Shown one piece after another: positions 1-62,640 of a DNA stretch of 62,640 nt (the stretch's first letter is position 1; every line of letters starts with the position of its first letter). The DNA lies in NCBI GenBank assembly GCA_003244145.1, contig QHBM01000136.1:1-62640 (forward strand). Direction: 5' to 3'. The position numbers and the translations under genes were made by a program. The notes under the pieces were generated by a model, which was given only the letters and a program-made list of their open reading frames with translations, searched no databases and was not told the origin of the DNA. This stretch comes from Chthoniobacterales bacterium. GTDB taxonomy: Bacteria; Verrucomicrobiota; Verrucomicrobiia; Chthoniobacterales; UBA10450.

Positions 1-1088
1 GCCGTGCCGTGCGTCGCTTCGAAGACGGCGTGGCCGGTGATGTAATTGATGTTTCCGCCCGGCGCGATGCCGATGCCGCCCACCTGGGCCGCGAGCGCGT
101 CGCTCAGGTAATCGCCGTTCAGGTTCAACGTCGCGATCACGTCGAAATCTTCCGGCCGCGTCAACACCTGTTGCAGGGTGATGTCCGCGATCGCGTCCTT
201 GATCACAATTCCGGCGCCCGGTTTGCCCATCGGAATTTTGCACCACGGCCCGCCGTCGATTTCTTCCGCGCCGAAATATTGTTTGGCGATTTCGTAGCCC
301 CAATCGCGGAACGCGCCTTCGGTGAACTTCATGATGTTGCCCTTGTGCACCATCGTCACACTCTTGCGCTTGTTTAGGATCGCGTAACTGATCGCGCTAT
401 GGATCAGGCGCACGCTGCCGGAGCGGCTCACCGGTTTGATCCCGACGCCGACCAGGACTTCGTCGCCTTCCGGCGCGCCGACCGATTTCCAAAAATCCGC
501 CGCTTTCTTTTTGGTCCCGAAACGGATTTTGTCGAACGCCTTGGGAAATTCCTTCTCGATGAAGCTGAGAATCTTCGCCGCTTCCGGGCTGCCGGCCTTG
601 TATTCGATCCCCGCGTAAATGTCTTCCGTGTTCTCGCGGAAGATCACCATGTCCACCTTCTCCGGATGTTTCACGGGTGAGGGGACGCCTTTGAAATATT
701 GCACCGGCCGCAGGCAAACGAAGAGGTCGAGCAATTGTCGCAGTGCCACGTTGAGCGACGAGATGCCGCCGCCGACTGGCGTAGTCAGCGGTCCCTTGAT
801 CCCGACCAGATATTCGCGAAAGCCCTCGACCGTATCGTCTGGCAGCCATTCATCGAACTTGTCCTTGGCCGCCTGTCCGGCGAAAACTTCGAACCAGATA
901 ATCTTCTTCGTGCCGCCGTAGGCTTTCTCGACCGCGGCATCGAGCACGCGTTCGCTCGCCGCCCAGATATCGGGCCCGGTGCCGTCTCCGCGAATGAACG
1001 GAATGACCGGCCGATCCGGCACGATAAGTTTGCCTTCAGATTTCGAAATCTTGTCGCCCGCGGGCGGAGTGAGGTCTTTGTATGCCAT
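1..1088 (-). CDS. icd: NADP-type isocitrate dehydrogenase, 3' end outside the window
   Basis: Oxidative decarboxylation of isocitrate to 2-oxoglutarate in the TCA cycle, cytosolic. Reading the minus strand from ATG at 1088 gives [13 protein letters not shown] and 362 codons that stay open to the window edge, so the C-terminal part is missing. Hallmarks of the E. coli Icd type are visible in order: [13 protein letters not shown] near the N-terminus, [13 protein letters not shown] (substrate loop with the regulatory serine position), [52 protein letters not shown], and [17 protein letters not shown]. No other start fits the family better. It is a core metabolic gene and marks the edge of ordinary chromosome. 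Identification is from motifs I recognise; confidence is high. Confidence 0.96.
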
Positions 1089-1256
1089 AGGGGGAGGACT
1101 CTAAGTAGAAATTACCATGTGGAAAGTAGAATGGAGCTGGCGGGAGCCGTGCGACATAGACGGAGCCCGAAGGGGTGAGCGAGCGGTATCGAGCGAATCA
1201 AGTCACAGGTCGGAGGGGAGATCGGAGGTCTCCGCCCACTCCGCCCAAGCCCGGCG

Positions 1257-4200
1257 CTAGTGCAGATTATAGACTTCGATCACTCCTACGCCGGTCCCGC
1301 TGTTCTTTCCGGAGATGATCGTAGTGTGGGGGCCGGGCAAGAGCGTGGTAAGGATGGCCGACTCCAGATCGTTTGGCGGTTGAAGGCCTGTCGTGCGCAG
1401 CTCGCTCTCCTGCGAGAGCTGGGTCTGATCATTCACCTTCCAGTTGTCATTCGTGCCGATAAGAGCGCCCTGCGCGTCATGCAACTCCAGGCTCGGATTC
1501 GCCAGTGGATTAGCGATACCTAGCCCCGCGAGGGAGGGTCCAATTCCACGAATCAGGATTTTACTCGGCTGGCTGCTACCTCCAAGAATGAATCCGCCAA
1601 TCATGACACCGTCACCGGTGTCGACAAAGCCGCGCGTACTGATGTTGACCATCTCTGCATCGGCGGCTTGGTCCAGATCATAGATTTCTACCACGCCAAT
1701 CCCAGCCCCCCCGTTCACGCCGCGCATAATTGCCGTGTAAAGACCAGGCGAGAGGGTCCGGACGATCGCCGACTCGAGGTCGTCCATTGGGGCCAAGCCG
1801 GTCGCTGCCAGCTGCGCCTCTTGCGACTGCTGGGTTTGGTCGTCGATTTTCCAATTATCGTTGGTGGCGATGATTTGAGTCTGGTCATGTAGTTCCAGAA
1901 CAGGATTAGCGAGACGCCCGGCCAAAGGCACTCCATTTATCTTCAAGGAAGGTCCTATCGCGCGAACGATCACTTTTTTCGGCACGGTGCCGGTAACGAT
2001 AAAGCCGCCGATCAGAATGTTAGGATCTTGAGCTATCTGCAGCCGCGTGGCGACATTGAGCGCCTGCGTTGATTTAGGCGACACGAGCAGGTATTTCGCC
2101 GCGCTCGGGATGCCGTTGGTGAAAACAGTGATCGACGAAGGGCCCAGCGCTACATTGTTGCTCAAAGGCACTGAGGTATAGCTCGTATCCGACCAGCCTG
2201 AGGTTGGATCAACCTGGAGATAGCTTACCTGGGTGTTATCAATGTTGCGCAACTGGACCACCGGATAGTTGGTGGGTGAATCGTTGAAGCTCCCGTAAGA
2301 AGCCTGTGACACGCCTTTGAAACGCACTCCAGCCAGGGACAGTTTCGACGCGCGATTAGCTATTGCCGGTGACGTCGTGATTTGCGGTTGCCATGCGCTA
2401 TTGAACTTAAGGCCAACGTCGTAAAGCTCCGAGATCACGAGAGCGTTTCCGTTAGCGTCCCGCCCGCCCGCGAGGAGCACCTTGCCGTTCAACAAAAGGG
2501 TAGCTGTCTGTGAAGAGTGTTCCGTCGCAAGGTTAGCGGTCGCGCTCCAGGTGCCAGTCGCCGGATCATAAAGTTCCGCGCTGGACAGGGCGCCATTGCT
2601 CCCTGTCCCGCCGGCCACGAGAACTTTGCCGTTAGGCAGCAACGTCGCGGTATGATCGTGGCGTGCGGTAGCCAGGCTTCCGGTCACACTGAGAGATTGA
2701 TTCGCAGGGTCATAGAGTGCGGTGTAGGTCAGCGCTCCGCCGCTTAGTTGGCCTCCGGCAAGAAGCACCTTGCCATTCGGCAGTAAAGTGGCAGTGCGCG
2801 CGTAGCGCCCCGGCGCGTTGAGGGCGATAATGTTTGTCGAAGTTCCGGCCCTGGGATCGTAGAGCTCAAAGCTTTCCGTGTTGAAACCTTCAACAACAAG
2901 CACCTTGCCGTCGGGCAGCAAGGTAGCGGTGTGACTGCGCCGCGGGTTCAACATGTTTCCGGTGGCCGTCCAGATCCCGGTTCCAGGATCATAGAGTTCA
3001 GCGCTGGCGAGAAGCCCGCCTCCGGCGCTTTCTCCTCCCGCGACGTATACCTTTCCGTTAGGCAACAACGTCGCGGTATGAAGATCGCGTCCGACGCCCA
3101 GGCTTCCGGTAGCAGACCAGGTTCCAGTAGCCGGATCGAATAGTTCAGCGCTGGCCACCGGACTCCCGCCACTTCCGATCCCGCCCGCGACCAGTACCTT
3201 GCCGTTCGCCAGCAACGTCGCGGTATGCGAATGACGCGCCGCACCGAGGTTGCCGGTAAGAGCGCAGAGGCTAGTAGCCGGGTCGTAGATTTCCGCCAAA
3301 TTGCGCGCCGCCCCGAACTGATCAGCGCCGCCGGCGAGGAGGACGCGACCGTCGGGCAAAATAGTAGCGGTGTGGGATAAGGTAGGTGCCACCAGCGGTC
3401 CCGTGTTGGCCCATATTCCAAGCGCGGGATCGTAAAGTTCGCAGCTGGCGATGTCGCTGCCGACCGGCCCGCTTCCTGCCGTGACCAGGACCTTGCCGTT
3501 GGGAAGCATGGTTGCCGTGTGGCCATCGCGGCCCTCATTCAAACTACCCGTCGCTGTCCATTGGCCATTCGCCGGATCGTAGAGCTCGGCAATTGGAACC
3601 ACATGGCCGGTACCGTCCCCTCCGCCGACCACCAGCACCTTGCCATTGGGCAGCAAGGTGGTGGTGTGAATAAACCGCGCATTGCCCATGCTGCCGGTTG
3701 CGGCCCACCCTCCGGTCTGCGGATCGTAAAGTTCGCTGCTGGTAAGCGGCGGGCCGGAGGAACCGCCCCCTCCCGCTACCAGGACCTTTCCATTGGCCAG
3801 CAAAGTAGCCGCGGCAGTATAGCGAGGAGTAATGAGACTCGCAGTGGCGCTCCACGTTCCGCTCGCCGGGTCGTAAATCTCGCTGGTACCCAGCACACTG
3901 CCTCCGGTAGAAAAGCCGCCGGTGACGAGAACCTTGCCATTCGGTAATAACACGGCCAGATGATCGGCGCGGACCGTAGAGAGATTTCCGGTATTACTCC
4001 AGGTGCCGCTCGCCGGGTCGTACAATTCGGCCGTCGAAAATCGATTACTCCCATCCGTGCCACCGCTTACCAGGACCTTGCCATTAGCTAATAGAGTCGC
4101 CGTAAATTCACGGCGAGAGGTGGACATGCTTCCGGTAACCGCCCACGCTCCCTTTATCGGATCATACAGTTCTGCCGTCGCGGTTGAGCCGCCAGCGACG

Positions 4201-4547
4201 AGCACTCGTCCATTCGGAAGGAGTGTTGCCGTCCCGAAGAACCGCGGCGTTGCCATGCTGCCGGTAGCGCTCCACCTGCCCGTGGCCGGATTGTACAATT
4301 CCGCGCTCGCTTGAGCGGAATTATTACTATCAGAAAATCCTCCTGCCACCAGCACCCTCCCATCGGGTAGAAGCGTGGTGGTGTGGGCGTGCCTGACCGT
4401 AGCGAGAGAGCCGGTGAGACTAAAGGTGAACGGAGCGCCGTTCGCCGGGGGTGCCAGCATCCCTGTTAAGAGTAGTGCGAATATGGGGGAAAACCCAGTC
4501 AGGTTTCCCCTTCGGGAACAAAGACGCTTCGAAACTCCGGTCGACAT
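1257..4547 (-). CDS. Large exported Kelch-like repeat protein with duplicated C-terminal domain
   Basis: Product of 1096 residues. The N-terminus has a basic stretch and a hydrophobic core (FSPIFALLLTGML) ending at PPANGA, which looks like a Sec signal peptide. From about residue 40 to 735 I count 14 repeats of roughly 49 residues, each with the pattern R..HTATLLPNGKVLVAGG, then ELYDPATGTW, then ATGSL. This is the Kelch/galactose-oxidase propeller motif, enough for two seven-bladed propellers. The last 260 residues are two copies of a domain of about 130 residues containing IGGF, RAIGPSL, ELHD, ATNDNWK, DDLESAI and VxEIYDL; I know this tail from Verrucomicrobia proteins but cannot assign a function. 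No PEP-CTERM or other anchor is seen at the C-terminus. It is divergent from the next gene across a 104 bp gap. Extracellular binding or adhesion is a guess. Confidence 0.85.
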   Translation of the reverse strand: MSTGVSKRLCSRRGNLTGFSPIFALLLTGMLAPPANGAPFTFSLTGSLATVRHAHTTTLLPDGRVLVAGGFSDSNNSAQASAELYNPATGRWSATGSMATPRFFGTATLLPNGRVLVAGGSTATAELYDPIKGAWAVTGSMSTSRREFTATLLANGKVLVSGGTDGSNRFSTAELYDPASGTWSNTGNLSTVRADHLAVLLPNGKVLVTGGFSTGGSVLGTSEIYDPASGTWSATASLITPRYTAAATLLANGKVLVAGGGGSSGPPLTSSELYDPQTGGWAATGSMGNARFIHTTTLLPNGKVLVVGGGDGTGHVVPIAELYDPANGQWTATGSLNEGRDGHTATMLPNGKVLVTAGSGPVGSDIASCELYDPALGIWANTGPLVAPTLSHTATILPDGRVLLAGGADQFGAARNLAEIYDPATSLCALTGNLGAARHSHTATLLANGKVLVAGGIGSGGSPVASAELFDPATGTWSATGSLGVGRDLHTATLLPNGKVYVAGGESAGGGLLASAELYDPGTGIWTATGNMLNPRRSHTATLLPDGKVLVVEGFNTESFELYDPRAGTSTNIIALNAPGRYARTATLLPNGKVLLAGGQLSGGALTYTALYDPANQSLSVTGSLATARHDHTATLLPNGKVLVAGGTGSNGALSSAELYDPATGTWSATANLATEHSSQTATLLLNGKVLLAGGRDANGNALVISELYDVGLKFNSAWQPQITTSPAIANRASKLSLAGVRFKGVSQASYGSFNDSPTNYPVVQLRNIDNTQVSYLQVDPTSGWSDTSYTSVPLSNNVALGPSSITVFTNGIPSAAKYLLVSPKSTQALNVATRLQIAQDPNILIGGFIVTGTVPKKVIVRAIGPSLKINGVPLAGRLANPVLELHDQTQIIATNDNWKIDDQTQQSQEAQLAATGLAPMDDLESAIVRTLSPGLYTAIMRGVNGGAGIGVVEIYDLDQAADAEMVNISTRGFVDTGDGVMIGGFILGGSSQPSKILIRGIGPSLAGLGIANPLANPSLELHDAQGALIGTNDNWKVNDQTQLSQESELRTTGLQPPNDLESAILTTLLPGPHTTIISGKNSGTGVGVIEVYNLH

Positions 4548-4651
4548 ACCCAGCCCCGTTTCTAGCCTTTTCGCCGCCTACCGTCGAACTATTTTTCCGC
4601 CTCCCAAAAATAGGCGTGACTTGATCGGCGATTCTGCTCACACTCGTCGCG

Positions 4652-5578
4652 ATGAACTCGCTGCCTCGTCTCGTGGTGGCTGCTCTCTCCCTCACGGCGG
4701 CTACAGTTGGGCGTGCCCAAACCATCGCTGAGTTGCCCGACGACAAATTCAAACTGCTCGTCGAGAAAATTCAACTCCACTCCAAAGCCATCACCGCGGC
4801 GCGCACCATCCAAAAGTCCTACGACCACTACGCCTCCTGGGTTGACCTTAAGAAAGGCCCGACCGGAAAAGAAAAAGGCATCGACTCTGGCATTCCCGAT
4901 ATCAGCGGCGCACTCCCGGCGATTACCGCTGCCGCTAGCAGTGGTCCCAGCGCCTGGCCGCCGTTGCCAAATGCCGACACGGCCGCGCAAAAACTCGGCG
5001 AGACTACCACCGCTCTCGCGCCGCTGGTGAAGGCCGCGTCGGACTATTATGCGCAGCATCAATACAAGACCGATGGCGCGAAACGCGGGCAGGAATTGCA
5101 TGCGCAGTTGATGCCGTTGTTCGAACAGGCTTTCGGGTTCGAGACGTTGTTGCGGCGGGAGTTGAGCGCGGTGGGGGAGGATATCGAACGGCGAAACCTG
5201 GCGCAGATCGAGAAGGAGCACGGCAAGAACTACGAATGGCATCTGCGCAGTTTCCTGCTTGCGGCGAAAACCCTAGCCGATCTGTTGCCGAACCACACCG
5301 ACGCCGCCATGATCGAGGGCCCGCGTTACAAGGCGCGCTTCGGAAATCTTCAGGCCGCCTACACCCTCTTTACCCAGTACGGGGCGGAGCATCCCGAGGA
5401 ATTGAAGAAGGCGATGCTGGCCACTTCCCTCGAGGATTTTTTCACTGCCACCAAGATCCTCCGCGGCATTCTCGAAGCGCCCAAGCCCGACCGCCAGGTT
5501 TACGTCACGAAAGTGAACGATCTCGCCGCCAAGTACGACGACCTGATCCAGCGGACGACGACGACCGCCGCTCGGTGA
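4652..5578 (+). CDS. Secreted 308-residue protein, possibly DUF3829-like
   Basis: Starts MNSLPRLVVAALSLTAATVGRAQ, a clear Sec signal peptide with a probable cleavage after GRA. There is no lipobox cysteine. The mature part is helical and polar, with repeated N/D-Y patterns (SYDHYASWVDL, DYYAQHQYKTDGAKRG, EHGKNYEWHLRSFL) that resemble the YiiG/DUF3829 family of periplasmic proteins of unknown role; this match is from memory and is tentative. Base composition is normal for the window. It stands alone, divergent from the Kelch gene, and is followed by a repeat-rich spacer. Confidence 0.75.
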   Translation: MNSLPRLVVAALSLTAATVGRAQTIAELPDDKFKLLVEKIQLHSKAITAARTIQKSYDHYASWVDLKKGPTGKEKGIDSGIPDISGALPAITAAASSGPSAWPPLPNADTAAQKLGETTTALAPLVKAASDYYAQHQYKTDGAKRGQELHAQLMPLFEQAFGFETLLRRELSAVGEDIERRNLAQIEKEHGKNYEWHLRSFLLAAKTLADLLPNHTDAAMIEGPRYKARFGNLQAAYTLFTQYGAEHPEELKKAMLATSLEDFFTATKILRGILEAPKPDRQVYVTKVNDLAAKYDDLIQRTTTTAAR

Positions 5579-6343
5579 GGTTTCGGTCTGGGATCGTTAT
5601 TAGTTAATGGGTTGCCGGGACGAAATGAGCGGCGCCCCGAGAATTAGCCCGATAACGATTCGCCAATAACTAGCGAACGCTTTCTGTAAACGGCGGGCAG
5701 GCTGCGGATTTCACGGGATGGAGAAGGATCTGGTCTGGAACGGAGCCGCCGGGATGCGTGCGACGTGGACGGTGAAGCCTGCGAGGTAGCAGGTGAGCTT
5801 TTGGGAGGAAGCGAAATCAATCAGGAAAACAGGAATGGGAGGGCTGTAGCGGCGCTTTGCAAGCGCCGAAATCGACCGCGGATTACGCGGATTTCTCGGA
5901 TGGGGAGGGATCCAATCTGGAAAACCAGGAAGGCCAGGAAAGGGAAATGGATTCAATCAGGAACGGAGCCGGCGGGAGCCGAGCGACGTGGACGGTGAAG
6001 CCTGCGAGGTAGCAGGTGAGCTTTCGGGAGGAAGCGAAATCAAAGCAGGAAAGCAGGAATGGGAGGGCTGTAGCGGCGCTTTGCAAGCGCCGAAATCAAC
6101 CGCGGATTACGCGGATTTCTCGGATGGGGAGGGATCCAATCTGGAAAATCAGGAAAGCAGGAATGGGAGAACTGTAGCGGCGCTTTGCAAGCGCCGAAAT
6201 CAACCGCGGATTACGCGGATTTCTCGGATGGGGAGGGGGAAGTAGGAAATGAGAAGTAAGAAACGTGGAGTTTTCGCAGGAAAACCCAGTAACCTCTAAC
6301 CAATAACCCGCAGACGCTTCGCGATGCGCGCTTTCGGTCAACA
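5579..6343. repeat. Gene-free spacer built from tandem copies of long composite repeats
   Basis: No coding region is credible here. A block of about 100 bp occurs three times (5822-5925, 6046-6149, 6149-6240). It contains GTAGCGGCGCTTTGCAAG with its inverted partner (a short GGCGCTT/AAGCGCC hairpin), then CCGCGGATTACGCGGATTT and CTCGGATGGGGAGG. The first two copies are preceded by a second block of about 75 bp (5741-5819, 5967-6042) containing GACGTGGACGGTGAAGCCTG. The spacer ends with a GACGCTTCGCGATGCG hairpin-like element and AACCAATAAC words at about 6290-6335. The copies differ by few bases, so duplication is recent. Confidence 0.85.
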
Positions 6344-6618
6344 CTAGCCACGATAAATATTGTGCGACCCGATGTCCACCGTGACGACCACATCGGCTTC
6401 GATATAAAAGACCGCGCGCAAGTCCGCCTGAATCTCAACCGCATGCATGTGCGGCCAAAACGTGCAGAAAGTCTATGGATCTTGTGCGTACGTAGGCGAG
6501 GATCAAATGGGTTTGCTTTGAAGATGAGAAAGGCTTTTCTCGCCTTTTCTTGGTCCTGAGGGGACAACTTCGCGAGACTGCGCCAGAACGTGCGAGCTGC
6601 ACGGAAGCGATACTTCAT
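6344..6618 (-). pseudogene. ParE/RelE-type toxin broken by a one-base frameshift
   Basis: The reading frame from ATG at 6618 gives MKYRFRAARTFWRSLAKL, LSPQDQEKARKAFLIFK, and HKIHRLSARFGRT, matching RelE/ParE toxins that recognise their own antitoxin. After FGRT (about 6450) the expected continuation MHAVEIQADLRAVFYIEA then VVVTVDIGSHNIYRG and a stop at 6344-6346 lies in another frame. Restoring one base at that point rejoins the gene. As written the frame runs on into the downstream repeats as unrelated sequence. Its start overlaps the stop of the upstream antitoxin by 4 bp (ATGA), the usual TA arrangement. Either real decay or an assembly indel. Confidence 0.8.
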
Positions 6619-6809
6619 TGATCGCCGGGATATGGTTCATTAAGCGCAGTATCCAGGTCTACGACCCGGCCCGCTTCAATGTCGGCCATTCCCTGCTTGA
6701 ACGATTCAGGAATCCAGGAATCGTCATTTTCGACCACGAACTTGGCCACCTGCGCCCGTTCCTCGGGCGGGAGCGACTTGATCTGCTCGATGATTTCCGC
6801 CGCGCTCAT
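6615..6809 (-). CDS. Small antitoxin of a RelBE/ParDE-like pair
   Basis: Product of 64 residues beginning MSAAEIIEQIKSLPPEERAQ and ending DTALNEPYPGDQ. The N-terminal MSAAExIxxIxxLPxEER segment recurs in two other small genes of this window (25355 and 35381), so they form one local antitoxin family. The acidic C-terminal tail would be the toxin-binding part. It overlaps the broken toxin gene by 4 bp, so it would be translated first. With its toxin frameshifted it may be an orphan. Confidence 0.8.
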   Translation of the reverse strand: MSAAEIIEQIKSLPPEERAQVAKFVVENDDSWIPESFKQGMADIEAGRVVDLDTALNEPYPGDQ

Positions 6810-7499
6810 GGCGAAAGATAACTCCAGAACCCTGATGACGGCAACTCAAGACTTGGGCTTAGACAAATGGGCTGGGTCCACGCTGCCCCGCGCGACCTCT
6901 CAACCCAATAACAGTTAACCATTAACTCGCAGACGCCTCGTGAAGCGCCTGCGTTGACTGTAGGCAATTGTGACCAACAACTGAGCGCGGGACGCGAATG
7001 GCTAGGCGGTGACGCAGCAAAGGTAGCTGGCGCGAGCGCGGGAGAGCGAATGACCAATCAGGAAACCAGGAGGCTAGGAAAAGGAAGACGGAGGTCAGCG
7101 CCGAAAGGGTTCGCGAGCAAGAGGTCAAAGGTCAAAGGTCAGAGGGATCTCCGGGATTCTCAGGTTGAATTATCTCCTCATCCGCGTAATCCGCGTAATC
7201 CGCGTAATCCGCGTAATCCGCGGTCAGAATTTTGGGACGACACGGCGGCCGTCCCTCCAAAGATGATCGGTTTGTAGGGCGTTTCTGTGAAACGCCATCG
7301 CGTTTCTTTTGGGTGGCGTCTGACCCAGACGCCTTACAACACACCGCCCTCTGCGCAACGGCCATTCCCAAACCACTAACGATTAACTAAGAACCCGCAG
7401 ACGCTTCGCGAAGCGTTTCCGCCTGATAACCGATAACCGCGGCGGCGAGCGCCGCCGCTCCCCATGTGCTTGGCTCGGAATGGGTTCGTCATGGCAGAA
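6810..7499. repeat. Gene-free spacer of dispersed short repeats
   Basis: No convincing gene. Seen in order: GTTAACCATTAACTCGCAG with a GACGCCTCGTGAAGCGCC hairpin-like element (about 6915-6955); AGGTCAA heptamers (about 7122-7144); four exact copies of the 9-mer CCGCGTAAT (7182-7217) closed by CCGCGG; a partial GGGACGACACGGCGGCCGTC element (about 7232-7258); GTTTCTGTGAAACGCCATCG (about 7279), which recurs at about 17131; GACGCTTCGCGAAGCGTTTC (about 7393); and GCGGCGGCGAGCGCCGCCGC (about 7440), which recurs at about 8149. Open frames here only read through the repeats. Confidence 0.85.
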
Positions 7500-7799
7500 T
7501 CAAAAGGGAGCTGGAATCATCCCCGCTGAACAGTTCGATCGCAGGAAGAAATGATCAAACAATTCTTCCACCCGAGCCGTCGAACAATTTCCGGTGCGCA
7601 ACCAAATGACCTTTGGTGGGCCGGCGCGCAGAACACTCCGGTCGTGAAAATCCAAATCTTTCGAGACGATGATGAAGCCGCCTTGGGCCGCAAACTCCCA
7701 GACGGCGGCATCAGGCGCAGAGCCTAGTCCGCAATCGTGGACGTGGCAGGCCCCCCAGGGAAAAAGATCAACTTGAACCGCGGATAACGCGGATGGCAC
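7500..7799 (-). pseudogene. DUF5615 PIN-like toxin, N-terminus replaced by an intergenic repeat
   Basis: From about LFPWGACHVHDCGLG onward the product matches the DUF5615 PIN-like family: AAQGGFIIVSKDLDFHDR, then PPKVIWLRTGNCSTARVEEL. In that family the protein normally starts with about 15 more residues carrying the first acidic catalytic position (LLDENLS-like). Here those residues are absent, and the only ATG (7799) lies inside a CCATCCGTGCCATCCGCG repeat that encodes the artificial leader MPSALSAV. The repeat has therefore cut off the real start. The fragment would lack part of the active site, so it is probably inactive. Confidence 0.65.
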
Positions 7800-7920
7800 G
7801 GATGGAGAAGGGAGGAAGGCCGAGGTCAGAAAGCAAAGCTCCTCTTATCCGTGAAATCCGCGTGATCCGCGGTGTAAATCAGTGGGCTATCGTGCGACAG
7901 GTTTTCATCCCACAATAGCT

Positions 7921-8064
7921 TCACCGGCGACGAAGGCAGTCTTGCGTTTCCCTGTCCGCCGCGAACGCGAGGCAGGCGCGAATATCCTCCTCGGTCAGGT
8001 AAGGATAGTCTATATCCTCTGGCAGCCGGTGAATGGCCTGAAGCACTTGATCCTTAACGCTCAT
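7921..8064 (-). CDS. 47-residue chimeric antitoxin-like ORF (DUF433-type tail)
   Basis: ATG at 8064 gives MSVKDQVLQAIHRLPEDIDY followed by PYLTEEDIRACLAFAADRET and a stop. The first half resembles the start of one antitoxin family (MSVKxxVLxAIxxLPxDxDY). The second half resembles the C-terminus of DUF433 proteins, which usually precede DUF5615 toxins, exactly the gene remnant found next. This looks like a deletion fusion of two antitoxin genes. It is separated from the DUF5615 remnant by a 120 bp repeat spacer instead of the usual overlap. Function is doubtful. Confidence 0.5.
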   Translation of the reverse strand: MSVKDQVLQAIHRLPEDIDYPYLTEEDIRACLAFAADRETQDCLRRR

Positions 8065-8219
8065 CGGCAAATCCTTCCTCAACCAATAACTCGCAGACGC
8101 TTCGCGAAGCGTCTCCGTCTGACAACCGACAACTGATAACCGATAACCGCGGCGGCGAGCGCCGCCGCTCCCCATGTGCTCGGCTCGGGAATGGGAACAT
8201 TGATCGAGATTCGTTGTGC
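8065..8219. repeat. Repeat spacer with two strong hairpins
   Basis: Contains CGCAGACGCTTCGCGAAGCG (about 8093-8112, palindromic core CTTCGCGAAG), then AACTGATAACCGATAACCGC words, then GCGGCGGCGAGCGCCGCCGC (about 8149), a near copy of the element at about 7440, including the following CTCCCCATGTGCT. No coding potential. Confidence 0.8.
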
Positions 8220-8483
8220 TCATGCCGGTCCAAGTTCGCGCGCGTGAGGAATGTCGCTGGCACGAAGCGGGCGCACTTTGTCCCTTTCCAGTGTCACCAA
8301 AGCAACGGTGTGCCCGTCATAGCCGACAAATTCCACCTCAAGAGCTTTCCCCTCACCGTGCACGAGCACGGCCGTCCCTACATCGCCTCGCTTCAAACCT
8401 TGCTCTGGCAGATCGGAAGTGAGTGCTACGGGATCTAACTCGTTGATTGCTTTTATAGTTTCGGAAGCGGATGCGCGGAGCAT
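8220..8483 (-). CDS. DUF4926-like small protein
   Basis: The core ELDPVALTSDLPEQGLKRGD, VGTAVLVHGEGKALEVEF, DGHTVALVTLERDKVRPL matches the DUF4926 family, small beta-rich proteins found in TA-like pairs. I chose the ATG at 8483, just before LRASASETIKAINELDP. An alternative ATG at 8513 would overlap the preceding DUF2283 gene by 14 bp. The family often starts right at xxELDxVVL, so even the chosen start may be long. The partner is the DUF2283 gene immediately upstream on the same strand. Confidence 0.65.
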   Translation of the reverse strand: MLRASASETIKAINELDPVALTSDLPEQGLKRGDVGTAVLVHGEGKALEVEFVGYDGHTVALVTLERDKVRPLRASDIPHARELGPA

Positions 8484-8499
8484 CCCTGGTCTCGAAACT

Positions 8500-8700
8500 T
8501 CAAACCGCCTCAAATTCCAAGGCCGAGGTTTTCAAGGTCGATGTTCGTTTGGACAAATAAAGCATTTCAATCCCTACCACTTCGTTCTGCTGGTTGTAAT
8601 CGAGGACCACGCCAGGCGCGACTTCCTCAGACTCAATGATTTTCGAATCGTCTAATCTCAAGTAGAGCGCATCGGCTTCTTTATCCACGTGTAATCTCAT
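8500..8700 (-). CDS. DUF2283 family small protein
   Basis: ATG at 8700 gives MRLHVDKEADALYLRLDDSK, IIESEEVAPGVVLDYNQQNE, VVGIEMLYLS, 66 residues. The pattern of a short beta-rich protein with DxxADALYLRL, VAPGVxLDY and VVGIEIL is typical of DUF2283. The family is often annotated next to small toxin-like genes and its role is unknown. It directly precedes the DUF4926-like gene and follows the ParE gene by 10 bp, so four small genes on this strand (9243 to 8220) form one probable transcription unit. Confidence 0.75.
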   Translation of the reverse strand: MRLHVDKEADALYLRLDDSKIIESEEVAPGVVLDYNQQNEVVGIEMLYLSKRTSTLKTSALEFEAV

Positions 8701-8710
8701 ATTTTGCCCT

Positions 8711-9025
8711 TCATCTTCCGGTCGAATAATACGCCTTAGGTGCGGCCTTTCCAATTCTTGGATCGCGGGAGGCATGAAATACGGAGACAATGACGACAGT
8801 ATCCTCCTCAACGAGGTAAAATATCGAATACGGAAACCGTCGCGTCACAGCCTGTCGCACGTCTCGATAAGCGACGGGATACATTTCTGGATGTCGCTGA
8901 ATTTGAGAGGCGCATGTGTCCACCGCGCGGATAAATTCGGATCCCAGCCCCTTGTCGCGTTCTTCATACCACTCGTAAGCCTCAGTCAAGTCACGCTCGG
9001 CTTCCGGCTTGAAGATGAGATTCAC
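8711..9025 (-). CDS. parE: ParE/RelE-type toxin
   Basis: Product of 104 residues beginning MNLIFKPEAERDLTEAYEWY and containing GLGSEFIRAVDTCASQIQRH, PYSIFYLVEEDTVVIVSVFH and SRDP. This is the ParE toxin fold: helical hairpin, then a beta sheet with RRFPYSIFY. Length is normal for the family and there is no lesion. The start overlaps the antitoxin stop by 4 bp (9022-9025). ParE-type proteins usually inhibit gyrase; the target here is inferred. Confidence 0.88.
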   Translation of the reverse strand: MNLIFKPEAERDLTEAYEWYEERDKGLGSEFIRAVDTCASQIQRHPEMYPVAYRDVRQAVTRRFPYSIFYLVEEDTVVIVSVFHASRDPRIGKAAPKAYYSTGR

Positions 9026-9243
9026 TTAGGGCCGAGGATTCGCCGCTTCACTTCTTCCCAGGGAGAACCTGTCTGCGGATCTTTGCGATGAGCCTCGAGC
9101 CGACGGTCGATTTCGGCACGTTGCGCCTCCGTCAACGTTGGACGTTCAGGAATGGACGCGATGGAATCCCAAATGTCCTCCACGAGTTGGATGCGCTCGG
9201 GGACACTCAAGTCGAGAACATCTGCTAGTGAAACCTTACCCAT
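9022..9243 (-). CDS. Antitoxin, putative addiction module component
   Basis: Product of 73 residues: MGKVSLADVLDLSVPERIQL, VEDIWDSIASIPERPTLTEA, QRAEIDRRLEAHRKDPQTGS, PWEEVKRRILGPK. The LSVxERIxLVExIWDSI start and the WEEVKxRILG end are the signature of the addiction-module antitoxin family paired with ParE-type toxins. A second member is at 17757. It overlaps its intact toxin by 4 bp, so this is one of the few complete pairs in the window. Confidence 0.88.
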   Translation of the reverse strand: MGKVSLADVLDLSVPERIQLVEDIWDSIASIPERPTLTEAQRAEIDRRLEAHRKDPQTGSPWEEVKRRILGPK

Positions 9244-9385
9244 GAGATCAATCTCTCACAGACCGCCCTTCCCGCAACCTCAACCAGCTTTCGCTGATCT
9301 CTGACCTCTACGCGCGTTTCAAATCTCCCGCGCGAGATTCTGCCGGCTGATCTCCGATCTCCGACCGCTGATTAACCAGTAACGC

Positions 9386-9613
9386 TTAACTAATAACCCG
9401 CAGACGCTTCTTCAGTCTGCGTCGCTGCGTATAACCGATCGCCGCCAGCGCCAGCGCGCCGCCGATCCAGGTGCTCGGTTCGGGAACGGCGGTAAGCGCG
9501 GTCACTTCGTAATAAGGGTTGTTCCCAATATCAAATTGGATTGTGGCGTAGCCAGATATGCCATTGAATGACACATCGTTTTGGCCATAAGCGGATATAA
9601 AAGTGCTCGCCAA
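9386..9613 (-). pseudogene. C-terminal remnant of a PEP-CTERM protein
   Basis: Only 75 residues remain, ending AVPEPSTWIGGALALAAIGY then TQRRRLKKRLRVIS: a PEP motif, one transmembrane helix and an arginine cluster, the exosortase sorting signal. There is no signal peptide. The 5' side breaks near 9600 against a fragment of an unrelated gene on the other strand. The final RVIS and stop codon are written by the dispersed GGGTTATTAGTTAAG repeat. It could only be a remnant of a longer surface protein. Confidence 0.75.
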
Positions 9614-9820
9614 GCCGGCATGGACGCGCTCGAGCTCTGGGTCGATCGCGGGAGCGGGACTTTCGTTTTCCTCGCCATCGATTCCGAGCCCGATTATCCC
9701 GACACCGCGCCGCTACCCGCGACCGGCGGGCTCTGGAAATACAAAGGCATCAATCGCCTGCACGACGATCAAGTAGGCCAGTGGAGCGATATTCTCGAGG
9801 TCCCGGTCGCGGCTCCGTAA
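9599..9820 (+). pseudogene. C-terminal fragment of an unrelated protein
   Basis: Open frame encoding GMDALELWVDRGSGTFVFLA, IDSEPDYPDTAPLPATGGLW, KYKGINRLHDDQVGQWSDIL, EVPVAAP. I recognise this as the tail of a larger Verrucomicrobia hypothetical protein in which the DALELWVDRG and DxQVGQWSD motifs end the chain. The upstream part is missing: homology begins abruptly at about 9605, where the PEP-CTERM remnant of the opposite strand begins. Two decayed genes are thus joined here. Confidence 0.55.
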
Positions 9821-10032
9821 GAAGGAAATCCGGTCAACTTCAACTGGAGGGATGGGCTCCGTCCCGTCCCGTTATTTCAGGGACACACAGCGGTGGTTCG
9901 TCCCTCCAGGTTCTTGCGTTTACGCCAGACTCGCAAGCAAACGGCTAAGCCGCCGTCACGACATCAGCGCGCTCGCGGCCAAGTCGCACGCCTTCCACGG
10001 GATTGCTGACAGTAAACGTGAGGACATCAATA
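9821..10032. repeat. Spacer with a long imperfect palindrome repeat
   Basis: At 9845-9907 lies GGAGGGATGGGCTCCGTCCC, then GTCCCGTTATTTCAGGGAC and GGTGGTTCGTCCCTCC. Close copies occur at about 14158-14217 and 19208-19266 and a partial one at about 7232-7258. The two ends are complementary (GGAGGGA/TCCCTCC), so the element can fold into a long hairpin. The remaining bases show no gene. Confidence 0.75.
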
Positions 10033-10221
10033 TTATACGCCTCGACGTTTAGAATAGTAGATTCTCCATTTCGCGCGGGCTCCTTTCTTGGCAATGTCGG
10101 AACGCTCGGTTTTCGCCAGCGAAGCAGCGCGCGCCTTGCCGCCCTTCAAACCTCCAAGCCTTCCCAGCGCGACCATAGCCGCGTTCTTTTTCCGTTCGGT
10201 TATAGATTTACCCGTCGCCAT
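10033..10221 (-). CDS. Small basic protein with GRLGGLKGGKARA motif
   Basis: Product of 62 residues: MATGKSITERKKNAAMVALG, RLGGLKGGKARAASLAKTER, SDIAKKGARAKW. I have seen this ALGRLGGLKGGKARA...IAKKAxxARW pattern in many small bacterial proteins, but know of no assigned function. It is strongly basic with an AKKGARAKW segment like those in nucleoid-binding proteins, so nucleic-acid binding is possible. It lies just after the secreted protein at 10226 on the same strand (4 bp gap). Confidence 0.6.
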   Translation of the reverse strand: MATGKSITERKKNAAMVALGRLGGLKGGKARAASLAKTERSDIAKKGARAKWRIYYSKRRGV

Positions 10222-10225
10222 ATGG

Positions 10226-10852
10226 TTACCGAGAGTCTACAAGCGGAATTCCAAGGGGCGGACCAAAAAGGGATCGATCAAAGGGAAGATCCTCTTCGTA
10301 GCTGACATATTCCAGACGGAGAAGTGCGCGATCATTAACAAAGATTTCAACTGAATGCGGGGTTTTCCTGCCTTGGATAATATTCATAATGATACGGTAA
10401 TCTCCGCTGCGAAGCTCGCGAACATCGCAACTAACTCCGTTGATTTCCTTGAAGCCGAGCTTGATCGTTTTCGAGTTGGCAAAGAACCGTAATTCGCGTC
10501 CATATTCGAAGTCGAACAATTCTGCAGGTCCTTCGGGTCCAAGAATTGGATTATGAACACTCAGGTCGGGTCCCGGATTGACCATATGACTGCCGTGCTT
10601 TCTTTTGCCGTCAATTACCCAAATGTCTGGCTCACTGACAATGATTAGGTTCTGTGTGTCTAAATCCACCTGTTCCTCGATCCGCGCGTAGCGGTCGCCG
10701 GCGACATAGATAGTCTTGGGCGTGATTGAGCTGAACGCGGATGGAGGGCTTGCCGGTATGAGCCGAAAGACAACTTTCGTTATGCTCGGCTCCTGCCCAT
10801 TGGGCGAGAACGAGCATAGGACTAACAGCGAAAGGAAGAAAACTTTTAGCAC
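10226..10852 (-). CDS. Secreted hypothetical protein
   Basis: Product of 208 residues starting MLKVFFLSLLVLCSFSPNGQ, a short signal peptide; a cysteine at residue 13 is not in a good lipobox. The mature part is beta-rich with charged strands (VVFRLIPASPPSAFSSI, TIYVAGDRYARIEEQVD, IIVSEPDIWVIDGKRKHGSH, GVSCDVRELRSGDYRIIMNI). The arrangement of an early strand measuring a residue's state (GDRYARIEE) and a later DVRELRSGDY recalls LolA/outer-membrane lipoprotein sorting folds, but I do not claim that. No family is recognised. The gene is intact and has normal codon use. Confidence 0.65.
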   Translation of the reverse strand: MLKVFFLSLLVLCSFSPNGQEPSITKVVFRLIPASPPSAFSSITPKTIYVAGDRYARIEEQVDLDTQNLIIVSEPDIWVIDGKRKHGSHMVNPGPDLSVHNPILGPEGPAELFDFEYGRELRFFANSKTIKLGFKEINGVSCDVRELRSGDYRIIMNIIQGRKTPHSVEIFVNDRALLRLEYVSYEEDLPFDRSLFGPPLGIPLVDSR

Positions 10853-10895
10853 TAATCAAATGCGTCGCGTCGATTGCCGCCGCGATGTGGATGGC

Positions 10896-12581
10896 TTAGC
10901 ACCGCCAGTTGGTAAATAGACCGACGATTAGCTCATTGATCATACGACTGAATAAGCGTCGCTGTATAAAGCCGATCGCGACCAAAGCGATGGCCGCGCC
11001 AATCCAAGTGCTGGGCTCAGGGATGACGGTAAGATCGTTTGTGAGGAGAAGCGAGGTTGGGCCGTAGATAAGCTCATAGCCAGAGGGCAAGTTGTTCTGA
11101 ACCTCAAAAATTCCGGCAACTCCATCGTATGTTGCCAAGGTATACGTGTTTGTGCCCGCGGCTACCGATCCCGCGAAAGTGATGATATTGTTGCTCAAGG
11201 CAGACAGGTCTAATACTCCGGACGTGTGAAGCACGTCACTGAGGGTACCGGAAAGATCCACAAGGAAGGTTGATCCAGCGTTAAACACGACGCGAGTGGC
11301 ATTCAACGTCAACGCGCCAACGGTATTAGCTGCGGCACCTGGGGCGACCGTGCCGCCATCATTAATCGTAACGAGCCGATCTAATGGATTCAGTGGCGCT
11401 GTCACGGAGACGGTGCCATCGCCGCCAAGAGTACCGCCATTATTCACTATAACCGTGCCGCTACCTGTGCCTGATCCGAAGGCATTGTTAATCAGTAGCG
11501 TGCCGCCATTCACAGTCGTGCCGCGGCTGTAAGTGTTGGTTCCGGTTAGAATGAAGGTGCTGCTGCCCTCCTTCAGGACGCCGAGGTTTTGAGACTGTGC
11601 GGTTATTTGGCCGGCGCGGTCGTTAATCTCTCCAAGTAGGGTTACGACGCCGGTGCCGTCTCCAACCAAATTTAGCGTCGTGGAACTAAGCACACCGGCA
11701 CCGAAATTTTTACTGTTAATCTGATTGAAGAAATTGAAGGCACCGGATCCATCCTGCCGAATAGTGCTGCCGAATTGACCGACCGCCAATCTACCGTTGA
11801 AGTTTTCGCCGTTAATCACCTCAGTAACGGAAGCACTGCTGTTAAGGAAAATACTCCCGAAAATAAACCCGTCGTTGTCGCCCAAGTCGTTCGTTGATGC
11901 GTAAGAAGAGGTACCACTACCGCCGAAACGCAAAACAGTGTTGTCGACGGAAGGTGGAGTGCCGTTAGGACTCCACTCGGTGGCAACATCCCAAGCGCCA
12001 GAAGTAGGGGAAGATATTGTTCCCGTGCCGATCCATGAGCTATCAGTAACGAGGCTGGCGATTAACGGTGTCGAAGTCTTCGACGCGCCACTCCCGCTGC
12101 CAGAGGCAAAGCCGGCAACATTGAAGAGGCCGACGTCGAAAGGAGTGTAGCCGCTGGAGACGATGTCGGGCCGCTGCGCTGAGACGGGGTCGCCCGCTCT
12201 GTCGTACCCGATCAGCGGCCGATAAAAACGGTAGGGGCCCATCCCGCCCGGGAGTGCGTTGACCAGCCAGGTTGGGGAAAGGATGAAGCCATCGGCTCTG
12301 AGGCTCAGGCTCGAAGAGGATGAAGGATGAAGGATGAAGTCAGCGGAATCTGAAAAGAAGGAGGATGAGGGTTGAAGGATGAAATCGGACGAGGAGAAGC
12401 GATCGCTGAAATCGAAACTGGCCATCTCTTCGCCGCGCAGGTTGACCGCGCGCGCGGTGGGCGCGGCGAAAGTAGAAAGTAGAAAGGCTAAAGTAGAAAG
12501 CAGAAGCAGTGATCCGCCTACGCTAGAGCTACGGCGCGACGAGCGGAGCTCGGAGGTCGGAGGTTGGAGGTCAGAGGTCAT
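10896..12581 (-). CDS. PEP-CTERM protein with autotransporter-type beta-strand repeats
   Basis: Product of 561 residues. The middle part has glycine/asparagine-rich strands and an autotransporter-associated beta strand motif (GTNTYSRGTTVNGGTLLINN, GTVIVNNGGTLGGDGTV). The C-terminus is VIPEPSTWIGAAIALVAIGF then IQRR, the exosortase sorting signal, followed by an unusual extra tail LFSRMINELIVGLFTNWRC. The N-terminus is strange: about 100 residues are encoded by repeat words. MTSDLQPPTSELRSS comes from GGAGGTC units, the signal-peptide core LLLLSTLAFLLSTF from GTAGAAA units read on the other strand, and FILQPSS and FILHPSS from GGATGAA units. A natural role would be a surface or matrix protein anchored or released by the exosortase encoded at 21642. 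Confidence 0.8.
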   Translation of the reverse strand: MTSDLQPPTSELRSSRRSSSVGGSLLLLSTLAFLLSTFAAPTARAVNLRGEEMASFDFSDRFSSSDFILQPSSSFFSDSADFILHPSSSSSLSLRADGFILSPTWLVNALPGGMGPYRFYRPLIGYDRAGDPVSAQRPDIVSSGYTPFDVGLFNVAGFASGSGSGASKTSTPLIASLVTDSSWIGTGTISSPTSGAWDVATEWSPNGTPPSVDNTVLRFGGSGTSSYASTNDLGDNDGFIFGSIFLNSSASVTEVINGENFNGRLAVGQFGSTIRQDGSGAFNFFNQINSKNFGAGVLSSTTLNLVGDGTGVVTLLGEINDRAGQITAQSQNLGVLKEGSSTFILTGTNTYSRGTTVNGGTLLINNAFGSGTGSGTVIVNNGGTLGGDGTVSVTAPLNPLDRLVTINDGGTVAPGAAANTVGALTLNATRVVFNAGSTFLVDLSGTLSDVLHTSGVLDLSALSNNIITFAGSVAAGTNTYTLATYDGVAGIFEVQNNLPSGYELIYGPTSLLLTNDLTVIPEPSTWIGAAIALVAIGFIQRRLFSRMINELIVGLFTNWRC

Positions 12582-12718
12582 GTGTGAGAAAGGATGAGGG
12601 ATGAAGGATGAGGGATGAAAGAAGCAAAGAGGTCAGGGTTCCTGCGGTTGCTGATTGTTCATGGCTTCCTGGTTTCCAGATTGAAGGCTGATGTTCGTCC
12701 GTGGCGGAAAATATTGCG

Positions 12719-12946
12719 CTAAGGGCTGGTAGATTCTGCCATCTCGATGCGGGTGATCAAGGGGACGCTGATGTGATGGGCGGCGTCCGCGTCAGTCCGG
12801 GCCACGATGAGCACCCCGTTCTTGTGTGTAAGCATGGCAAAATCTGGGTGCGGGATTTCATACGCTTTTTGTTCCGCGGCCACATACACGGAAAACGGCA
12901 CGAACGGCGTCGCGTGCAGGAGATCTTTAATCTGGTCAGGAGTCAT
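12719..12946 (-). CDS. Small conserved hypothetical protein (MTPDQIxxLL family)
   Basis: Product of 75 residues: MTPDQIKDLLHATPFVPFSV, YVAAEQKAYEIPHPDFAMLT, HKNGVLIVARTDADAAHHIS, VPLITRIE. The pattern of PFxPFxVxVAxxxxYEIPHPDF and a final IPLITRIE is familiar from many small uncharacterised proteins that often stand in tandem with a relative. It overlaps the stop of the 28-residue ORF upstream by 3 bp, so the two were a translationally coupled pair. No function is known to me. Confidence 0.75.
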   Translation of the reverse strand: MTPDQIKDLLHATPFVPFSVYVAAEQKAYEIPHPDFAMLTHKNGVLIVARTDADAAHHISVPLITRIEMAESTSP

Positions 12947-13029
12947 GGGGAAAGTCGGAACTCGTCGGCCATATTGATTACGAATGGAATTCCTTCCCGG
13001 ATAGCGGTCTCAATCGCGTCGCGCGTCAT
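12943..13029 (-). pseudogene. 28-residue remnant of the paired small protein
   Basis: ATG at 13029 gives MTRDAIETAIREGIPFVINM, ADEFRLSP and a TGA that overlaps the next ATG. The start (MTRxAIExAIREGIPFVINMAD) matches small proteins of about 60-70 residues in which the segment continues with the same kind of beta strands as the neighbour at 12719. Here it stops after the first third, so it is an internally deleted or truncated partner whose translational coupling has been kept. Confidence 0.5.
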
Positions 13030-14235
13030 AAGGGGAGGTTGGCATAAAAGTGAAAATTAGAAAATTACAAAGTGGAAACCGGAGATCAGAGGTTCGCCAC
13101 GGCGAATCCGTCCGTTGGCGGATCGGAGGTTGAAGTCGGGTCGGAGGTTGAAGTCGGGTCGGAGGTTGAAGTCGGGTCGGAGGTTGAATGTCACTAGGGA
13201 AAAGTACGGGGTTGAATCGCACGGAACTCACGTATCTGAGCGGTTTGGTGGAGCGGTGTCAACGAAATTTCCAGAATTATCTGAGAAAAGTTATTCACAC
13301 GTAAATTGTCCTTCGGACAAAGTAGAAAGTAGGAAGTAGAAAGTAGAAATTTGCCGAGGGGCGAAAAGGCTGAAAACCTGACAAACTGAACAGCTGAAAT
13401 GGAGCGGGATCGGGGGCTAAAAGGCTGAAAAGCTGACAAACTGAAAAGCTGAAATGAAGCGGAACGTGCCTGCCTGTTTCAGTTTTCAGCGTTTCGTTGA
13501 CCAGAAGTCGGTTACCGCGGATTACGCGGATGGCACGGATAGAATCGGGAGGCGGATGGAATCTGGAAACCATGAAGCCAGGAAACGAAGACGGAGGTCG
13601 GATGTCAGAGGTCAGAGGTCAGAGGTCAGGATTTCGGCCTGTCAGCGTTTCAGCTTTTCGTTGACCAGAGGTCGGAAGGGGAGAGGCGACCGCGGATGAC
13701 GCGGATTTCCCGGATGAATGGAGCCGCGGGGACGCGAGCGACATGGACCAAAGCCCGAAGGGTGAGAGAGCGGGAGCGGCCGAATCAATCTGGAAGCCAG
13801 GAAGCCAGGAAAATTTTCTTAACCATGGACGAACACAGATTTGTTTTCGGGAGATCGTGGTTTCCTGGGTTGCTGATTGAATTATCTTCTCATCCGAGAA
13901 ATCCGCGTTATCCGCGGTGAAGAAAATCCGAAGGCGAGGACGACCGCGGATTACGCGGATGGCACGGATGGGGGTCCCGTCCCGGCGGCTCCGTTCCTGA
14001 TTGAATCCTCTTCCCTTTCATGGGTTCCTGGGTTGCCGATTGAATTATCTTCTCATCCGAGAAATCCGCGTTATCCGCGGTGAAGAAAATCTGAAGGCGA
14101 GGACGACCGCGGATTACACGAATGGCACGGATAGGGGAAGGAGGATGGAGGTCAGTAATGGAGGGATGGGTGCCGTCCCGTCCCATTATTTTGGGACGAC
14201 ACGGAGGTCGTCCCTCCAAGCTGAACCAATAACGA
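13030..14235. repeat. 1.2 kb gene-free spacer of dense short repeats
   Basis: No gene seen on either strand. It holds 3.8 copies of the 18-mer TCGGAGGTTGAAGTCGGG (13123-13190); GTAGAAA heptamers (about 13320-13350); CTGAAAAG-type octamers (about 13365-13455); CCGCGGATTACGCGGATGGC copies (about 13516, 13690, 13944, 14106) and inverted copies (about 13890-13920, 14056-14082); GGTCAGA heptamers (about 13590-13632); a block around GAGCCGCGGGGACGCGAGCG (about 13724-13780) nearly identical to one at about 17358-17417; and the GGAGGGATGGGTGCCGTCCC hairpin element (about 14158-14217). Confidence 0.85.
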
Positions 14236-16983
14236 TTAACTAATAACTCGCTGGCGCCTGCGGTCCGCAATGCGCCGGCGCGACATCAACGCGACCGCTC
14301 CGAGAGCGAGCGCGGCTCCGATCCACGTGCTCGCCTCTGGGACTGGCGTTGGATCCAGAGTGAGCTGGGTGTCTCCATAGTTGAGTGTGTATCCGGAAGG
14401 CGCGGTGCCGAAATCGAACGTGCCGGTGTGGGAGGCGTAGGTGGCTAGGATATAACTGTTCGTTCCATCAGGAGTCCCGCTAAACGCGATCTGATCGAAA
14501 GAGTTACTTAGGTCTAGTATCCCACCGATCACCAAGCGATCGCTGTTGTTCGCACCGGAAGCCAGATCAACGAAATAGCTCGCGAGGCTGCTGCTGCTTG
14601 TGCCGGCAAAAGTAACGTTGTTTTGCAAAGTGAGCGAGCCGATCGTTCCCGCAGTGTTCCCAGTGATTCGCCCGCCGCCATTTATGGTAGTCGCTCCGCT
14701 GATTGTGCCGGTGCCACCCAGTGTGCCCGTGTTATTCACCGCGACAGTGCCGCTGCCTGTCGCGGAATCCGGTCCTGCGGTATTCGCGAGAAGCGTCCCA
14801 CTACTTACGGTGGTTCCTCCGCTGTAGGTATTCGCGCCGGAAAGGGTCAACGTGCCAGTGCCTATCTTCGTGAATGAGCCCCCGGTCGGGCCGTTGACGC
14901 CGCCATCCTGGATTACGCCGGAAAAGGTCGTGCTCGTATTGTTGCTGCCTACGGTCAGGTTATTGGGTCCCAGAAAGACGTCCCCGTTTCCTTCGAGCGA
15001 ACCGATCGTCACCCCCGAAGCGTTATGCTCTTTGATGTCGAGACTGCCACCGTCGAGTAGCTTTACCGTCGCCGTGCCACCAGTGGAGTCGTTCTGAAAC
15101 TGGATCCGCCCGGCGCCACTCCCGAAAGTTCCTGCATTGGCGATCAGGGTGGCGCTGCCCGCGGATGAGGTGTCGAAGAATCTCGTGAGGCTGCCGCTTG
15201 CGCCGCCGACCGTGCCGCCGTTGTTAGTCACAGTCGCAGCGCCTGCCGTCGAGCTGCCTTGGAAATCCAGGACTCCGCCGATCGTGCCGCTGGCGAGCCC
15301 GCCGTTGTTCGTAAAGCTGCCTGTGCTCGCGCTCGATGAATTCAAAAAAGTAACAGTCCCGCCAAAGACGCCGCTAACCGCAGAGCCGTTGGTGACAAAT
15401 ATCCCGCTACCCGCAGTCGAGCTGTCGAAGAACGTCATCGTGCCGCCCTGCGCGCCACCGGTGCCCCCGTTGGTCGTAAAGGTGGCACTTCCCGCGCTTG
15501 CGGTGTTACTGAATGTCGTAGAGCCGCCTCCTGCGCCGACCGCCGTGCCGCCGTTGTTGGTAAAGGTGCCATTACCCGCCGACGAAGCATTAGTGAATTG
15601 AGTCAGGCCGCCCTCCGCTGTGTCAACCGTGGCGCCGAGATTTGTAAACGTCCCGTGATCGGCTGACGCGAAAGAAGTGAAGAGGGTGAGGCCGGCGAAA
15701 GAGCCAGCGCTCGTTCCGGGATTGTTGGTGAAAGTGCCCGTGCCGGCGGTGGAAAATATGGCCGCCGAGTCGCCGCCGAAGAGGGTGAGGCCGCCGAAGG
15801 CGCCGCTAACAGTGCCACCTTGGTTCGTGAACGTGCCGGCGTTGGCGGTGGACGCGTTGAAAAACTGGGTCTGCCCCCCGCCGTTTCCGCTGACGGTGCC
15901 GCCGTTATTGTTGAACGCGCCGTTCATGGCATCGGCGCTGTTGAAAAAGTTAGTCAGCCCGGCGCCGCCATCGACCACGGTGCCGCCGTTATTGGTAAAG
16001 GTGCCATGGCCCGCATTCGAACTGGAGAAAAAATCCGTGCCCCCGCCTCCAGCGGCCGCTGCCGTGCCACCGTTGTTGACGAAAGCGCCGCTGCCCGCCG
16101 TGGAGGTATCGGAGAAAAATGTGTTTCCGCCCAGGGCGCCATTCACGCTCGAGCCCTTGTTGGTAAACTTCGTGGAGATTCCGGCGGTCGCACTGTTCAG
16201 GAACTGGATCAGGCCGGAGTTGCCAGCGCCATCCACGTCGGTGAGGAAGTTCTGGGTCACGCCGGAGTTGTTCGTGATCCCGGCGCCGCTGATGGTGAGG
16301 GTGAGCGCGGGGCCGGCGGTGATGGTAAACGCACTGGCGCCGGCGTTGAAAGTGATGGCAGCAATCTCCGTGGAGGCGGAGAGCGAGAGGCTCGTGATGC
16401 TGGAAGTGGCGAAGGTGGCGGTGTCGGTCGAGTCGTTAGGCGCAGTGCCGCTGCTCCAGTTCGCATTCGTGTTCCAGTCGCCGGAGACGGGCGCGGCGAT
16501 CCAGGTGGGAGTGTTGTTCGCGAGAGGGACGATTTGGTTGTTTGCGGTTAGCGCGCGGCCATCGCCGCTGGAGAAAATGGAGCTGCCAGAAGTGGCGAAG
16601 CTGGGTGATATAAACGCCACTGCGGCGTAGTCCGCGCTCGCTTGATTCGCGCTGATCTCCGCGTCCCGAGAGATCCAGGCGGAAATGATCTGGTTGTTGG
16701 AAGCAGCCAAAGTCCACGGGCCGGCCGGGTGGGAAAAGAGCAGGCCATTGACGAGCTGACCCATCGAAAGCTGCGCGCGGGTGGGAGCGGGGGATTGGAT
16801 TTCCGCGGGTGCGCTGGGGGACGGAGGGTCATTGATCGGCAGGTCGGCGAACCAGGGACCCGGATCGAAGAAGTCGAGAGCGGTCCCAATCCAAGAGTTG
16901 TCGGCGGCGAGAAGGCCGGCGGCACAGGCGATGAGTAGAAGAGAACCGACGGGACGCCAAATGCCGCGGGGTGCAGGCTTCAT
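14236..16983 (-). CDS. Long PEP-CTERM protein with tandem GxFTNNGGT repeats
   Basis: Product of 915 residues. The N-terminus MKPAPRGIWRPVGSLLLIAC followed by AAGLLAADNSWIG is a signal peptide. From about residue 270 to 620 there are many repeats of about 33-36 residues with the pattern GxFTNNGGTVxGxxGGxTxFFNSSTA, then an autotransporter-associated strand (GTGTLTLSGANTYSGGTTVS, SGTLLANTAGP). The C-terminus is PVPEASTWIGAALALGAVAL then MSRRR, a sorting signal in which the usual PEP reads PEA. The last residues RRQRVIS and the stop are encoded by a diverged copy of the hairpin repeat GACGCTTCGCGAAGCGTC plus GAGTTATTAGTTAATCG. Repetition explains the long spurious frames on the other strand. Likely exported by Sec and processed by the exosortase. 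Confidence 0.85.
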   Translation of the reverse strand: MKPAPRGIWRPVGSLLLIACAAGLLAADNSWIGTALDFFDPGPWFADLPINDPPSPSAPAEIQSPAPTRAQLSMGQLVNGLLFSHPAGPWTLAASNNQIISAWISRDAEISANQASADYAAVAFISPSFATSGSSIFSSGDGRALTANNQIVPLANNTPTWIAAPVSGDWNTNANWSSGTAPNDSTDTATFATSSITSLSLSASTEIAAITFNAGASAFTITAGPALTLTISGAGITNNSGVTQNFLTDVDGAGNSGLIQFLNSATAGISTKFTNKGSSVNGALGGNTFFSDTSTAGSGAFVNNGGTAAAAGGGGTDFFSSSNAGHGTFTNNGGTVVDGGAGLTNFFNSADAMNGAFNNNGGTVSGNGGGQTQFFNASTANAGTFTNQGGTVSGAFGGLTLFGGDSAAIFSTAGTGTFTNNPGTSAGSFAGLTLFTSFASADHGTFTNLGATVDTAEGGLTQFTNASSAGNGTFTNNGGTAVGAGGGSTTFSNTASAGSATFTTNGGTGGAQGGTMTFFDSSTAGSGIFVTNGSAVSGVFGGTVTFLNSSSASTGSFTNNGGLASGTIGGVLDFQGSSTAGAATVTNNGGTVGGASGSLTRFFDTSSAGSATLIANAGTFGSGAGRIQFQNDSTGGTATVKLLDGGSLDIKEHNASGVTIGSLEGNGDVFLGPNNLTVGSNNTSTTFSGVIQDGGVNGPTGGSFTKIGTGTLTLSGANTYSGGTTVSSGTLLANTAGPDSATGSGTVAVNNTGTLGGTGTISGATTINGGGRITGNTAGTIGSLTLQNNVTFAGTSSSSLASYFVDLASGANNSDRLVIGGILDLSNSFDQIAFSGTPDGTNSYILATYASHTGTFDFGTAPSGYTLNYGDTQLTLDPTPVPEASTWIGAALALGAVALMSRRRIADRRRQRVIS

Positions 16984-17497
16984 CGGAGAAGATTGGAGTC
17001 TATTCGTGTTCAGGGCGTCAATGCAAAAACATGAGGAAAGTAGAAATTATAAAGTAGGAAGCGGGGCCGGAGGCCAGTGACGAGGGGCGGGTGATCAGTG
17101 GCAGTAACGAGGGACTAGGGGAGAGAGCGTTTCTGTGAAACGCCATCGCGCTTTTCCCGGTGGCGTCTTCATCGTCTAACGTCGCCCGCATCCCTGCGGC
17201 TCCGTTCCAGATTAGCTCCATTTTGATCCGTGAAATCCGCAGCCTGCCCGCCGTGGCGGGTCATCCGCTGTGAAACCGCGGTTTTGTCGGGGTTGAATTT
17301 GGACGACTGCGCGAATAACAGCGTAGAACGCAGCAAGCGCGGATTTCCCGGATGAATGGAGCCGCGGGGACGCGAGCGACATGGACCAAAGCCCGAAGGG
17401 CGAGGGAGCGGGAGCGGACGAATCAATCAGGAAAGCAGGAAAACATGAAGTGAGGAGGCAGATCAGAGGAGGGCGGACGAAAAGGGCGGGGGAAAAG
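16984..17497. repeat. Gene-free spacer of dispersed repeats
   Basis: Contains GTAGAAATTATAAAGTAGG words (about 17040), GTTTCTGTGAAACGCCATCG (about 17131, second copy of the element at about 7279), an inverted CCGTGAAATCCGCAG word, the phrase CAGCGTAGAACGCAGCAAGC (about 17320) whose reverse complement recurs at about 18750-18780, and a copy of the GAGCCGCGGGGACGCGAGCG block (about 17358-17417). No coding potential. Confidence 0.8.
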
Positions 17498-17758
17498 TCA
17501 CTTATTTTCTAAACGATGCCTCCAATATTCCGGCTCGCGATGGCCGTGCGCCACAGCGGCCACTAAGATTGTCTCTCGGTCGATGAGGTACGCGACATAG
17601 CAAGGAAAGATTGGGCAATTTACGCGGCGATATCCGCCCGGTCGTTCGCGCCACAAAAATGGATCGCGAGCCACTGCGCGGCAGACACAAGCGATCTCAT
17701 CGCGGAATCTGCGGCCCTCCTTGAATAAGGCGTGATCGCTGATTACTGTCTCAAACAT
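17498..17758 (-). CDS. ParE/RelE-like toxin, N-terminally shortened
   Basis: Product of 86 residues: RRFRDEIACVCRAVARDPFL, WRERPGGYRRVNCPIFPCYV, AYLIDRETILVAAVAHGHRE, PEYWRHRLENK. The segment GGYRRVxxxxFPxYVAYxI...ILVAAVAHxHREPxYW is the C-terminal two thirds of ParE-type toxins. About 25 N-terminal residues (the usual first strand and helix) are replaced by MFETVISDHALFKEG. The start codon shares the palindrome CATG (17756-17759) with the start of the divergent antitoxin, leaving no room for a promoter between them. No antitoxin of its own is adjacent. It may be a truncated relic. Confidence 0.55.
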   Translation of the reverse strand: MFETVISDHALFKEGRRFRDEIACVCRAVARDPFLWRERPGGYRRVNCPIFPCYVAYLIDRETILVAAVAHGHREPEYWRHRLENK

Positions 17759-17990
17759 GATCCTTGAACAACACCCGGACCTTCAGCGTCTGTCACCTTC
17801 GGAAAAGCTCTTGCTGGTGGGCGAGCTTTGGGATGACCTTGCAGCGCATCCTGCCGATGTGCCCGTCACCCGCGACCAGATCGCGGAGCTGGATCGGCGC
17901 ATGGCGGCGTACCGGAAGGATCCTACTCAGGTGACCACTTGGGAGGCGATCAAGGCTCGGATTCTCGGTCCCAACTCTGGGCCCGCATGA
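17757..17990 (+). CDS. Antitoxin, putative addiction module component
   Basis: Product of 77 residues: LSPSEKLLLVGELWDDLAAH, PADVPVTRDQIAELDRRMAA, YRKDPTQVTTWEAIKARILG. It is the same family as the gene at 9022 (LSxxEKLxLVxELWDDI, DRRxxAYRKDP, TWExIKxRIL). It is intact and overlaps the start of its toxin gene (17987) by 4 bp. Since that toxin carries an internal stop codon, the antitoxin appears to have outlived its toxin. Confidence 0.85.
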   Translation: MILEQHPDLQRLSPSEKLLLVGELWDDLAAHPADVPVTRDQIAELDRRMAAYRKDPTQVTTWEAIKARILGPNSGPA

Positions 17991-18283
17991 GCGAGCTTGT
18001 CTTCCTGCTCTCGGCTGACGTCGATATCCAAAAGGCCTACGAGCTTTATGAAGATTGGCAGGAGGGGCGGGGCGCAATTTTCGTCCGGCACTTGGATGCG
18101 ATGTTTTAGCATTTGCGAAGATTTTCGGAGATCGGCCCAGTCTTTCACCGTAACTATCGCCGACTGCTCGTTCCCGGATTTCCATATGGCATCTTCTACA
18201 CGATCGAGGGAAGACGAGTTATCATTCCTGCGATCATAGATACCCGGCAAAGCCCGGATGCGATTCTGCGAAGACTGCAATAA
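17987..18283 (+). pseudogene. ParE-type toxin interrupted by an in-frame amber stop
   Basis: ATG at 17987 gives MSELVFLLSADVDIQKAYEL, YEDWQEGRGAIFVRHLDAMF and then TAG at 18107-18109. The same frame continues without shift as HLRRFSEIGPVFHRNYRRLL, VPGFPYGIFYTIEGRRVIIP, AIIDTRQSPDAILRRLQ to TAA at 18281-18283. The two halves together make a normal 98-residue ParE toxin. A single change of CAG or another codon to TAG would explain it. Read-through or suppression is possible but nothing in the sequence suggests it. Confidence 0.85.
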
Positions 18284-18373
18284 AGACAGAGGTCAAAAGT
18301 CCTTTGTGCCGCGACTCATAAAAGAGTGCGGCCTCGCGCATTTCGAACCTGGCCTCTTCCAAAAACTCAAGTC

Positions 18374-18606
18374 TCACTGCTCGAGGGCAGCATCAAGTTC
18401 GGCAAAGACTTGCTCGGCCGGCGTCGACTTAGATAAGCCCTTTTGGAATTTCTCAATTCGCCGTCCGATTCCGCGTCCCAAGCCTTCTCGATGGCGTCGG
18501 TCACCGGAGGCTCGAGCGTAGACAAAATCCGATGGGCCAGCTTGAATCGCTGGTCTGGGGAAAGAGAAGAGGCCCGCTCGGCTAATTCATCCAGCGTGGT
18601 GGCCAT
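18374..18606 (-). pseudogene. Frameshifted addiction-module antitoxin
   Basis: ATG at 18606 gives MATTLDELAERASSLSPDQR, FKLAHRILSTLEPPVTDAIE, KAWDAE, a standard antitoxin start. After WDAE (about 18467) the expected tail IGRRIEKFQKGLSKSTPAEQ, VFAELDAALEQ and TGA (18374-18376) lies one frame away. Adding one A in the run GAATC restores it. As written, the frame ends a few bases further on as an unrelated basic tail. No toxin gene is found beside it. Confidence 0.7.
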
Positions 18607-18853
18607 AGGTGAATCCTATCGTTCCGGAAGTGCATTGTCGAGAGAACTTCCTCACATCTCGCCTGGTTATTGGCGTCATCTGCTGTGGAAGCGATCTTTT
18701 ACAGGCATAGATGAACCCCGAGCTCCGAAGTTCATCTTCTTCGCATCCGAGAAATCCGCGCTTGCTGCGTTCTACGCTGTCATCCGCGGTCAAGAGCATC
18801 CGGCGTGAGGAGGATTGCTTGAAGTTTTGATCGGCGCGATCAATCATGCACCC
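18607..18853. other. Short spacer without a gene
   Basis: I see no gene here. It contains the phrase CGAGAAATCCGCGCTTGCTG, then CGTTCTACGCTGTCATCCGC (about 18748-18790), a variant of the CCGCGGATT repeat carrying the inserted word seen in inverted form at about 17310-17335. Confidence 0.5.
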
Positions 18854-19051
18854 GTGAGCAAGGTCGAACAAATGGAAACCGAGCTGCGCAAGCTTTCTCA
18901 AGCCGAGCTCTGCCAGATCCGCGCGTGGCTGGACGATTTGATTGAAGATGAGCTGGAGTTCACGCCTGAATTCGAGGCCTCCATCCAGAGAGCGGAGCGT
19001 GATAGGAGCGACGGAAAGCCAGCACGAGTGCGCGAGCCGGAAGGCAAGTGA
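18854..19051 (+). CDS. RelB-like antitoxin
   Basis: I chose the GTG at 18854 giving (V)SKVEQMETELRKLSQAEL, CQIRAWLDDLIEDELEFTPE, FEASIQRAERDRSDGKPARV, REPEGK. A longer frame starting at 18815 adds residues that do not fit the family. The LSxAELxQIRAWLDDLIED...FTPEFEASIxRAE pattern is a common RelB-type antitoxin. The stop overlaps the GTG start of the following toxin fragment by 3 bp. Confidence 0.7.
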   Translation: MSKVEQMETELRKLSQAELCQIRAWLDDLIEDELEFTPEFEASIQRAERDRSDGKPARVREPEGK

Positions 19052-19143
19052 GCGCGGCTACGCAGGTTTATTATGCGGATTTCGATACCGTATTCTTCAA
19101 GTTGCCGCCGGCGCTCCGGGCACGGATCGCGAAACGGAACTAA
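19048..19143 (+). pseudogene. 5' fragment of a RelE-type toxin
   Basis: GTG at 19048 gives (V)SAATQVYYADFDTVFFKL, PPALRARIAKRN and TAA at 19141. The first residues match the start of small RelE-like toxins that begin with YxxxFDxxFFxLPPAxRxxI. The remaining two thirds, including the catalytic strands, are missing. The break falls exactly where a repeat spacer (AGCCAGGAGGCCAGGAAACG, then GGAGGTC heptamers) begins, so the repeat block has replaced the end of the gene. Confidence 0.6.
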
Positions 19144-19377
19144 TTTGGAAGCCAGGAGGCCAGGAAACGAAGACGGAGGTCGGAGGTCGGAGGTCAGAGG
19201 TCAGTAATGGAGGGACGGGCTCCGTCCCGTCCAATTATTTTTGGGACGACACGGAGGTCGTCCCTCGCATATTAGCCGACAACTCCGAAAGGGTTTCGCC
19301 AATATCTGCGCGTTCCTCGGCCGGGATCAGCGATCCCGGCTACAATCGCCGCTACAGCTTCCCCATCCGGCAACTTT
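19144..19377. repeat. Spacer of heptamer and hairpin repeats
   Basis: Contains GGAGGTCGGAGGTCAGAGGT (about 19175-19203), a full GGAGGGACGGGCTCCGTCCC hairpin element with its GGACGACACGGAGGTCGTCC arm (19208-19266), and CCGGGATCAGCGATCCCGGC (about 19320-19340), a perfect palindrome that recurs at about 23388 and 23424. No gene. Confidence 0.85.
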
Positions 19378-21210
19378 CTACTTCGGTCTGATCGTTTCGA
19401 TCAGTCCCGCTTCCTCCGGAAGCAATCGCTTCACGTCCACTTCGCGCAATTCCGTCGCCGCGTCCTCGGCCCGGCCGTTCGCGGCCAGGACGGCGGCGTG
19501 GACCGCGAGCGCGGAGGGAGTAAGCGCACCGCGCGAAACTTGAATGCTCGCATAGGCCTCCATCGCGTCACTGAATTTCCCCAAACGCAATCGGGCCAGC
19601 GCGAGCAAAGTCCGGTGCGGCAGGCTGGTCGGTTCGCGTTCGGCTAATCTCGCAGCAAGCTGCTCGATCGTTATCAGTTCTTCGTTATTGGTTATTGGTT
19701 CCGACTTCTCGTTTTCTACTTTCTCCTTTCTACTTTCTACTTGCGACTCCTGCTGCATCAGCAGGAGAAGTCGCGTATACGCTTCGTCGTTTTGGACCGC
19801 GGGGTCGTTAGGCCAGATCGGCAGCATCTCCGCCAAAACCGCGTGGATTTTTTTCGTCTCGCCCGTCATCTGCGCGAGGCGCAACCGGCCCTGATGGGCG
19901 ACGCGCAGCTTCGGCGATTCGGCGACGGCTTCGTCGTAGGCGGCGCGCGCCACCTCGATCACGCCGTTTTTTTCCGCATAACCGGCGAGCGTGACCAGCT
20001 TGCCCGGATCGCCGCGGGCCGCTTCGAGCGCGCGCTGCCAATTATTTTCGGCGGCCGCTTTTTCCCCGAGCTGCGCGTTGCAACGCGCTAGATACATTTT
20101 TTGCACGAACGGATCGAGCGGGTAGCGGTCGCGATCGAGCAGTTCCTTAATTTCTTTCCACCGGCCCAGGCCGCCGAGCGCATCGACGTACTGCAGGAAG
20201 AGGTCGCGAGCCTGGAGCGCTCGTTCGAGCGGGATCGAGTCGAGGACGCGTTGGAATTCGCCTTTGCCATTCAACCAGGTCGCCAGCGGCGTGGTCTCCT
20301 CCGGCGGCCCGTCTTTCCATTGCACGATCGCTTTCGCGAGGAGTTCTTCGCGCGCTTCGGGCTGCTCGCGAATTTTCAAATCGACCGCGAGCAACTTTTG
20401 CGGCGCGCGGGCGAGGGGATGGGCCTCGAGCTTCTGCGACAGCTCGGGCCCGGCGATCGGGAAATTCTCGGGAAGCTTTTCGGGTGAAAGCGCGGTCTGC
20501 GCGAGAACGGTGAGGGCATCGAGTCCGGCGGCATCGTTGGTGTCGGCGATTTTTCTTAACCACGACCAGGCTTCGCCGCGCCACGATTCGTTCCCGGCGG
20601 AAATGGCCAGGTCGAGCAGGGCCGCCTGCAATTTCTCGCGGCCGCTCGCGCCGGCGTCGTCGAAAACTTTTTGGAGCGCGTCGTGCGCATCGATCGGGGC
20701 GCCTTGCCGGATGGAAAGCTGGGCCGAGAGCAATTGGTCGAGCGCCGTGACGGCGCCGTTCGCGCCACTGAGCAAAGCGCGGATCGCGCGGGTGGCGCGG
20801 GTATCGTCGCCCGCGAGCAGCGCGATGGCCGCTTCATCGTTGAGATCGGCGCGGGTGAGACGGGTGTGTTGTTCGAGGCGATCCCAGAATTCGAGCGCCT
20901 GCGGCTGGCGCGTGCGCGAAAGAAAACGCGCGATGGCGCGGATGGCTTCGGGTTCTTCCGGCCACAATTGATACGCGGCGGAGGCTTCCTTGCGCGCATC
21001 GTTCCACTGCTCTTTTTCCAAAAGCGCGAAGGCGGTGCGTGCGTGGCGGCGCGCCTGCCAGGCCTTGATTCCATGCAGGACGGGCCGCCCGCCGAAAACT
21101 CCGCCGAGGGCGAGCAAGCTCGCGAGCACAAGTGCGATGAGCAAGCGCCGCCGCTTCCGGGTACGGAGCCGCAGCTCCTCATCGGTCAGCATGAAATCGT
21201 CAGAGCGCAC
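19378..21210 (-). CDS. TPR-like membrane-anchored protein of the exosortase locus
   Basis: Product of 610 residues. A basic cytoplasmic N-terminus (RLRTRKRRR) is followed by one transmembrane helix (about residues 22-41, LLIALVLASLLALGGVFGG). The rest is alpha-helical with TPR-like helix pairs (AFALLEKEQWNDARKEASAA, YQLWPEEPEAIRAIARFL, AEALNxx-type turns, TLLALARLRLGKFSDAMEAY). Such proteins often accompany exosortase and exopolysaccharide genes as assembly scaffolds; the function here is inferred. At about residues 485-510 a stretch QVESRKEKVENEKSEPITNN then EELIT is encoded by GTAGAAA and GGTTATN repeat words (19680-19757), probably an inserted linker between helices. Downstream on the same strand of the exosortase and the S23 gene. 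Confidence 0.75.
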   Translation of the reverse strand: MRSDDFMLTDEELRLRTRKRRRLLIALVLASLLALGGVFGGRPVLHGIKAWQARRHARTAFALLEKEQWNDARKEASAAYQLWPEEPEAIRAIARFLSRTRQPQALEFWDRLEQHTRLTRADLNDEAAIALLAGDDTRATRAIRALLSGANGAVTALDQLLSAQLSIRQGAPIDAHDALQKVFDDAGASGREKLQAALLDLAISAGNESWRGEAWSWLRKIADTNDAAGLDALTVLAQTALSPEKLPENFPIAGPELSQKLEAHPLARAPQKLLAVDLKIREQPEAREELLAKAIVQWKDGPPEETTPLATWLNGKGEFQRVLDSIPLERALQARDLFLQYVDALGGLGRWKEIKELLDRDRYPLDPFVQKMYLARCNAQLGEKAAAENNWQRALEAARGDPGKLVTLAGYAEKNGVIEVARAAYDEAVAESPKLRVAHQGRLRLAQMTGETKKIHAVLAEMLPIWPNDPAVQNDEAYTRLLLLMQQESQVESRKEKVENEKSEPITNNEELITIEQLAARLAEREPTSLPHRTLLALARLRLGKFSDAMEAYASIQVSRGALTPSALAVHAAVLAANGRAEDAATELREVDVKRLLPEEAGLIETIRPK

Positions 21211-21260
21211 GCGGAAGAAAGTAGAAAGTAGAAAGTAGGAAGTAGGAAGTAGGAACGAAG

Positions 21261-21605
21261 CTACTGCTTTAGCTTTTTTCCGATGGCGCTAAATATCGCG
21301 AGCAGCTCGGAGGATTCTTTGAGCAAAAGTCGCGCGTGATCATCGTCGCGCACGCCTGACTCGATCAAAAGCTCGATCCAGTATTCGGTTTCCGAGGCTT
21401 CTTTTTGGACCGTTCCGATCTTATTTGCGAAATCTGCGCGTGACACGCCGCGATTCGCTTCCCGGTAGTTGGCGCCAATCGAAGTGGCCGATCGCAACAA
21501 TTGTCGACCGAGGATGTCGGCTTCCCGTGTGCGCGGCAATGCCGCCGTGAACTTGATAACTGCCAATGAAAACCGTTTGGTGCGCTGCTCCAGATCCTTC
21601 TGCAT
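21261..21605 (-). CDS. Four-helix bundle protein, S23 / IVS-like
   Basis: Product of 114 residues: RTKRFSLAVIKFTAALPRTR, EADILGRQLLRSATSIGANY, REANRGVSRADFANKIGTVQ, KEASETEYWIELL. The LxxQLLRSATSIGANYxEA...KEAxETxYWLxLL pattern defines the four-helix protein family first found in intervening sequences of 23S rRNA genes. Here it is a free-standing gene between two genes of the exosortase locus and bordered on both sides by GTAGAAA heptamers. It is one of three different members in the window (others 30882 and 36252). Molecular role unknown. Confidence 0.88.
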   Translation of the reverse strand: MQKDLEQRTKRFSLAVIKFTAALPRTREADILGRQLLRSATSIGANYREANRGVSRADFANKIGTVQKEASETEYWIELLIESGVRDDDHARLLLKESSELLAIFSAIGKKLKQ

Positions 21606-21641
21606 TTCGTTTCCTGTTTCCTACTTCGTAATTCCTACTTT

Positions 21642-23330
21642 CTACTTTCTACTTTCGGAGATGACCATCTCGCGCACGAGCGCGGCGAACCGCGCCTCGG
21701 CGGCCTGGTCGTCGATCGGGCGGGTATTGAGCAGGGCGAACTCCAGCACTTGCTGGCCCAGGTTGCGCACGCCTCGGCGCACCATGCGGGCGCGCGCTTT
21801 CAACGACCAATCCGGCTGCGCGCCTCCTGTCATTTGCAAATCGGGCCGCGCCTCCTCGCGGTGCACTTTGTCTTCCTGTAAACAAAAAAAAGTGTGCACG
21901 ACGGCGTTGCCGCTTTCCTTCCGGAAGCTGATATGCCGCGCCGGCAATGCGATGCCGTCACGCGCGAGATAAGTCCTCATCCCGTGATCGGCGATTTGCT
22001 TCCAGCCCGTGCTGGGCAGACAAATGTCCGGCCGATGCGCGCGCGCGCGAACCACGCTGGAGCTGCCCGGGTTCCAGCGAAAGAAAAAGAGATAATTCGT
22101 GGCGGAAGATCCGGCCGCATCGGCGTCGCTGGTTTTCCAAACCACTTCGCGACCGGTATCGAAGCGAAGAGTTGAGCGAACGGCCTCGTCGATTTTGAGT
22201 TCGCGAAACCCATTCGCGTTTTCCGGTGCACGCACGCTCCAGGCGGAACGCGGAATCAGGTTGCGTTCGTGTGCGCGATACCAGCCTTCGACGCCGATCT
22301 CGACCGCGAGAAGCCAGGCCAGGGAAAGGATGAAGGAGGAAGGATGAAGGATGAAGGGGAGGGCAGTCGGAGGTCGGAGGTTCGCCACGGCGAATCGGTC
22401 CTCTGGCGGATCAGAGGTCGGAGGTCGGATTCCGCCTTCCGCCTTCCGCCTTCCGCCTTTGCCCAGCGCCGCAGCAAGCAGCAGCGAGCCGCCGAACACA
22501 ACGCCAACGATCGTGTATCCGGCGAAATCGTGCCAGCGCTCCACCGCGGAGACACCCTGGTGCGCCGCGACCCAGACGAGGAAAAAGGCGCGCGCAAAAT
22601 TCGCCACGACCGCGATGGCGAGCGCGCCGAAGACCAGCGCGAATCGTCTGCCAATCGAGAGGCGTTTCAGTTCGCCGAAAAGCAAGCCGATCATGAGCGA
22701 GGTTTGGAGGGAGCGCACACCGCTGCACGCTTCGTTCACACCCACGAGTCCGGTGCTGACGCGGATGAGATTGCCCTCGAGTTGCGCGGGGACGCCGCAG
22801 AGGGTGATCGCTTCGGTGGCGGCGGCCGCGACCGTGCGCATCAAACCTTGCACAATCGGTTCTTCAATCGGTGAAATCCACGGCACCGCCACCAGGAAAA
22901 ACAAAATTGGAAAACTGAAATGCTTCACCCAGGCCCATCCGCGCGCGAGATAGATGACAACGAAAGTGATCGCAATGACCGCGAAAGCGTGGACCCATCC
23001 CAGCGGCCGCCAATCCGGATTCGCGACCTCAAAAAGGCGCACCGGGAAAAGAATGAGCAGTGCAAGCACCACCGCGCCGATAACCAGCGCGCGCTGTTGT
23101 TTTGAAATCCGCAATCCGCAATCCGCATTCCGAAATTCTTCTCGCGTCTCCCAGCGCAGCCAAAAAAGATAGAGAACGAAGATCGGAACGAACCACCCAT
23201 AGCTGTATTGGTCGTTGGCCGACCACTCGCCGCTGAGTTGCCGGCAGAGAATGAACCAAAGCGCGAGCAGGAGGAGGAGCGCAGGCGCGAGACGGGTGAG
23301 CGAATGCGATTTCATCGTCGCTGAGTTCAA
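21642..23330 (-). CDS. xrt: Exosortase with fused EpsI-like C-terminal domain
   Basis: Integral membrane protease-like enzyme that cleaves PEP-CTERM sorting signals. Product of 562 residues. The exosortase domain has about eight helices and the conserved triad is visible: Cys202 in NEACSGVRS, Arg247 in NFARAFF and His267 in WHDFAGY. The C-terminal part (about 340-562) is EpsI-like (GWYRAHERNLIPRSAW, HRPDICLPSTGWKQI). Two stretches are foreign: FRNADCGLRISKQQ after helix 2, written by GCGGATT heptamers, and about residues 291-336 (KGGRRKAEGG, RPPTSD, PFILHPSSFIL) between the two domains, written by GGCGGAA, GGAGGTC and GGATGAA words. They lie in loops and keep the frame. MKSHS at residue 6 is an alternative start. 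The substrates are probably the PEP-CTERM proteins at 10896 and 14236. Confidence 0.92.
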   Translation of the reverse strand: MNSATMKSHSLTRLAPALLLLLALWFILCRQLSGEWSANDQYSYGWFVPIFVLYLFWLRWETREEFRNADCGLRISKQQRALVIGAVVLALLILFPVRLFEVANPDWRPLGWVHAFAVIAITFVVIYLARGWAWVKHFSFPILFFLVAVPWISPIEEPIVQGLMRTVAAAATEAITLCGVPAQLEGNLIRVSTGLVGVNEACSGVRSLQTSLMIGLLFGELKRLSIGRRFALVFGALAIAVVANFARAFFLVWVAAHQGVSAVERWHDFAGYTIVGVVFGGSLLLAAALGKGGRRKAEGGIRPPTSDPPEDRFAVANLRPPTALPFILHPSSFILSLAWLLAVEIGVEGWYRAHERNLIPRSAWSVRAPENANGFRELKIDEAVRSTLRFDTGREVVWKTSDADAAGSSATNYLFFFRWNPGSSSVVRARAHRPDICLPSTGWKQIADHGMRTYLARDGIALPARHISFRKESGNAVVHTFFCLQEDKVHREEARPDLQMTGGAQPDWSLKARARMVRRGVRNLGQQVLEFALLNTRPIDDQAAEARFAALVREMVISESRK

Positions 23331-23343
23331 AACGCGCCAGTAT

Positions 23344-23455
23344 AGCAGGCGTTTTGGTTAATGGTTATCGGTTATTGGTTGTATCCGGGATCGCTGATCC
23401 CGGTTGCTGTTGGTTACGCTGGCCGGGATCAGCGATCCCGGCTACAACTTGTCGC
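23344..23455. repeat. Heptamer and palindrome repeats before a TagA-like gene
   Basis: GGTTAATGGTTATCGGTTAT (7-mer unit GGTTATN, about 23357-23379) is followed by two copies of a CCGGGATCGCTGATCCCGG-type palindrome with TACAA or GTTGC flanks (about 23387-23408, 23422-23446). The open frame passes through this region, which would give an artificial 34-residue N-terminus to the following gene. Confidence 0.8.
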
Positions 23456-24214
23456 GTGCCCGCGACCCAAAAGCTCCTCGGCATCCGTTTCTTTGATGGC
23501 AATGTTGCGGAAGCGGTCGATCAAGCCATCGCAAACGGCGGGCTGATCGTCGCGCCATCGGGCACCTGTTTTACCCGATTGCAGCAGGATGAAACTTATC
23601 GCCACGCGATGATCAGCGCCGATCTCGCGTTGCCTGATAGCGGATTCATGGTCCTGCTCTGGCATCTTCTGCATTGCCGCCGCATCACCCGCATCTCCGG
23701 GCTCACATATTTAAAGGAATTGCTGGCGCGACTCGATCTGCGATCGGCGGGATCAACTGTGTGGGTTTTGCCGAACGCGGGTGCGCGAGAAAAGACGGTC
23801 GCGGCGCTCGCGCGCGACGGATTCTCGATCAGCGAAACCGATTGCTACGTTGCCCCGATGTACGGACGCGAACCGGAAGATGAAGCTTTGCTCGCGTTCC
23901 TGGCGGCGCGGCGTCCGCGGCATATCGTCATCGCGCTAAGTGGAGGCGTGCAGGAAAAACTCGGCTTCCATGTGCGCGAGCAATGCGGATATCGCCCGGC
24001 GATTCATTGCATCGGCGCGGCGCTGGGATTCGTGGCCGGTTATCAGATTGCCATTCCCGATTGGGCTGATCGTTTGTATCTGGGATGGCTGCTCAGGCTC
24101 TTGTCGCAACCGGGCAAATTCCTGCCGCGCGCTCTCAATGCCCTGGCGCTTCCGGGGTTGATCATGAAGTGCGGCGAAAAGTTGCCCCCAATGAAGAAGT
24201 CTCGCGTGTCGTAG
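23456..24214 (+). CDS. WecG/TagA/CpsF family glycosyltransferase, first copy
   Basis: Family enzymes add a sugar (ManNAc or ManNAcA) to an undecaprenyl-linked acceptor on the cytoplasmic face of the membrane. Motifs: LGIRFFDGNVAEAV, FTRLQQDETYRHAMISADLA, LPDSGFMVLLW, RISGLTYLKELL, ALSGGVQEKLG, CIGAALGFVAGYQIAIPDWA. The upstream frame (to 23354) is made of repeats, so I chose GTG at 23456 giving (V)PATQKLLG. A C-terminal amphipathic segment (YLGWLLRLLSQPGKFLPRA) fits a peripheral membrane enzyme. A paralogue lies at 25948; the two share motifs but differ at many positions, so this is not a recent duplication. Confidence 0.88.
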   Translation: MPATQKLLGIRFFDGNVAEAVDQAIANGGLIVAPSGTCFTRLQQDETYRHAMISADLALPDSGFMVLLWHLLHCRRITRISGLTYLKELLARLDLRSAGSTVWVLPNAGAREKTVAALARDGFSISETDCYVAPMYGREPEDEALLAFLAARRPRHIVIALSGGVQEKLGFHVREQCGYRPAIHCIGAALGFVAGYQIAIPDWADRLYLGWLLRLLSQPGKFLPRALNALALPGLIMKCGEKLPPMKKSRVS

Positions 24215-24293
24215 GGCCTTGAGTTATTTCTCTACGGCATGCCAGGCGCAGAACTTGACCAACCGCAAGAAGCTCATTCTGATCTGAGGGACC

Positions 24294-24821
24294 ATGCGCT
24301 CGGAAAGTGACAAACGCCGCGTCGAGTCCTTCATGGCCGCCCTCGGAGCGCGGGTCCGAAGTTCTGGACGGATCTACCTCGCCGGGGGCGCGACCGCCGT
24401 TTTGCACGGTTGGCGCGATACGACAATCGACATCGATTTAAAGGCGGACCCGGAGCCAGCCGGGCTATTCGAAGGGATAGCGCTTCTTAAGGACGAACTG
24501 GACGTAAATGTGGAACTGGCTAGTCCGGATGATTTCATTCCCGCCATTCCGGGCTGGCCTGAGCGCAGCCTTTTCATCGCCCGGCACGGATTGATCGACT
24601 TTTTCCATTACGATCCTTACGGCCAGGCGTTGTCCAAGCTTCAACGAAGACACGACCGCGACGTGCTCGACGCTCATTTCCTGCTGGAAAGGGGTTTGAT
24701 TCGCGTGGATAGACTGCAAGAGATGTTTGCGCTGATCGAGCCGGAGCTGATTCGCTATCCGGCGATTGATCCGGCCTCGTTTCGCGCGGCGGTCATGGAG
24801 TTTTGCGATGAGAACAGATAA
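24294..24821 (+). CDS. Nucleotidyltransferase-fold protein, possible TA component
   Basis: Product of 175 residues with YLAGGATAVLHGWRDTTIDI and DLKAD: a GG motif followed by D-x-D, the core of the minimal nucleotidyltransferase fold, close to the AbiEii-like/DUF6036 group. Members of this group act as toxins or AMP/CMP transferases in TA systems. It is followed, with a 14 bp overlap, by a helical protein (24808) and then a small protein (25143). A second module with a related nucleotidyltransferase and a related small protein is at 30028-30758. Confidence 0.75.
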   Translation: MRSESDKRRVESFMAALGARVRSSGRIYLAGGATAVLHGWRDTTIDIDLKADPEPAGLFEGIALLKDELDVNVELASPDDFIPAIPGWPERSLFIARHGLIDFFHYDPYGQALSKLQRRHDRDVLDAHFLLERGLIRVDRLQEMFALIEPELIRYPAIDPASFRAAVMEFCDENR

Positions 24822-25146
24822 CTGGAGCGAGACACTGCCCGGCGGACAACTCATTCGGCAAGGGCTGGCGGATTTCCAAGCAGGCCGTCATACGGCGCCG
24901 GCCTGTCTGGTGAACATGGCGCGGACCCGGCTGCGCCGTGCAGGGCTATTACCGGATTCGACGGCCAATCCATTTCCAGAACCGGAACGGCAGCTTTATG
25001 CGCTGCTCCGTCAGGTCGGCGGCGACGCCTATTCGCGCTACAACGCTCTGGTTCGAGAATTGGTTAGCTTCGAAAATGCGCTCGATCGAACCGCTGCTCG
25101 TCCGCAGGACCTGATCGACATCGAAGAATTGCAGAGAATGCGATGA
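24808..25146 (+). CDS. Hypothetical helical protein in a nucleotidyltransferase module
   Basis: I chose the ATG at 24808 (MRTDNWSETLPGGQLIRQGL), which overlaps the upstream gene by 14 bp; the open frame extends further but would overlap more. Product of 112 residues, rich in helices (ADFQAGRHTAPACLVNMART, RLRRAGLLPD, LYALLRQVGGDAYSRYNALV). I do not recognise a domain. The gene order suggests an antitoxin or a regulatory subunit of the nucleotidyltransferase. It overlaps the next gene by 4 bp. Confidence 0.65.
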   Translation: MRTDNWSETLPGGQLIRQGLADFQAGRHTAPACLVNMARTRLRRAGLLPDSTANPFPEPERQLYALLRQVGGDAYSRYNALVRELVSFENALDRTAARPQDLIDIEELQRMR

Positions 25147-25340
25147 ACGAGAGCGAAGCAATCGTGCCCGATTGGCGATGGGGAACGGCGGAGGGCAGCA
25201 GAGACCTGGATCGGCTTCTCGATCGGCGGCTTACCTTCCGGGAAAAGCTCGAATGGCTGGAGGAAGCGGAGACGTTGAGTTTGCAAATGCGCGCCGTGCG
25301 CGACGGGAAGCCAACGAGCCTGCGAGACGAAGCTTCGTGA
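25143..25340 (+). CDS. Small protein of the LTFxEKLxxLEE family
   Basis: Product of 65 residues: MNESEAIVPDWRWGTAEGSR, DLDRLLDRRLTFREKLEWLE, EAETLSLQMRAVRDGKPTSL. The segment LTFREKLEWLEEAETLSLQM corresponds to LSFGEKLALLEDLEEVTTAL in the protein at 30540, which also follows a nucleotidyltransferase. The shared position and motif indicate a conserved partner. It overlaps the preceding gene by 4 bp. Confidence 0.65.
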   Translation: MNESEAIVPDWRWGTAEGSRDLDRLLDRRLTFREKLEWLEEAETLSLQMRAVRDGKPTSLRDEAS

Positions 25341-25354
25341 AAAATGTTTCGCTC

Positions 25355-25546
25355 ATGAGCGCAGCAGAATTCATCCAAAAGCTCGAAGCAATGCCAGAAT
25401 CGGAACGCGAACGCATCTTTGCCACTCTGGTGGAAAACCAGGAATGGCGAGAAGACCTTGTTGATTTAATGACAATCGCCGACAGGCGCGAGGAGCCGAG
25501 CCGCCCCATCGACGAAGTCTTCAAAGATTTGAAGATCGATGCATGA
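25355..25546 (+). CDS. Small antitoxin of a RelBE-like pair
   Basis: ATG at 25355 gives MSAAEFIQKLEAMPESERER, IFATLVENQEWREDLVDLMT, IADRREEPSRPIDEVFKDLK, 63 residues. The start resembles the antitoxins at 6615 and 35381. The acidic C-terminus with PSRPIDEVFKDLKID is the usual toxin-binding tail. It overlaps the (frameshifted) toxin start by 4 bp. Confidence 0.8.
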   Translation: MSAAEFIQKLEAMPESERERIFATLVENQEWREDLVDLMTIADRREEPSRPIDEVFKDLKIDA

Positions 25547-25810
25547 AGTGGCGCATCGTCTTTGCGCGCACGGCCGAAAGAGAACTAGCGAAACTCTCCA
25601 GTGACATTCAACTGCGACTGGGACGCGCCATCCGATCCCTGGAGGGAGGATCCAGTTCCCGCGTCGGCCAAACGTCTAAAAGGCCGCCATGAATTTCGTT
25701 TACGAGTCGGTGATTACCGGGTGCTCTACCTTCTCGAACACGAGCCACCTTCGTTCCTAAACGTTCGCACGTTTCAACGTTCCCACCTTCTACTTTCCAA
25801 TTTCCCATGA
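25543..25810 (+). pseudogene. RelE-type toxin with frameshift and repeat-replaced end
   Basis: ATG at 25543 gives MKWRIVFARTAERELAKLSS, DIQLRLGRAIRSLE and then loses frame. The expected continuation EDPVPASAKRLKGRHEFRLR, VGDYRVLYLLEHEPP is present in another frame (in the ORF reading through about 25645-25757). Removing one G from GGAGGGAGG at about 25645 restores it. After EHEPP the gene is replaced by CGTTCGCACGTTTCAACG words and a TTCTACTTTCC heptamer, so the last strand is missing. Two independent lesions suggest real decay more than a sequencing slip. Confidence 0.8.
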
Positions 25811-25895
25811 CCATCTCGGTCTTAACGCCTGCCACGGCGACTCGGCGGCTTGCCTGATCAAGAACGGGAAACTTGCCGTCGCTGAAGAAAACTTG
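25807..25895 (+). pseudogene. 5' fragment of a carbamoyltransferase gene
   Basis: The DNA ATGACCATCTCGGTCTTAAC onward aligns with the start of the intact carbamoyltransferase gene (26889, ATGACCATCCTTGGCCTTAA). Allowing one missing base after ATC, it encodes MTI(L)GLNACHGDSAACLIK, NGKLAVAEE. Then similarity ends. It is the beginning of a second, lost carbamoyltransferase; four fragments of the other end of such genes lie at 28771-30826. Confidence 0.75.
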
Positions 25896-25947
25896 AAGAT
25901 AGAATGTGCCAACGGAACGAGGTCAATCGGGTTGTTCTGAACGGAAT

Positions 25948-26733
25948 ATGAATCCCGATCCTAATGCGGCGCCGCGCGTCCCGACCGAGCGAGTTTTGGG
26001 AATTGAATTTTTCTCCGGCACTGCGGCGGAAGCGGTGGAACATCTCGCGCGGCACGGTGGTTACGCCGTCATCCCGGCCGGGCCGGCGCTCATGAAACTG
26101 AATTACGACGAGGATTACCGGCGGGCCATGCAGAGTGCGGATCTCGCCCTCGCTGATAGCGGATTGCTCGCTCTCATGTGGAGGATCGCGACCGGCCGCA
26201 AACTGCGAAACATTTCCGGCATAACTTTTCTCAAACAATTGCTCGGCTCCGCTGAAATCCGCACCGATGGAGCAACCCTGTTTGTGTTCGCGTCGGGCGA
26301 AGCCAAAGAGAAGGCCGCGAAGTGGTTTCGCGCGCGGGAAACTCTCGTGCACGAGCGGAGTTACCATGTCGCCTCAAGTCCGCCCGAGGTGCACGACTAC
26401 GCGCTGCTCTCGAGAATTGAGGAGCTGCGTCCGCGCCACGTGGTGATGGCCATTCCCGGTGGCACGCAGGAGAAGCTGGCGTTGTATCTGCGCGAGCATC
26501 TCGTTTATCGGCCCAGCATTTATTGTGTCGGAGCCGCGCTGGGATTTCTTTCGGGATCCGAACGGCCGATTCCGGAATGGGCGGAGAAGAGCCACCTGGG
26601 ATGGGCGGCTCGTCTGTTCGCCCAGCCGCGAATGTTTTTCCCGCGCCTCGCCATGAGTCTGGGCCTGGCGCGAATGGTGTTCAAGTATCGCTCGGAATTG
26701 CCTCCCGTCAGGTCCCATTGGGCGGACGCGTGA
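25948..26733 (+). CDS. WecG/TagA/CpsF family glycosyltransferase, second copy
   Basis: Motifs match the copy at 23456: LGIEFFSGTAAEAVEHLARH, LMKLNYDEDYRRAMQSADLA, LADSGLLALMW, NISGITFLKQLL, AIPGGTQEKLALYLREHL, CVGAALGFLSGSERPIPEWA. I chose the ATG at 25948 (MNPDPNAAPRVPTERVLG); an upstream ATG at 25906 is possible. It precedes the intact carbamoyltransferase gene, separated by a repeat spacer. The likely role is transfer of an N-acetyl-hexosamine to lipid-linked polymer precursor. Confidence 0.88.
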   Translation: MNPDPNAAPRVPTERVLGIEFFSGTAAEAVEHLARHGGYAVIPAGPALMKLNYDEDYRRAMQSADLALADSGLLALMWRIATGRKLRNISGITFLKQLLGSAEIRTDGATLFVFASGEAKEKAAKWFRARETLVHERSYHVASSPPEVHDYALLSRIEELRPRHVVMAIPGGTQEKLALYLREHLVYRPSIYCVGAALGFLSGSERPIPEWAEKSHLGWAARLFAQPRMFFPRLAMSLGLARMVFKYRSELPPVRSHWADA

Positions 26734-26888
26734 ACCAAAGTAGGAAAGTAGGAAAGTAGGAAGTAGAAAGTAGGAAGTAGAAAGAGAAGAAGGGCTCACT
26801 CCGCAGGCTTTACCGCCCATCTCGCGCCGCTCCCGCGGGCTCCATTGATACTTTCTAATTTAGCCTTTTTACTTTCTACTTTTCCCCA
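26734..26888. repeat. GTAGGAA/GTAGAAA heptamer spacer before the carbamoyltransferase gene
   Basis: AAGTAGGAAAGTAGGAAAGT and further GTAGAAAGTAGGAAGTAGA units fill about 26740-26785. On the far side the reverse-direction words TTTACTTTCTACTTTTCCCC (about 26865-26886) end only 3 bases before the ATG at 26889, so they form the 5' untranslated region. There is no Shine-Dalgarno motif in that stretch. Confidence 0.85.
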
Positions 26889-28697
26889 ATGACCATCCTT
26901 GGCCTTAACGCTTATCATGGCGATTCCGCGGCTTGTTTGATCAAGGACGGGAAGCTTGTCGCCGCGGCGGAGGAGGAGCGTTTTCGCCGGATCAAACATT
27001 GGGCGGGCCTGCCGACGCAGGCGATCGATTACTGTCTGCGCGAAGGCGGCATCGCGCTTCATGACATCGATCATATCGCCGTGAATCGAAAACCGGGCGT
27101 GAATAACTGGCGCCGACTCGCTTTCGTTCTGCGGCATCGCCCCGATCCGCGGCTCATGCTGCAGAAGGTGCGGAACATTCGCAGCGCCTCGTCTGTGAAA
27201 GACGCTCTCGAGCGCGCCTACAAGGTTTCGCTCCGCGCACAGCTCCATCACGTCGAACACCATCTCGCGCATCTCGCTTCGGCCTTCCTTGTTTCCGGCT
27301 TTGAGGAAGCCGCCTGCATTTCGATCGATGGGTTTGGCGACTTTGCCAGCACTGCCATGGGGTCGGGGCAGGGGAGCGGGATCGAGATCGATCAGCGCGT
27401 TTATTTTCCGCACTCGTTAGGCATTTTTTATTCGGCCATCACCCAATTCATCGGCTTCCGCAATTTCGGCGATGAATACAAGGTGATGGGTCTCGCGCCT
27501 TACGGTGAGCCGCACTACCTAGAGCAAATGCGCGAACTCGTGCGCGTTCAGCCGGACGGAACTTTCAAACTGAACCTAAAATATTTCCGGCATCATACCG
27601 ACAACGTTTCCTACAGTTGGAACGATTGCGCGCCGAAAGTGGGAACGCTTTACACGCGCAAATTATCCGAGCTGCTCGGCCCGGCCCGCGCCGAGCACGA
27701 TCCATTGGAGCAACGCCACAAGGATCTCGCCCGCTCCATTCAGGCCATGTACGAAGAGGCCTTCTTCGCCCTGCTCAATGCCCTGCACAAAAAGCGCCCA
27801 TCCGTGAACCTGGCTTTGTCGGGTGGCTGTGCCATGAACTCAGTGGCGAACGGGAAGGTTTATTTGCGCACACCGTTCCGGAAAATGTATCTGCCCGCCG
27901 CGGCCGGCGACGCCGGCGGCGCGATCGGAGCCGCTGCCGTTGTCGCGGCGAAGTTGAAATTCGAAATTCGAAATTCGAAAACCTCGGCATTTTCACCTTC
28001 CACCTTTGCACTTTCTAACACTGCTTCTGCTTATCTCGGTCCCTCTTTCTCAAACGCTGAAATCGCAGAGCTTCTGAAATTACGAGAAGCTGAAATTAAA
28101 GAAGCCGGCTGCACGATCTCAGATTTTCAGAATTTCAGCGGTTCAGCTTTTTCCCGCGAACTCTGCACCCGCACGGCCGAGGCGATCGCGGACGGCAAAG
28201 TGGCCGGCTGGTTTCAAGGCCGGATGGAATGGGGGCCGCGCGCGCTCGGCAACCGCTCAATCCTGGGCGACCCGCGCCGGGCCGACATGAAAGAGATCCT
28301 GAACTCGAAGATCAAACGGCGGGAATCGTTCCGTCCTTTCGCGCCTTCGATTTTGCGCGAAGCGGTCGCGGAATGGTTCGAGCAGGAAGACGATGTGCCG
28401 TTTATGATGGAAGTGTTTCAAATCCGTCCCGAGAAACGCGCGTTGATTCCAGCCGTCACGCACGTGGATGGCTCCGGCCGATTACAAACCGTGCATCGTG
28501 AGACCAACCCTCTTTTCCACCTTCTACTTTCTACTTTCTACTTTCAAACTGGCGTCCCCATGGTCCTCAACACTTCCTTTAACGAAAACGAGCCCGTGGT
28601 CTGCCGTCCCGAAGAAGCGCTCGATTGCTTTCTCCGAACGCGGATGGACGTTCTTGTCCTGGGAAGTTTTTTTATAGAGAGAACGAATCATCCCTGA
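26889..28697 (+). CDS. NodU/CmcH-type carbamoyltransferase
   Basis: Transfers a carbamoyl group from carbamoyl phosphate to a hydroxyl of a sugar or other small molecule. Product of 602 residues. N-terminal domain: MTILGLNAYHGDSAACLIKD, VAAAEEERFRRIKHWAGLP, HHVEHHLAHLASAF (metal-binding histidines), GFGDFAS. C-terminal YrdC-related domain: GWFQGRMEWGPRALGNRSIL, RESFRPFAPSIL, VLNTSFNENEPVVCRP. Three repeat-derived segments are in frame: about residues 354-377 (KFEIRNSK, ATTCGAA words), 395-424 (TGAAATT and TTTCAG-type words) and 540-554 (LLLSTFYF, TTTCTAC words). They lie between conserved motifs. In this locus the target is probably a sugar of the exported polymer. Confidence 0.92.
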   Translation: MTILGLNAYHGDSAACLIKDGKLVAAAEEERFRRIKHWAGLPTQAIDYCLREGGIALHDIDHIAVNRKPGVNNWRRLAFVLRHRPDPRLMLQKVRNIRSASSVKDALERAYKVSLRAQLHHVEHHLAHLASAFLVSGFEEAACISIDGFGDFASTAMGSGQGSGIEIDQRVYFPHSLGIFYSAITQFIGFRNFGDEYKVMGLAPYGEPHYLEQMRELVRVQPDGTFKLNLKYFRHHTDNVSYSWNDCAPKVGTLYTRKLSELLGPARAEHDPLEQRHKDLARSIQAMYEEAFFALLNALHKKRPSVNLALSGGCAMNSVANGKVYLRTPFRKMYLPAAAGDAGGAIGAAAVVAAKLKFEIRNSKTSAFSPSTFALSNTASAYLGPSFSNAEIAELLKLREAEIKEAGCTISDFQNFSGSAFSRELCTRTAEAIADGKVAGWFQGRMEWGPRALGNRSILGDPRRADMKEILNSKIKRRESFRPFAPSILREAVAEWFEQEDDVPFMMEVFQIRPEKRALIPAVTHVDGSGRLQTVHRETNPLFHLLLSTFYFQTGVPMVLNTSFNENEPVVCRPEEALDCFLRTRMDVLVLGSFFIERTNHP

Positions 28698-28775
28698 TTG
28701 CTGGTCTTCGTTTTCCGAACTCCTCTTTCAGTTTTCTCCTTTAACCTTTCGACTTTCTACTTTTCACACGATGGA
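28617..28775. repeat. 159 bp near-identical direct repeat, copy 1
   Basis: This segment (last 27 codons of the carbamoyltransferase gene plus the following spacer with CTTTCGACTTTCTACTTTTC) is repeated at 29819-29977, exactly 1202 bp further on, with three base differences in my count. The two copies flank the VapBC-like module at 28898-29538 and a carbamoyltransferase 3' fragment. The high identity means a recent duplication event. Confidence 0.85.
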
Positions 28776-28818
28776 TGCGCTGGTGTTCGGCACTTTTTTC
28801 GTCGAACGCAGCAGTTAA
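28771..28818 (+). pseudogene. Last codons of another carbamoyltransferase (remnant 2)
   Basis: ATGGATGCGCTGGTGTTCGG and the next bases encode MDALVFGTFFVERSS and a stop, equivalent to the intact gene's final MDVLVLGSFFIERTNHP. Nothing upstream of it is left except a CTTTCGACTTTCTAC repeat. It lies 73 bp downstream of the intact gene's stop. Confidence 0.7.
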
Positions 28819-28897
28819 TTCATCTACTCGGTTCCGCTTCGGATCCCGCGTCTTTTTAAGTTTGACTCCAGCGATCTTGACGTGGGATAATCCCACC

Positions 28898-29125
28898 ATG
28901 ACTTTGACCGCTGACAGCAAGAAACGAGTCGTTTTGCCGAGCGCTGCGCCCGGAGATGTCTTTGTCTGTGACGAGACTGCTGACGGGCTCGTGTTGAAAC
29001 GGGTATACCGCCAAACAGTCACAAGTAAAAAAACGAAAGCCGAGGTTTTGAAAGCAATCAAAAACTGGAAAGCGGTCCCGAAGATCCGGTGGGAAGAACT
29101 GCGGAAGATGACGCGCGAACAATGA
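28898..29125 (+). CDS. VapB-like antitoxin (AbrB-fold candidate)
   Basis: ATG at 28898 gives MTLTADSKKRVVLPSAAPGD, VFVCDETADGLVLKRVYRQT, VTSKKTKAEVLKAIKNWKAV, 75 residues. The start TADSKKRVVLPxAxPGDxF is the swapped-hairpin AbrB pattern of VapB antitoxins, and the basic C-terminal part would bind the toxin. It overlaps the PIN toxin by 4 bp (29122-29125). Confidence 0.8.
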   Translation: MTLTADSKKRVVLPSAAPGDVFVCDETADGLVLKRVYRQTVTSKKTKAEVLKAIKNWKAVPKIRWEELRKMTREQ

Positions 29126-29538
29126 CATTGCTGGATACGAACATCGTCATCGACGCACATCAATCCTCCGGTCGTTATCAGGCATGGGCGCGAGATCTTA
29201 TCGCTAGCGCCGTGCTTCACGCGGGTGCGGCGATCAACGCAGTCACTTTGGCCGAGCTCTATGCGGGACCAGTGAAAGGTGAGCGGATCGAGGAAGACAT
29301 GCGACAAACAGGGGTCGAGATCATCGAGCTTCCGTCTGCGGCAGCGGGATTATGTGGGCGAGCGTATGCGCGTTACCGTGCAGCACGCCGCAAGTCCCGA
29401 GGCGGCGAAGCGCCATCGATACCGCTGCCCGACTTCTTTATCGGCGCGCATGCCGAGCTGATGGGATGGAACCTCGCCACGCGCGATACCGAGCGTTTCC
29501 GCCTTTACTTCCCTACTGTTCGACTGCTCGAACCCTGA
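29122..29538 (+). CDS. vapC: VapC-like PIN domain toxin
   Basis: ATG at 29122 gives MTLLDTNIVIDAHQSSGRYQ with the first catalytic Asp in LLDTNIVID. A Glu follows in TLAELYAGP and the final acidic cluster is LPDFFIGAHAELMGWNLATRD. Product of 138 residues, normal for PIN toxins, which cleave tRNA or other RNA. The frame is intact and all acidic positions are present. The pair with the gene at 28898 looks functional and lies between two copies of a 159 bp repeat. Confidence 0.9.
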   Translation: MTLLDTNIVIDAHQSSGRYQAWARDLIASAVLHAGAAINAVTLAELYAGPVKGERIEEDMRQTGVEIIELPSAAAGLCGRAYARYRAARRKSRGGEAPSIPLPDFFIGAHAELMGWNLATRDTERFRLYFPTVRLLEP

Positions 29539-29548
29539 ACTGCCTCGA

Positions 29549-29899
29549 ACCCATTCTCCGCGTACCGCTGGGCAAATGTTTCAAACCGAAGGACGACATT
29601 CCTTTTGTGATCAAAGTCTTCCAGATCAACCCGGGCAAACGGGGCTTGATTCCATCCGTCTGTCAGTCGACGGCTTAGGCCGTTTACAACCTGTGCATCG
29701 CGAAACCAACCCGCTTTATCACCAACTGATCTCCGCCTTCAGATCTCTGACTTCCATCCCCCTCGTCCTGAACACATCTTTCAACGAAAACGAACCGGTC
29801 GTTTGCCGCCCCGAAGAAGCGCTCGATTGCTTTCTCCGCACGCGGATGGACGTTCTTGTCCTGGGAAGTTTTTTTATAGAGAGAACGAATCATCCCTGA
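29549..29899 (+). pseudogene. 3' third of a carbamoyltransferase gene (remnant 3)
   Basis: Encodes EPILRVPLGKCFKPKDDIPF, VIKVFQINPGKRGLIPSV, then after a one-base frameshift at about 29665 VDGLGRLQPVHRETNPLYHQ, LVLNTSFNENEPVVCRPEEA and the same MDVLVLGSFFIERTNHP end as the intact gene. It corresponds to roughly the last 115 residues of the protein at 26889. The first part is clearly diverged from the intact copy, whereas the last 80 bases are almost identical to it. Upstream it abuts the VapC gene directly. Confidence 0.88.
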
Positions 29900-29977
29900 T
29901 TGCTGTTCTTCGTTTTCCGAACTCCTCTTTCAGTTTTCTCCTTTAACCTTTCGACTTTCTACTTTTCACGCGATGGA
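29819..29977. repeat. 159 bp near-identical direct repeat, copy 2
   Basis: Second copy of the segment at 28617-28775, ending in CGATGGATG. It contains the last 27 codons of remnant 3 and the spacer behind it. Confidence 0.85.
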
Positions 29978-30017
29978 TGTCCTCGTGCTCGGCAGTTTTT
30001 TCATCGCACGCAGGTAA
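29973..30017 (+). pseudogene. Last codons of a carbamoyltransferase (remnant 4)
   Basis: ATGGATGTCCTCGTGCTCGG onward encodes MDVLVLGSFFIARR and stop. It stands in the same relation to remnant 3 as the 28771 fragment to the intact gene, directly after the CTTTCTACTTTTCACGCG spacer, but its bases differ from 28771-28818 after the first nine, so it derives from a different parent copy. Confidence 0.7.
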
Positions 30018-30027
30018 CGACCACTTT

Positions 30028-30543
30028 ATGAAAGCTGATGATGTGCGCGCGATTCTCACCGCGCTCAATGACGCGGAGGTCAGATATCTTATCGTCGGTG
30101 GTCTGGCGGTCGTTGCCCATGGCTATGTCCGTTTCACGCAAGACATCGACCTTGTCGTGCAGCTCGAGCGTGAAAATATCCTTCGTGCCATGAATGCGCT
30201 CACCATCATCGGCTACCGTCCACTCATCCCGGTCGACGCAAAGGACTTCGCCGATGGGAGGCTTAGACAGGAATGGCGCGAGGAAAAAGGAATGATCGTT
30301 TTTCAGATGCTAAACCTGGAGCGCGAAAGCACGCGGCTCGATATTTTCGTCACCGAGCCCTTTGCCTTTACCGAAGAGTTTGAAGGAGCAAAGTGGCACG
30401 ATCTCGACGGCTTGCGTGCGCCGGTGCTGCGACTCACAACGCTTATTACGATGAAAGAAGCGGCCGGCCGTCCCCAGGACCTTGCCGATGCCGACAGCTT
30501 GCGCGACATTCTGCGATTGCAACAAGGCGAGATTGAACCGTGA
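30028..30543 (+). CDS. Nucleotidyltransferase-fold protein, possible TA component
   Basis: ATG at 30028 gives MKADDVRAILTALNDAEVRY, LIVGGLAVVAHGYVRFTQDI, DLVVQLERENILRAMNAL. The VGGLAVVAHG...TQDIDLVV core is a minimal nucleotidyltransferase, AbiEii/AbiGii-like or DUF6036. Product of 171 residues ending LTTLITMKEAAGRPQDLADA and DSLRDIL, the common ending of this family. It overlaps the next small gene by 4 bp. Same module type as 24294-25340 but without the middle gene. Confidence 0.82.
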   Translation: MKADDVRAILTALNDAEVRYLIVGGLAVVAHGYVRFTQDIDLVVQLERENILRAMNALTIIGYRPLIPVDAKDFADGRLRQEWREEKGMIVFQMLNLERESTRLDIFVTEPFAFTEEFEGAKWHDLDGLRAPVLRLTTLITMKEAAGRPQDLADADSLRDILRLQQGEIEP

Positions 30544-30758
30544 CAAAAAAAACAACCGTACGCCCGCTTTCAGCGGAGCAGCGGGCCGCATGGCGGAAGC
30601 ACAATCTCGAGACGCTCGCGCAATCCGCTGCTTTGTCGTTCGGAGAGAAACTCGCGCTCTTGGAGGATTTGGAAGAAGTCACGACCGCGCTTGGTTATCG
30701 CCGCGACCCCGGGACCGGGCGACTGCGCAAAGCCGAGTGGCCCAGCGCTGATCTCTGA
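30540..30758 (+). CDS. Small partner of the nucleotidyltransferase
   Basis: GTG-start product of 72 residues: RPLSAEQRAAWRKHNLETLA, QSAALSFGEKLALLEDLEEV, TTALGYRRDPGTGRLRK. The LSFGEKLALLEDLEEV segment parallels LTFREKLEWLEEAETL of the protein at 25143. Helical, charged, with no membrane segment. Proposed antitoxin or adaptor for the nucleotidyltransferase; this is inference from repeated gene order. Confidence 0.7.
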   Translation: MTKKTTVRPLSAEQRAAWRKHNLETLAQSAALSFGEKLALLEDLEEVTTALGYRRDPGTGRLRKAEWPSADL

Positions 30759-30763
30759 CATCT

Positions 30764-30826
30764 GCGCTCGATTGCTTTATGGGGCATTTCTTCGTCGAAC
30801 GAAAAAATGAAATGCTAAGGAGCTGA
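30764..30826 (+). pseudogene. Internally deleted end of a carbamoyltransferase (remnant 5)
   Basis: GCGCTCGATTGCTTTATGGG and the next bases encode ALDCFMGHFFVERKNE, equivalent to EALDCFLRTRMDVLVLGSFF with about ten residues missing, then ERxNE, after which the frame reads into GAAATGCTAAGGAGCTGAAA repeat words. Only the extreme end of the gene remains. Confidence 0.6.
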
Positions 30827-30881
30827 AATGCTGAGAACCTGAAAGCCTGGAAGGGAACGCTGAAAACTGAAAAGCTGAGAT

Positions 30882-31244
30882 ATGCGGTTGTCCCCAGAGC
30901 TAAGAGAGCGCACGAAGCGTTACGCTTCAGCAATCGTTCGACTGTACGTGCAGCTGCCCCGGTCGCGGAAGGAAGTAGAAGTGCTCGGGCATCAATTATT
31001 GCGATCCGGCACTTCCGTCGCTGCGCAGATCAGAGAGACCTCGCGCGCGCGGTCCGATTCGGAATTCTGTTCGAAAATAGACGGCGCCCTGCAAGAAGCT
31101 GATGAGTCGCAGCTCTGGCTTGAGTTACTGAAAGAAGATTGCGGTATCAGCGGAGAGAAAATCGACACATTGCACGGCGAAACAGATCAGTTGATCGCGA
31201 TTTTTGTTACGATGGTGAGCAAAACAAGACGCCACGTAGGTTAA
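30882..31244 (+). CDS. Four-helix bundle protein, S23 / IVS-like
   Basis: Product of 120 residues: MRLSPELRERTKRYASAIVR, LYVQLPRSRKEVEVLGHQLL, RSGTSVAAQIRETSRARSDS, EFCSKIDGALQEADESQLWL. The LGHQLLRSGTSVAAQxRE...LQEADESQLWLELL pattern is the S23 family. It is diverged from the other two members. It is bordered on both sides by octamer repeats of the CAGTATTT / GCTGAAAA type. Role unknown. Confidence 0.85.
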   Translation: MRLSPELRERTKRYASAIVRLYVQLPRSRKEVEVLGHQLLRSGTSVAAQIRETSRARSDSEFCSKIDGALQEADESQLWLELLKEDCGISGEKIDTLHGETDQLIAIFVTMVSKTRRHVG

Positions 31245-31370
31245 AGCTTTCAGCGTCTCAGTATTTCAGTATTTCAGTATTTCAGTATTTCAGTATTTCA
31301 GCATTTCAGCATTTCAGCGTCTCCATTTCCGTCTTGCCATCCGGACCACAGTCAGGCACATCGTTCTGAG
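31245..31370. repeat. CAGTATTT octamer tandem array
   Basis: Seven contiguous 8 bp units at 31259-31314: five CAGTATTT and two CAGCATTT, framed by CAGCGTCT. The same octamer words occur inverted or scattered at about 13365-13455, 30810-30880, 35285-35320 and inside the carbamoyltransferase gene at about 28125-28150. Confidence 0.9.
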
Positions 31371-31580
31371 GTGGCCCCCATTCTGTTCCTCCTTGCAACC
31401 GTCCTGCTTGCCGGCGCTGCTCTCGCCAGCCTGAAATTAGCGCACCGGAGACTAAAGCCGCGACGTGTCATCATCATCGTAATTGCGGCGGTGCTCATGA
31501 GCCTGGCAACGTGGTGGCTGCTCGATCGGATGTCGCAGCCGCCATCCTACGGTGAGCAAGATGGCATCGCGCCTCCGTAG
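31371..31580 (+). CDS. Small two-helix membrane protein (uncertain)
   Basis: GTG-start frame of 69 residues: (V)APILFLLATVLLAGAALA, SLKLAHRRLKPRRVIIIVIA, AVLMSLATWWLLDRM. Two hydrophobic helices separated by a basic loop KLAHRRLKPRR would span the inner membrane with the loop in the cytoplasm. No family is recognised. It precedes the large fusion gene and no other gene fits the space. It could be a real small protein or a chance hydrophobic frame. Confidence 0.45.
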   Translation: MAPILFLLATVLLAGAALASLKLAHRRLKPRRVIIIVIAAVLMSLATWWLLDRMSQPPSYGEQDGIAPP

Positions 31581-31654
31581 AAATGGGAGGAACGGGGCTT
31601 TGTCCTGAACGCTAAGCTTTCGACTTTCCCCTTTCTCCCTTCTACTTTCCCGTC

Positions 31655-34654
31655 GTGTGCGGCATCGCAGCTATTTTTGGACACAGCGTTGACGCTCCTG
31701 CCGTCGATCGCGACGAGCTGATCACGATTCGCGACCGGATGACCCAACGCGGGCCTGACGGCGAGGGCCTCTGGATTTCGGAAGATCGCCGCGTTGGTCT
31801 CGCGCACCGCCGGCTCACCATCGTCGACCTGACCGACGCCGGGCTCCAACCGATGTGGAACGCCGATCGTACCCTTTGCGTCACCTACAACGGCGAGATC
31901 TACAATTATCCCGCGCTTCGCGCGCAGTTAATCGAAAAGGGTTATCAATTTCAGTCGCACTGCGACACCGAAGTGCTGCTGCATCTCTATGCCGAGAAAG
32001 GGCCGGAGATGGTCCACGATCTTCGCGGGATGTATGCGTTCGCCATTTGGGGCGTGAAGCAGCGGAGCTTGTTTTGCGCGCGAGATCCCTTCGGCATCAA
32101 ACCTCTTTATTACGCGGATGATGGCAAGACGATTCGCATCGCATCTCAGGTCAAGGCGCTTCTGGCCGGCCGGCATATTGACACCGAACCTGAAGCGGCC
32201 GGCCACGTCGCATTCTTTCTTTGGGGCTCGGTGCCCGACCCCTTCACTCTCTACCGCGGGATTTGCGCGCTGCCCGCGGGTCACACCCTCATGGTCCGCG
32301 AAGGAGGCCCGCGCGAGACGCGATCATTTTGTTCCATTCCCGAAATCATGCGCGAAGCAGAACAAGCCGGTCATGATGCGTCGGCACACGCGCAGGACAA
32401 GCACGAGACTCTGCATTCCGCGCTGCGTGATAGCGCGGAACATCATCTGATGGCCGATGTGCCGGTGGGAATTTTTCTTTCGGCCGGACTTGATTCCTCC
32501 ACGATCGCCGCGCTCGTGAGCGAGCGGCATCACGACGTCCGCACCGTGACCCTCGGCTTCAACGAATACCGCGGCAGCGACCAGGACGAGACGCGGCTGG
32601 CCGAAGTCGTCGCAAAAAATTATAAAACCAACCACCAAACGATCTGGATCACGCGGGCGGATTTTGAAGCAGACGCCCCGCGGTTGTTTGATGCGATGGA
32701 TCGGCCCTCGATTGATGGAGTCAACACTTACTTCGTCAGTCTCGCCACGAAACGCGCGGGATTGAAGGTTGCGCTCTCCGGCCTCGGCGGCGACGAATTG
32801 TTCGGAGGGTATCCGAGCTTTCAAGACGTGCCGCGCACGGTTAACGCGCTTCGTTCATTTCGCTCGTTCGAGAAACTGGGACGCGGTTTGCGCGTCGTCA
32901 CCCAGGGAATCATAAAGCATTTCGCGTCGCCGAAGTATGCCGGTATTTTCGAATATGGCTCCAGTTATCCCGGCGCCTATCTATTGCGCCGCAGTCTCTT
33001 CATGCCCTGGGAATTGCCCGAGTTCCTCGACCCCGATGTGGTGCGAGAAGGCTGGCGCCGGTTGAATACGATGGGTGAACTCGCCGCGCTCTGCGATTCG
33101 CTCGATTCCGAGCGGCTCAAGATTTCGGCGCTCGAACTTTGCTGGTATATGCGCCACCAGCTCTTGCGCGATTCCGATTGGGCCGGTATGGCGCATTCCC
33201 TCGAGATCCGCGTGCCGCTTGTCGATCTGAAGTTGCTGCGGGAAATCGCCCCCTTGATCGCTTCGCCCCGTCCGCCGGGGAAACTCGACATGGCGCTTTC
33301 GCCCCGCACCCCATTGCCCGCCGCCGTCCTGTCCCGGCCGAAAACAGGCTTCACCGTTCCGGTGCGCGACTGGCTTCTGCAATCGTTCGATCCGACCTCG
33401 GCCGGCGAACGCGGTCTGCGCGGTTGGGCGCGCTACGTCCATGGTGAGTTCGCGCACGCCTCCGGCGCCGTCTCCACCGTCCTGCGCCGTTCGCGCGCCG
33501 CGCGTGCTAATGCCGGGGGCCCGCGTGCGCCGTCACGGATCCTTGTCTATCGCATCGGTCAGCTCGGCGATACCATCGTCGCACTGCCGGCCATGTGGGC
33601 CATCAAGGAGAATTTCCCTGACGCGAAATTGACTCTGCTTTGCGATCAACACCCGCACACCAATTACATTCTCGCTTCGGGCCTGTTGCGCGACGCCGGA
33701 GTATTTCATGATTTTCTGGCGTACCCGGTGGAGAACACCGGAACCAGCTCCGCGCGCCGCGCCAGTGAGTTGCTTAAGCAATTGCGCGAACGAAAATTCG
33801 ACACGCTCGTGTATCTGGCTCCGTCGGCGAGAGGACCGCGGCGCGTCCAACGCGATCGCTGGTTTTTCCGCGCTGCGGGCATCCGCACCTTTATCGGCAT
33901 GACGGGGTTTCCGCGGTTTCAGAAAAGGCGCGGCCTAACGTCACTTGTCACCGCTCCGCGCGAATCCGAATTATTGCTTCTGCGTCTGCGCGAATCCGGG
34001 CTTCGTGTTTCGCTGCAACATCCACGGTTCGACCTGGGGCTCAGCCAGCGCGAAGAAGCGGACGTTGCGCACTGGCTCGAGACGCAGTCTGAACCGGACG
34101 GCCATCGCCGCTGGATTGCCGTGGGTCCAGGATCCAAAATGCCGGCGAAACGGTGGCCGCTCGACCGTTACGATGAAGTCGTGCGCGATCTGATTGCTGG
34201 ATTCGACATTTGGCCCGTTGTCTTCGGCGGGAACGAGGACCGCGAGATTGGGGATGGATTGATCGAGCGCTGGGGCCGCGGCTACAACGCCGCCGGTGCG
34301 TTGGGTATTCGGGCTGCTGGAGTCGCCTTGAGACGTTGCGAGCTTTATCTCGGCAACGATACCGGCACGATGCACCTGGCCGCCGCTGCCGGCATCCGTT
34401 GCGTGGCCATCTTCTCATCGCGCGAGCGACCCGGTCTTTGGTATCCCGCCGGAGCTGACAATCGGGTCTTCCGTTCGGAGATCGACTGTGAAGGCTGCGG
34501 GTTGAAGGTCTGCATCACCCGAGACATCGAATGCCTGCGTCGGATCGATTCGCGATCCGTCATCGCTGCTTGCATCGACCTGCTGTCAGCGGCTCATCCA
34601 ACAGAAAAGACTGCGCAGGCCTCGGCCACGGCTTGCCGCACCAACCATAGCTAG
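31655..34654 (+). CDS. Asparagine synthase (glutamine-hydrolysing) fused to a GT9 glycosyltransferase
   Basis: Product of 999 residues from a GTG start. Cys2 in (V)CGIAAIFG is the glutaminase nucleophile after removal of the first residue. Glutaminase domain to about 200 (RGPDGEG, AHRRLTIVDL, YNGEIYNY, RDPFGIKPLYY). Synthetase domain about 240-590 with the PPi loop SAGLDSS near 275 and LSGLGGDELFGGY. Then a linker of about 30 residues rich in Ala, Arg and Ser and a GT9 (heptosyltransferase-like) domain from about 627: RILVYRIGQLGDTIVALPAM, KRWPLDRYDEVV, YLGNDTGTMHLAAAAGIRCV, CEGCGLKVC. Both domains look complete. It would amidate an acid group (perhaps a uronic acid or amino acid) and transfer a sugar. 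An EPS-type gene in the region; the start lies directly behind TTTCTCCCTTCTACTTTCCC repeat words. The fusion is uncommon to my knowledge. Confidence 0.9.
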   Translation: MCGIAAIFGHSVDAPAVDRDELITIRDRMTQRGPDGEGLWISEDRRVGLAHRRLTIVDLTDAGLQPMWNADRTLCVTYNGEIYNYPALRAQLIEKGYQFQSHCDTEVLLHLYAEKGPEMVHDLRGMYAFAIWGVKQRSLFCARDPFGIKPLYYADDGKTIRIASQVKALLAGRHIDTEPEAAGHVAFFLWGSVPDPFTLYRGICALPAGHTLMVREGGPRETRSFCSIPEIMREAEQAGHDASAHAQDKHETLHSALRDSAEHHLMADVPVGIFLSAGLDSSTIAALVSERHHDVRTVTLGFNEYRGSDQDETRLAEVVAKNYKTNHQTIWITRADFEADAPRLFDAMDRPSIDGVNTYFVSLATKRAGLKVALSGLGGDELFGGYPSFQDVPRTVNALRSFRSFEKLGRGLRVVTQGIIKHFASPKYAGIFEYGSSYPGAYLLRRSLFMPWELPEFLDPDVVREGWRRLNTMGELAALCDSLDSERLKISALELCWYMRHQLLRDSDWAGMAHSLEIRVPLVDLKLLREIAPLIASPRPPGKLDMALSPRTPLPAAVLSRPKTGFTVPVRDWLLQSFDPTSAGERGLRGWARYVHGEFAHASGAVSTVLRRSRAARANAGGPRAPSRILVYRIGQLGDTIVALPAMWAIKENFPDAKLTLLCDQHPHTNYILASGLLRDAGVFHDFLAYPVENTGTSSARRASELLKQLRERKFDTLVYLAPSARGPRRVQRDRWFFRAAGIRTFIGMTGFPRFQKRRGLTSLVTAPRESELLLLRLRESGLRVSLQHPRFDLGLSQREEADVAHWLETQSEPDGHRRWIAVGPGSKMPAKRWPLDRYDEVVRDLIAGFDIWPVVFGGNEDREIGDGLIERWGRGYNAAGALGIRAAGVALRRCELYLGNDTGTMHLAAAAGIRCVAIFSSRERPGLWYPAGADNRVFRSEIDCEGCGLKVCITRDIECLRRIDSRSVIAACIDLLSAAHPTEKTAQASATACRTNHS

Positions 34655-34787
34655 CTAAGTTGCGGGTCGTGAAGGCACTGATCCAGAGCGAGAACGCTAT
34701 AACAAAACTGCCTACCGGTCAGTTGATCGATGGTTGACCTCGCTGCGGCGAACTGCGCAACATGAAGCATCCGTAGAATTAAACCCG

Positions 34788-35087
34788 ATGGATTCACGCG
34801 CCCAAACCTCCTTCGAACGGGCCCTCCCTGCCTTGGGAAAGGAATGGTCCCGCTTCCAGGTAAAGCGCGCCTGGTTATTTGGGTCTCGCGCGATAGAGCG
34901 CGGCACAACCGGCAGCGATTGGGATTTTCTCGTAGAATTTTCTCAGCCACCCAATTTCGATATCTTCATGGGCTTGAAAACAAGTCTGGAAGAGCGACTA
35001 AAAGGACACGTCGACCTTCTCTCCCGCGCTGCCTGTACACCGCGATTCTTGAAAGCAATTGAGGCCGATCTTATCGATGTCACGTGA
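34788..35087 (+). CDS. mntA: MntA-type antitoxin nucleotidyltransferase, first copy
   Basis: Product of 99 residues from ATG 34788. It contains GSRAIERGTTGSDWDFLVEF, an exact GSX10DXD motif of MntA proteins, which add AMP to the HepT toxin and so block it. The end RAACTPRFLKAIEADLIDVT overlaps the start of the hepT frame by 11 bp. Its toxin partner is broken, so this copy is an orphan. It is a close relative of the gene at 37810. Confidence 0.88.
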   Translation: MDSRAQTSFERALPALGKEWSRFQVKRAWLFGSRAIERGTTGSDWDFLVEFSQPPNFDIFMGLKTSLEERLKGHVDLLSRAACTPRFLKAIEADLIDVT

Positions 35088-35280
35088 TCCGCAGCTGCGC
35101 CTAGCCGATATCGTGGATGCCTGCAGTCGCATTGCGACTTACATCGGGGGTTCGATGCCATCGCCTTTGGGCAGGATTTAAAGACACAAGATGCGGTGAT
35201 CCGCCAATTTGAGATCATCGGCGAAGCGGTGAAAACCTTACCTGCTGAGTTGATGGCAAAGGAGGCTTCTATCCCCGCCG
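35077..35280 (+). pseudogene. hepT: HepT toxin, frameshifted and truncated
   Basis: ATG at 35077 gives MSRDPQLRLADIVDACSRIA, TYIGG and then a shift. By comparison with the intact copy at 38108, one base is missing in GGGGG at about 35147; after restoring it the frame reads FDAIAFGQDLKTQDAVIRQF, EIIGEAVKTLPAELMAKEAS, IP, then enters ACCTTCAGTTTTCAGCCTTT repeat words. The catalytic R-X4-H motif and the whole C-terminal half are missing. The cut is at the repeat. Confidence 0.88.
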
Positions 35281-35380
35281 ACCTTCAGTTTTCAGCCTTT
35301 CAGTATTTCAGGTTTTTAATGAGCCACGACGTTAGCTTTGGGTTGATTCGAAGGGCGTTGACATTAAATTGCTGCCTTCT

Positions 35381-35581
35381 ATGAGTGCGGCTGAAATCAT
35401 CGCGGAACTTCCGAAACTGACATTCGAAGAACGCCGTCGATTAGCCGGGGCAATTTTCGATTTGGAAGCAGATCTCCTTCGCGACTGCGATCGGCGTGCC
35501 GACGAACGTTTTTCGACCCTGGACGCCATGGAATCCGAAGATGCTCGACCAACGCCGGGTGAGATCTGGATCAGCAAATGA
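35381..35581 (+). CDS. Small antitoxin-like protein (MSAAEII family)
   Basis: ATG at 35381 gives MSAAEIIAELPKLTFEERRR, LAGAIFDLEADLLRDCDRRA, DERFSTLDAMESEDARPTPG, EIWISK, 66 residues. The start is shared with the antitoxins at 6615 and 25355. It overlaps the next gene by 4 bp, but that gene is not a RelE or PIN toxin. Either the original toxin was replaced or the family can pair with other partners. Confidence 0.72.
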   Translation: MSAAEIIAELPKLTFEERRRLAGAIFDLEADLLRDCDRRADERFSTLDAMESEDARPTPGEIWISK

Positions 35582-35793
35582 CGGTTAAACAAATGGAAAG
35601 CCAGTTTGAAGGCGAGTGGATCCTCATCGGAGAGCCGCAAACTACTGACAAACTCGAGGTCGTCGAAGGTACCGTTCTTCATCACAGCAAGGACCGCGAT
35701 GAAGTTTATCGACGCGCGGTGGCGCTTAAGCCGAAGCGTTCTGCGATCTTATTTACCGGCCATATGCCGGCGAATACTGCAATCGTGCTGTGA
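35578..35793 (+). CDS. Conserved small protein preceding a retropepsin-like gene
   Basis: Product of 71 residues: MTVKQMESQFEGEWILIGEP, QTTDKLEVVEGTVLHHSKDR, DEVYRRAVALKPKRSAILFT, GHMPANTAIVL. The sequence resembles small proteins in which FEGEWVLxxDPxTxxxLEVxxG and HSKDRDEVYRKAxxLxPKxxAxLYTG are conserved and which I remember beside aspartyl-protease-like genes. No function known to me. It overlaps both neighbours by 4 bp. Confidence 0.75.
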   Translation: MTVKQMESQFEGEWILIGEPQTTDKLEVVEGTVLHHSKDRDEVYRRAVALKPKRSAILFTGHMPANTAIVL

Positions 35794-36173
35794 GTTTTCC
35801 CTTCGACGCCGACAATGGTCTCATCGTCGTCCGCGCTGAATTATTCGGCCCCTCTGGCAATATTGTGTTACGTCTCGCGCTCGACACCGGAGCAACTGCC
35901 ACGATGATCAACGTCGGGCCGCTGGTAACGGTTGGCTACGACCCGGCATTGGCTTCAGACCGTGTGCAAGTCACCACTGGCAGCGGCGTGGAATTTGTAC
36001 CGATACTTGCGATTGCTCATTTGAATGCTTTGGGACAGACACGCGCTTCCTTTCCAGTTCTGAGCCACACCTTGCCGCCGAGCGCGGGCATCGATGGTTT
36101 GCTTGGCCTGGATTTTCTCCGCGGCCAGAATCTGGTAATCGATTTTCGGCTCGGAAGTATCTCATTGGGTTAA
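35790..36173 (+). CDS. Retropepsin-like aspartic protease domain protein
   Basis: GTG-start product of 127 residues: (V)SFPFDADNGLIVVRAELF, LRLALDTGATATMINVGPLV, ILAIAHLNALGQTRASFPVL, GIDGLLGLDFLRGQNLVIDF, RLGSISLG. LALDTGATATMI carries the catalytic Asp-Thr-Gly of clan AA peptidases and DGLLGLDFL is the second conserved segment of the single-domain (dimeric) forms. It has no signal peptide, so it is cytoplasmic. Translationally coupled to the small protein before it, a conserved pair in my memory; substrate unknown. Confidence 0.82.
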   Translation: MSFPFDADNGLIVVRAELFGPSGNIVLRLALDTGATATMINVGPLVTVGYDPALASDRVQVTTGSGVEFVPILAIAHLNALGQTRASFPVLSHTLPPSAGIDGLLGLDFLRGQNLVIDFRLGSISLG

Positions 36174-36251
36174 GTTATGAGCGACGAAGTCGTAATAAAA
36201 TCGGTTCCGCCGCTACGTGCAAAAGTGTGAACGTCGGAAAGTAAAACGTAA

Positions 36252-36617
36252 ATGAGCTTAGCTAAGAGGTTCGAAGATTTGCGGATTTGGCAGGAAGCTC
36301 GCGAGCAGGTCTTGGCGATCTATCGTTCACTCAAACGCGGCACGGGCGGATATACAGACCGCGGATTTCGCGAACAACTGCAGCGTGCATCCGTTTCGGT
36401 CATGAACAATATCGCGGAGGGTTTCGAGCGAAAAACACCGAAAGACTTTGCGCATTTTCTTGATCTGGCAAAAGGTTCGTGCGGCGAAGTTCGCAGCATG
36501 CTCTACGTTGCTGAAGATTTAAATTACCTAACAACGAGCGAAGCTCTCGTGCTCCGCGATAAAGCTGAAAAATTATCTCGCGGCATCGCCGCGTTCACCA
36601 ATCATCTCCGCTCCTAG
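36252..36617 (+). CDS. Four-helix bundle protein, S23 / IVS-like
   Basis: Product of 121 residues: MSLAKRFEDLRIWQEAREQV, LAIYRSLKRGTGGYTDRGFR, EQLQRASVSVMNNIAEGFER, KTPKDFAHFLDLAKGSCGEV. FEDLxIWQxAR, QLxRASxSVMxNIAEGFER and LxxAKGSxGEVRSxLYVAxD are the standard S23 motifs. It is the third and most canonical member in the window. It is followed by CCTACGTTCGCACTTTCATA repeat words. Confidence 0.92.
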   Translation: MSLAKRFEDLRIWQEAREQVLAIYRSLKRGTGGYTDRGFREQLQRASVSVMNNIAEGFERKTPKDFAHFLDLAKGSCGEVRSMLYVAEDLNYLTTSEALVLRDKAEKLSRGIAAFTNHLRS

Positions 36618-36957
36618 ACCTTCCTACGTTCGCACTTTCATACGTTTAACTTTTTATACTTTGTCTTCTGACGCGATTATCACCGTGAAAATCTCGGCAA
36701 AAATATTTGCTGCGAGGGGTGCGGCTTGAAGGTCTGCATCACGCGCGACATCGAATGCCTGCGTCGGATCGATTCGGCCTCGGTCCTCGCCGCCTGCGCC
36801 GAACTTCTGGTGGATTCTCGTCCACCGGATAAGATTGCACAACCCGCTTCAACGGCGCTTATTAACTCGGCGCTTTGAAAACCGAACTAAACAATTCTAG
36901 ACGTCCAGCTTGGGCTGCAGACGTCTCAGCAAGAAAATGTTCACATAACTGATAATT
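36618..36957 (+). pseudogene. Spacer holding the 3' end of a second GT9 glycosyltransferase (36675-36878)
   Basis: In frame from 36675: DYHRENLGKNICCEGCGLKV, CITRDIECLRRIDSASVLAA, CAELLVDSRPPDKIAQPAST, ALINSAL, stop at 36876-36878. This matches the end of the GT9 domain of the 31655 gene (CEGCGLKVCITRDIECLRRI is common to both), but the residues before it (HRENLGKNI) are those of another GT9 type and differ from the intact gene. It is the tail of a lost paralogue. The rest of the spacer is CTACGTTCGCACTTTCATAC words and 80 bp before wzm in which I see no clear promoter. Confidence 0.82.
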
Positions 36958-37791
36958 ATGCCCGCCGCCGAACCCGCAGAAATCGTTATCGAAGCCGGGC
37001 GTACGGAGAGCCAGTACTGGCGTGATCTTTATCGGTACCGAGAGCTTTTCTACTTTCTCGCGTGGCGGGACGTAATTGTTCGCTACAAGCAAACCGTAAT
37101 CGGAGTGCTGTGGGCGGTGCTTCGTCCGCTGCTTACGATGATTGTATTCGTGTTCATCTTTGGGAAAATCGCAAAGCTCCCGACGGACGGAGTGCCATAT
37201 CCGGTCATGGTTTTCGCCGCGATGCTGCCATGGCAACTATTCGCGACTTCCCTCTCGGAAGGCAGTAATTCGCTTATCAGCAATGCCAATTTGATTTCCA
37301 AAGTCTATTTTCCACGACTGATTGTGCCGGCGAGTGCGGTCATTGTTTCGTTTGTCGACTTTGCCATCTCGCTCGGCCTGCTCGCACTACTGATGACGTG
37401 GTACCACGTGTGGCCTACGTTCCACTTGCTCGCGCTTCCTCTTTTCACTTTGCTGGCGCTCATAGCATCGACAGGCGCCGGCCTCTGGCTGGCCGCGCTC
37501 AACGTGCAATATCGAGACTTTCGTTATGTCGTGCCGTTCATCGTGCAGTTCGGGCTTTACCTTTCGCCCGTCGGGTTTAGCACCTCGATCGTCCCCGAAA
37601 GGTGGCGCTTATTCTACTCGCTCAACCCAATGGTGGGAGTAATAGACGGTTTCCGTTGGGCCGTGAGCGGCGGGCACTCCTTGATCTACTGGCCGGGTGT
37701 CTGGCTTAGCATCATTGTCGTGTCAGTCCTGCTCGCCGCCGGTATCTGGTATTTTCGCAGGATGGAACGAACATTTGCGGACGTGATATAA
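36958..37791 (+). CDS. wzm: ABC transporter permease for polysaccharide export (Wzm/TagG type)
   Basis: Product of 277 residues with six hydrophobic segments and the family start YRELFYFLAWRDVIVRYKQT, VIGVLWAVLRPLLTMIVF. Further motifs: PYPVMVFAAMLPWQLFATSL, ANLISKVYFPRLIVPASAV, VQYRDFRYVVPFIVQFGLYL, SPVGFSTSIVPERWRLFYSL, NPMVGVIDGFRWAV. It forms the inner-membrane channel for a lipid-linked glycan. Its ATPase partner (38440) is separated from it by an MntA-HepT pair, where normally the two genes touch. Confidence 0.95.
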   Translation: MPAAEPAEIVIEAGRTESQYWRDLYRYRELFYFLAWRDVIVRYKQTVIGVLWAVLRPLLTMIVFVFIFGKIAKLPTDGVPYPVMVFAAMLPWQLFATSLSEGSNSLISNANLISKVYFPRLIVPASAVIVSFVDFAISLGLLALLMTWYHVWPTFHLLALPLFTLLALIASTGAGLWLAALNVQYRDFRYVVPFIVQFGLYLSPVGFSTSIVPERWRLFYSLNPMVGVIDGFRWAVSGGHSLIYWPGVWLSIIVVSVLLAAGIWYFRRMERTFADVI

Positions 37792-37809
37792 AGCGGCCAA
37801 GGTTTGGAA

Positions 37810-38118
37810 ATGAGTAAAATTGGATCAATCGAGCCCACTCCCCGCACCGGTTTTGTGCCTGGCTTGGAGAGCGAATGGGCCCGCTTCGACGTAAGACGTG
37901 CTTGGTTGTTTGGATCCCGGGCGGCAAGTAGCGAAGCAAGCGAGAGTGACTGGGACTTCTTGATTGAATTTTCTCACCCACCCAGTTTCGATACCTTCAT
38001 GAGCTTGAAGTTCAGTCTCGAAAAGCGGCTTAACGGACTCGTGGACATTCTTTCGCGCTCCGCATGCACACCAAGATTCCTAAAGGCGATTGAGAGTGGC
38101 CTTATCGATGTCACGTGA
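37810..38118 (+). CDS. mntA: MntA-type antitoxin nucleotidyltransferase, second copy
   Basis: ATG at 37810 gives MSKIGSIEPTPRTGFVPGLE, ARFDVRRAWLFGSRAASSEA and SESDWDFLIEFSHPPSFDTF, with an exact GSX10DXD motif. Product of 102 residues ending FLKAIESGLIDVT. It overlaps the hepT start by 11 bp. It follows wzm after 18 bp, so the TA pair is embedded in the export operon and probably transcribed with it. Confidence 0.92.
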   Translation: MSKIGSIEPTPRTGFVPGLESEWARFDVRRAWLFGSRAASSEASESDWDFLIEFSHPPSFDTFMSLKFSLEKRLNGLVDILSRSACTPRFLKAIESGLIDVT

Positions 38119-38443
38119 TCCTAAGCTGCGACTTGCGGATATCGTCGATGCCTCCGCTCGGATTGCGGGTTACATCGAGGGATTCGATGAAGAGGCCTTC
38201 GCGCAAGACCTCAAGACGCAGGATGCTGTGATCCGGCAATTTGAGATCATCGGCGAAGCGGTGAAGAGCTTACCTGCCGAATTGATAGCAAGAGAGCCTT
38301 CTATTCCTTGGAGTCAGATTGCTGGTTTCCGTGATGTGCTGGCCCACTCCTATTTCGCTGTTGATAGCTCTGTGGTTTGGGACGCCGCCAGCAATAAAGC
38401 GCCGGCCCTTCAACGCATTTGCCAGAAACTAATGGGCGAATGA
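38108..38443 (+). CDS. hepT: HepT RNase toxin
   Basis: Product of 111 residues: MSRDPKLRLADIVDASARIA, GYIEGFDEEAFAQDLKTQDA, VIRQFEIIGEAVKSLPAELI, SQIAGFRDVLAHSYFAVD. FRDVLAHSYF holds the R-X4-H-X-Y motif of HEPN RNases, where the tyrosine is AMPylated by MntA. The frame is intact. Its stop TGA overlaps the ATG of the Wzt gene (ATGA at 38440-38443), so wzt translation is coupled to the toxin gene. Confidence 0.92.
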   Translation: MSRDPKLRLADIVDASARIAGYIEGFDEEAFAQDLKTQDAVIRQFEIIGEAVKSLPAELIAREPSIPWSQIAGFRDVLAHSYFAVDSSVVWDAASNKAPALQRICQKLMGE

Positions 38444-39759
38444 GTGAAGCGATCATAACGGTGGAAGGCTTGGGAAAAAAGTATCGCCTTGGCGCTGGTC
38501 GCTCGAACGAACGCTACACCGCGCTGCGCGACGTTGTTGCTGACAAGGCAAAGTCGCTCTTTCGCCGCAACGGAAAGCCAACTTCTGACCTCAGGCCTCT
38601 GACCTCTGCTCGTGCTACGCAAGAGGACTTCTGGGCCTTAAAAGACGTTTCTTTCGAAGTAAAGCTCGGCGAGGTTTTGGGCATTATCGGGCGGAACGGC
38701 GCCGGCAAGTCGACCTTGTTGAAGATCCTCAGCCGGATTACGGAGCCAACCGAAGGTAGGATCAAGATCAAAGGCCGAGTGGCGAGCCTGCTGGAGGTCG
38801 GCACCGGCTTTCATCCCGAGCTAACTGGACGCGAGAACATTTATCTGAACGGTGCAATTCTGGGTATGTCTCGCGCGGAGATCAAAGCAAAGTTCGACGA
38901 GATCGTCGCGTTCGCGGAAGTCGAAAAGTTCCTAGACACTCCCGTCAAGCGGTACTCGAGCGGGATGTACGTCAGACTCGCGTTTGCGGTCGCGGCGCAT
39001 CTCGAACCCGAAATCCTGGTCGTGGATGAAGTCCTATCCGTCGGCGACGCCGAGTTTCAAAAAAAATGTCTGGGCAAAATGAGCGAAGTTTCCAAAGAAG
39101 GCCGCACGGTGCTTTTTGTAAGCCATAATATGCCGGTAATTGAGACGTTGTGCAGTCGGGCCATCTTGTTAGAACGAGGAATTTTGCAAGACGGGGGAGA
39201 TGCTTCGGAAATCGTAGAAAAATATCTCACCCGAACGATCAAAATGTCGCAGGAGCGGCTCACTCACGGAATGTCCAAAAACATTCGGTCCGTAATTGTG
39301 ATTAATCGAGAAGGAACAGAAACAAATCAATTTGCGGTGGGGGAAGACATCATATTCGACCTGGAGCTATTTTCAGACGGAATAATCGAACACCCTCGAC
39401 TCTCCATCGGTATCCATACCCCGAACGGCGAACGTCTGGCCACCATTCACACCGATATTCAGCAGAACAGCCGGTGGGGATTTGGAGGTTCAAGGCGCGT
39501 CCGAGCAGTATGCCGAAATAATTTCCTAGTACCGGCTCGGTATCGTATCGACATAGGCTTTTGGGGATTTTCGACCGAGATCGAAAGCCTGCCCGGCGCA
39601 ACCCATATCGACATCGTTGCTCGTGATGTTTACGGAACGGGATCGCTTCCAGATGCAAGTTTCCAGGGACATGTTGTCGTAGACGCGGAATGGGAAATGG
39701 ATGTCGCTGACAGATTTCCGAAACGAAAGACGATTCCGGAAAAGAATGAGTCATGCTGA
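38440..39759 (+). CDS. wzt: ABC transporter ATPase for polysaccharide export (Wzt/TagH type) with C-terminal glycan-binding domain
   Basis: ATG at 38440 gives MSEAIITVEGLGKKYRLG, 439 residues. Walker A GRNGAGKST near residue 84, signature YSSGMYVRLAFA near 172, Walker B EILVVDEVLSVGD, and SHNMPVIETLCSRAI. Residues from about 270 on form a Wzt C-terminal beta-sandwich domain (NQFAVGEDIIFDLELFS, HPRLSIGIHTPNGERLATIH), which in O9a-type systems reads the end of the polymer. Between residues 43 and 65 the stretch NGKPTSDLRPLTSARATQ is encoded by GACCTCAGGCCTCTGACCTC words of the GGAGGTC repeat type, an in-frame insert in an otherwise normal loop. It drives Wzm. Confidence 0.94.
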   Translation: MSEAIITVEGLGKKYRLGAGRSNERYTALRDVVADKAKSLFRRNGKPTSDLRPLTSARATQEDFWALKDVSFEVKLGEVLGIIGRNGAGKSTLLKILSRITEPTEGRIKIKGRVASLLEVGTGFHPELTGRENIYLNGAILGMSRAEIKAKFDEIVAFAEVEKFLDTPVKRYSSGMYVRLAFAVAAHLEPEILVVDEVLSVGDAEFQKKCLGKMSEVSKEGRTVLFVSHNMPVIETLCSRAILLERGILQDGGDASEIVEKYLTRTIKMSQERLTHGMSKNIRSVIVINREGTETNQFAVGEDIIFDLELFSDGIIEHPRLSIGIHTPNGERLATIHTDIQQNSRWGFGGSRRVRAVCRNNFLVPARYRIDIGFWGFSTEIESLPGATHIDIVARDVYGTGSLPDASFQGHVVVDAEWEMDVADRFPKRKTIPEKNESC

Positions 39760-40508
39760 GACGAATCGCCCGGAGAATAAGGAGAGAACTGCTGCGACGC
39801 GGATTGAAGGTTGGGATGTATTATGGGGATCTATCAACCTGGACCGATCTAACAAGAGATGAATACGTAGACCATTTACGTTTTACCATTGGAGGTTTTC
39901 TTTCGCCCGGTAATGTTGAAGCTTTTGAGTATTGCTTGCGGAATATGCCCACTACAGGGGCAATCGTTGAGATCGGGTCATTTCTCGGCCTCTCGACGAA
40001 CATCATTGCTTATGCCGCCCACAAATATCGGTGCCCCAACGCATTCTTCACATGTGATCCATGGGTTTTTGCAGGCTCCGAAAAACCGAAAGCCGGTTAC
40101 TTCAGCACAGCGACCAGGGAATACCGTGACTGGGTCACACGCCTCTACAAGATGAACTTGGCGCTGTTCAGTTCGCCATTCCCTCCATTTACCGTAGAGG
40201 CTTTTTCAGATCGTTTCTTCGAGTTGTGGAATGCAAATGCTGAGGTCACAGATGTACTTGGTCGGCGAGTCCGATTAGGCGGAACGATTTCTTTCGCATA
40301 TGTCGACGGTAATCACACCTATGAGGTGGCCAGACAGGATTTCCTGAATGTCGACGATTATCTCATTCCCGGCGGGTTTGTGTTTTTCGATGATTCGTCG
40401 GATGACGCAATTTACGAGGGTTTACAGCAATTAGTTGCCGAAGTTGCAAGTAAATCCAATTACAAACTTATCCTCAAAACGCCTAACTATTGTTTTCAAA
40501 AGACGTAG
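39753..40508 (+). CDS. Class I SAM methyltransferase-like protein
   Basis: Product of 251 residues. GAIVEIGSFLGLSTNIIAYA is the SAM-binding glycine motif; FAYVDGNHTYEVARQDFLNV, DDYLIPGGFVFFDDSSDDAI is the C-terminal part of the Methyltransf_24 type. It overlaps the Wzt gene by 7 bp. Probably modifies a sugar of the exported chain or its terminus, as methylation often stops ABC-exported polymers; the specific role is inference. Confidence 0.82.
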   Translation: MLRRIARRIRRELLRRGLKVGMYYGDLSTWTDLTRDEYVDHLRFTIGGFLSPGNVEAFEYCLRNMPTTGAIVEIGSFLGLSTNIIAYAAHKYRCPNAFFTCDPWVFAGSEKPKAGYFSTATREYRDWVTRLYKMNLALFSSPFPPFTVEAFSDRFFELWNANAEVTDVLGRRVRLGGTISFAYVDGNHTYEVARQDFLNVDDYLIPGGFVFFDDSSDDAIYEGLQQLVAEVASKSNYKLILKTPNYCFQKT

Positions 40509-40526
40509 ATATTCACTTCCTCGTTG

Positions 40527-40937
40527 ATGAAAAAGGTTATCACATTTGGAACATTCGACCTTTTCCACTTAGGGCATCTCAGGATCCTTGAGAGAGCGCG
40601 AGCGCTTGGAGACTACCTCGTAGTAGGGGTGTCGACCGATCAGTTGAGTTTCAGTAAGAAGAATTACTTACCTGTGTTTTCAGAGTGTAACAGGATGAAT
40701 ATAGTCAGAGCCATTCGATATGTTGACGAGGTGTTTCGGGAAGAAAGTCTTGAGAAAAAGCGCGAGTATATTCGGCAGCACCGCGCCGATGTGCTAGTGA
40801 TGGGTGAGGACTGGAAGGGCAAGTTCGATGTATACTCCGACCTCTGCGAAGTCGTTTATTTGGAGCGTACGGTTGGTGTCTCTACAACCGATCTCAAGCG
40901 CTTCATTAAGAGTGTGCCAGGCGAAAAGGAGCTTTGA
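40527..40937 (+). CDS. tagD: Glycerol-3-phosphate cytidylyltransferase (TagD-like)
   Basis: Makes CDP-glycerol from CTP and glycerol 3-phosphate. ATG at 40527 gives MKKVITFGTFDLFHLGHLRI with the HxGH nucleotide site; ARALGDYLVVGVSTDQLS and RTVGVSTTDLKRFI complete the cytidylyltransferase motifs (R-T-x-G-V-S-T-T). Length of 136 residues is typical. It is followed by a CDP-glycerol glycerophosphotransferase homologue, consistent with the pathway. Confidence 0.9.
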   Translation: MKKVITFGTFDLFHLGHLRILERARALGDYLVVGVSTDQLSFSKKNYLPVFSECNRMNIVRAIRYVDEVFREESLEKKREYIRQHRADVLVMGEDWKGKFDVYSDLCEVVYLERTVGVSTTDLKRFIKSVPGEKEL

Positions 40938-41111
40938 CGTCCCCGGCGAACGGTTGCTATTAGCAAAAGCACAATACTGCCAACCATGCCGTCACAGCTC
41001 CGATTATCCATTAAGAAACCACAAATGGCTAGTTGCACCAGCAAATCTTCAATTGCACCAACCAGTTAATCTTTGCCCGTCGAGTGCATGGACCGACAGT
41101 ATTAATATTGT

Positions 41112-42314
41112 ATGTCCAAGTGGCAACTGATCGTAACGGTTCCCAAAAGGGGATTCCGAAGAGTGCAGCGGGAAATCACTGCGATTCGGTCGCAGGCGCC
41201 TTTACGCGCGGCGCATCGCTCGGGCCGTAGGATTGTCGCGTTCCATGTGCCAAGTTCTTTTATGTTTACGTTCTCGGCACCTATTTGGAAGGAACTGATG
41301 AAAAAGCACCAGCGCGACATATTCAGCTGTTTTATAGTCGAAAAGGGTCATAGCACCGATCCAGTTGCACACCTCCTGTCAGTGGGCGTACCAAGGGAAT
41401 GTATAATACCTGTTCAGAATCCATCTGAGGTCAACTTGTGTGATCTTTTCCTCACACCGACTTTCGCTAGTGGAAAGCCGAGATCAAGCCGTTTGACTGT
41501 GCAGTTGTTTCATGGCTTGGCTGGTTGGGGGATGACAAAGTGGGCTTCGGAACAACAGCACGATATCTTTCGACCTTTCACCGATTTATTTATTACAGGC
41601 CCAATGCTACAAAATACACTTACAAGTAACGCGGTACTTACCTTGGAACCGACGATCCAGTTTCACTCTGTCGGTTACCCCAAAACTGACTCGTTGTTCG
41701 ACGGAGTGTTTTCAAAACACAATATTTGCAAAGATCTGGGCTTAGATTCCAGCAAACCTTTAATCCTGTATGCGCCTACTTGGGAAAAGGAGGCTTCGTT
41801 ACATACCGATGGGATATCTATTATCAGAACACTCGCCAAAGAAGATGTTAACATTTTGGTTAAGCTGCATCCGAATTCGTACTTTGCCAAAGGTGAATGT
41901 GAATATCAGGGAGTTCGGTGGTTGAGGGAGATGGAAGCGCTTGAACGACGGCACCCTAATCTTCGTAATATCCGGGCGTTTAATTCTAATCCTTATCTAG
42001 TAGCCAGCGATCTTCTGATCACAGACGTTAGCGGAATCGGTTTTGAGTTTTTGCTGTTGAATAAGCCTATAATCTATTGGCGATGTCCGAAGTTTGAAAA
42101 TACTCACGGCCTTAGTGACCTGCAAACGGAGGCATATGGCGTAGGCAGGACCGTTGAAACGCCCGAGAAGTTGCAACGAGCTATTTTTACAGAGTTGGAT
42201 CCATCGAGCCAAAACACTCAAGCTCGGAAAAAGTTTGCAGAAACACTCGTGTATAATCCCGGGACCGCAAGCGCCGCCGCAGCTCGTGAGATCCACAAAC
42301 TATTATTCTCCTGA
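41112..42314 (+). CDS. CDP-glycerol glycerophosphotransferase-like protein (TagB/TagF type)
   Basis: Product of 400 residues. The motifs FHGLAGWGMTKWA, SVGYPKTDSLFD, ILYAPTWEKEASLH, NILVKLHPNSYF, SDLLITDVSGIGFEFLLLNK and PIIYW define the family that transfers glycerol phosphate from CDP-glycerol. No signal peptide; peripheral membrane enzyme. The AT-richer codon use here differs from the genes at 31-39 kb. The preceding 174 bp (40938-41111) hold no gene. With TagD it suggests glycerol-phosphate in the polymer. Confidence 0.88.
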   Translation: MSKWQLIVTVPKRGFRRVQREITAIRSQAPLRAAHRSGRRIVAFHVPSSFMFTFSAPIWKELMKKHQRDIFSCFIVEKGHSTDPVAHLLSVGVPRECIIPVQNPSEVNLCDLFLTPTFASGKPRSSRLTVQLFHGLAGWGMTKWASEQQHDIFRPFTDLFITGPMLQNTLTSNAVLTLEPTIQFHSVGYPKTDSLFDGVFSKHNICKDLGLDSSKPLILYAPTWEKEASLHTDGISIIRTLAKEDVNILVKLHPNSYFAKGECEYQGVRWLREMEALERRHPNLRNIRAFNSNPYLVASDLLITDVSGIGFEFLLLNKPIIYWRCPKFENTHGLSDLQTEAYGVGRTVETPEKLQRAIFTELDPSSQNTQARKKFAETLVYNPGTASAAAAREIHKLLFS

Positions 42315-42584
42315 TAGTGTGTCGCGACTGCTCTGTCCGGCCTTATGCGCAAAGGAATATGAGCTGGCTATGCGCGGAAACAGGAAATCACAAAAACGAG
42401 TAAGCCACCAAAATCGGCCTCCGAATGTCCGATTTCATCGTGGATATTTGGCAACCAGAACTCTGCCCAACTGCTTGCAGAAATGCTTCTCGCCCTTCAG
42501 TTATTCCCATTGTGAGCGCCGAGAAAAAGCTAGACGCGCGATCCTCTTCTTTCTTCAATCCCCGCAAGGGCTATAATCCACTGA
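42315..42584. other. Spacer with no clear gene
   Basis: Frames here are short. One (about 42426-42512) reads ISSWIFGNQNSAQLLAEMLL then ALQLFPL and a stop, which looks like a protein tail but I cannot assign it. It may be the remnant of a lost gene. No repeat word of the kinds listed above is present. Confidence 0.35.
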
Positions 42585-43550
42585 ATGTTTATTTCCGTTA
42601 TCATCCCCTCGTACAATCGGTCGAAGACGCTAAAGAAAACGATCGAAAGTGTTCTGGCGATTGATTATCCGCCGAACCAATACGAACTGATCGTGGTGGA
42701 CAATTGCTCGACCGATGACACCAGGCAGGTAGTGGAAGCGAGCGAGCACCTCAGTGATATCAAAATCACTTACCTCTTTGAAGTGCGTCCTGGCGTGCAC
42801 TTTGCGCGCAACATGGCGATTAAGCACGCTGCGGGAACGTGGCTTTATTACACTGACGACGATATGGTGGTGGATTCCGGGGTCTTCAAAGCATTTGAGA
42901 AACTTCTGCGGGTACGAGAAGGCATTGCGGTGGCCAGCGGTCAAGTGTTGCCAATCTGGACAGTCGAGCCGCCGCCTTGGGTGACCAGAATAATGCAAAA
43001 CAGTCTGTTAAGCTTGCAATTAAGGGAAGAAGTCGTTCTCGTCTCGCCGCGGGATCCCGGTGTTTACAGCTGCCATCAATTTGTACGGAAAGACGTCTTG
43101 GTTGACTGCGGCGGCTTCGATCCGGAGAATACGGCTGGCGAATGGGTTGGCGATGGTGAGACCGGATTAAATTTGCGAATCGAGCAGGCAGGTCATTTTT
43201 TCGGTTACACGAGCGAGGCAAGGGCTTTTCATTTAATTCCGCCAGAGCGCATGACCCAAAGATGGCTGAACCAGCGGTTCATGAATCAGGCTTGCGCGGA
43301 TGTTTTTACTTCCTTTCGCGATGTCAGACCGGATATCGCACGGCTGAGACGTGACCAGATTAAGAGTATCATTTCAGCTGCAAGAGCCCTCATCGGAGCT
43401 GTCTTGACGTGGGTAAAACGCAGCGATGGGTGGAGGGTTAAATTTGCAAAAGTGTATTATGAGTACGGACGGCATTGCTTTCTAGAAAGGCTGCTAAAAG
43501 ATCCGAAATTCCGCGATTATGTCCTTAAAGAAAGTTTCCTCGATGATTGA
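42585..43550 (+). CDS. GT2 family glycosyltransferase
   Basis: Product of 321 residues. FISVIIPSYNRSKTLKKTIE is the GT-A start, LIVVDNCSTDDTRQVVEASE the nucleotide region, ARNMAIKHAAGTWLYYTDDD the DxD metal site, and GEWVGDGETGLNLRIEQAGH the acceptor-side ED-like motif. Inverting transfer from a nucleotide sugar on the cytoplasmic side. The end overlaps the next gene. Confidence 0.92.
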   Translation: MFISVIIPSYNRSKTLKKTIESVLAIDYPPNQYELIVVDNCSTDDTRQVVEASEHLSDIKITYLFEVRPGVHFARNMAIKHAAGTWLYYTDDDMVVDSGVFKAFEKLLRVREGIAVASGQVLPIWTVEPPPWVTRIMQNSLLSLQLREEVVLVSPRDPGVYSCHQFVRKDVLVDCGGFDPENTAGEWVGDGETGLNLRIEQAGHFFGYTSEARAFHLIPPERMTQRWLNQRFMNQACADVFTSFRDVRPDIARLRRDQIKSIISAARALIGAVLTWVKRSDGWRVKFAKVYYEYGRHCFLERLLKDPKFRDYVLKESFLDD

Positions 43551-43989
43551 GTCGATTCAAAGCTCTGGTCGGCTCTTGGCCGTGATCGTTTCGAATCGCT
43601 ATGACAAACCGGGGATCACCTTCTTTACGCCGAACGAATTGTCTCAACAGCTCGCTTTTATGCATCACCCAGCGGGCAAGATGATTGGAGCGCATGTTCA
43701 CACCCCTGCAGCTCGGGAGGTGTTACTGACCCAAGAAACGCTGTTTATTAAGCGTGGAAAATTGCGGGTTGATTTTTTTGATGATCAGCAGAATTACTTG
43801 GAAAGCAGAGTACTGCAAACCGGCGATGTGATTCTTCTGGTCCAGGGCGGACATGGCTTTGAGGTTTTGGAGGAGCTTGAGATGTTTGAAGTGAAGCAAG
43901 GGCCTTATCGCGGCGAGGACGATAAAACCCGCTTCAACGCCACATTACCGACACAGTTGAATTTCGGCAGCGATCTTACTCGCCCATGA
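43519..43989 (+). CDS. Cupin-fold protein in the glycan cluster
   Basis: Product of up to 156 residues from ATG 43519; a start at 43543 (MIESIQSSGRLLAVIVSNRY), overlapping the GT2 stop by 8 bp, fits just as well. The motif HHPAGKMIGAHVHTPAAREV then LFIKRGKLRVDFFDDQQ and VILLVQGGHGFEVLEELEMF is a one-domain cupin with a His-x-His metal pair. Related proteins are sugar-nucleotide isomerases or regulators; the substrate is unknown. It overlaps the next gene by 4 bp. Confidence 0.78.
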   Translation: MSLKKVSSMIESIQSSGRLLAVIVSNRYDKPGITFFTPNELSQQLAFMHHPAGKMIGAHVHTPAAREVLLTQETLFIKRGKLRVDFFDDQQNYLESRVLQTGDVILLVQGGHGFEVLEELEMFEVKQGPYRGEDDKTRFNATLPTQLNFGSDLTRP

Positions 43990-44768
43990 GCGAGGAGACG
44001 TTCCAGCGGTACAGCGCGTATTATGATCTCCTCTACCGAGACAAAGACTACGAGACCGAAGCAGATTCTGTCGCGCGGGCATTACGGGCGGCAAATCCGA
44101 ACACGCATAGCGTTCTGGAGTTCGGTTCCGGGACCGGTCGGCACGGGCGATTGCTCGCCGAACATGGATTCGATGTATTCGGCATCGAGCGTAGCCAAAC
44201 AATGGTGACCACAGCGCGGTCTTTCACCGACGACTCCGCTGTTGGTCGAGAGAGCGGCATCTTCGATTGCGTCCAAGGTGACATCCAGACAACGACGCTG
44301 AACCGGCCCTTCCACGCGGTCCTGGCCTTGTTTCATGTCGTTAGTTATCAGACCACTGATGCCGACGTTGATCGGACTTTTGCAAACGCAGCGCGCCACT
44401 TGAGTGCGGATGGAATTTTCTTTTTTGATGTCTGGCATGGACCGGCCGTGCTTCATGAGCGCCCAGCCGTACGCGAGAAGCGAGTCGAAGACGCAACAAC
44501 ACTTCTAACTCGACTGGCCGAGCCCAGATTGGACGTTGACAGGCATACTGTGACAGTTCGGTATTCGATCACGGCTCAATCAAAGATCGACAATCAAATC
44601 ACTGAATTTCAAGAAGAGCACTGCATGCGTTATTTTTTTCCTGAGGAGATTACGTCGTTCGCGCGCAAAACAGGCTTCAATGTCGAGCGGAGTGAAGAAT
44701 TTCTCACGGCGCAACCGCCGTCCGATCGAACTTGGGGTGTTGCGTATTTGCTGCGCAAGCGCACTTAA
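43986..44768 (+). CDS. Class I SAM methyltransferase
   Basis: Product of 260 residues. YYDLLYRDKDYETEADSVAR is the start of the family, VLEFGSGTGRHGRLLAEHGF the SAM motif, FDVFGIERSQTMV and FHAVLALFHVVSYQTTDAD follow. The size and the start resemble dTDP-sugar N-methyltransferases (DesVI-like), which act after an aminotransferase such as the next gene; this is a plausible but unproved pairing. Confidence 0.85.
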   Translation: MSEETFQRYSAYYDLLYRDKDYETEADSVARALRAANPNTHSVLEFGSGTGRHGRLLAEHGFDVFGIERSQTMVTTARSFTDDSAVGRESGIFDCVQGDIQTTTLNRPFHAVLALFHVVSYQTTDADVDRTFANAARHLSADGIFFFDVWHGPAVLHERPAVREKRVEDATTLLTRLAEPRLDVDRHTVTVRYSITAQSKIDNQITEFQEEHCMRYFFPEEITSFARKTGFNVERSEEFLTAQPPSDRTWGVAYLLRKRT

Positions 44769-44789
44769 AGACCAGAGATCAGAAGTCAG

Positions 44790-45929
44790 ATGTCAAAGGT
44801 CAACCCGCAAAACCTAACCGAATTTATTCCTGTAAACGAACCGCTCCTGGGCGGCAACGAGAGGAAATATCTCGCCGAGTGCATCGATACCGGTTGGATT
44901 TCCTCCGAGGGGCCATTTGTTCAGCGCCTCGAAGAAGGCGTCGCGAATCGCGTCGGGCGGAAATACGGAGTCGCGGTGTGCAACGGCTCAGCCGCATTGG
45001 ATCTCGCAGTGGTTGCGCTCAAGTTAGGAGCGGGCGATGAAGTAATTCTGCCGACCTTCACCATCATCTCATGCGCGGCGGCGATCATCCGCGCAGGCGC
45101 GACGCCCGTGGTTGTAGATAGCGACCCCAATACGTGGAATATGGATGTCAACCAGGTCGCTGATAAGATCACGGCTCGGACGCGTGCGATCATGGTGGTC
45201 CACATTTATGGTTTGCCCGTAGATGTGGATCCGATTCTACGGCTGGCTGAGAAGCACGGATTGAAAATCATCGAAGACGCTGCCGAATTGATCGGGCAGA
45301 CATACAAGGGGCGTCCGTGCGGCGGTTTTGGCGACATCAGCACTTTGAGTTTTTATCCGAATAAACACATCACGACTGGGGAAGGGGGCATGGTTTTGAC
45401 CGATAATTCATCGCTGGCTGAGCGGTGTCGCTCACTGCGCAATCTTTGTTTTCAGAAAAAACGATTCGTCCATGAAGAACTTGGCTGGAACTTCCGGATG
45501 TCGAATGTGCAAGCTGCTCTCGGTGTTGCGCAGCTGGAGCGATTGGACGGGTTCGTCGCCCGCAAGCGCGAAACGGGCCAGCGATATACCGAGCTGTTGA
45601 AGAACGCGCCTGGACTGCAATTACCACTCACGAAAACAGCCTACGCGGACAACATTTATTGGGTTTACGGAGTAGTGCTGCAAGATCATGTGGCACTTGA
45701 TGCAGATGAGGCGATGAAACGATTGGCGACACAAGGAATTGGGACGCGCCCTTTCTTTTGGCCGATGCACGAGCAACCTGTATTTCGCCGAAGGGGTCTG
45801 TTTGCCAACGATAAACACCCTATCGCGGAGAAGCTTGCGCGCCGCGGCTTTTACCTTCCAAGTGGATTAGCCTTGTCAGCAGAACAAATCAAAAAGAGCG
45901 CGGCCGTGGTCTTGAAAATCCTTGAATAG
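44790..45929 (+). CDS. DegT/DnrJ/EryC1/StrS sugar aminotransferase, perosamine-synthase-like
   Basis: PLP enzyme that converts a keto-sugar nucleotide to an amino sugar. Product of 379 residues: FIPVNEPLLGGNERKYLAEC, IDTGWISSEGPFV, CNGSAALDLAVVALKLGAGD, EDAAELIGQTYKGRPCGG and SFYPNKHITTGEGG with the PLP lysine at about residue 192. The N-terminal phrase is close to GDP-perosamine synthases. The ATG is preceded by AGATCAGAAGTCAGATGTCA words (GGAGGTC-type repeats) that replace a usual ribosome-binding site. A neighbouring methyltransferase may use its product. Confidence 0.9.
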   Translation: MSKVNPQNLTEFIPVNEPLLGGNERKYLAECIDTGWISSEGPFVQRLEEGVANRVGRKYGVAVCNGSAALDLAVVALKLGAGDEVILPTFTIISCAAAIIRAGATPVVVDSDPNTWNMDVNQVADKITARTRAIMVVHIYGLPVDVDPILRLAEKHGLKIIEDAAELIGQTYKGRPCGGFGDISTLSFYPNKHITTGEGGMVLTDNSSLAERCRSLRNLCFQKKRFVHEELGWNFRMSNVQAALGVAQLERLDGFVARKRETGQRYTELLKNAPGLQLPLTKTAYADNIYWVYGVVLQDHVALDADEAMKRLATQGIGTRPFFWPMHEQPVFRRRGLFANDKHPIAEKLARRGFYLPSGLALSAEQIKKSAAVVLKILE

Positions 45930-47232
45930 CTCGTCAAGGAATAGCTCGAAGGTAGCTATCGTCGTCTTTCACTACGAAGTGGTCGCTTCCCCGAGCATCC
46001 TGAACGCAATCGACTGCTTAATGGAGGCCGGTTATCAGGTCGATCTCTACGTGGACGAAATGCCGGCGGTTAAACTCACTTCGGTTGGCGACTCCGCGAA
46101 CCTGAACGTGATTTGTGTCGTGGAAAGCGGCCAAGAGGGGAAGAAGGCTCAACCTAGGTCAAAGGTATCCTCGAAGAGCCGTATCAAGAGAATGCCCGGT
46201 TGGGCATTTGTGCGCGACCTATACGTACTCTTCGGATGGAAGCTCCCGCATCTCGTCAGATACGGAGCGAAGTGTTGCCGGATGATGAAGAAGCGCGGCC
46301 CCTACGATGTAATAATCGGAGCCGAGAACATGGGACTAGTTACGGCTGGCGTGTTCGCGCGGTTTTCGCGAGGCCGCCTGGTCTATTGGTGCCTGGAACT
46401 GATAACCTGGAAAGATGCGGCTACCCTCTTGGCTAAGTTCTTCAAATGGTGCGAAATGTATTTTGCGCAGGCAGCCGAGATTATCGTCATTCAGGATCAG
46501 GAACGTGCTAAGATATTTAGCCGCGAGAACAAGGTTTCATCAGAGAAAATCGTGATCGTACCCGCGTGCGCGCGAGGTCCGGCGAGGAAGCTGCGGACTC
46601 GATATTTTCACAAAAGATATCAGCTTTCGGATGACGTTAGGATCGCGCTCCATGCAGGCTCAATAGAACGCTGGTCGCAGTGCCTCGAGTTAATCGACGC
46701 GGCGCGCGATCTTCCTGCTGATTGGAAACTTGTCGTACACGGTTTCGGGGCGGCGGATTACATCGATAAAGTCATTGAGGCGGCGGGTAAGGCCACTAAC
46801 GTAATCGTTTCGCCAGATTTCGTGCCGTATGCTGAACTGGACAACCTTATCGCGGGCGCGGACGTGGGCGTCGCGATGTATGAAGCGAGCAGCGTTAACT
46901 GGCAATTGATGGGCGCCGCTTCGAGCAAGGTGGCCCAGTACCTCAAGGTAGGAGTTCCAGTAATTCATAACAGTGCCGCCAGCTTGAAAGACGTTACCGA
47001 TACCTACGGGTGCGGTGTATTCGTTTCAAACCCGAAAGAGCTTGGAAGTGCTGCGGGGGAGATCTATCGATCCTATTCGACGTACGTCGACAACGCGATC
47101 CGGTGCTTCAACGAAGTGTTCGACTACGACCGGTATATAGATGCGTTCCTTTCTCAAATTGCGAAAGCGTCGCCGCTCCGAGGCAGGCGCTGTGAAACGC
47201 GCAAGCATCATAATTCAGGGTCGATAACTTAG
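45922..47232 (+). CDS. Glycosyltransferase (GT-B, GT4-like)
   Basis: Product of 436 residues from a TTG at 45922 that overlaps the aminotransferase stop by 8 bp; no better ATG is near. KVAIVVFHYEVVASPSILNA is the N-terminal Rossmann start, ALHAGSIERWSQCLELIDAA the start of the second domain, VSPDFVPYAELDNLIAGADV then GVAMYEAS and KVAQYLKVGVPVI the sugar-nucleotide region. The classical GT4 EX7E is degenerate. Confidence 0.82.
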   Translation: MNSSSRNSSKVAIVVFHYEVVASPSILNAIDCLMEAGYQVDLYVDEMPAVKLTSVGDSANLNVICVVESGQEGKKAQPRSKVSSKSRIKRMPGWAFVRDLYVLFGWKLPHLVRYGAKCCRMMKKRGPYDVIIGAENMGLVTAGVFARFSRGRLVYWCLELITWKDAATLLAKFFKWCEMYFAQAAEIIVIQDQERAKIFSRENKVSSEKIVIVPACARGPARKLRTRYFHKRYQLSDDVRIALHAGSIERWSQCLELIDAARDLPADWKLVVHGFGAADYIDKVIEAAGKATNVIVSPDFVPYAELDNLIAGADVGVAMYEASSVNWQLMGAASSKVAQYLKVGVPVIHNSAASLKDVTDTYGCGVFVSNPKELGSAAGEIYRSYSTYVDNAIRCFNEVFDYDRYIDAFLSQIAKASPLRGRRCETRKHHNSGSIT

Positions 47233-47249
47233 ATAACACTAAGACAGGC

Positions 47250-48068
47250 ATGCTGAGACTAAAAATATTTCTTAAAGAATCATTGAGACGATTAGGGCTA
47301 AATGTCAGTAAGTTGACGGCGTCGGAGTTGATCGGCGAATTTGTTAAGAAATGTTGTCCTGTTACTACGAATCACGAATTGATTCGGATAGGTCACAATC
47401 GGGACGGCGGGTATCTGGTGCCGAATGACTTAGATGGCATTGAGGCGTGTTTTTCACCCGGGGTAGCAGAAACCGCGAGTTTTGAATTAGAAATGGCAAA
47501 GCGAGGAATCAAGTCCTACCTGGCTGACTATTCAGTAGAGGCGCCACCTGTTCAAAATGAGTTGTTTTATTTCGAGAAAAGATACCTGGGAAACCAAGAA
47601 ACTGATGTGTTCATGACTCTCGATAGCTGGGTAAAAAAAACTTCCGCAGACGAGGAGAAAGATCTTGTGCTTCAAATGGATATCGAAGGAGCAGAATACG
47701 ATGTCTTGTTGGATGCAGATCCTGAGATTTTAAATAGGTTTCGCATAATTGTAATCGAATTTCATGGGCTTATCTCGTTAACAGATCGTTTTGGCTACAA
47801 AAATATCGATGCGACTTTCAACAGATTACTAAGAACCCATGCGGTCGTTCACATCCATCCGAATAATGGCTCAAGACGTTTTATGATCGGGAGGTATGTA
47901 ATACCTAATGATATGGAGTTTACTTTCTTACGAAGAGATCGAATTGCTTATTCTGAGCCCACAACTACTTTCCCGCACATATTGGATTTTCCATGTAATC
48001 CTAACGAGGAAGATGTTAAACTACCTGCGTGTTGGTATAACCATAATACCGAGCTTGCATCGCCGTAA
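47250..48068 (+). CDS. FkbM-like methyltransferase
   Basis: Product of 272 residues. IGHNRDGGYLVPNDLDGIEA, CFSPGVAETASFELEMAKRG, DLVLQMDIEGAEYDVLLDAD and IVIEFHGLISLTD are the FkbM-type pattern, with an unusual N-terminal RDGGY segment seen in a subfamily of glycan-cluster methyltransferases. AT-richer than its neighbours, which hints at a separate origin. O-methylation of a sugar is likely. Confidence 0.78.
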   Translation: MLRLKIFLKESLRRLGLNVSKLTASELIGEFVKKCCPVTTNHELIRIGHNRDGGYLVPNDLDGIEACFSPGVAETASFELEMAKRGIKSYLADYSVEAPPVQNELFYFEKRYLGNQETDVFMTLDSWVKKTSADEEKDLVLQMDIEGAEYDVLLDADPEILNRFRIIVIEFHGLISLTDRFGYKNIDATFNRLLRTHAVVHIHPNNGSRRFMIGRYVIPNDMEFTFLRRDRIAYSEPTTTFPHILDFPCNPNEEDVKLPACWYNHNTELASP

Positions 48069-48203
48069 AAGTGCCAATCTAGTCTGCGAAACGTACTCTC
48101 AGAGACAACGCCTTGATGCGATCTCAATTAAGACATTGATTAGGGCGGTTTTCACCTTCTTCGCTACTCCTCGGGCAGGACTTTCATCTCGAATGTTGGC
48201 AAC

Positions 48204-49202
48204 ATGAGATTGGAGGCTATCCAAGCAGTAAAAGCGCGCGTGGGCGCAGTGATTCCGGTTTGTTCGCCTGCTGATATAGGCGACCTCAGTGTCAATTTTC
48301 GAATCGTTTCGCGAGAGCCGCTTCGCCGCCGGTTAATGCGCGCGATCGCACCGACGGCATTGGTTCTGCGGAGACGGGCGATCGAATCGTCGCTACGCTG
48401 TTCGCTGTCGTTTGCTGCAGACGGGCTGTGCTTCGAGGAGCGGTTTGGCGATGATGCCTCAAAGGCGGCCTTGTTGCAATTGATGGCGGGCAAGCAACCG
48501 GATCGCGTCCTAATCCCCGGCTGTTTTCTCGGCGGGGAGGACGTGCAATTCTGGCTGCGGCGCGGCACGCGACGATTGGACGGCGTCGATCTTAACAATC
48601 TTGGGGCGCGGTGGAGCGTGATTGTCCCCGAACTCCGGCGGACGTTCGGTGCCGACGTTCATTTTCAGCAGGCGCCACTGGAGCAACTTCCATTTCCAAA
48701 TGACTCGTTTGATGTAATCGCTAGTGCCGCCGTGCTCGAGCATGTGCAGAATCTTGAGGCAGTTTCCGCCGAAAGCGCTCGCGTGCTGAAACGGGGCGGG
48801 CTCGCGTGGCACAGCTTCGGTCCGCTCTATTTCAGCTTCGGCGCGGACCACTGCATTGACGCCTATGGCGATGAGTGCGGGTACGACCACCTTCTGCTAA
48901 CAGAGGAGCAATACTTGTCCCGGGTTAGTGACCAAGCCTTCTTTGACCGGCAACCGAACCCAAATTTGCCGTTTTGGGCGCGGCATGACCAGTTTTCGTT
49001 CGCCTTCGCGAGGGAGTACCTGGCGACATTTCGAAAATATTTCCACGTGCGGCACGTGGTGGCGAAGATCAGTGGTGCGGGGTTGCGTTTCCGAGCCGAG
49101 TTCCCGGACAAGTGGCAACAGCTTCGTGCGGCGGGTATTGCGGAGGAGGATCTTCTTGTAAAAGGGCTATCGATAGTTTTGCAAAAGCGTAATGCGGACT
49201 GA
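48204..49202 (+). CDS. Class I SAM methyltransferase
   Basis: Product of 332 residues. VLIPGCFLGGEDVQFWLRRG, RRLDGVDLNNLGARWSVIVP, FPNDSFDVIASAAVLEHVQN, ESARVLKRGGLAWHSFGPLY are methyltransferase motifs I, II, IV and V of the Methyltransf_11 type. The first 90 residues have no recognised domain. The preceding 135 bp hold no gene. Confidence 0.85.
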   Translation: MRLEAIQAVKARVGAVIPVCSPADIGDLSVNFRIVSREPLRRRLMRAIAPTALVLRRRAIESSLRCSLSFAADGLCFEERFGDDASKAALLQLMAGKQPDRVLIPGCFLGGEDVQFWLRRGTRRLDGVDLNNLGARWSVIVPELRRTFGADVHFQQAPLEQLPFPNDSFDVIASAAVLEHVQNLEAVSAESARVLKRGGLAWHSFGPLYFSFGADHCIDAYGDECGYDHLLLTEEQYLSRVSDQAFFDRQPNPNLPFWARHDQFSFAFAREYLATFRKYFHVRHVVAKISGAGLRFRAEFPDKWQQLRAAGIAEEDLLVKGLSIVLQKRNAD

Positions 49203-49324
49203 CACCATCCGTTCACATCCTGCGCTGCGAAGCGACAACCAGCTGCGGGAGAAGAGAAGCCGCTGTCTAATCCCGCCCGATAACGATTGCATCTGTGGCC
49301 AGAAGGGCGCACTGCAGTAGGAGC

Positions 49325-50338
49325 ATGATGGTCTCTCGAACGCGTCGCGCAGAGCAGCTCGCAATCATCGGCTGCGGAGCGGTGGTCGAGGAATTCTACG
49401 TGGGGAAGCTCAACGACCTGTCCGGAGAGGGTTGGACGCTGCTATTCGTTGACGCCGACGCCTCGCGGGCGCGTGCCTTGGCGTTGCGGTTTCAACACGC
49501 CGAAGCGCTGACATCACTCGACCAGGTACTCGATCGAGCAAGCCATGCCACGGTAGCGACCCCGCCGGCATCGCATTACGCGATTTGCTCCCAGCTGTTG
49601 GGGGCCGGCGTTCACGTGCTGTGCGAGAAGCCCTTTGTGATCAATCCGGCGGAGGGTTACAACCTTGTGCAACAGGCGGCCGCCTCCGGACTGAAGCTGC
49701 ATGTTAACCAGACGCGCCGGTGGTTTCCGGCCAGTCTCATTATTAAGAAATTGGTAGCGGAAGGCGCATTGGGTGAGCTGACTTCGATCAGGATTCGAGA
49801 AGGAAGCCGGTTCAACTGGCCGACGAAGACCGCCTTTCACAGCCAACCCAATCTGGCGCGCCATGGAATCCTTTCCGATTTCGGCGCGCATATCTTCGAC
49901 TTGCTCGCGTGGATGCTGGGCCACCCTCTCGACGCGATCGAAGTGAATCACGATGGATATGCAGGCCCGGAAGCAACGGTGCATGCTAAGTTTTTCATCG
50001 GACAGGTTACTTGTGAGGCCGTCATGACATGGCTCATAAATGTGCCTGCCAGAATCCAATTCGTGGGCACGAAGGGACAGGCGATCATTGATGACGATTG
50101 CAATCGGGCGCTTCTGCAAGCCAACGGCGAGATGCGGCCGCTTCCCGGCGTCAAACGATACACTGCCTATCAAGGCATTGTTGCGGACGTGATCGAAGCC
50201 TTTCTTGCCGGTTCGGATTATGAATCTGTTGCAACCGCATCCTCGGTCATGCCATCGATCGAATTTTTGGATCGAGCTTATACCATTGCGAGGCCGGATT
50301 TACCGCTGGTCACCACGATCGGAAGCAGCACGCTATGA
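49325..50338 (+). CDS. Gfo/Idh/MocA family oxidoreductase
   Basis: NAD(P)-dependent sugar oxidoreductase. ATG at 49325 gives MMVSRTRRAEQLAIIGCGAV. ATVATPPASHYAICSQLLGA, GVHVLCEKPF (catalytic lysine in the EKP motif), VNQTRRWFPASLIIKKLV, and SDFGAHIFDLLAWMLG are typical. An upstream in-frame extension to 49295 is less likely. The stop overlaps the following epimerase gene by 4 bp, so they probably act on the same nucleotide sugar. Confidence 0.9.
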   Translation: MMVSRTRRAEQLAIIGCGAVVEEFYVGKLNDLSGEGWTLLFVDADASRARALALRFQHAEALTSLDQVLDRASHATVATPPASHYAICSQLLGAGVHVLCEKPFVINPAEGYNLVQQAAASGLKLHVNQTRRWFPASLIIKKLVAEGALGELTSIRIREGSRFNWPTKTAFHSQPNLARHGILSDFGAHIFDLLAWMLGHPLDAIEVNHDGYAGPEATVHAKFFIGQVTCEAVMTWLINVPARIQFVGTKGQAIIDDDCNRALLQANGEMRPLPGVKRYTAYQGIVADVIEAFLAGSDYESVATASSVMPSIEFLDRAYTIARPDLPLVTTIGSSTL

Positions 50339-51381
50339 GGTTGCGAAAGATCGTTGTCACTGGCGCGAGTGGGTTTGTCGGCAGTTGCGTCGTCGAGGCG
50401 CTATTCGTCGCTGGCGGATACGAGATTGTTCCGACCGGACGACGGCTCCTCGCCGGCGGGCGGGTTGCTCGTTTCGGCTGCCGTCTGCGCCCGGCGGATC
50501 TAACGCACCGCGAAGCCGTGGACGAACTAGTCCAAGGCGCGTATGCGATCGTGCATTGCGCTTTCGGTGCCGATTCGGACCAGGAGAAAGCGACACGCAC
50601 TTTGCTGCTGGCGGCGGCGGGGGCGGGGGTTCGGACTTTTATCCACGTCAGTACAACGGAGATTTATGCAGCCCAAGACGGAACGATCGATGAAGATTCC
50701 CCAATCCAGTCGGAGGGCCCAGGCTACGGCGCGATCAAGGGGCGAATAGACTCTCTGGTGCGCAGTAATTTCGAGCGCTTCCAAAGCCTGGTGATCCTGC
50801 GGCCAGGCATCATCTACGGGCCGTTGGGCGACCAATGGACCATCGTTCCGATTCGACGGCTCCTCGCGGGTTGGAAACCGGTCGCGGAAGAACTGCAAGG
50901 CACAGCCAATTTGGTCCACATCGCCGATGTTTGCCGCACCATTGAGCAAATTCTCGCTAGACCGCCTTTAGGCCTTCGGATCTACAACGTGGTCGGTCCC
51001 GAAGTTGTGAGTTGGATGGAATACTTCGAGCGCCTCGCTCAAGCGTTGGGCGTGGCTGTTCCATCTTCGGCAGAGGACCAGGTTGCCGGCGAGAAAGTTG
51101 AAGTTGGGTTTGTCCGGACGCTGCTCCGTCTCCTCCCCACATCTTTCCGGCGCAAGGTAACCTTTTTCGTTATGACGTTTCCTGCAGGAAAGAGAATGAT
51201 CGCCCGGTGGCAGCGCCTGCACTTTTTAGCCCTGATGTCGGCAGATAGGGCTCTCTATGGCCGCAAGGTACGTTATTCGAATGCGCGCCTCAAAGGGGAT
51301 GGCTTGATGCCTCGTGTCGGATTGGTGGAAGGCATCCAACAATCGGCGGCATGGGCCCGTGAAATTGGGTTCGCTCAGTGA
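50335..51381 (+). CDS. NAD-dependent sugar epimerase/dehydratase (extended SDR)
   Basis: Product of 348 residues. KIVVTGASGFVGSCVVEALF is the GxxGxxG cofactor site, TFIHVSTTEIYAA and GYGAIKGRIDSLVR give the S and YxxxK catalytic residues, and LVILRPGIIYGP is the family motif. It is coupled to the oxidoreductase before it. Product sugar cannot be told from sequence. Confidence 0.92.
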   Translation: MRLRKIVVTGASGFVGSCVVEALFVAGGYEIVPTGRRLLAGGRVARFGCRLRPADLTHREAVDELVQGAYAIVHCAFGADSDQEKATRTLLLAAAGAGVRTFIHVSTTEIYAAQDGTIDEDSPIQSEGPGYGAIKGRIDSLVRSNFERFQSLVILRPGIIYGPLGDQWTIVPIRRLLAGWKPVAEELQGTANLVHIADVCRTIEQILARPPLGLRIYNVVGPEVVSWMEYFERLAQALGVAVPSSAEDQVAGEKVEVGFVRTLLRLLPTSFRRKVTFFVMTFPAGKRMIARWQRLHFLALMSADRALYGRKVRYSNARLKGDGLMPRVGLVEGIQQSAAWAREIGFAQ

Positions 51382-51456
51382 GGCGCACTCCACGAATTTA
51401 TCGAACTGGGCAATTCCGTCCTTCCACCCGCAAGCTTTTGTTGTAACTGGGAATGT

Positions 51457-52167
51457 ATGAACGCCCATAAGAATGGCCCCAACCTGGATGCCAGGAGACT
51501 GAATCTTGGTTGCGGTCTTCAGGCTCCCGAGGACTGGTTGAACGTCGACGGATCCTTGCAAGCGGTTTTTGCGCGGTGGCCCCGGACTAAAAAACTTCTG
51601 GTGGGATTGGGGATTTATCCGCGCAGCCAGGCGAGCATTGGTTGGCCATCCCATGTGCTGCGATTAAATTTAAGACGCTCACTGCCATTCCCTGCCAATC
51701 AATTCGAGGCGATTTATTCTTCGCATCTCTTCGAGCATTTGTATCGAGAAGAAGCGGCCGCGCTGGCGCGCGAGTGTTGGCGGGTTCTCGCTCCCGGAGG
51801 AATCTGTCGCGTTGTCGTGCCCGATTTAGCCGCCGCAATCGAGCGCTACCGTGATCGTACGGCAGACAGGAGCACGCGAATTCCGCCCGATATTCCGCCC
51901 GCTGAAAAGTTAATGGAAGAATTACTCTTGCATCCACGCCACGCCTCGCGCGGAGCGCTCGGTTTGTATCATCGGCTTCTGGGTTTTCATAACCATAAAT
52001 GGATGTACGACGGCGCCAGTCTGAAAAGATTGTTGGCCGACGCCGGCTTTGTCGAATTGAAAACTTTTACATCGATCACGAGTGCCCTGCCGGGTCTGCA
52101 AGAGATTGAAAGTCCGAGCCGGATCATGAACGGCGCGGGCGTCGCGGTTGAGGGACGAAAGTATTGA
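51457..52167 (+). CDS. Class I SAM methyltransferase
   Basis: Product of 236 residues. RRLNLGCGLQAPEDWLNVDG is motif I of the Methyltransf_11/UbiE type that often starts with LNLGCG; QFEAIYSSHLFEHLYREEAA, ALARECWRVLAPGGICRVVV, PDLAAAIERYRD continue. It would modify a sugar or lipid-linked glycan. Its stop lies inside the overlapping upstream frame of the next gene. Confidence 0.9.
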   Translation: MNAHKNGPNLDARRLNLGCGLQAPEDWLNVDGSLQAVFARWPRTKKLLVGLGIYPRSQASIGWPSHVLRLNLRRSLPFPANQFEAIYSSHLFEHLYREEAAALARECWRVLAPGGICRVVVPDLAAAIERYRDRTADRSTRIPPDIPPAEKLMEELLLHPRHASRGALGLYHRLLGFHNHKWMYDGASLKRLLADAGFVELKTFTSITSALPGLQEIESPSRIMNGAGVAVEGRKY

Positions 52168-52195
52168 CGCGCGCCCGGCAACTGATTCGCCAGAG

Positions 52196-53374
52196 ATGCT
52201 TCCTATCAATACGGGCAGTCGAAATCGCCGTTGTCGGATTGCGATCGTATCAACCGGACGTTTCCATGTCTTAGATTTAGCGCGGGAGCTCCATCTTCTC
52301 GGATACCGCGTCGCATTCTACTCGGTGCTGCCCCGACGACGTGCCCAGAGGTTTGGATTACCTGGTTGCTGTCATCGTTCGTTGTTTCTCTATTTGCTAC
52401 CGCTTGTCGCGATTTCGCGAGTCGCTCCGCGTTCGTTGCGCGGATACGTTGAACATCTGCTCAATTGGGTAGTGGATATTGCTGCCGGTATCTTCTTGCG
52501 GGAGTGCGATGTATTTATCGGTATGTCGGGGCTGTGCGTGCGTAGTGCGCAAGCTGCGCGTGGAAAATATGGGGCAAAGATTTTTATCGAACGCGGGAGC
52601 AGGCACATCCTCTCGCAGAAGGAGATTCTCGACCTTATTCCAAACAGCCGCCGCGAAACTGTATCGAACTTTTCAATAAAGCGAGAACTCTGGGCCTACG
52701 AATACGCCGACGTAATTGTGATCCCATCCCACCATACAGAAGAAAGCTTTGCTATGCGCGGGATCCCCCAAGCCAAACTATTTCGAAACCCATATGGAGT
52801 TGATTTAACTATGTTTCCTCCGACGCAGCGGGACACTAATCGGAATACAATCCTGTTCGTTGGCACATGGTCGCTTCGCAAAGGCTGCGAGGTGCTTTGG
52901 GCCGCTTGCGAAGAAAATAGCTCGTGGCACTTGCTTCACGTGGGTCCGGTTGGTGACGCGCCGCAGCCAAATAGTCCAAGATTCGAACATTGTGAACCGG
53001 TGGAGCAAGCTAACCTCGTCGAATTTTACCGCCGGTCGCATGTTTTTGCGCATGCGTCACGAGAAGAGGGCTTGAGTTTGGTTCAGGCTCAAGCACTGGC
53101 CTGCGGACTTCCTCTTGTCTGCACAGATCGGACTGGCGGCGCGGATCTGCAAGAGCTGCTTAATGACCCTAAATACGTAACGGTTGTACCTCCCGACGAC
53201 GTTGCAGCGTTGAGTCGTGGGATTGAGAAAGCTCTCGCTATTTCGGAAAATCAAACCGGCTTGCGGGATATCTTGGGACCAGCGCGCGAGAAATTTTCGT
53301 GGTCTGCCTATGGCCGACGGTACGCGGATGAAATAGAACGGTGTTTGAAAGAAAAGGATGACGCGCTTGGTTAA
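52196..53374 (+). CDS. GT4 family glycosyltransferase
   Basis: ATG at 52196 gives MLPINTGSRNRRCRIAIVST then GRFHVLDLARELHLLGYRVA. NTILFVGTWSLRKGCEVLWA begins the second domain; HVFAHASREEGLSLVQAQAL, ACGLPLVCTDRTGG carries the EX7E-type motif (E in REEGLS, Q in place of the second E). An earlier TTG at 52148 would overlap the previous gene by 20 bp. Retaining transfer. Confidence 0.88.
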   Translation: MLPINTGSRNRRCRIAIVSTGRFHVLDLARELHLLGYRVAFYSVLPRRRAQRFGLPGCCHRSLFLYLLPLVAISRVAPRSLRGYVEHLLNWVVDIAAGIFLRECDVFIGMSGLCVRSAQAARGKYGAKIFIERGSRHILSQKEILDLIPNSRRETVSNFSIKRELWAYEYADVIVIPSHHTEESFAMRGIPQAKLFRNPYGVDLTMFPPTQRDTNRNTILFVGTWSLRKGCEVLWAACEENSSWHLLHVGPVGDAPQPNSPRFEHCEPVEQANLVEFYRRSHVFAHASREEGLSLVQAQALACGLPLVCTDRTGGADLQELLNDPKYVTVVPPDDVAALSRGIEKALAISENQTGLRDILGPAREKFSWSAYGRRYADEIERCLKEKDDALG

Positions 53375-54515
53375 ACGCATTCTGTACATGCAGTACACTA
53401 ATCCCGCCGCGTACCCTCCGCTTCTGCACAGTTCGCGAATACTGGCGGATCAAGGTTGGAAAGTCCGTTTTCTCGGCACGGGCGCGGATGGCGCGAACGA
53501 TCTAGAAGTTCCAGTTCACGAAAACATCACCACGTTGAAAATTCCGTTCGCACCGCCTGGATGGCGTCAGAAATTGCACTTCGCGTTTTACCATCTCTGG
53601 GTGGTATTCGTTGCTCTGCTCTGGCGGCCGAATTGGATTTACGCTGCCGATTTTCTGTCATGCCCGAGCGCACTTTTTCTAAAGCTGCTGGGATTTCACG
53701 TTGCCTATCATGAACACGACTCACCGACGCAAGTCTCGGATTCGGCGTTCCAAGGCGTCCTCCTAGCCGGTCGGCGAGTATTAAGTCGAAAAGCTGATTT
53801 TTGCGTGGTGCCGAATGAAGCACGTGGGGAGTTACTAAAAACAGCAACTGCGACGAGTCGGCCGATATGCATCGTACGGAATTGCGCTTTGCGCAGCGAG
53901 GTGCAGTCGCGCAATAGAGGGCCCGATGACACGGAAGTGCTCAAACTTTTCTACCACGGCAGCATCGTGCCGGCTCGAATTCCGATCGCTATCATCGAGG
54001 CAATGGCGAGTTTGCCTAACAAAGTTGTCCTTACAATTGCCGGCTATCCGACGGTCGGTCATCCGAATTATAGAAATGCATTAAAGCGGGAGGCTGCAGA
54101 GCGTGGGATTGAGGATGACGTGCACTTTCTTGGCCCTGTGCCCGACCGTGCCGTTCTGTTACGACATTGCCGAGAGGCCACCGTAGGGCTGGCATTAATG
54201 CCAATGGACGCCCGCGACGCAAACGAGCAAACAATGCTTGGGGCTTCGAACAAACCGTTTGATTATATGGCTTGCGGGCTCGCGTTGTTGGTTAGTCGGT
54301 TGCCAGATTGGGAAGCCCAATACGTATCACGCGGATTCGGTCGCTCGTGTGATCCGTCAAGCCCGGAAAGCGTCGCAGAGGCGTTGCGCTGGTTTATTAA
54401 ACATCCCGAGGAGACGAATAAGGCGCGCGAATACGCACGTGAGCAGATCAAACGTTGCTGGAACTATGAGACTGAATTCACGCCGGTTTTGGATCGTTTA
54501 TCCGCCGATCGGTGA
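53358..54515 (+). CDS. GT4-like glycosyltransferase
   Basis: Product of 385 residues overlapping the previous gene by 17 bp. RILYMQYTNPAAYPPLLHSS then RILADQGWKVRFLGTG is the N-terminal domain, VAYHEHDSPTQVSDSAFQ the donor cleft, LKLFYHGSIVPARIPIAIIE and FLGPVPDRAVLLRHCREATV the second domain. The C-terminal glutamate motif is weak (NKPFDYMACGLALLV). Confidence 0.87.
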   Translation: MTRLVKRILYMQYTNPAAYPPLLHSSRILADQGWKVRFLGTGADGANDLEVPVHENITTLKIPFAPPGWRQKLHFAFYHLWVVFVALLWRPNWIYAADFLSCPSALFLKLLGFHVAYHEHDSPTQVSDSAFQGVLLAGRRVLSRKADFCVVPNEARGELLKTATATSRPICIVRNCALRSEVQSRNRGPDDTEVLKLFYHGSIVPARIPIAIIEAMASLPNKVVLTIAGYPTVGHPNYRNALKREAAERGIEDDVHFLGPVPDRAVLLRHCREATVGLALMPMDARDANEQTMLGASNKPFDYMACGLALLVSRLPDWEAQYVSRGFGRSCDPSSPESVAEALRWFIKHPEETNKAREYAREQIKRCWNYETEFTPVLDRLSADR

Positions 54516-54566
54516 TGTGAGATTCAGCCATCGAAATGGGCCTCCTGCGATCATGATTTCCACACT

Positions 54567-55718
54567 ATGATGCGCGCTGTTATCGTCACAACGCATCCAA
54601 TTCAGAACCAAGCGCCGTTGTTCCGAGCATTGGCAGGCAGGTTCGACCTTACCGTCGTCTTCATGATGCAACAAACTCCAAAGGGACAGGCGTCCGCAGG
54701 ATTTGGGACTGAGTTTGTATGGGACGTGCCATTGCTCGATGGATATCCGCATGCTTTCGCGGCGAACATTGCGCGCGCCCCGACGACAAATCGTCGCGAT
54801 GGTATTGTTCTTTCCGGTCATGAAGAATTGCTTGCTGGCTTGGAACCCGATGCGGTCTTGGTGATGGGTTGGTTTCCGTATGGATATTTGCAGGTGATAC
54901 GCTGGGCGCGCGGGAATGGCGTACCGCTCGTCTGTCGCGGAGAATCAAATTTGCTGAGCCATCGCTCACTGCTGCGAGACGCGATCAAAACAATTTATTT
55001 CCCGTGGCTGTTTCGAAAGTTCAAAACATTTGCTGTGATCGGCCAGAGGAACCGCGAGTTTTATCAGAATTATGGCGTCGGCGATTTCAAACTGTACGAT
55101 GCGCCCTACTCCATAGATTCACATTTCTTCCAGGAAGAATTCCGGGAGCATCGATCGTCGGCGAGAAAGGCAAGGCCGTGGCGAATCGGATTTGCCGGGA
55201 AGCTCATTTCAAAAAAACGCGTCCTAGATTTGTTTTCTGCCGCCGCGAGATGTCGATCTAGGGAATGTCTGCGGCTTATTATAATTGGAGATGGGCCGCT
55301 CCGTCGTGACGCCGAGGCGTTTGCTGAGCGGAACAACGTCAGCGCAGAATTCCGCGGGTTTCTGAACCAGAGCGAGATCGTAGAAAAAGGGTATGCTGAT
55401 TTAGATGCAATTGTGCTTCCGTCTGGCGAGAATGAGACATGGGGATTAGTAATCAACGAAGCAATGACTGGCGGAATACCGGCGATAGTTTCCAATCTCG
55501 TTGGATGCGCGCCTGATTTGATTGAACCAGGCGAAACCGGGTATGTATTTCCATCTGGTGACGTGCCGGCACTGGCGCGATGCATTGACGCATTGATTGC
55601 GCGTTTGGAATCCGGCCATAACTTCGCGTCTGCTGTGTGCGCACTAGTCGAAAAGTATTCAATTGATCACACGGTCACGGGACTAGAGAGCGCGATTGCC
55701 GCAGCCGTATCTTCATGA
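54567..55718 (+). CDS. GT4 family glycosyltransferase
   Basis: Product of 383 residues. RAVIVTTHPIQNQAPLFRAL is a start common in glycan-cluster GT4 enzymes; LICRGESNLL-like VCRGESNLLSHRSLLRDAIK, RIGFAGKLISKKRVLDLFSA, AIVLPSGENETWGLVINEAM, TGGIPAIVSNLVGCAPDLIE show the GT4 EX7E motif (E in ENETWGLVINE). Its stop overlaps the next start by 4 bp. Confidence 0.92.
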   Translation: MMRAVIVTTHPIQNQAPLFRALAGRFDLTVVFMMQQTPKGQASAGFGTEFVWDVPLLDGYPHAFAANIARAPTTNRRDGIVLSGHEELLAGLEPDAVLVMGWFPYGYLQVIRWARGNGVPLVCRGESNLLSHRSLLRDAIKTIYFPWLFRKFKTFAVIGQRNREFYQNYGVGDFKLYDAPYSIDSHFFQEEFREHRSSARKARPWRIGFAGKLISKKRVLDLFSAAARCRSRECLRLIIIGDGPLRRDAEAFAERNNVSAEFRGFLNQSEIVEKGYADLDAIVLPSGENETWGLVINEAMTGGIPAIVSNLVGCAPDLIEPGETGYVFPSGDVPALARCIDALIARLESGHNFASAVCALVEKYSIDHTVTGLESAIAAAVSS

Positions 55719-56734
55719 CAACCGCTGGTCGGATAGTCATTGTCGGCGCAACGGGAAGCTCACATATTGGCGGGTCATTGATGCGAGCGGCACACAAGTT
55801 GTCGATCGAAGCCGAACTGTGCGATGTAAACCTGGCGTGGCACCGCGGTACACTGTCACAACGACTGCTCTGGCATTTCGGCGGACGACGGCCGGTGGCG
55901 CTAAATAGCTTCAGCAATTCGTTTCTTGAGCTTTGCAATCGGTTCGAGCCCGACATGGTTGTAACAACCGGAATGGCACCGCTGCACGTAAAAGCAATAC
56001 GTGCTTGCCGCGAGTTGGGAATCAGGTGTGTGAACTATTCTACCGACGATCCATTTAATCCGCAGCATCGGGCGCGATGGTTTTTAGCTGCGTTGAAGAA
56101 GTACGATGTTGTTTTCACGCCACGCCGATCGAATGAACGGGAACTTCTGGCGCATGGATGCAGAAGAGTCAGTTATTTGCCTTTTGGCTACGATCCCGAT
56201 CTTTTTTTTCCGAGCGATGGAACAGAAGAGAGTAATGGCAGCGACCTGTTCTTTGCTGGTGTGGGTGACAAAGACCGGGTTCCGTACCTTGCCGCGGCGA
56301 TCCAGAGTGGGGCGGCAGTTCGACTTCACGGAACCTATTGGGAGCGGTATCCAGAAACGCGATCGATCACTCGCGGGCAAGCGGATGTTCAAACGATACG
56401 GCGTGGGATTTCGGCCTGCCGAGTTGCCCTTTGTCTCGTGCGCCGCTCCAATCGGGATGGCCATTCCATGAGGACTTTTGAAATTCCGGCCGTTGGGGCA
56501 TGCATGATTGTAGAGGATACTAAAGAACATCGGAATATTTTTGGAGAGGAAGAGGAACGGGTTATCTATTTTCGTAGTCCAAAAGAAATGGTGGAGCGGA
56601 TGCGAATGCTGTTGGACGATTCGGGTGAGCGCGCCCGGCTCGGCCAGGCCGTCCATCACTGGATTATCGCGGGCGCTAACAGTTATGCTGATCGGCTGAA
56701 ATCGATGATACAGTGCAATCCACCCTCTATATAA
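55715..56734 (+). CDS. CgeB-like glycosyltransferase
   Basis: Product of 339 residues. RIVIVGATGSSHIGGSLMRA, RCVNYSTDDPFNPQHRARW, VFTPRRSNERELLAHGCRRV, SYLPFGYDPDLFFP, SMRTFEIPAVGACMIVEDTK, EHRNIF are the pattern of the spore-maturation CgeB family, GT-B glycosyltransferases common in polysaccharide clusters. The long run of T after YDPD (56213-56219, seven Ts) is a potential slippage site. Confidence 0.87.
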   Translation: MTTAGRIVIVGATGSSHIGGSLMRAAHKLSIEAELCDVNLAWHRGTLSQRLLWHFGGRRPVALNSFSNSFLELCNRFEPDMVVTTGMAPLHVKAIRACRELGIRCVNYSTDDPFNPQHRARWFLAALKKYDVVFTPRRSNERELLAHGCRRVSYLPFGYDPDLFFPSDGTEESNGSDLFFAGVGDKDRVPYLAAAIQSGAAVRLHGTYWERYPETRSITRGQADVQTIRRGISACRVALCLVRRSNRDGHSMRTFEIPAVGACMIVEDTKEHRNIFGEEEERVIYFRSPKEMVERMRMLLDDSGERARLGQAVHHWIIAGANSYADRLKSMIQCNPPSI

Positions 56735-56759
56735 TAATTAGTAACCACGATTGACAAAA

Positions 56760-58247
56760 ATGCAGGGTGCTCGGTTATTCCTCTTCTTTACATGGCGACA
56801 ATGGCTCGTCGCCATGAGCATAGCGGCTGCTGGGACGGCCGTGTGTTTACCATGGTACGGATTTATCTCGCCGTGGATCGGTTGCACTATTTTTCTCACG
56901 GCAATTATTCTCGTTCACCTTCATTATGCCGGCCAATACATTGCGCCGCTGCCCCATATCGCTCTTCTCGTAGCGGCTTTGCAGTACATCTTTGCTGCGT
57001 GGTTCTCTCTTTATCATCCGCACGATAATCCTATCTATTTTATCGGCGATCGCTTGCCCCTCTATTATGCGTACACCGGCCCTGTCATACTCGCGATGAC
57101 TATCGGGTTCGCCGCCAGTCTTTGGCGAGTAGGCCTACCACGAATTCAACCGCAGAGTGTTTCCTCGGATCCATCACTTCTGTTGGAGTTGGATGTCATA
57201 TGCCTCTTGGGAATCGCGTCGGTGATTCTTGGAAATCTGAGTAAGATAGGGGGGCTGGCCTTCTTGTTTGTGCTGCTCGGTAATTTGCGCTTCGTCGGTG
57301 TTTACGGAAGAATGGTACTGGGCGGATCAGGTTGGCAATGGCGACTTGCCTTGGTCCTCTGTCTTGAAGTGCTATTTGCGACGGCCAGCGCAATGTTTCA
57401 CAATTTACTTCTATGGCTCCTTTGGACGTTCGCTCTCTGGGTCTATCGTTTTCGGCCGAGAATGTGGGCGACGTTAGGGTCTATTGCCATAGCCGTTTTG
57501 TTGCTGCCGGCGTTGCAGGCCGCGAAGTGGCAACTACGGACCGAAGCTCTCGATCCTATCGAAGGCCTTCCTACGGAAATAGCTGACACATCGGTATTCG
57601 ACCGGACAATACGGTGGGTCTCCTATCTGGTGCCCAGCTTGCAACAGACAGTAATGTTTGAACTGGAAGATGAATTCGTTTCCGAAATGGGCATGAGATA
57701 CAACCAGGGTTGGATAATAAACCGAGTGATGCTTTTCACGCCCGATTACGAACCCTATGCGCAGGGCAAGACTCTTGTTTCAGCCATCGAGGCCAGTTTG
57801 CTCCCCAGATTGATCGTTGAAGAGAAAGCGAAGTCGGGCGGACGCGAAAATATGGAGAAGTTCACGGGACTGGCGTTAGACGAGAATACGAGCATGAACC
57901 TTGGTTTCGCCGGGGAGATGTATGCCAACTTTGGCGAAACTGGAGGAATCATCGGCTGTGGAATCTACGCGCTTTTCTTTGGATTGCTCTTTAGAATAAT
58001 TTGCAAACGGGCCTTCACGAATCCTCTTTGGTGGTGTCTTGTGCCTTTTATTTTTTATTCCGCGGTTAAGGCGGAAGATGACATCGCCTTCGTCCTTAAC
58101 TGGACCGTCAAGGGCTCGATCGTCGTCGCCTTTATCATTCTGGCTTTGCCTAACTTCCGACGCGCCTTGTTTAGACCGTTGGAGGCGCCAACAAACAGTG
58201 TTCTGTTAAATCGCGAAAGTGCCGACGAGGCGTTTGCGTCGCGATAA
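56760..58247 (+). CDS. Multi-spanning membrane protein, possible polysaccharide polymerase
   Basis: Product of 495 residues from ATG 56760 (a TTG at 56751 adds three residues). About ten to twelve hydrophobic segments, a large non-hydrophobic loop (about residues 270-400, LPTEIADTSVFDRTIRWVSY, MRYNQGWIINRVMLFTPDYE, MEKFTGLALDENTSMNLGFA) and GEMYANFGETGGIIGCGIYA near the end. This layout and the position among glycosyltransferases suggest a Wzy-type polymerase, but no decisive motif is present. Such an enzyme would be unexpected beside an ABC exporter. Confidence 0.75.
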   Translation: MQGARLFLFFTWRQWLVAMSIAAAGTAVCLPWYGFISPWIGCTIFLTAIILVHLHYAGQYIAPLPHIALLVAALQYIFAAWFSLYHPHDNPIYFIGDRLPLYYAYTGPVILAMTIGFAASLWRVGLPRIQPQSVSSDPSLLLELDVICLLGIASVILGNLSKIGGLAFLFVLLGNLRFVGVYGRMVLGGSGWQWRLALVLCLEVLFATASAMFHNLLLWLLWTFALWVYRFRPRMWATLGSIAIAVLLLPALQAAKWQLRTEALDPIEGLPTEIADTSVFDRTIRWVSYLVPSLQQTVMFELEDEFVSEMGMRYNQGWIINRVMLFTPDYEPYAQGKTLVSAIEASLLPRLIVEEKAKSGGRENMEKFTGLALDENTSMNLGFAGEMYANFGETGGIIGCGIYALFFGLLFRIICKRAFTNPLWWCLVPFIFYSAVKAEDDIAFVLNWTVKGSIVVAFIILALPNFRRALFRPLEAPTNSVLLNRESADEAFASR

Positions 58248-58251
58248 GGCG

Positions 58252-59400
58252 ATGCAGATTCTCTTTGTCACGCCCTACTACTATCCGGAACTTGAGTTTG
58301 GCGGTCCGCCGAAGCGTTTGCATGCATTGGCGAGGAAACTAGCCTCGCGCGGTCACAACGTTCGGGTAGCTACTTTCGATTCAAGAAAACCAGCACGTCG
58401 TGATTCGGCCGTGATTGATACCATTACCGTGCAATATATCCCGTGGGTTGGATTGCGGTCGCGTCAGATTCCTACTCGAATGGCGCGTCTCGATTGCGAG
58501 GTGCGCGGTGCCGATCTGGTGCATTGCTATGGGTTATACAATCTCCTTTGTCCCCTGGCGGCCGCCTTAAGCAGGCGCGCTAGTGTTCCGTTTATTTTGG
58601 AGCCGATGGGCATGTTCGTTCCGAGATCACGTAGTTTGCTCGCGAAGCGAATGTATAACTCGACGCTCACTAAATCGATGGCGAAACACGCCGCGGCCCT
58701 CGTGGCTACTTCGCCCCTCGAAGCTGCTGAGCTAAAAGAGCTCACTCCGGACGACGTAGTGGTCCGCCGCAATGGAATTGACTTTGAAGAATTTGCCGAT
58801 CTGCCCGATGGCCAGCCGATGAGACAGCGCTGGGGCGTGGAAGTACACGAAACGCTCGTAGTTTATTTCGGGCGCATTAGTTCGAAGAAGAACCTTCACG
58901 ATCTAATCGCCGCATTTATTAAAGCTGATGTCTCACGGTCGAAGCTTGTCATGGCCGGTCCCGTCTCTGAACCCAACTACCGTCATAAGCTCCAAGCCCA
59001 AATCGATACTGCCGGGCAAGGCAAGAATATTCGGCTTCAAGGACCACTTTATGGACAGGAATTGAAGGCGGCATGGGCTGCAGCGGATCTTTTCGTGTTG
59101 CCATCGCTCAATGAAAATTTCGGTAATGCTGCCGGGGAGGCAGTGGCCGCGGGCGTCCCAGTCTTGTTGACCGAGACATGCGGGATCGCGCCGATCATTC
59201 ATCAACGGGCCGGCCTCGCCGTGCCTCTCGGAGTTGAGCCGTTGGCTGAAGGCCTCCGGCTGATGCTGAATCCAGAGGTCAGAGAGCAGATGACAGCGAG
59301 GCGCGAAGAGGTGAAGCGAGAGCTTTCCTGGGACGAGCCGGTCCGGCAGACGGAACGCCTCTACGGACAGATCATCCGCGGTGGTCGCCCGCAGAGGTGA
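58252..59400 (+). CDS. GT4 family glycosyltransferase
   Basis: ATG at 58252 gives MQILFVTPYYYPELEFGGPP, KRLHALARKLASRGHNVRVA, the classical WcaI/WbuB-type start. VVYFGRISSKKNLHDLIAAF and LFVLPSLNENFGNAAGEAVA, AGVPVLLTETCGIAPII show the second domain with the EX7E motif (ENFGNAAGE). Product of 382 residues. Confidence 0.94.
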   Translation: MQILFVTPYYYPELEFGGPPKRLHALARKLASRGHNVRVATFDSRKPARRDSAVIDTITVQYIPWVGLRSRQIPTRMARLDCEVRGADLVHCYGLYNLLCPLAAALSRRASVPFILEPMGMFVPRSRSLLAKRMYNSTLTKSMAKHAAALVATSPLEAAELKELTPDDVVVRRNGIDFEEFADLPDGQPMRQRWGVEVHETLVVYFGRISSKKNLHDLIAAFIKADVSRSKLVMAGPVSEPNYRHKLQAQIDTAGQGKNIRLQGPLYGQELKAAWAAADLFVLPSLNENFGNAAGEAVAAGVPVLLTETCGIAPIIHQRAGLAVPLGVEPLAEGLRLMLNPEVREQMTARREEVKRELSWDEPVRQTERLYGQIIRGGRPQR

Positions 59401-59505
59401 GACTCTGCTGCTGACATGGGCGAAGATGCGCGTTAAGCTTTAGGTCAAACACATCGAAAATCAGGGATAGAGGCGCGCGCCCTGCTTAAGAGATTGTGCT
59501 TAGCC

Positions 59506-61023
59506 ATGACCCCTCCTCAACACTCGCGAATGTTCGATGACCCTCTGGGGTCTTCGCCGCGACCGGATGCACAATCCGGGGACGAAATTGCGGCCAAGGC
59601 GAAATCGAAACGCCGAACAAAAACTTCGGTGTTTGTCGCGCATGATTGGATCGCCGGTCTCGTTTGTCTGGGGATCGATATTGTGAGCTGGATCCTTCTC
59701 TACGGCGCCATCAGCTTCCTGCGCCGGGACGAGTTCTTTGCCGGGCCTTTCGAGTTCATCCTCGTCGATGTGATCCAGGTATTCGTGATCTGCCAGGCGT
59801 TGTTCATGATCGGCGGCTATGACCGCAATAACGATATGCGGGCGCTCAACTATACGGCGGAGCATATTCTCGCGATGATCGGCGCAGCGGCAGTGAGCTC
59901 CCTGATCGTTTACGCAGCGGCGGCTTACGACAGCTCAATGAAGCCAAGCCGCGGCGTGGTCCTGATGAGTTTCGTCATCTTCCTGCCGTGGTCGATTGCC
60001 TATCGGCGCGCAATCGCGCGGACGCTCGCAAAGACGGCCGCCGCTCGCGCTTTTCTCGTGATCGGCAGCGGAGAATTGGCCGCGCGGTTTTACGACACTT
60101 ATCGGCGTTCACCCAATCGGCAGCGGCTTGAGTTTGTGGATATCGAGGGGGAAAGAATCGGACAGCACATTGCCGGGAGCGGTTCACCGATCATTGAAGG
60201 CGATCTCGCCACGAAGCTGGCGAATTTGAACGAGCGTTATAGCGGCGTCGTGATTGCAGAACGGGTGGATCGCATCCAACCGGAATTGCTCGAGCGTCTT
60301 GTGCGCACACAATTTCAACGGACGCGTGTCTATACGCTCGAGTCATTCTACGAGGCGCATTGGCGTCATGTGCCCGTGCATTCGATCGATCCGTTCTGGC
60401 CGTTGCAGATGGGTTTTCAACTGGCGCGCAATTCGCCTTATCATTATCTCAAGCGGTTGTTCGATGTCGGCCTCGCGGGCGGGTTATTGGTTATTTGTTC
60501 GCCGTTATTGGGTCTGATTGCGCTGGCCGTCCTTTTGGCGAATGGAAAGCCAATGCTTTTCAAGCAGCCGCGCGTTGGCCGGGAAGGAGAAATATTTACG
60601 GCGCTCAAGTTCCGGACAATGAAAGCGTCGATTCAGAATGAGACAGAGGAGGATATCTATACGCGGGAAGGCGATCCGCGCATTACGCGAGTGGGACGCT
60701 GGCTGCGTAAGCTGCGGCTCGATGAGCTGCCACAGCTTTGGAATGTGCTGCGCGGCGACATGAGTTTGATCGGGCCGCGCGCCGAATGGATTAAATGTGC
60801 CGAGCGCTATGAAAAGAAGATTCCGTTTTATCATTTCCGGCACCTGGTGAAACCGGGGATCACGGGCTGGGCGCAGGTGAATTACCCGTACGGCGAGAGC
60901 GAGGAAGACGCGATCGAGAAACTCAAATACGATCTTTATTATATCCGGCATTATTCGCTGAAGCTGGATGCGATGATCGTGCTGAAGACGGTGCATACCG
61001 TCCTTTTCGGAAAAGGACGGTGA
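59506..61023 (+). CDS. Polyprenyl glycosylphosphotransferase (initiating sugar-phosphate transferase)
   Basis: Starts glycan assembly by moving a sugar-1-phosphate to undecaprenyl phosphate. ATG at 59506 (MTPPQHSRMFDDPLG). Four hydrophobic helices between residues 45 and 180, a Rossmann-like domain (RAFLVIGSGELAARFYDTYR), and a C-terminal bacterial sugar transferase domain from about 315: YHYLKRLFDVGLAGGLLVIC, KQPRVGREGEIFTALKFRTM, RKLRLDELPQLWNVLRGDMS, LIGPRAEW, KPGITGWAQVNYPYGES. Length of 505 residues fits the WbaP/EpsE type. The leading 105 bp from 59401 hold no gene. Confidence 0.95.
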   Translation: MTPPQHSRMFDDPLGSSPRPDAQSGDEIAAKAKSKRRTKTSVFVAHDWIAGLVCLGIDIVSWILLYGAISFLRRDEFFAGPFEFILVDVIQVFVICQALFMIGGYDRNNDMRALNYTAEHILAMIGAAAVSSLIVYAAAAYDSSMKPSRGVVLMSFVIFLPWSIAYRRAIARTLAKTAAARAFLVIGSGELAARFYDTYRRSPNRQRLEFVDIEGERIGQHIAGSGSPIIEGDLATKLANLNERYSGVVIAERVDRIQPELLERLVRTQFQRTRVYTLESFYEAHWRHVPVHSIDPFWPLQMGFQLARNSPYHYLKRLFDVGLAGGLLVICSPLLGLIALAVLLANGKPMLFKQPRVGREGEIFTALKFRTMKASIQNETEEDIYTREGDPRITRVGRWLRKLRLDELPQLWNVLRGDMSLIGPRAEWIKCAERYEKKIPFYHFRHLVKPGITGWAQVNYPYGESEEDAIEKLKYDLYYIRHYSLKLDAMIVLKTVHTVLFGKGR

Positions 61024-61192
61024 AGCAAGAAGTAGGAATTACGAAGTAGGAAGTGGGGCAGAGGTCCCGCCTTCGCCGCAGGCTCCGGCGTGGCAAGCAG
61101 AGGTCGGAGACGATGAGCGAGCTTTCCATTGGGCGGTACTGATGCTTTCCTGCGTCCATGGCCGGTGAACTGATAACGGATAACCAATAACC
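61024..61192. repeat. Short spacer with repeat words
   Basis: Contains GAAGTAGGAATTACGAAGTA (about 61028), a GAGGTCGGAGACGA word and AACTGATAACGGATAACCAA (about 61170-61188), of the GTAGGAA, GGAGGTC and GGTTATN kinds. The last of these ends 4 bases before the GTG start of the next gene. Confidence 0.75.
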
Positions 61193-62548
61193 GTGCGCTG
61201 GCTTCGCGATCTCGCACGCTGGCTTTTCCTCGGCACGCTCGCGGTGGCGCCGTGGCTTTATGGCGGGACGACGGCGTGGTCGATCGAGTTAATCGATGGG
61301 ATGCTCGGCCTGGCGCTCACGCTTTGGGTGGCTTCGCTCCTGGTCGATCGCCGGTGGCCTTTGGTGCCGCGGGCGCTTGTCATCATCGCGGGACTCATCC
61401 TGTTGCAAGGCTGGTGGATGGTCGCCAACGCGCACGCCATCTACGATTTTACCTTCCGCTCCTTCGTTCCCGTTCATTCCCTTTTTCCGAATGGTCCGGG
61501 ATCGGCGGATTACGTTCTCAGTCTGGCCTGGATGCTCCGTGCGACCGCGTTGCTGGGCACAGTCTGCCTGGCGGCGGAGTTGGCGCAGCGGCCGGTCTGG
61601 CTCCTGCGGCTCTGGTATGCGATCGCAATCGCGGGAGGGTCAATTGCGTTGCTCGGATTGATCCAGAAAGGGACGGGCGCGCAGGCGATTTTTTGGCAGA
61701 AAGCTTTGCCACGGGAGTCGGAGACTTTTTTTGCCAGCTATTACTACCACGCCAACGCGGGTGCTTTCTTGAATTTGGTGCTGCCACCGATGGCGGGATT
61801 GGCTCTTTGGACACTGACGCGTCCAACGTCCCCACTGGCACGCGCTACTTGGTTAACCACACTGGTCCTGGTCGCGATTGCCGTGCTCTCGAATACTTCG
61901 CGCATGGCGCAAGCGGTCGGCGCGATGCTCGCTGTGGCGATGGTGGCGGGGGTCGCACGGCCCGCAATGCGAATGGTGGCGCGGATGGAGAAACGAATGG
62001 TGCTCGTGGGAATTTTCGTCGTGGTGGTGACAGCGGTCGCGGTCGCGCAAGCGGCGCATCTCGATCAACCTATTCTGCGCTGGCAACAGCTTACGAAGCA
62101 GTTGCCGGTGGATGCGCGCTGGATGGCGGACCGTGCCGCGCTCGATGCGGTTGGGGATGCAAGCTGGCTGGGATTCGGGCCGGGAACCTTTCAAGCGATC
62201 TTCCCGCACTATCAGAAGGCGTTCGGGAATGGGCTCGGTGGCACGTGGAGGTTTCTGCACGAGGATTATCTGCAAACGATTCTGGAATGGGGCTGGCTCG
62301 GCAGCATTCTGATCGCCGCATTATTTTTCGGCGGGATCGCCGTCGCGATCCGGAGCTACTTTGGAGCGGCAGACTGGAGCAATCGTCAACGCATTTTGTT
62401 GCCGTGCGTCGTGCTCGCGCTTGCTGGCGTGGCTATTCACGCCCTTGTCGATTTTCCGCTCCAGATTTTATCGATCCAACTTTTCGTGGCCACCTATCTC
62501 GGCGTTTGCTGGGGAAGCGGGACTTGGAAAGTAGGAAGTAGGAAGTAG
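61193..62548 (+). CDS. O-antigen ligase-like membrane protein (Wzy_C family)
   Basis: GTG-start product of 451 residues with about twelve hydrophobic segments. The motif [20 protein letters not shown] and the loop [40 protein letters not shown] (H-x-D-Y-L-Q) are those of WaaL/Wzy-type ligases and polymerases. The frame ends TWKVGSRK, encoded by the first units of a GTAGGAA heptamer array, which also supplies the TAG stop. Function is either ligation of the glycan to its final carrier or polymerisation. Confidence 0.87.
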
Positions 62549-62640
62549 GAAGTAGGAAGTAGGAAGTAGGAAGTAGGAAGTAGCCGCCTATGCACAAGGC
62601 TACGGCGCGCCATGGGGAAGTAGCCTCCTTCGCTGAAGCT
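62531..62640. repeat. GTAGGAA heptamer array at the window edge
   Basis: Seven perfect GTAGGAA units plus GTAG at 62531-62583, the longest perfect heptamer array in the window. The adjacent bases CCGCCTATGCACAAGGCTAC and GAAGTAGCCTCCTTCGCTGA continue as another repeat phrase to the window end. No gene begins here. Confidence 0.93.

What the first reader, a model, noticed from the sequence alone, without database searches (positions are those of the whole stretch)
5579..62640. A vocabulary of degenerate heptanucleotide tandem repeats fills the intergenic space
At least seven unrelated words, each 7 bp long, recur in tandem in many spacers: GTAGAAA/GTAGGAA, GGAGGTC/AGGTCAA, GGATGAA, GGCGGAA, GCGGATT, ATTCGAA and GGTTATN. 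Octamers (CAGTATTT, CTGAAAAG-like) are a second class. A fixed unit length with a variable word suggests a process that multiplies 7-mers whatever their sequence. Heptameric short tandem repeats (STRR) are known from heterocystous cyanobacteria; I do not recall a description in this group.
Basis: partly seen in the sequence, partly recalled or inferred. Interest (0 to 1): 0.88.

Follow-up and report, generated by a model that had tools for sequence, protein, structure and literature searches.

The report
Heptamer hairpins paired with S23 genes
In these soil bacteria a share of the short seven-letter DNA repeats are the two mirror-image arms of hairpins, and a small gene of unknown function (S23) usually sits inside such a hairpin, here and in several other bacterial groups, which links two old puzzles and makes both testable.

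Summary
The 7-bp arrays are real: 14 lag-7 runs of 11 or more matches in the window, 0.0 in shuffles. They also occur, more sparsely, in the rest of the genome and in relatives. A heptamer excess in bacteria is already in print. Each site has its own word. Arms co-evolve (57 of 70), words follow S23 lineages to other sites, and S23 is under purifying selection (median dN/dS 0.05). Gene-less hairpins with one such word are dispersed like MITEs (14 of 20 loci in G006). Y1 transposase genes carry non-periodic arms; reverse transcriptases were found in only 3 of 8 genomes. Best reading: an IVS-like S23 hairpin element outside rRNA with non-autonomous relatives; how it copies is not shown. Only 13 of 44 window arrays have a strong inverted partner.

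The parts
21216..21255 (+). Left heptamer arm (AAAGTAG/AAGTAGG, about 5 units) of S23 element 1
   Evidence: Inverted match score 68 to 21618-21656, period 7
21261..21605 (-). S23 gene 1, PF05635 23S_rRNA_IVP, 114 aa
   Evidence: Pfam E 8.2e-19, above cut-off; profile of the three window S23s matches 2rld and 2gsc
21618..21656 (-). Right heptamer arm of S23 element 1 (CCTACTT/CTACTTT)
   Evidence: RNA fold of 21200-21675 pairs the arms around the ORF, z -4.94
30808..30880 (+). Left octamer arm (GCTGAAAT/CTGAAAAG) of S23 element 2
   Evidence: Inverted to 31246-31327, scores 34-44
30882..31244 (+). S23 gene 2, PF05635, 120 aa
   Evidence: Pfam E 1.5e-15, above cut-off
31246..31327 (-). Right octamer arm (TTTCAGTA) of S23 element 2
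   Evidence: RNA fold z -5.03
36228..36251 (+). Left degenerate arm of S23 element 3 (AACGTCGGAAAGTAAAACGTAA)
   Evidence: Inverted score 27 only (L215); fold not better than shuffles, z -0.46
36252..36617 (+). S23 gene 3, PF05635, 121 aa
   Evidence: Pfam E 1.3e-31, above cut-off
36619..36664 (-). Right degenerate arm of S23 element 3
   Evidence: Read by eye; weak, see left arm
26737..26882 (.). Gene-less inverted GTAGGAA pair (26737-26784 / 26849-26882, 64 bp apart)
   Evidence: Inverted score 31; fold of 26730-26879, which cuts the last bases of the right arm, z -1.13, weak
13370..13660 (.). CTGAAAA arms (13370-13399, 13416-13454) with inverted partner 13626-13660
   Evidence: scores 27 and 31; random places reach 22 in 5% and 33 in 1% of trials
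13691..14081 (.). 9-mer CGCGGATTA and 8-mer GGAAGCCA inverted pairs (13691-13717/14053-14081; 13792-13811/14016-14043), no S23 gene between
   Evidence: scores 48 and 31
22326..22463 (.). GGATGAA array with inverted TTCCGCC array inside the exosortase ORF
   Evidence: score 28, borderline; ORF is Exosortase_EpsH
7180..7803 (.). 9-mer ATCCGCGTA array (7180-7222) with inverted partner 7777-7803
   Evidence: score 34
12317..12619 (+). Single-armed 7-mer arrays (GGATGAA, GTAGAAA, GGAGGTC) in and beside the ORF 10896-12581
   Evidence: no inverted partner of score 22 or more within 700 bp
13319..13349 (+). Single-armed GTAGAAA array
13594..13629 (+). Single-armed GAGGTCA array
19174..19202 (+). Single-armed CGGAGGT array
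   Evidence: best inverted score 21
19684..19742 (.). GTTATTG and TTTCTAC arrays inside the TPR ORF 19378-21210
27956..28545 (.). GAAATTC, CTGAAATT and TTTCTAC arrays kept in frame inside the carbamoyltransferase ORF 26889-28697
   Evidence: weak inverted scores 20-22
62529..62583 (+). AAGTAGG array, 7.9 exact copies, 57 bp from the contig end
   Evidence: any partner to the right would lie beyond the contig

Best explanation
The heptamer vocabulary is, at least in part, the arms of small palindromic elements that lie mostly in spacers between co-oriented genes. The fullest form is [array]-S23 gene-[reverse-complement array]: a stem of about 32 bp made of 4-5 degenerate 7-mers (sometimes 6-, 8- or 9-mers) with the S23 reading frame in the loop. 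This is the layout of a ribosomal RNA intervening sequence (IVS) with its S23 ORF, but outside rRNA. Gene-less hairpins with the same kind of arms are non-autonomous relatives, and single arrays are remnants of them or of the copying process. SHOWN: the S23-arm association, its period of 7, in-silico stems, co-evolution of the two arms, inheritance of the word with the S23 lineage at different sites, frequent co-orientation with neighbours (no baseline measured), purifying selection on S23, one dispersed family of 81-134-bp palindromes, and filled and empty states at the same spacers. INFERRED: (1) the transcript or single-stranded DNA folds in the cell and S23, a pentameric ring in a solved relative (PMC4990558, introduction), binds the stem, perhaps one protomer per 7-mer; (2) the arms are re-copied from each other in the folded form (template switching plus slippage), which multiplies 7-mers and changes words in concert; (3) copies spread at DNA level with help in trans from host or element functions not identified here. 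The confidences given to this and to the rivals are not exclusive of each other.
For: Three of three PF05635 genes in the window lie between inverted arrays, two strongly and one weakly. Genus census: inverted arm score of 28 or more in 56 of 68 S23 genes; other genera of the family 22 of 24; outside the family 18 of 30; control ORFs 9 of 2,014. Direct-orientation matches at the same threshold: 5, 0, 4 and 55. Period 7 in 43 of the 56, 20 of the 22 and 10 of the 18 strong arms. Arms median 31.5 nt, 4.4 units, near 32 nt whatever the period (82 arms). S23 co-oriented with both neighbours in 50 of 64, 16 of 22 and 18 of 28. RNA fold of window elements 1 and 2: z -4.9 and -5.0. At orthologous sites an arm matches its own partner better than other species' partners in 54 of the 62 elements with own score 24 or more, and in 57 of all 70. 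Words follow the S23 lineage across different sites: mean arm score 17.0 for the 136 pairs of 50% protein identity or more, 0 of 500 permutations as high, none of these pairs at score 24 in the opposite orientation. Median dN/dS 0.05, n=14. One AATGACG family: 14 of 20 loci in G006 are 81-134-bp palindromes (ends set by the word itself), and one further locus is an S23-bearing copy with the same words. The gap-pgk, pilB-pilC and pilC-pilin spacers hold different hairpins, S23 elements or nothing in different species (partly by eye). Real sequence has 29 periodic inverted pairs with arms of 16 nt or more in 1.6 Mb; three shuffles have 0.
Against: S23 number and array density do not track: G007 has 2 S23 genes but 55 lag-7 runs per Mb, G001 has 6 and none in 48 kb. 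Dispersed copies of S23 arm words are only 2.4 times denser in the same genome than in others (25.8 against 10.6 per Mb), and only 38% of 42 arms had any 13-mer match elsewhere in the same genome's sample (27% for other genomes). G004 has 34 AATGACG matches, but none of its 11 fetched S23 genes (of 13) bears exactly that word. Some periodic inverted pairs have gaps of 190-1,500 bp and no S23 gene. S23 dS values are about 1-3 at shared sites (12 of 14 pairs), so most S23 copies are old residents rather than active movers. No target-site duplication is evident by eye in the 14 elements. Window element 3 does not fold better than shuffles. Some 'different sites' may be unrecognised orthologous sites; the same-genome check has only 13 pairs of 50% identity or more (mean 16.0 against 8.5). 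The set from outside the family came from genomes picked for a GTAGRAA array. I have no binding, expression or transposition data.
Confidence: 0.62

Rival explanations
1. Ordinary long simple-sequence repeats: slipped-strand mispairing with a 7-nt preference set by the polymerase amplifies any heptamer in weakly constrained DNA. S23 genes merely sit where such repeats are tolerated.
For: 7-nt excess with changing words; heptamers are the commonest long repeat class in most genomes studied and a polymerase-contact explanation was proposed (Mrazek 2007, as summarised in the introduction of PMC4679880); 31 of 44 window arrays lack a strong inverted partner.
Against: Does not predict inverted arms around one gene family in 56 of 68 cases against 9 of 2,014 control ORFs, co-evolution of arms about 350 bp apart, words inherited with S23 lineages, or a dispersed palindrome family. 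It may still act inside arms.
Confidence: 0.15
2. Selected RNA hairpins: spacers inside operons need a stable stem (mRNA processing, attenuation or stability). Any inverted repeat serves, so different families replace each other, and S23 is a resident gene that uses or regulates the stem rather than part of a mobile element.
For: The gap-pgk spacer holds a hairpin in 8 of 8 species but of different families; most stems tested are strong; co-orientation with neighbours; S23 under purifying selection and long resident.
Against: Empty spacers exist: pilC-pilin in 4 of 8 species, pilB-pilC in 1 of 8 (by eye). Same-word palindromes are dispersed in one genome. Selection for pairing alone does not need tandem 7-mers or lineage-specific words.
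Confidence: 0.3
3. REPIN/RAYT: the palindromes are mobilised by Y1 (RAYT) transposases and the S23 gene is a passenger.
For: Y1 transposase genes occur in 8 of 8 genomes of the genus, and inverted repeats of score 28 or more flank 18 of the 26 I could analyse, of 30 fetched, of 51 matches.
Against: The arms around Y1 genes are not periodic in any of those 18, whereas 48 of the 56 strong genus S23 arms are periodic. In this sample the two proteins go with different palindrome families. Help in trans is not excluded.
Confidence: 0.15
4. A retroelement or DGR-like system: S23 is related to Avd, the DGR accessory protein, so a reverse transcriptase copies the arms.
For: PF05635 resembles Avd according to PMC10053308 (passage read); concerted copying of arms would fit templated synthesis.
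Against: Reverse transcriptases were found in 3 of 8 genus genomes and not in G000 or G006, which have 11 and 13 S23 matches; G006 also has the AATGACG family. The assemblies are incomplete.
Confidence: 0.06

Closest known systems
rRNA intervening sequences (IVS) with an S23 ORF, as in Coxiella and Leptospira 23S rRNA (PMC4990558; abstract and introduction read)
   Same: Stem-loop bordered by complementary sequences, S23 ORF in the loop, gene-less and ORF-bearing versions, sporadic distribution, called selfish
   Different: These lie in protein-gene spacers, not rRNA (no Rfam match in the window; only tRNAs in 20 S23 loci from outside the family); the stems are tandem heptamers; up to 13 matches per genome in the genus; S23 under purifying selection here, reductive evolution in Coxiella
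REPIN/RAYT systems (PMC3116915 and PMC3733652; passages read)
   Same: Dispersed short palindromes, singlets and doublets, with one protein gene carrying the same repeats; mostly extragenic; predicted hairpins
   Different: The partner protein is S23, not a Y1 transposase; arms are tandem 7-mers; the analysed Y1 genes of these genomes carry non-periodic palindromes
Heptanucleotide hairpin of the cyanobacterial tRNA-Leu(UAA) intron P6b region (PMC3488679; one passage read)
   Same: [quoted passage not shown] copy number and word class differ
   Different: Inside an intron at one locus; no S23 gene in the passage read
Heptameric STRRs and long simple-sequence repeats: cyanobacteria and Xanthomonas GGGNATC (PMC4692102; abstract, introduction), Beggiatoaceae TAACTGA (PMC4679880; abstract, introduction), Geobacter four-heptamer elements (PMC2700814; passages)
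   Same: Tandem 7-mers, largely intergenic, few words per genome
   Different: Described in what I read mainly as direct repeats of one or few words; pairing of inverted arrays around S23 is not mentioned there
DGR accessory protein Avd (PMC10053308; passage read)
   Same: Stated homology to PF05635 and its solved structure 2GSC
   Different: No reverse transcriptase match in G000

Membership tests
PF05635 (23S_rRNA_IVP, S23, four helix bundle) | Profile match above curated cut-off | tested here: met
   68.2, 57.7 and 109.4 bits against 33.8; matches solved chains 2rld and 2gsc
rRNA intervening sequence (IVS) | Lies within a 16S or 23S rRNA helix | tested here: not met
   No Rfam match in the window; only tRNAs in 20 of the 30 S23 loci from outside the family
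rRNA intervening sequence (IVS) | Complementary borders forming a stem with S23 ORF in the loop | tested here: met
   not for window element 3
rRNA intervening sequence (IVS) | Excision by RNase III | not testable with these tools
   needs RNA experiments
REPIN/RAYT | Y1 (RAYT) gene flanked by the same repeat family | tested here: not met
   18 of 26 analysed Y1 genes have inverted flanks, none of them periodic; 21 of 51 matches not fetched
REPIN/RAYT | Dispersed inverted doublets with singlets as remnants | tested here: met
   14 two-ended, 4 single-armed, 1 nested and 1 S23-bearing of 20 AATGACG loci in G006; one word family only
MITE | Terminal inverted repeats, many short copies without a gene | tested here: met
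   81-134 bp, ends set by the word; one word family only
MITE | Target-site duplications | tested here: inconclusive
   None evident by eye in 14 elements; no systematic test
MITE | Mobilised by an identified transposase with the same ends | tested here: inconclusive
   The S23-bearing copy has the same words, but S23 is not known to be a transposase
Long simple-sequence repeats by slippage | 7-nt unit excess independent of word | tested here: met
Long simple-sequence repeats by slippage | Arrays arise singly, without a paired inverted array | tested here: inconclusive
   13 of 44 window arrays are paired, the rest not; S23 arms are paired
DGR | Reverse transcriptase beside Avd | tested here: not met
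   No PF00078 match in G000; template/variable repeats not searched

The most novel reading that the evidence does not exclude
A new class of bacterial mobile or self-maintaining element, spread over many phyla: an S23 ring protein and its own heptamer-arm hairpin, which together re-copy and homogenise short words. The scattered heptamer repeats described earlier (cyanobacterial STRRs, Nostoc intron hairpins, Beggiatoaceae and Xanthomonas heptamers) and the rRNA intervening sequences would be parts or relics of it, and S23 would be the missing gene that makes heptamer arrays.
Probability: 0.3. Interest if true: 0.95.

Novelty: new variant of a known kind. Interest (0 to 1): 0.8.

Why it matters
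Two old open questions meet here: why heptamers dominate bacterial tandem repeats, and what S23/IVP proteins do (no known function, according to PMC4990558). If S23 goes with heptamer-arm hairpins, both become directly testable with binding and knockout experiments in culturable hosts. It would also show how word families turn over in concert, give a second palindrome-plus-protein system beside RAYT/REP, and warn that some 'simple repeats' in genomes are folded elements inside operons.

Tried and rejected
Considered and set aside: a misbinned contig (arrays also occur elsewhere in the genome; the exosortase has 67% and 59% matches in two same-genus genomes); one shared word as an ancient family (words differ by locus). 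The flank test that stopped at the S23 start and stop codons was replaced by one reaching 30 nt into the 5' end and 75 nt into the 3' end of the ORF, because arms run into the S23 C-terminus. Both versions are reported: the bounded test with 200-nt flanks gave 40 of 68 at score 28 or more (no control run in that call), and the 150-nt bounded test gave 34 of 61 against 0.5% of 1,174 control ORFs. Genome-specific words as proof of an autonomous/non-autonomous link: weak. A reverse transcriptase as copier: no match in 5 of 8 genomes. RAYT as owner of the arms: arms not periodic. A ring-size argument (5 x 7 nt): the median is 4.4 units and arm length stays near 32 nt for other periods, so it is only an idea.

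Selections behind the counts: genus S23 loci are 68 of the 73 matches (the five not fetched were all below the family cut-off). Family loci are 24 best-scoring matches of other genera, as returned, which lists many more. The 30 loci from outside the family are the ones returned, from 28 genomes chosen because they hold a GTAGRAA array, so biased; one (L284) is labelled Verrucomicrobia and one (L282) only 'bacterium', the rest are labelled as other phyla; eight elements with own score under 24 are left out of 54 of 62; with them it is 57 of 70. Y1 genes: 30 of 51 matches fetched, 26 analysable; 21 pairs run, 14 with dS between 0 and 3, first 100 codons only; one of ten stretches in each of G006 and G007, the four of G031 and three of the 40 of G000 were chosen at arrays. 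Gene limits were set by simple rules, not a gene finder. The first generic inverted-repeat scan was swamped by runs of N and was redone. The first flank prints mishandled minus-strand loci and were corrected.

Full report
WHERE IT IS. The window is contig C52 of a 3.63-Mb, 173-contig, 88%-complete assembly. A genome of the same genus is the record PMSN01, 'Spartobacteria bacterium palsa_1379', and one of the same family is JACDGS01, 'Chthoniobacterales bacterium' (identical letters); Spartobacteria are Verrucomicrobiota. The window holds an exosortase, PATR-repeat ORFs, carbamoyltransferase, asparagine synthase and a sugar transferase: by inference an exosortase and surface-polysaccharide region.

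THE OBSERVATION. Counting runs where base i equals base i+p for at least 11 positions, the window has 14 runs at p=7 and 10 at p=14, against 0.0 and 0.1 expected from ten third-order Markov shuffles. With runs of 10 or more, in 581 kb of the rest of the genome lag 7 gives 11 runs and lag 14 gives 12; lag 6 gives 13 and lags 4, 5, 8, 10 and 11 give 0 to 2 (I take lags 6, 12 and 18 as codon multiples). Densities of lag-7 runs differ: 255 per Mb in the window, 19 in the rest of the genome, 92 and 55 in G006 and G007, 25 and 16 in G002 and G005, 0 in 48 kb of G001 (some stretches were chosen at arrays, see the section on selections). The commonest words differ between genomes: AATGACG in G006, AACGCCG in G007, AGGATGC in G055. 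In the window the arrays are densest from 5.8 to 31.4 kb, and 17 of 44 lie in ORFs, some kept in frame inside the carbamoyltransferase.

THE OVERLOOKED FACT. Two small ORFs (21261-21605 minus; 30882-31244 plus) and a third (36252-36617) match PF05635, 23S_rRNA_IVP, above cut-off, and each lies between arrays in opposite orientation; the third pair is degenerate. The genome has 11 PF05635 matches, 9 above cut-off. With the own genome included, 8 of 8 genomes of the genus and 59 of 61 sampled from the family have matches, and 0 of 14 control genomes. Reading flanks locus by locus, S23 genes at different sites have different words, each mirrored on the other side (for plus-strand loci, 42, 56): for example a perfect 32-bp inverted repeat made of four 7-mer units, not all alike, around L226.

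TESTING IT. I aligned the upstream flank with the reverse complement of the downstream flank (150 nt outside, 30 and 75 nt inside the ORF). A score of 28 or more is reached by 56 of 68 S23 genes of the genus, 22 of 24 from other genera of the family, 18 of 30 from outside the family, and 9 of 2,014 non-S23 ORFs. In direct orientation the numbers are 5, 0, 4 and 55. The period of the strong arms is 7 in 43 of 56, 20 of 22 and 10 of 18. The narrower test bounded by the start and stop codons gave 40 of 68 with 200-nt flanks; its 61-locus predecessor with 150-nt flanks gave 34 of 61 against 0.5% of 1,174 controls and 5.3% of mismatched pairs. The set from outside the family came from genomes picked for a GTAGRAA array, but most words there are different ones, and it includes isolates such as Niastella soli and Calothrix parasitica. 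A scan for any periodic inverted pair with arms of 16 nt or more in 1.6 Mb finds 29 in real sequence and 0 in three shuffles. Two classes stand out: pairs about 360-400 bp apart that hold an S23 gene, and gene-less pairs 20-80 bp apart; others have gaps of 190-1,500 bp and no S23 gene.

ANATOMY. Over 82 arms the median is 31.5 nt (quartiles 29-38) and 4.4 units, and it stays near 32 nt when the unit is 6, 8 or 9 (few arms). S23 points the same way as both neighbours in 50 of 64, 16 of 22 and 18 of 28 cases where both could be called; I measured no baseline for other genes. The RNA of window elements 1 and 2 folds into a long stem around the ORF (z -4.9 and -5.0); element 3 does not beat shuffles (z -0.46). 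Six gene-less elements of relatives and of the own genome fold strongly (z -5.4 to -8.5), the window pair at 26737-26882 does not (z -1.13, with its right arm slightly cut).

HOW IT BEHAVES IN TIME. At orthologous sites an arm matches its own partner better than partners of other species in 54 of 62 elements with own score 24 or more (mean 43.6 against 34.3) and in 57 of all 70: the arms change together. Across different sites, arm similarity rises with S23 protein identity: 29% of 34 pairs at 65% identity or more and 15% of 102 pairs at 50-65% share a word at score 24 or more, against about 8 of 1,721 pairs below 40%; 0 of 500 permutations reach the observed mean, and none of the pairs at 50% or more reaches 24 in the opposite orientation. 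Within single genomes the trend is the same but small (13 pairs, mean 16.0 against 8.5). At one shared spacer seven genomes carry S23; in G000 and G004 it belongs to another lineage, sister to the lineage at the L218 site, and carries words that look related to that lineage's. S23 is under strong purifying selection (median dN/dS 0.05, 14 usable of 21 pairs), with dS about 1-3 in 12 of the 14, so many copies are old. The spacers tell the same story: between the glyceraldehyde-phosphate dehydrogenase gene and pgk, three species have an S23 element with 6-mer arms, three a 9-mer hairpin, one an 8-mer hairpin and one an unrelated hairpin; the pilB-pilC and pilC-pilin spacers hold different palindromes, and look empty in 1 and 4 of 8 species (by eye). 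In G006 the AATGACG word marks 20 loci: 14 palindromes of 81-134 bp (ends set by the word), one S23-bearing copy, four single arms and one nested in another hairpin.

MECHANISM. The layout equals that of rRNA intervening sequences, a stem with or without an S23 ORF (PMC4990558, abstract and introduction read), transferred to spacers between protein genes and with stems built of 7-mers. I infer that the stem forms in RNA or single-stranded DNA, that S23 rings bind it, and that fold-back copying plus slippage keeps both arms alike while words drift. What moves the element is unknown. Y1 transposases exist in all eight genomes, but 0 of the 18 analysed with inverted flanks have periodic arms. Reverse transcriptases were found in only three of eight.

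AGAINST. Only 13 of 44 window arrays have an inverted partner of score 28 or more, and between 1% and 5% of random places reach that. S23 counts and array density do not track. The same-genome enrichment of arm words is weak. G004 has AATGACG arrays without a fetched S23 gene of that exact word. The PF05635 frequency in array-free genomes of other phyla was not measured. A purely selected-hairpin explanation stays open.

WHAT IS IN PRINT. Heptamer excess and a polymerase-contact idea (Mrazek 2007, as told in PMC4679880, introduction read); Xanthomonas and Nostoc G-rich heptamers (PMC4692102, abstract and introduction read); Geobacter four-heptamer elements (PMC2700814, passages); heptamer hairpins in the Nostoc tRNA-Leu intron (PMC3488679, passage); REPINs and RAYTs (PMC3116915, PMC3733652, passages). 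In searches for S23/IVP/four-helix-bundle names, alone or with repeats, and for heptamers with Verrucomicrobia, cyanobacteria or hairpins, I saw no title, abstract start or passage that links S23 genes to heptamer arrays. The library lacks most subscription papers and all preprints, so this is weak evidence of novelty. A Flavobacterium table lists a four helix bundle gene between guanylate kinase and a nicotinate-nucleotide adenylyltransferase (PMC5524665, passage), perhaps a similar operon setting.

Noticed in passing
window 5737-6237, 7240-7300, 17100-17400, 19200-19280: Non-periodic palindromes and dispersed repeats (e.g. the 224-bp direct repeat, GTAGCGGCGCTTTGCAAGCGCCG, GGGACGACACGGAGGTCGTCCC), which look like the kind that flanks Y1/RAYT genes in related genomes.
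   Followed up: partly
window 28697-28830 and 29590-30010: A second, partial copy of the carbamoyltransferase 3' end, each copy followed by the same degenerate CTTTNNN heptamer stretch; looks like a local duplication with later genes between.
   Followed up: no
window 28899-29538, 34734-35140, 37810-38440: Several small toxin-antitoxin-like gene pairs (PIN-type; nucleotidyltransferase/HEPN-type, by eye) in the same repeat-rich stretch; names recalled, not tested.
   Followed up: no
L369 upstream of pgk (G007): A non-periodic hairpin with GTCATTCCGAGCGAAGTCGAGGAATCCC in the same spacer where relatives have word hairpins.
   Followed up: no
G055: 123 matches to the reversed control pattern, GATGAARGATGAARGATG, so the control happened to be another word of the vocabulary.
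   Followed up: no
L388 (G006:C47): An AATGACG array lying inside a GTGACGA hairpin: looks like nested elements.
   Followed up: no
L299, L290: tRNA genes within 3 kb of S23 elements in a planctomycete and a Sulfurovum.
   Followed up: no
window 10896-12581 and 14236-16983: Two ORFs with PATR repeats and PEP-CTERM-like C-termini (by eye) whose tails overlap GGTTATT-type heptamers; short tails of the same kind recur without a full gene near 7.4, 8.1 and 9.4 kb.
   Followed up: no
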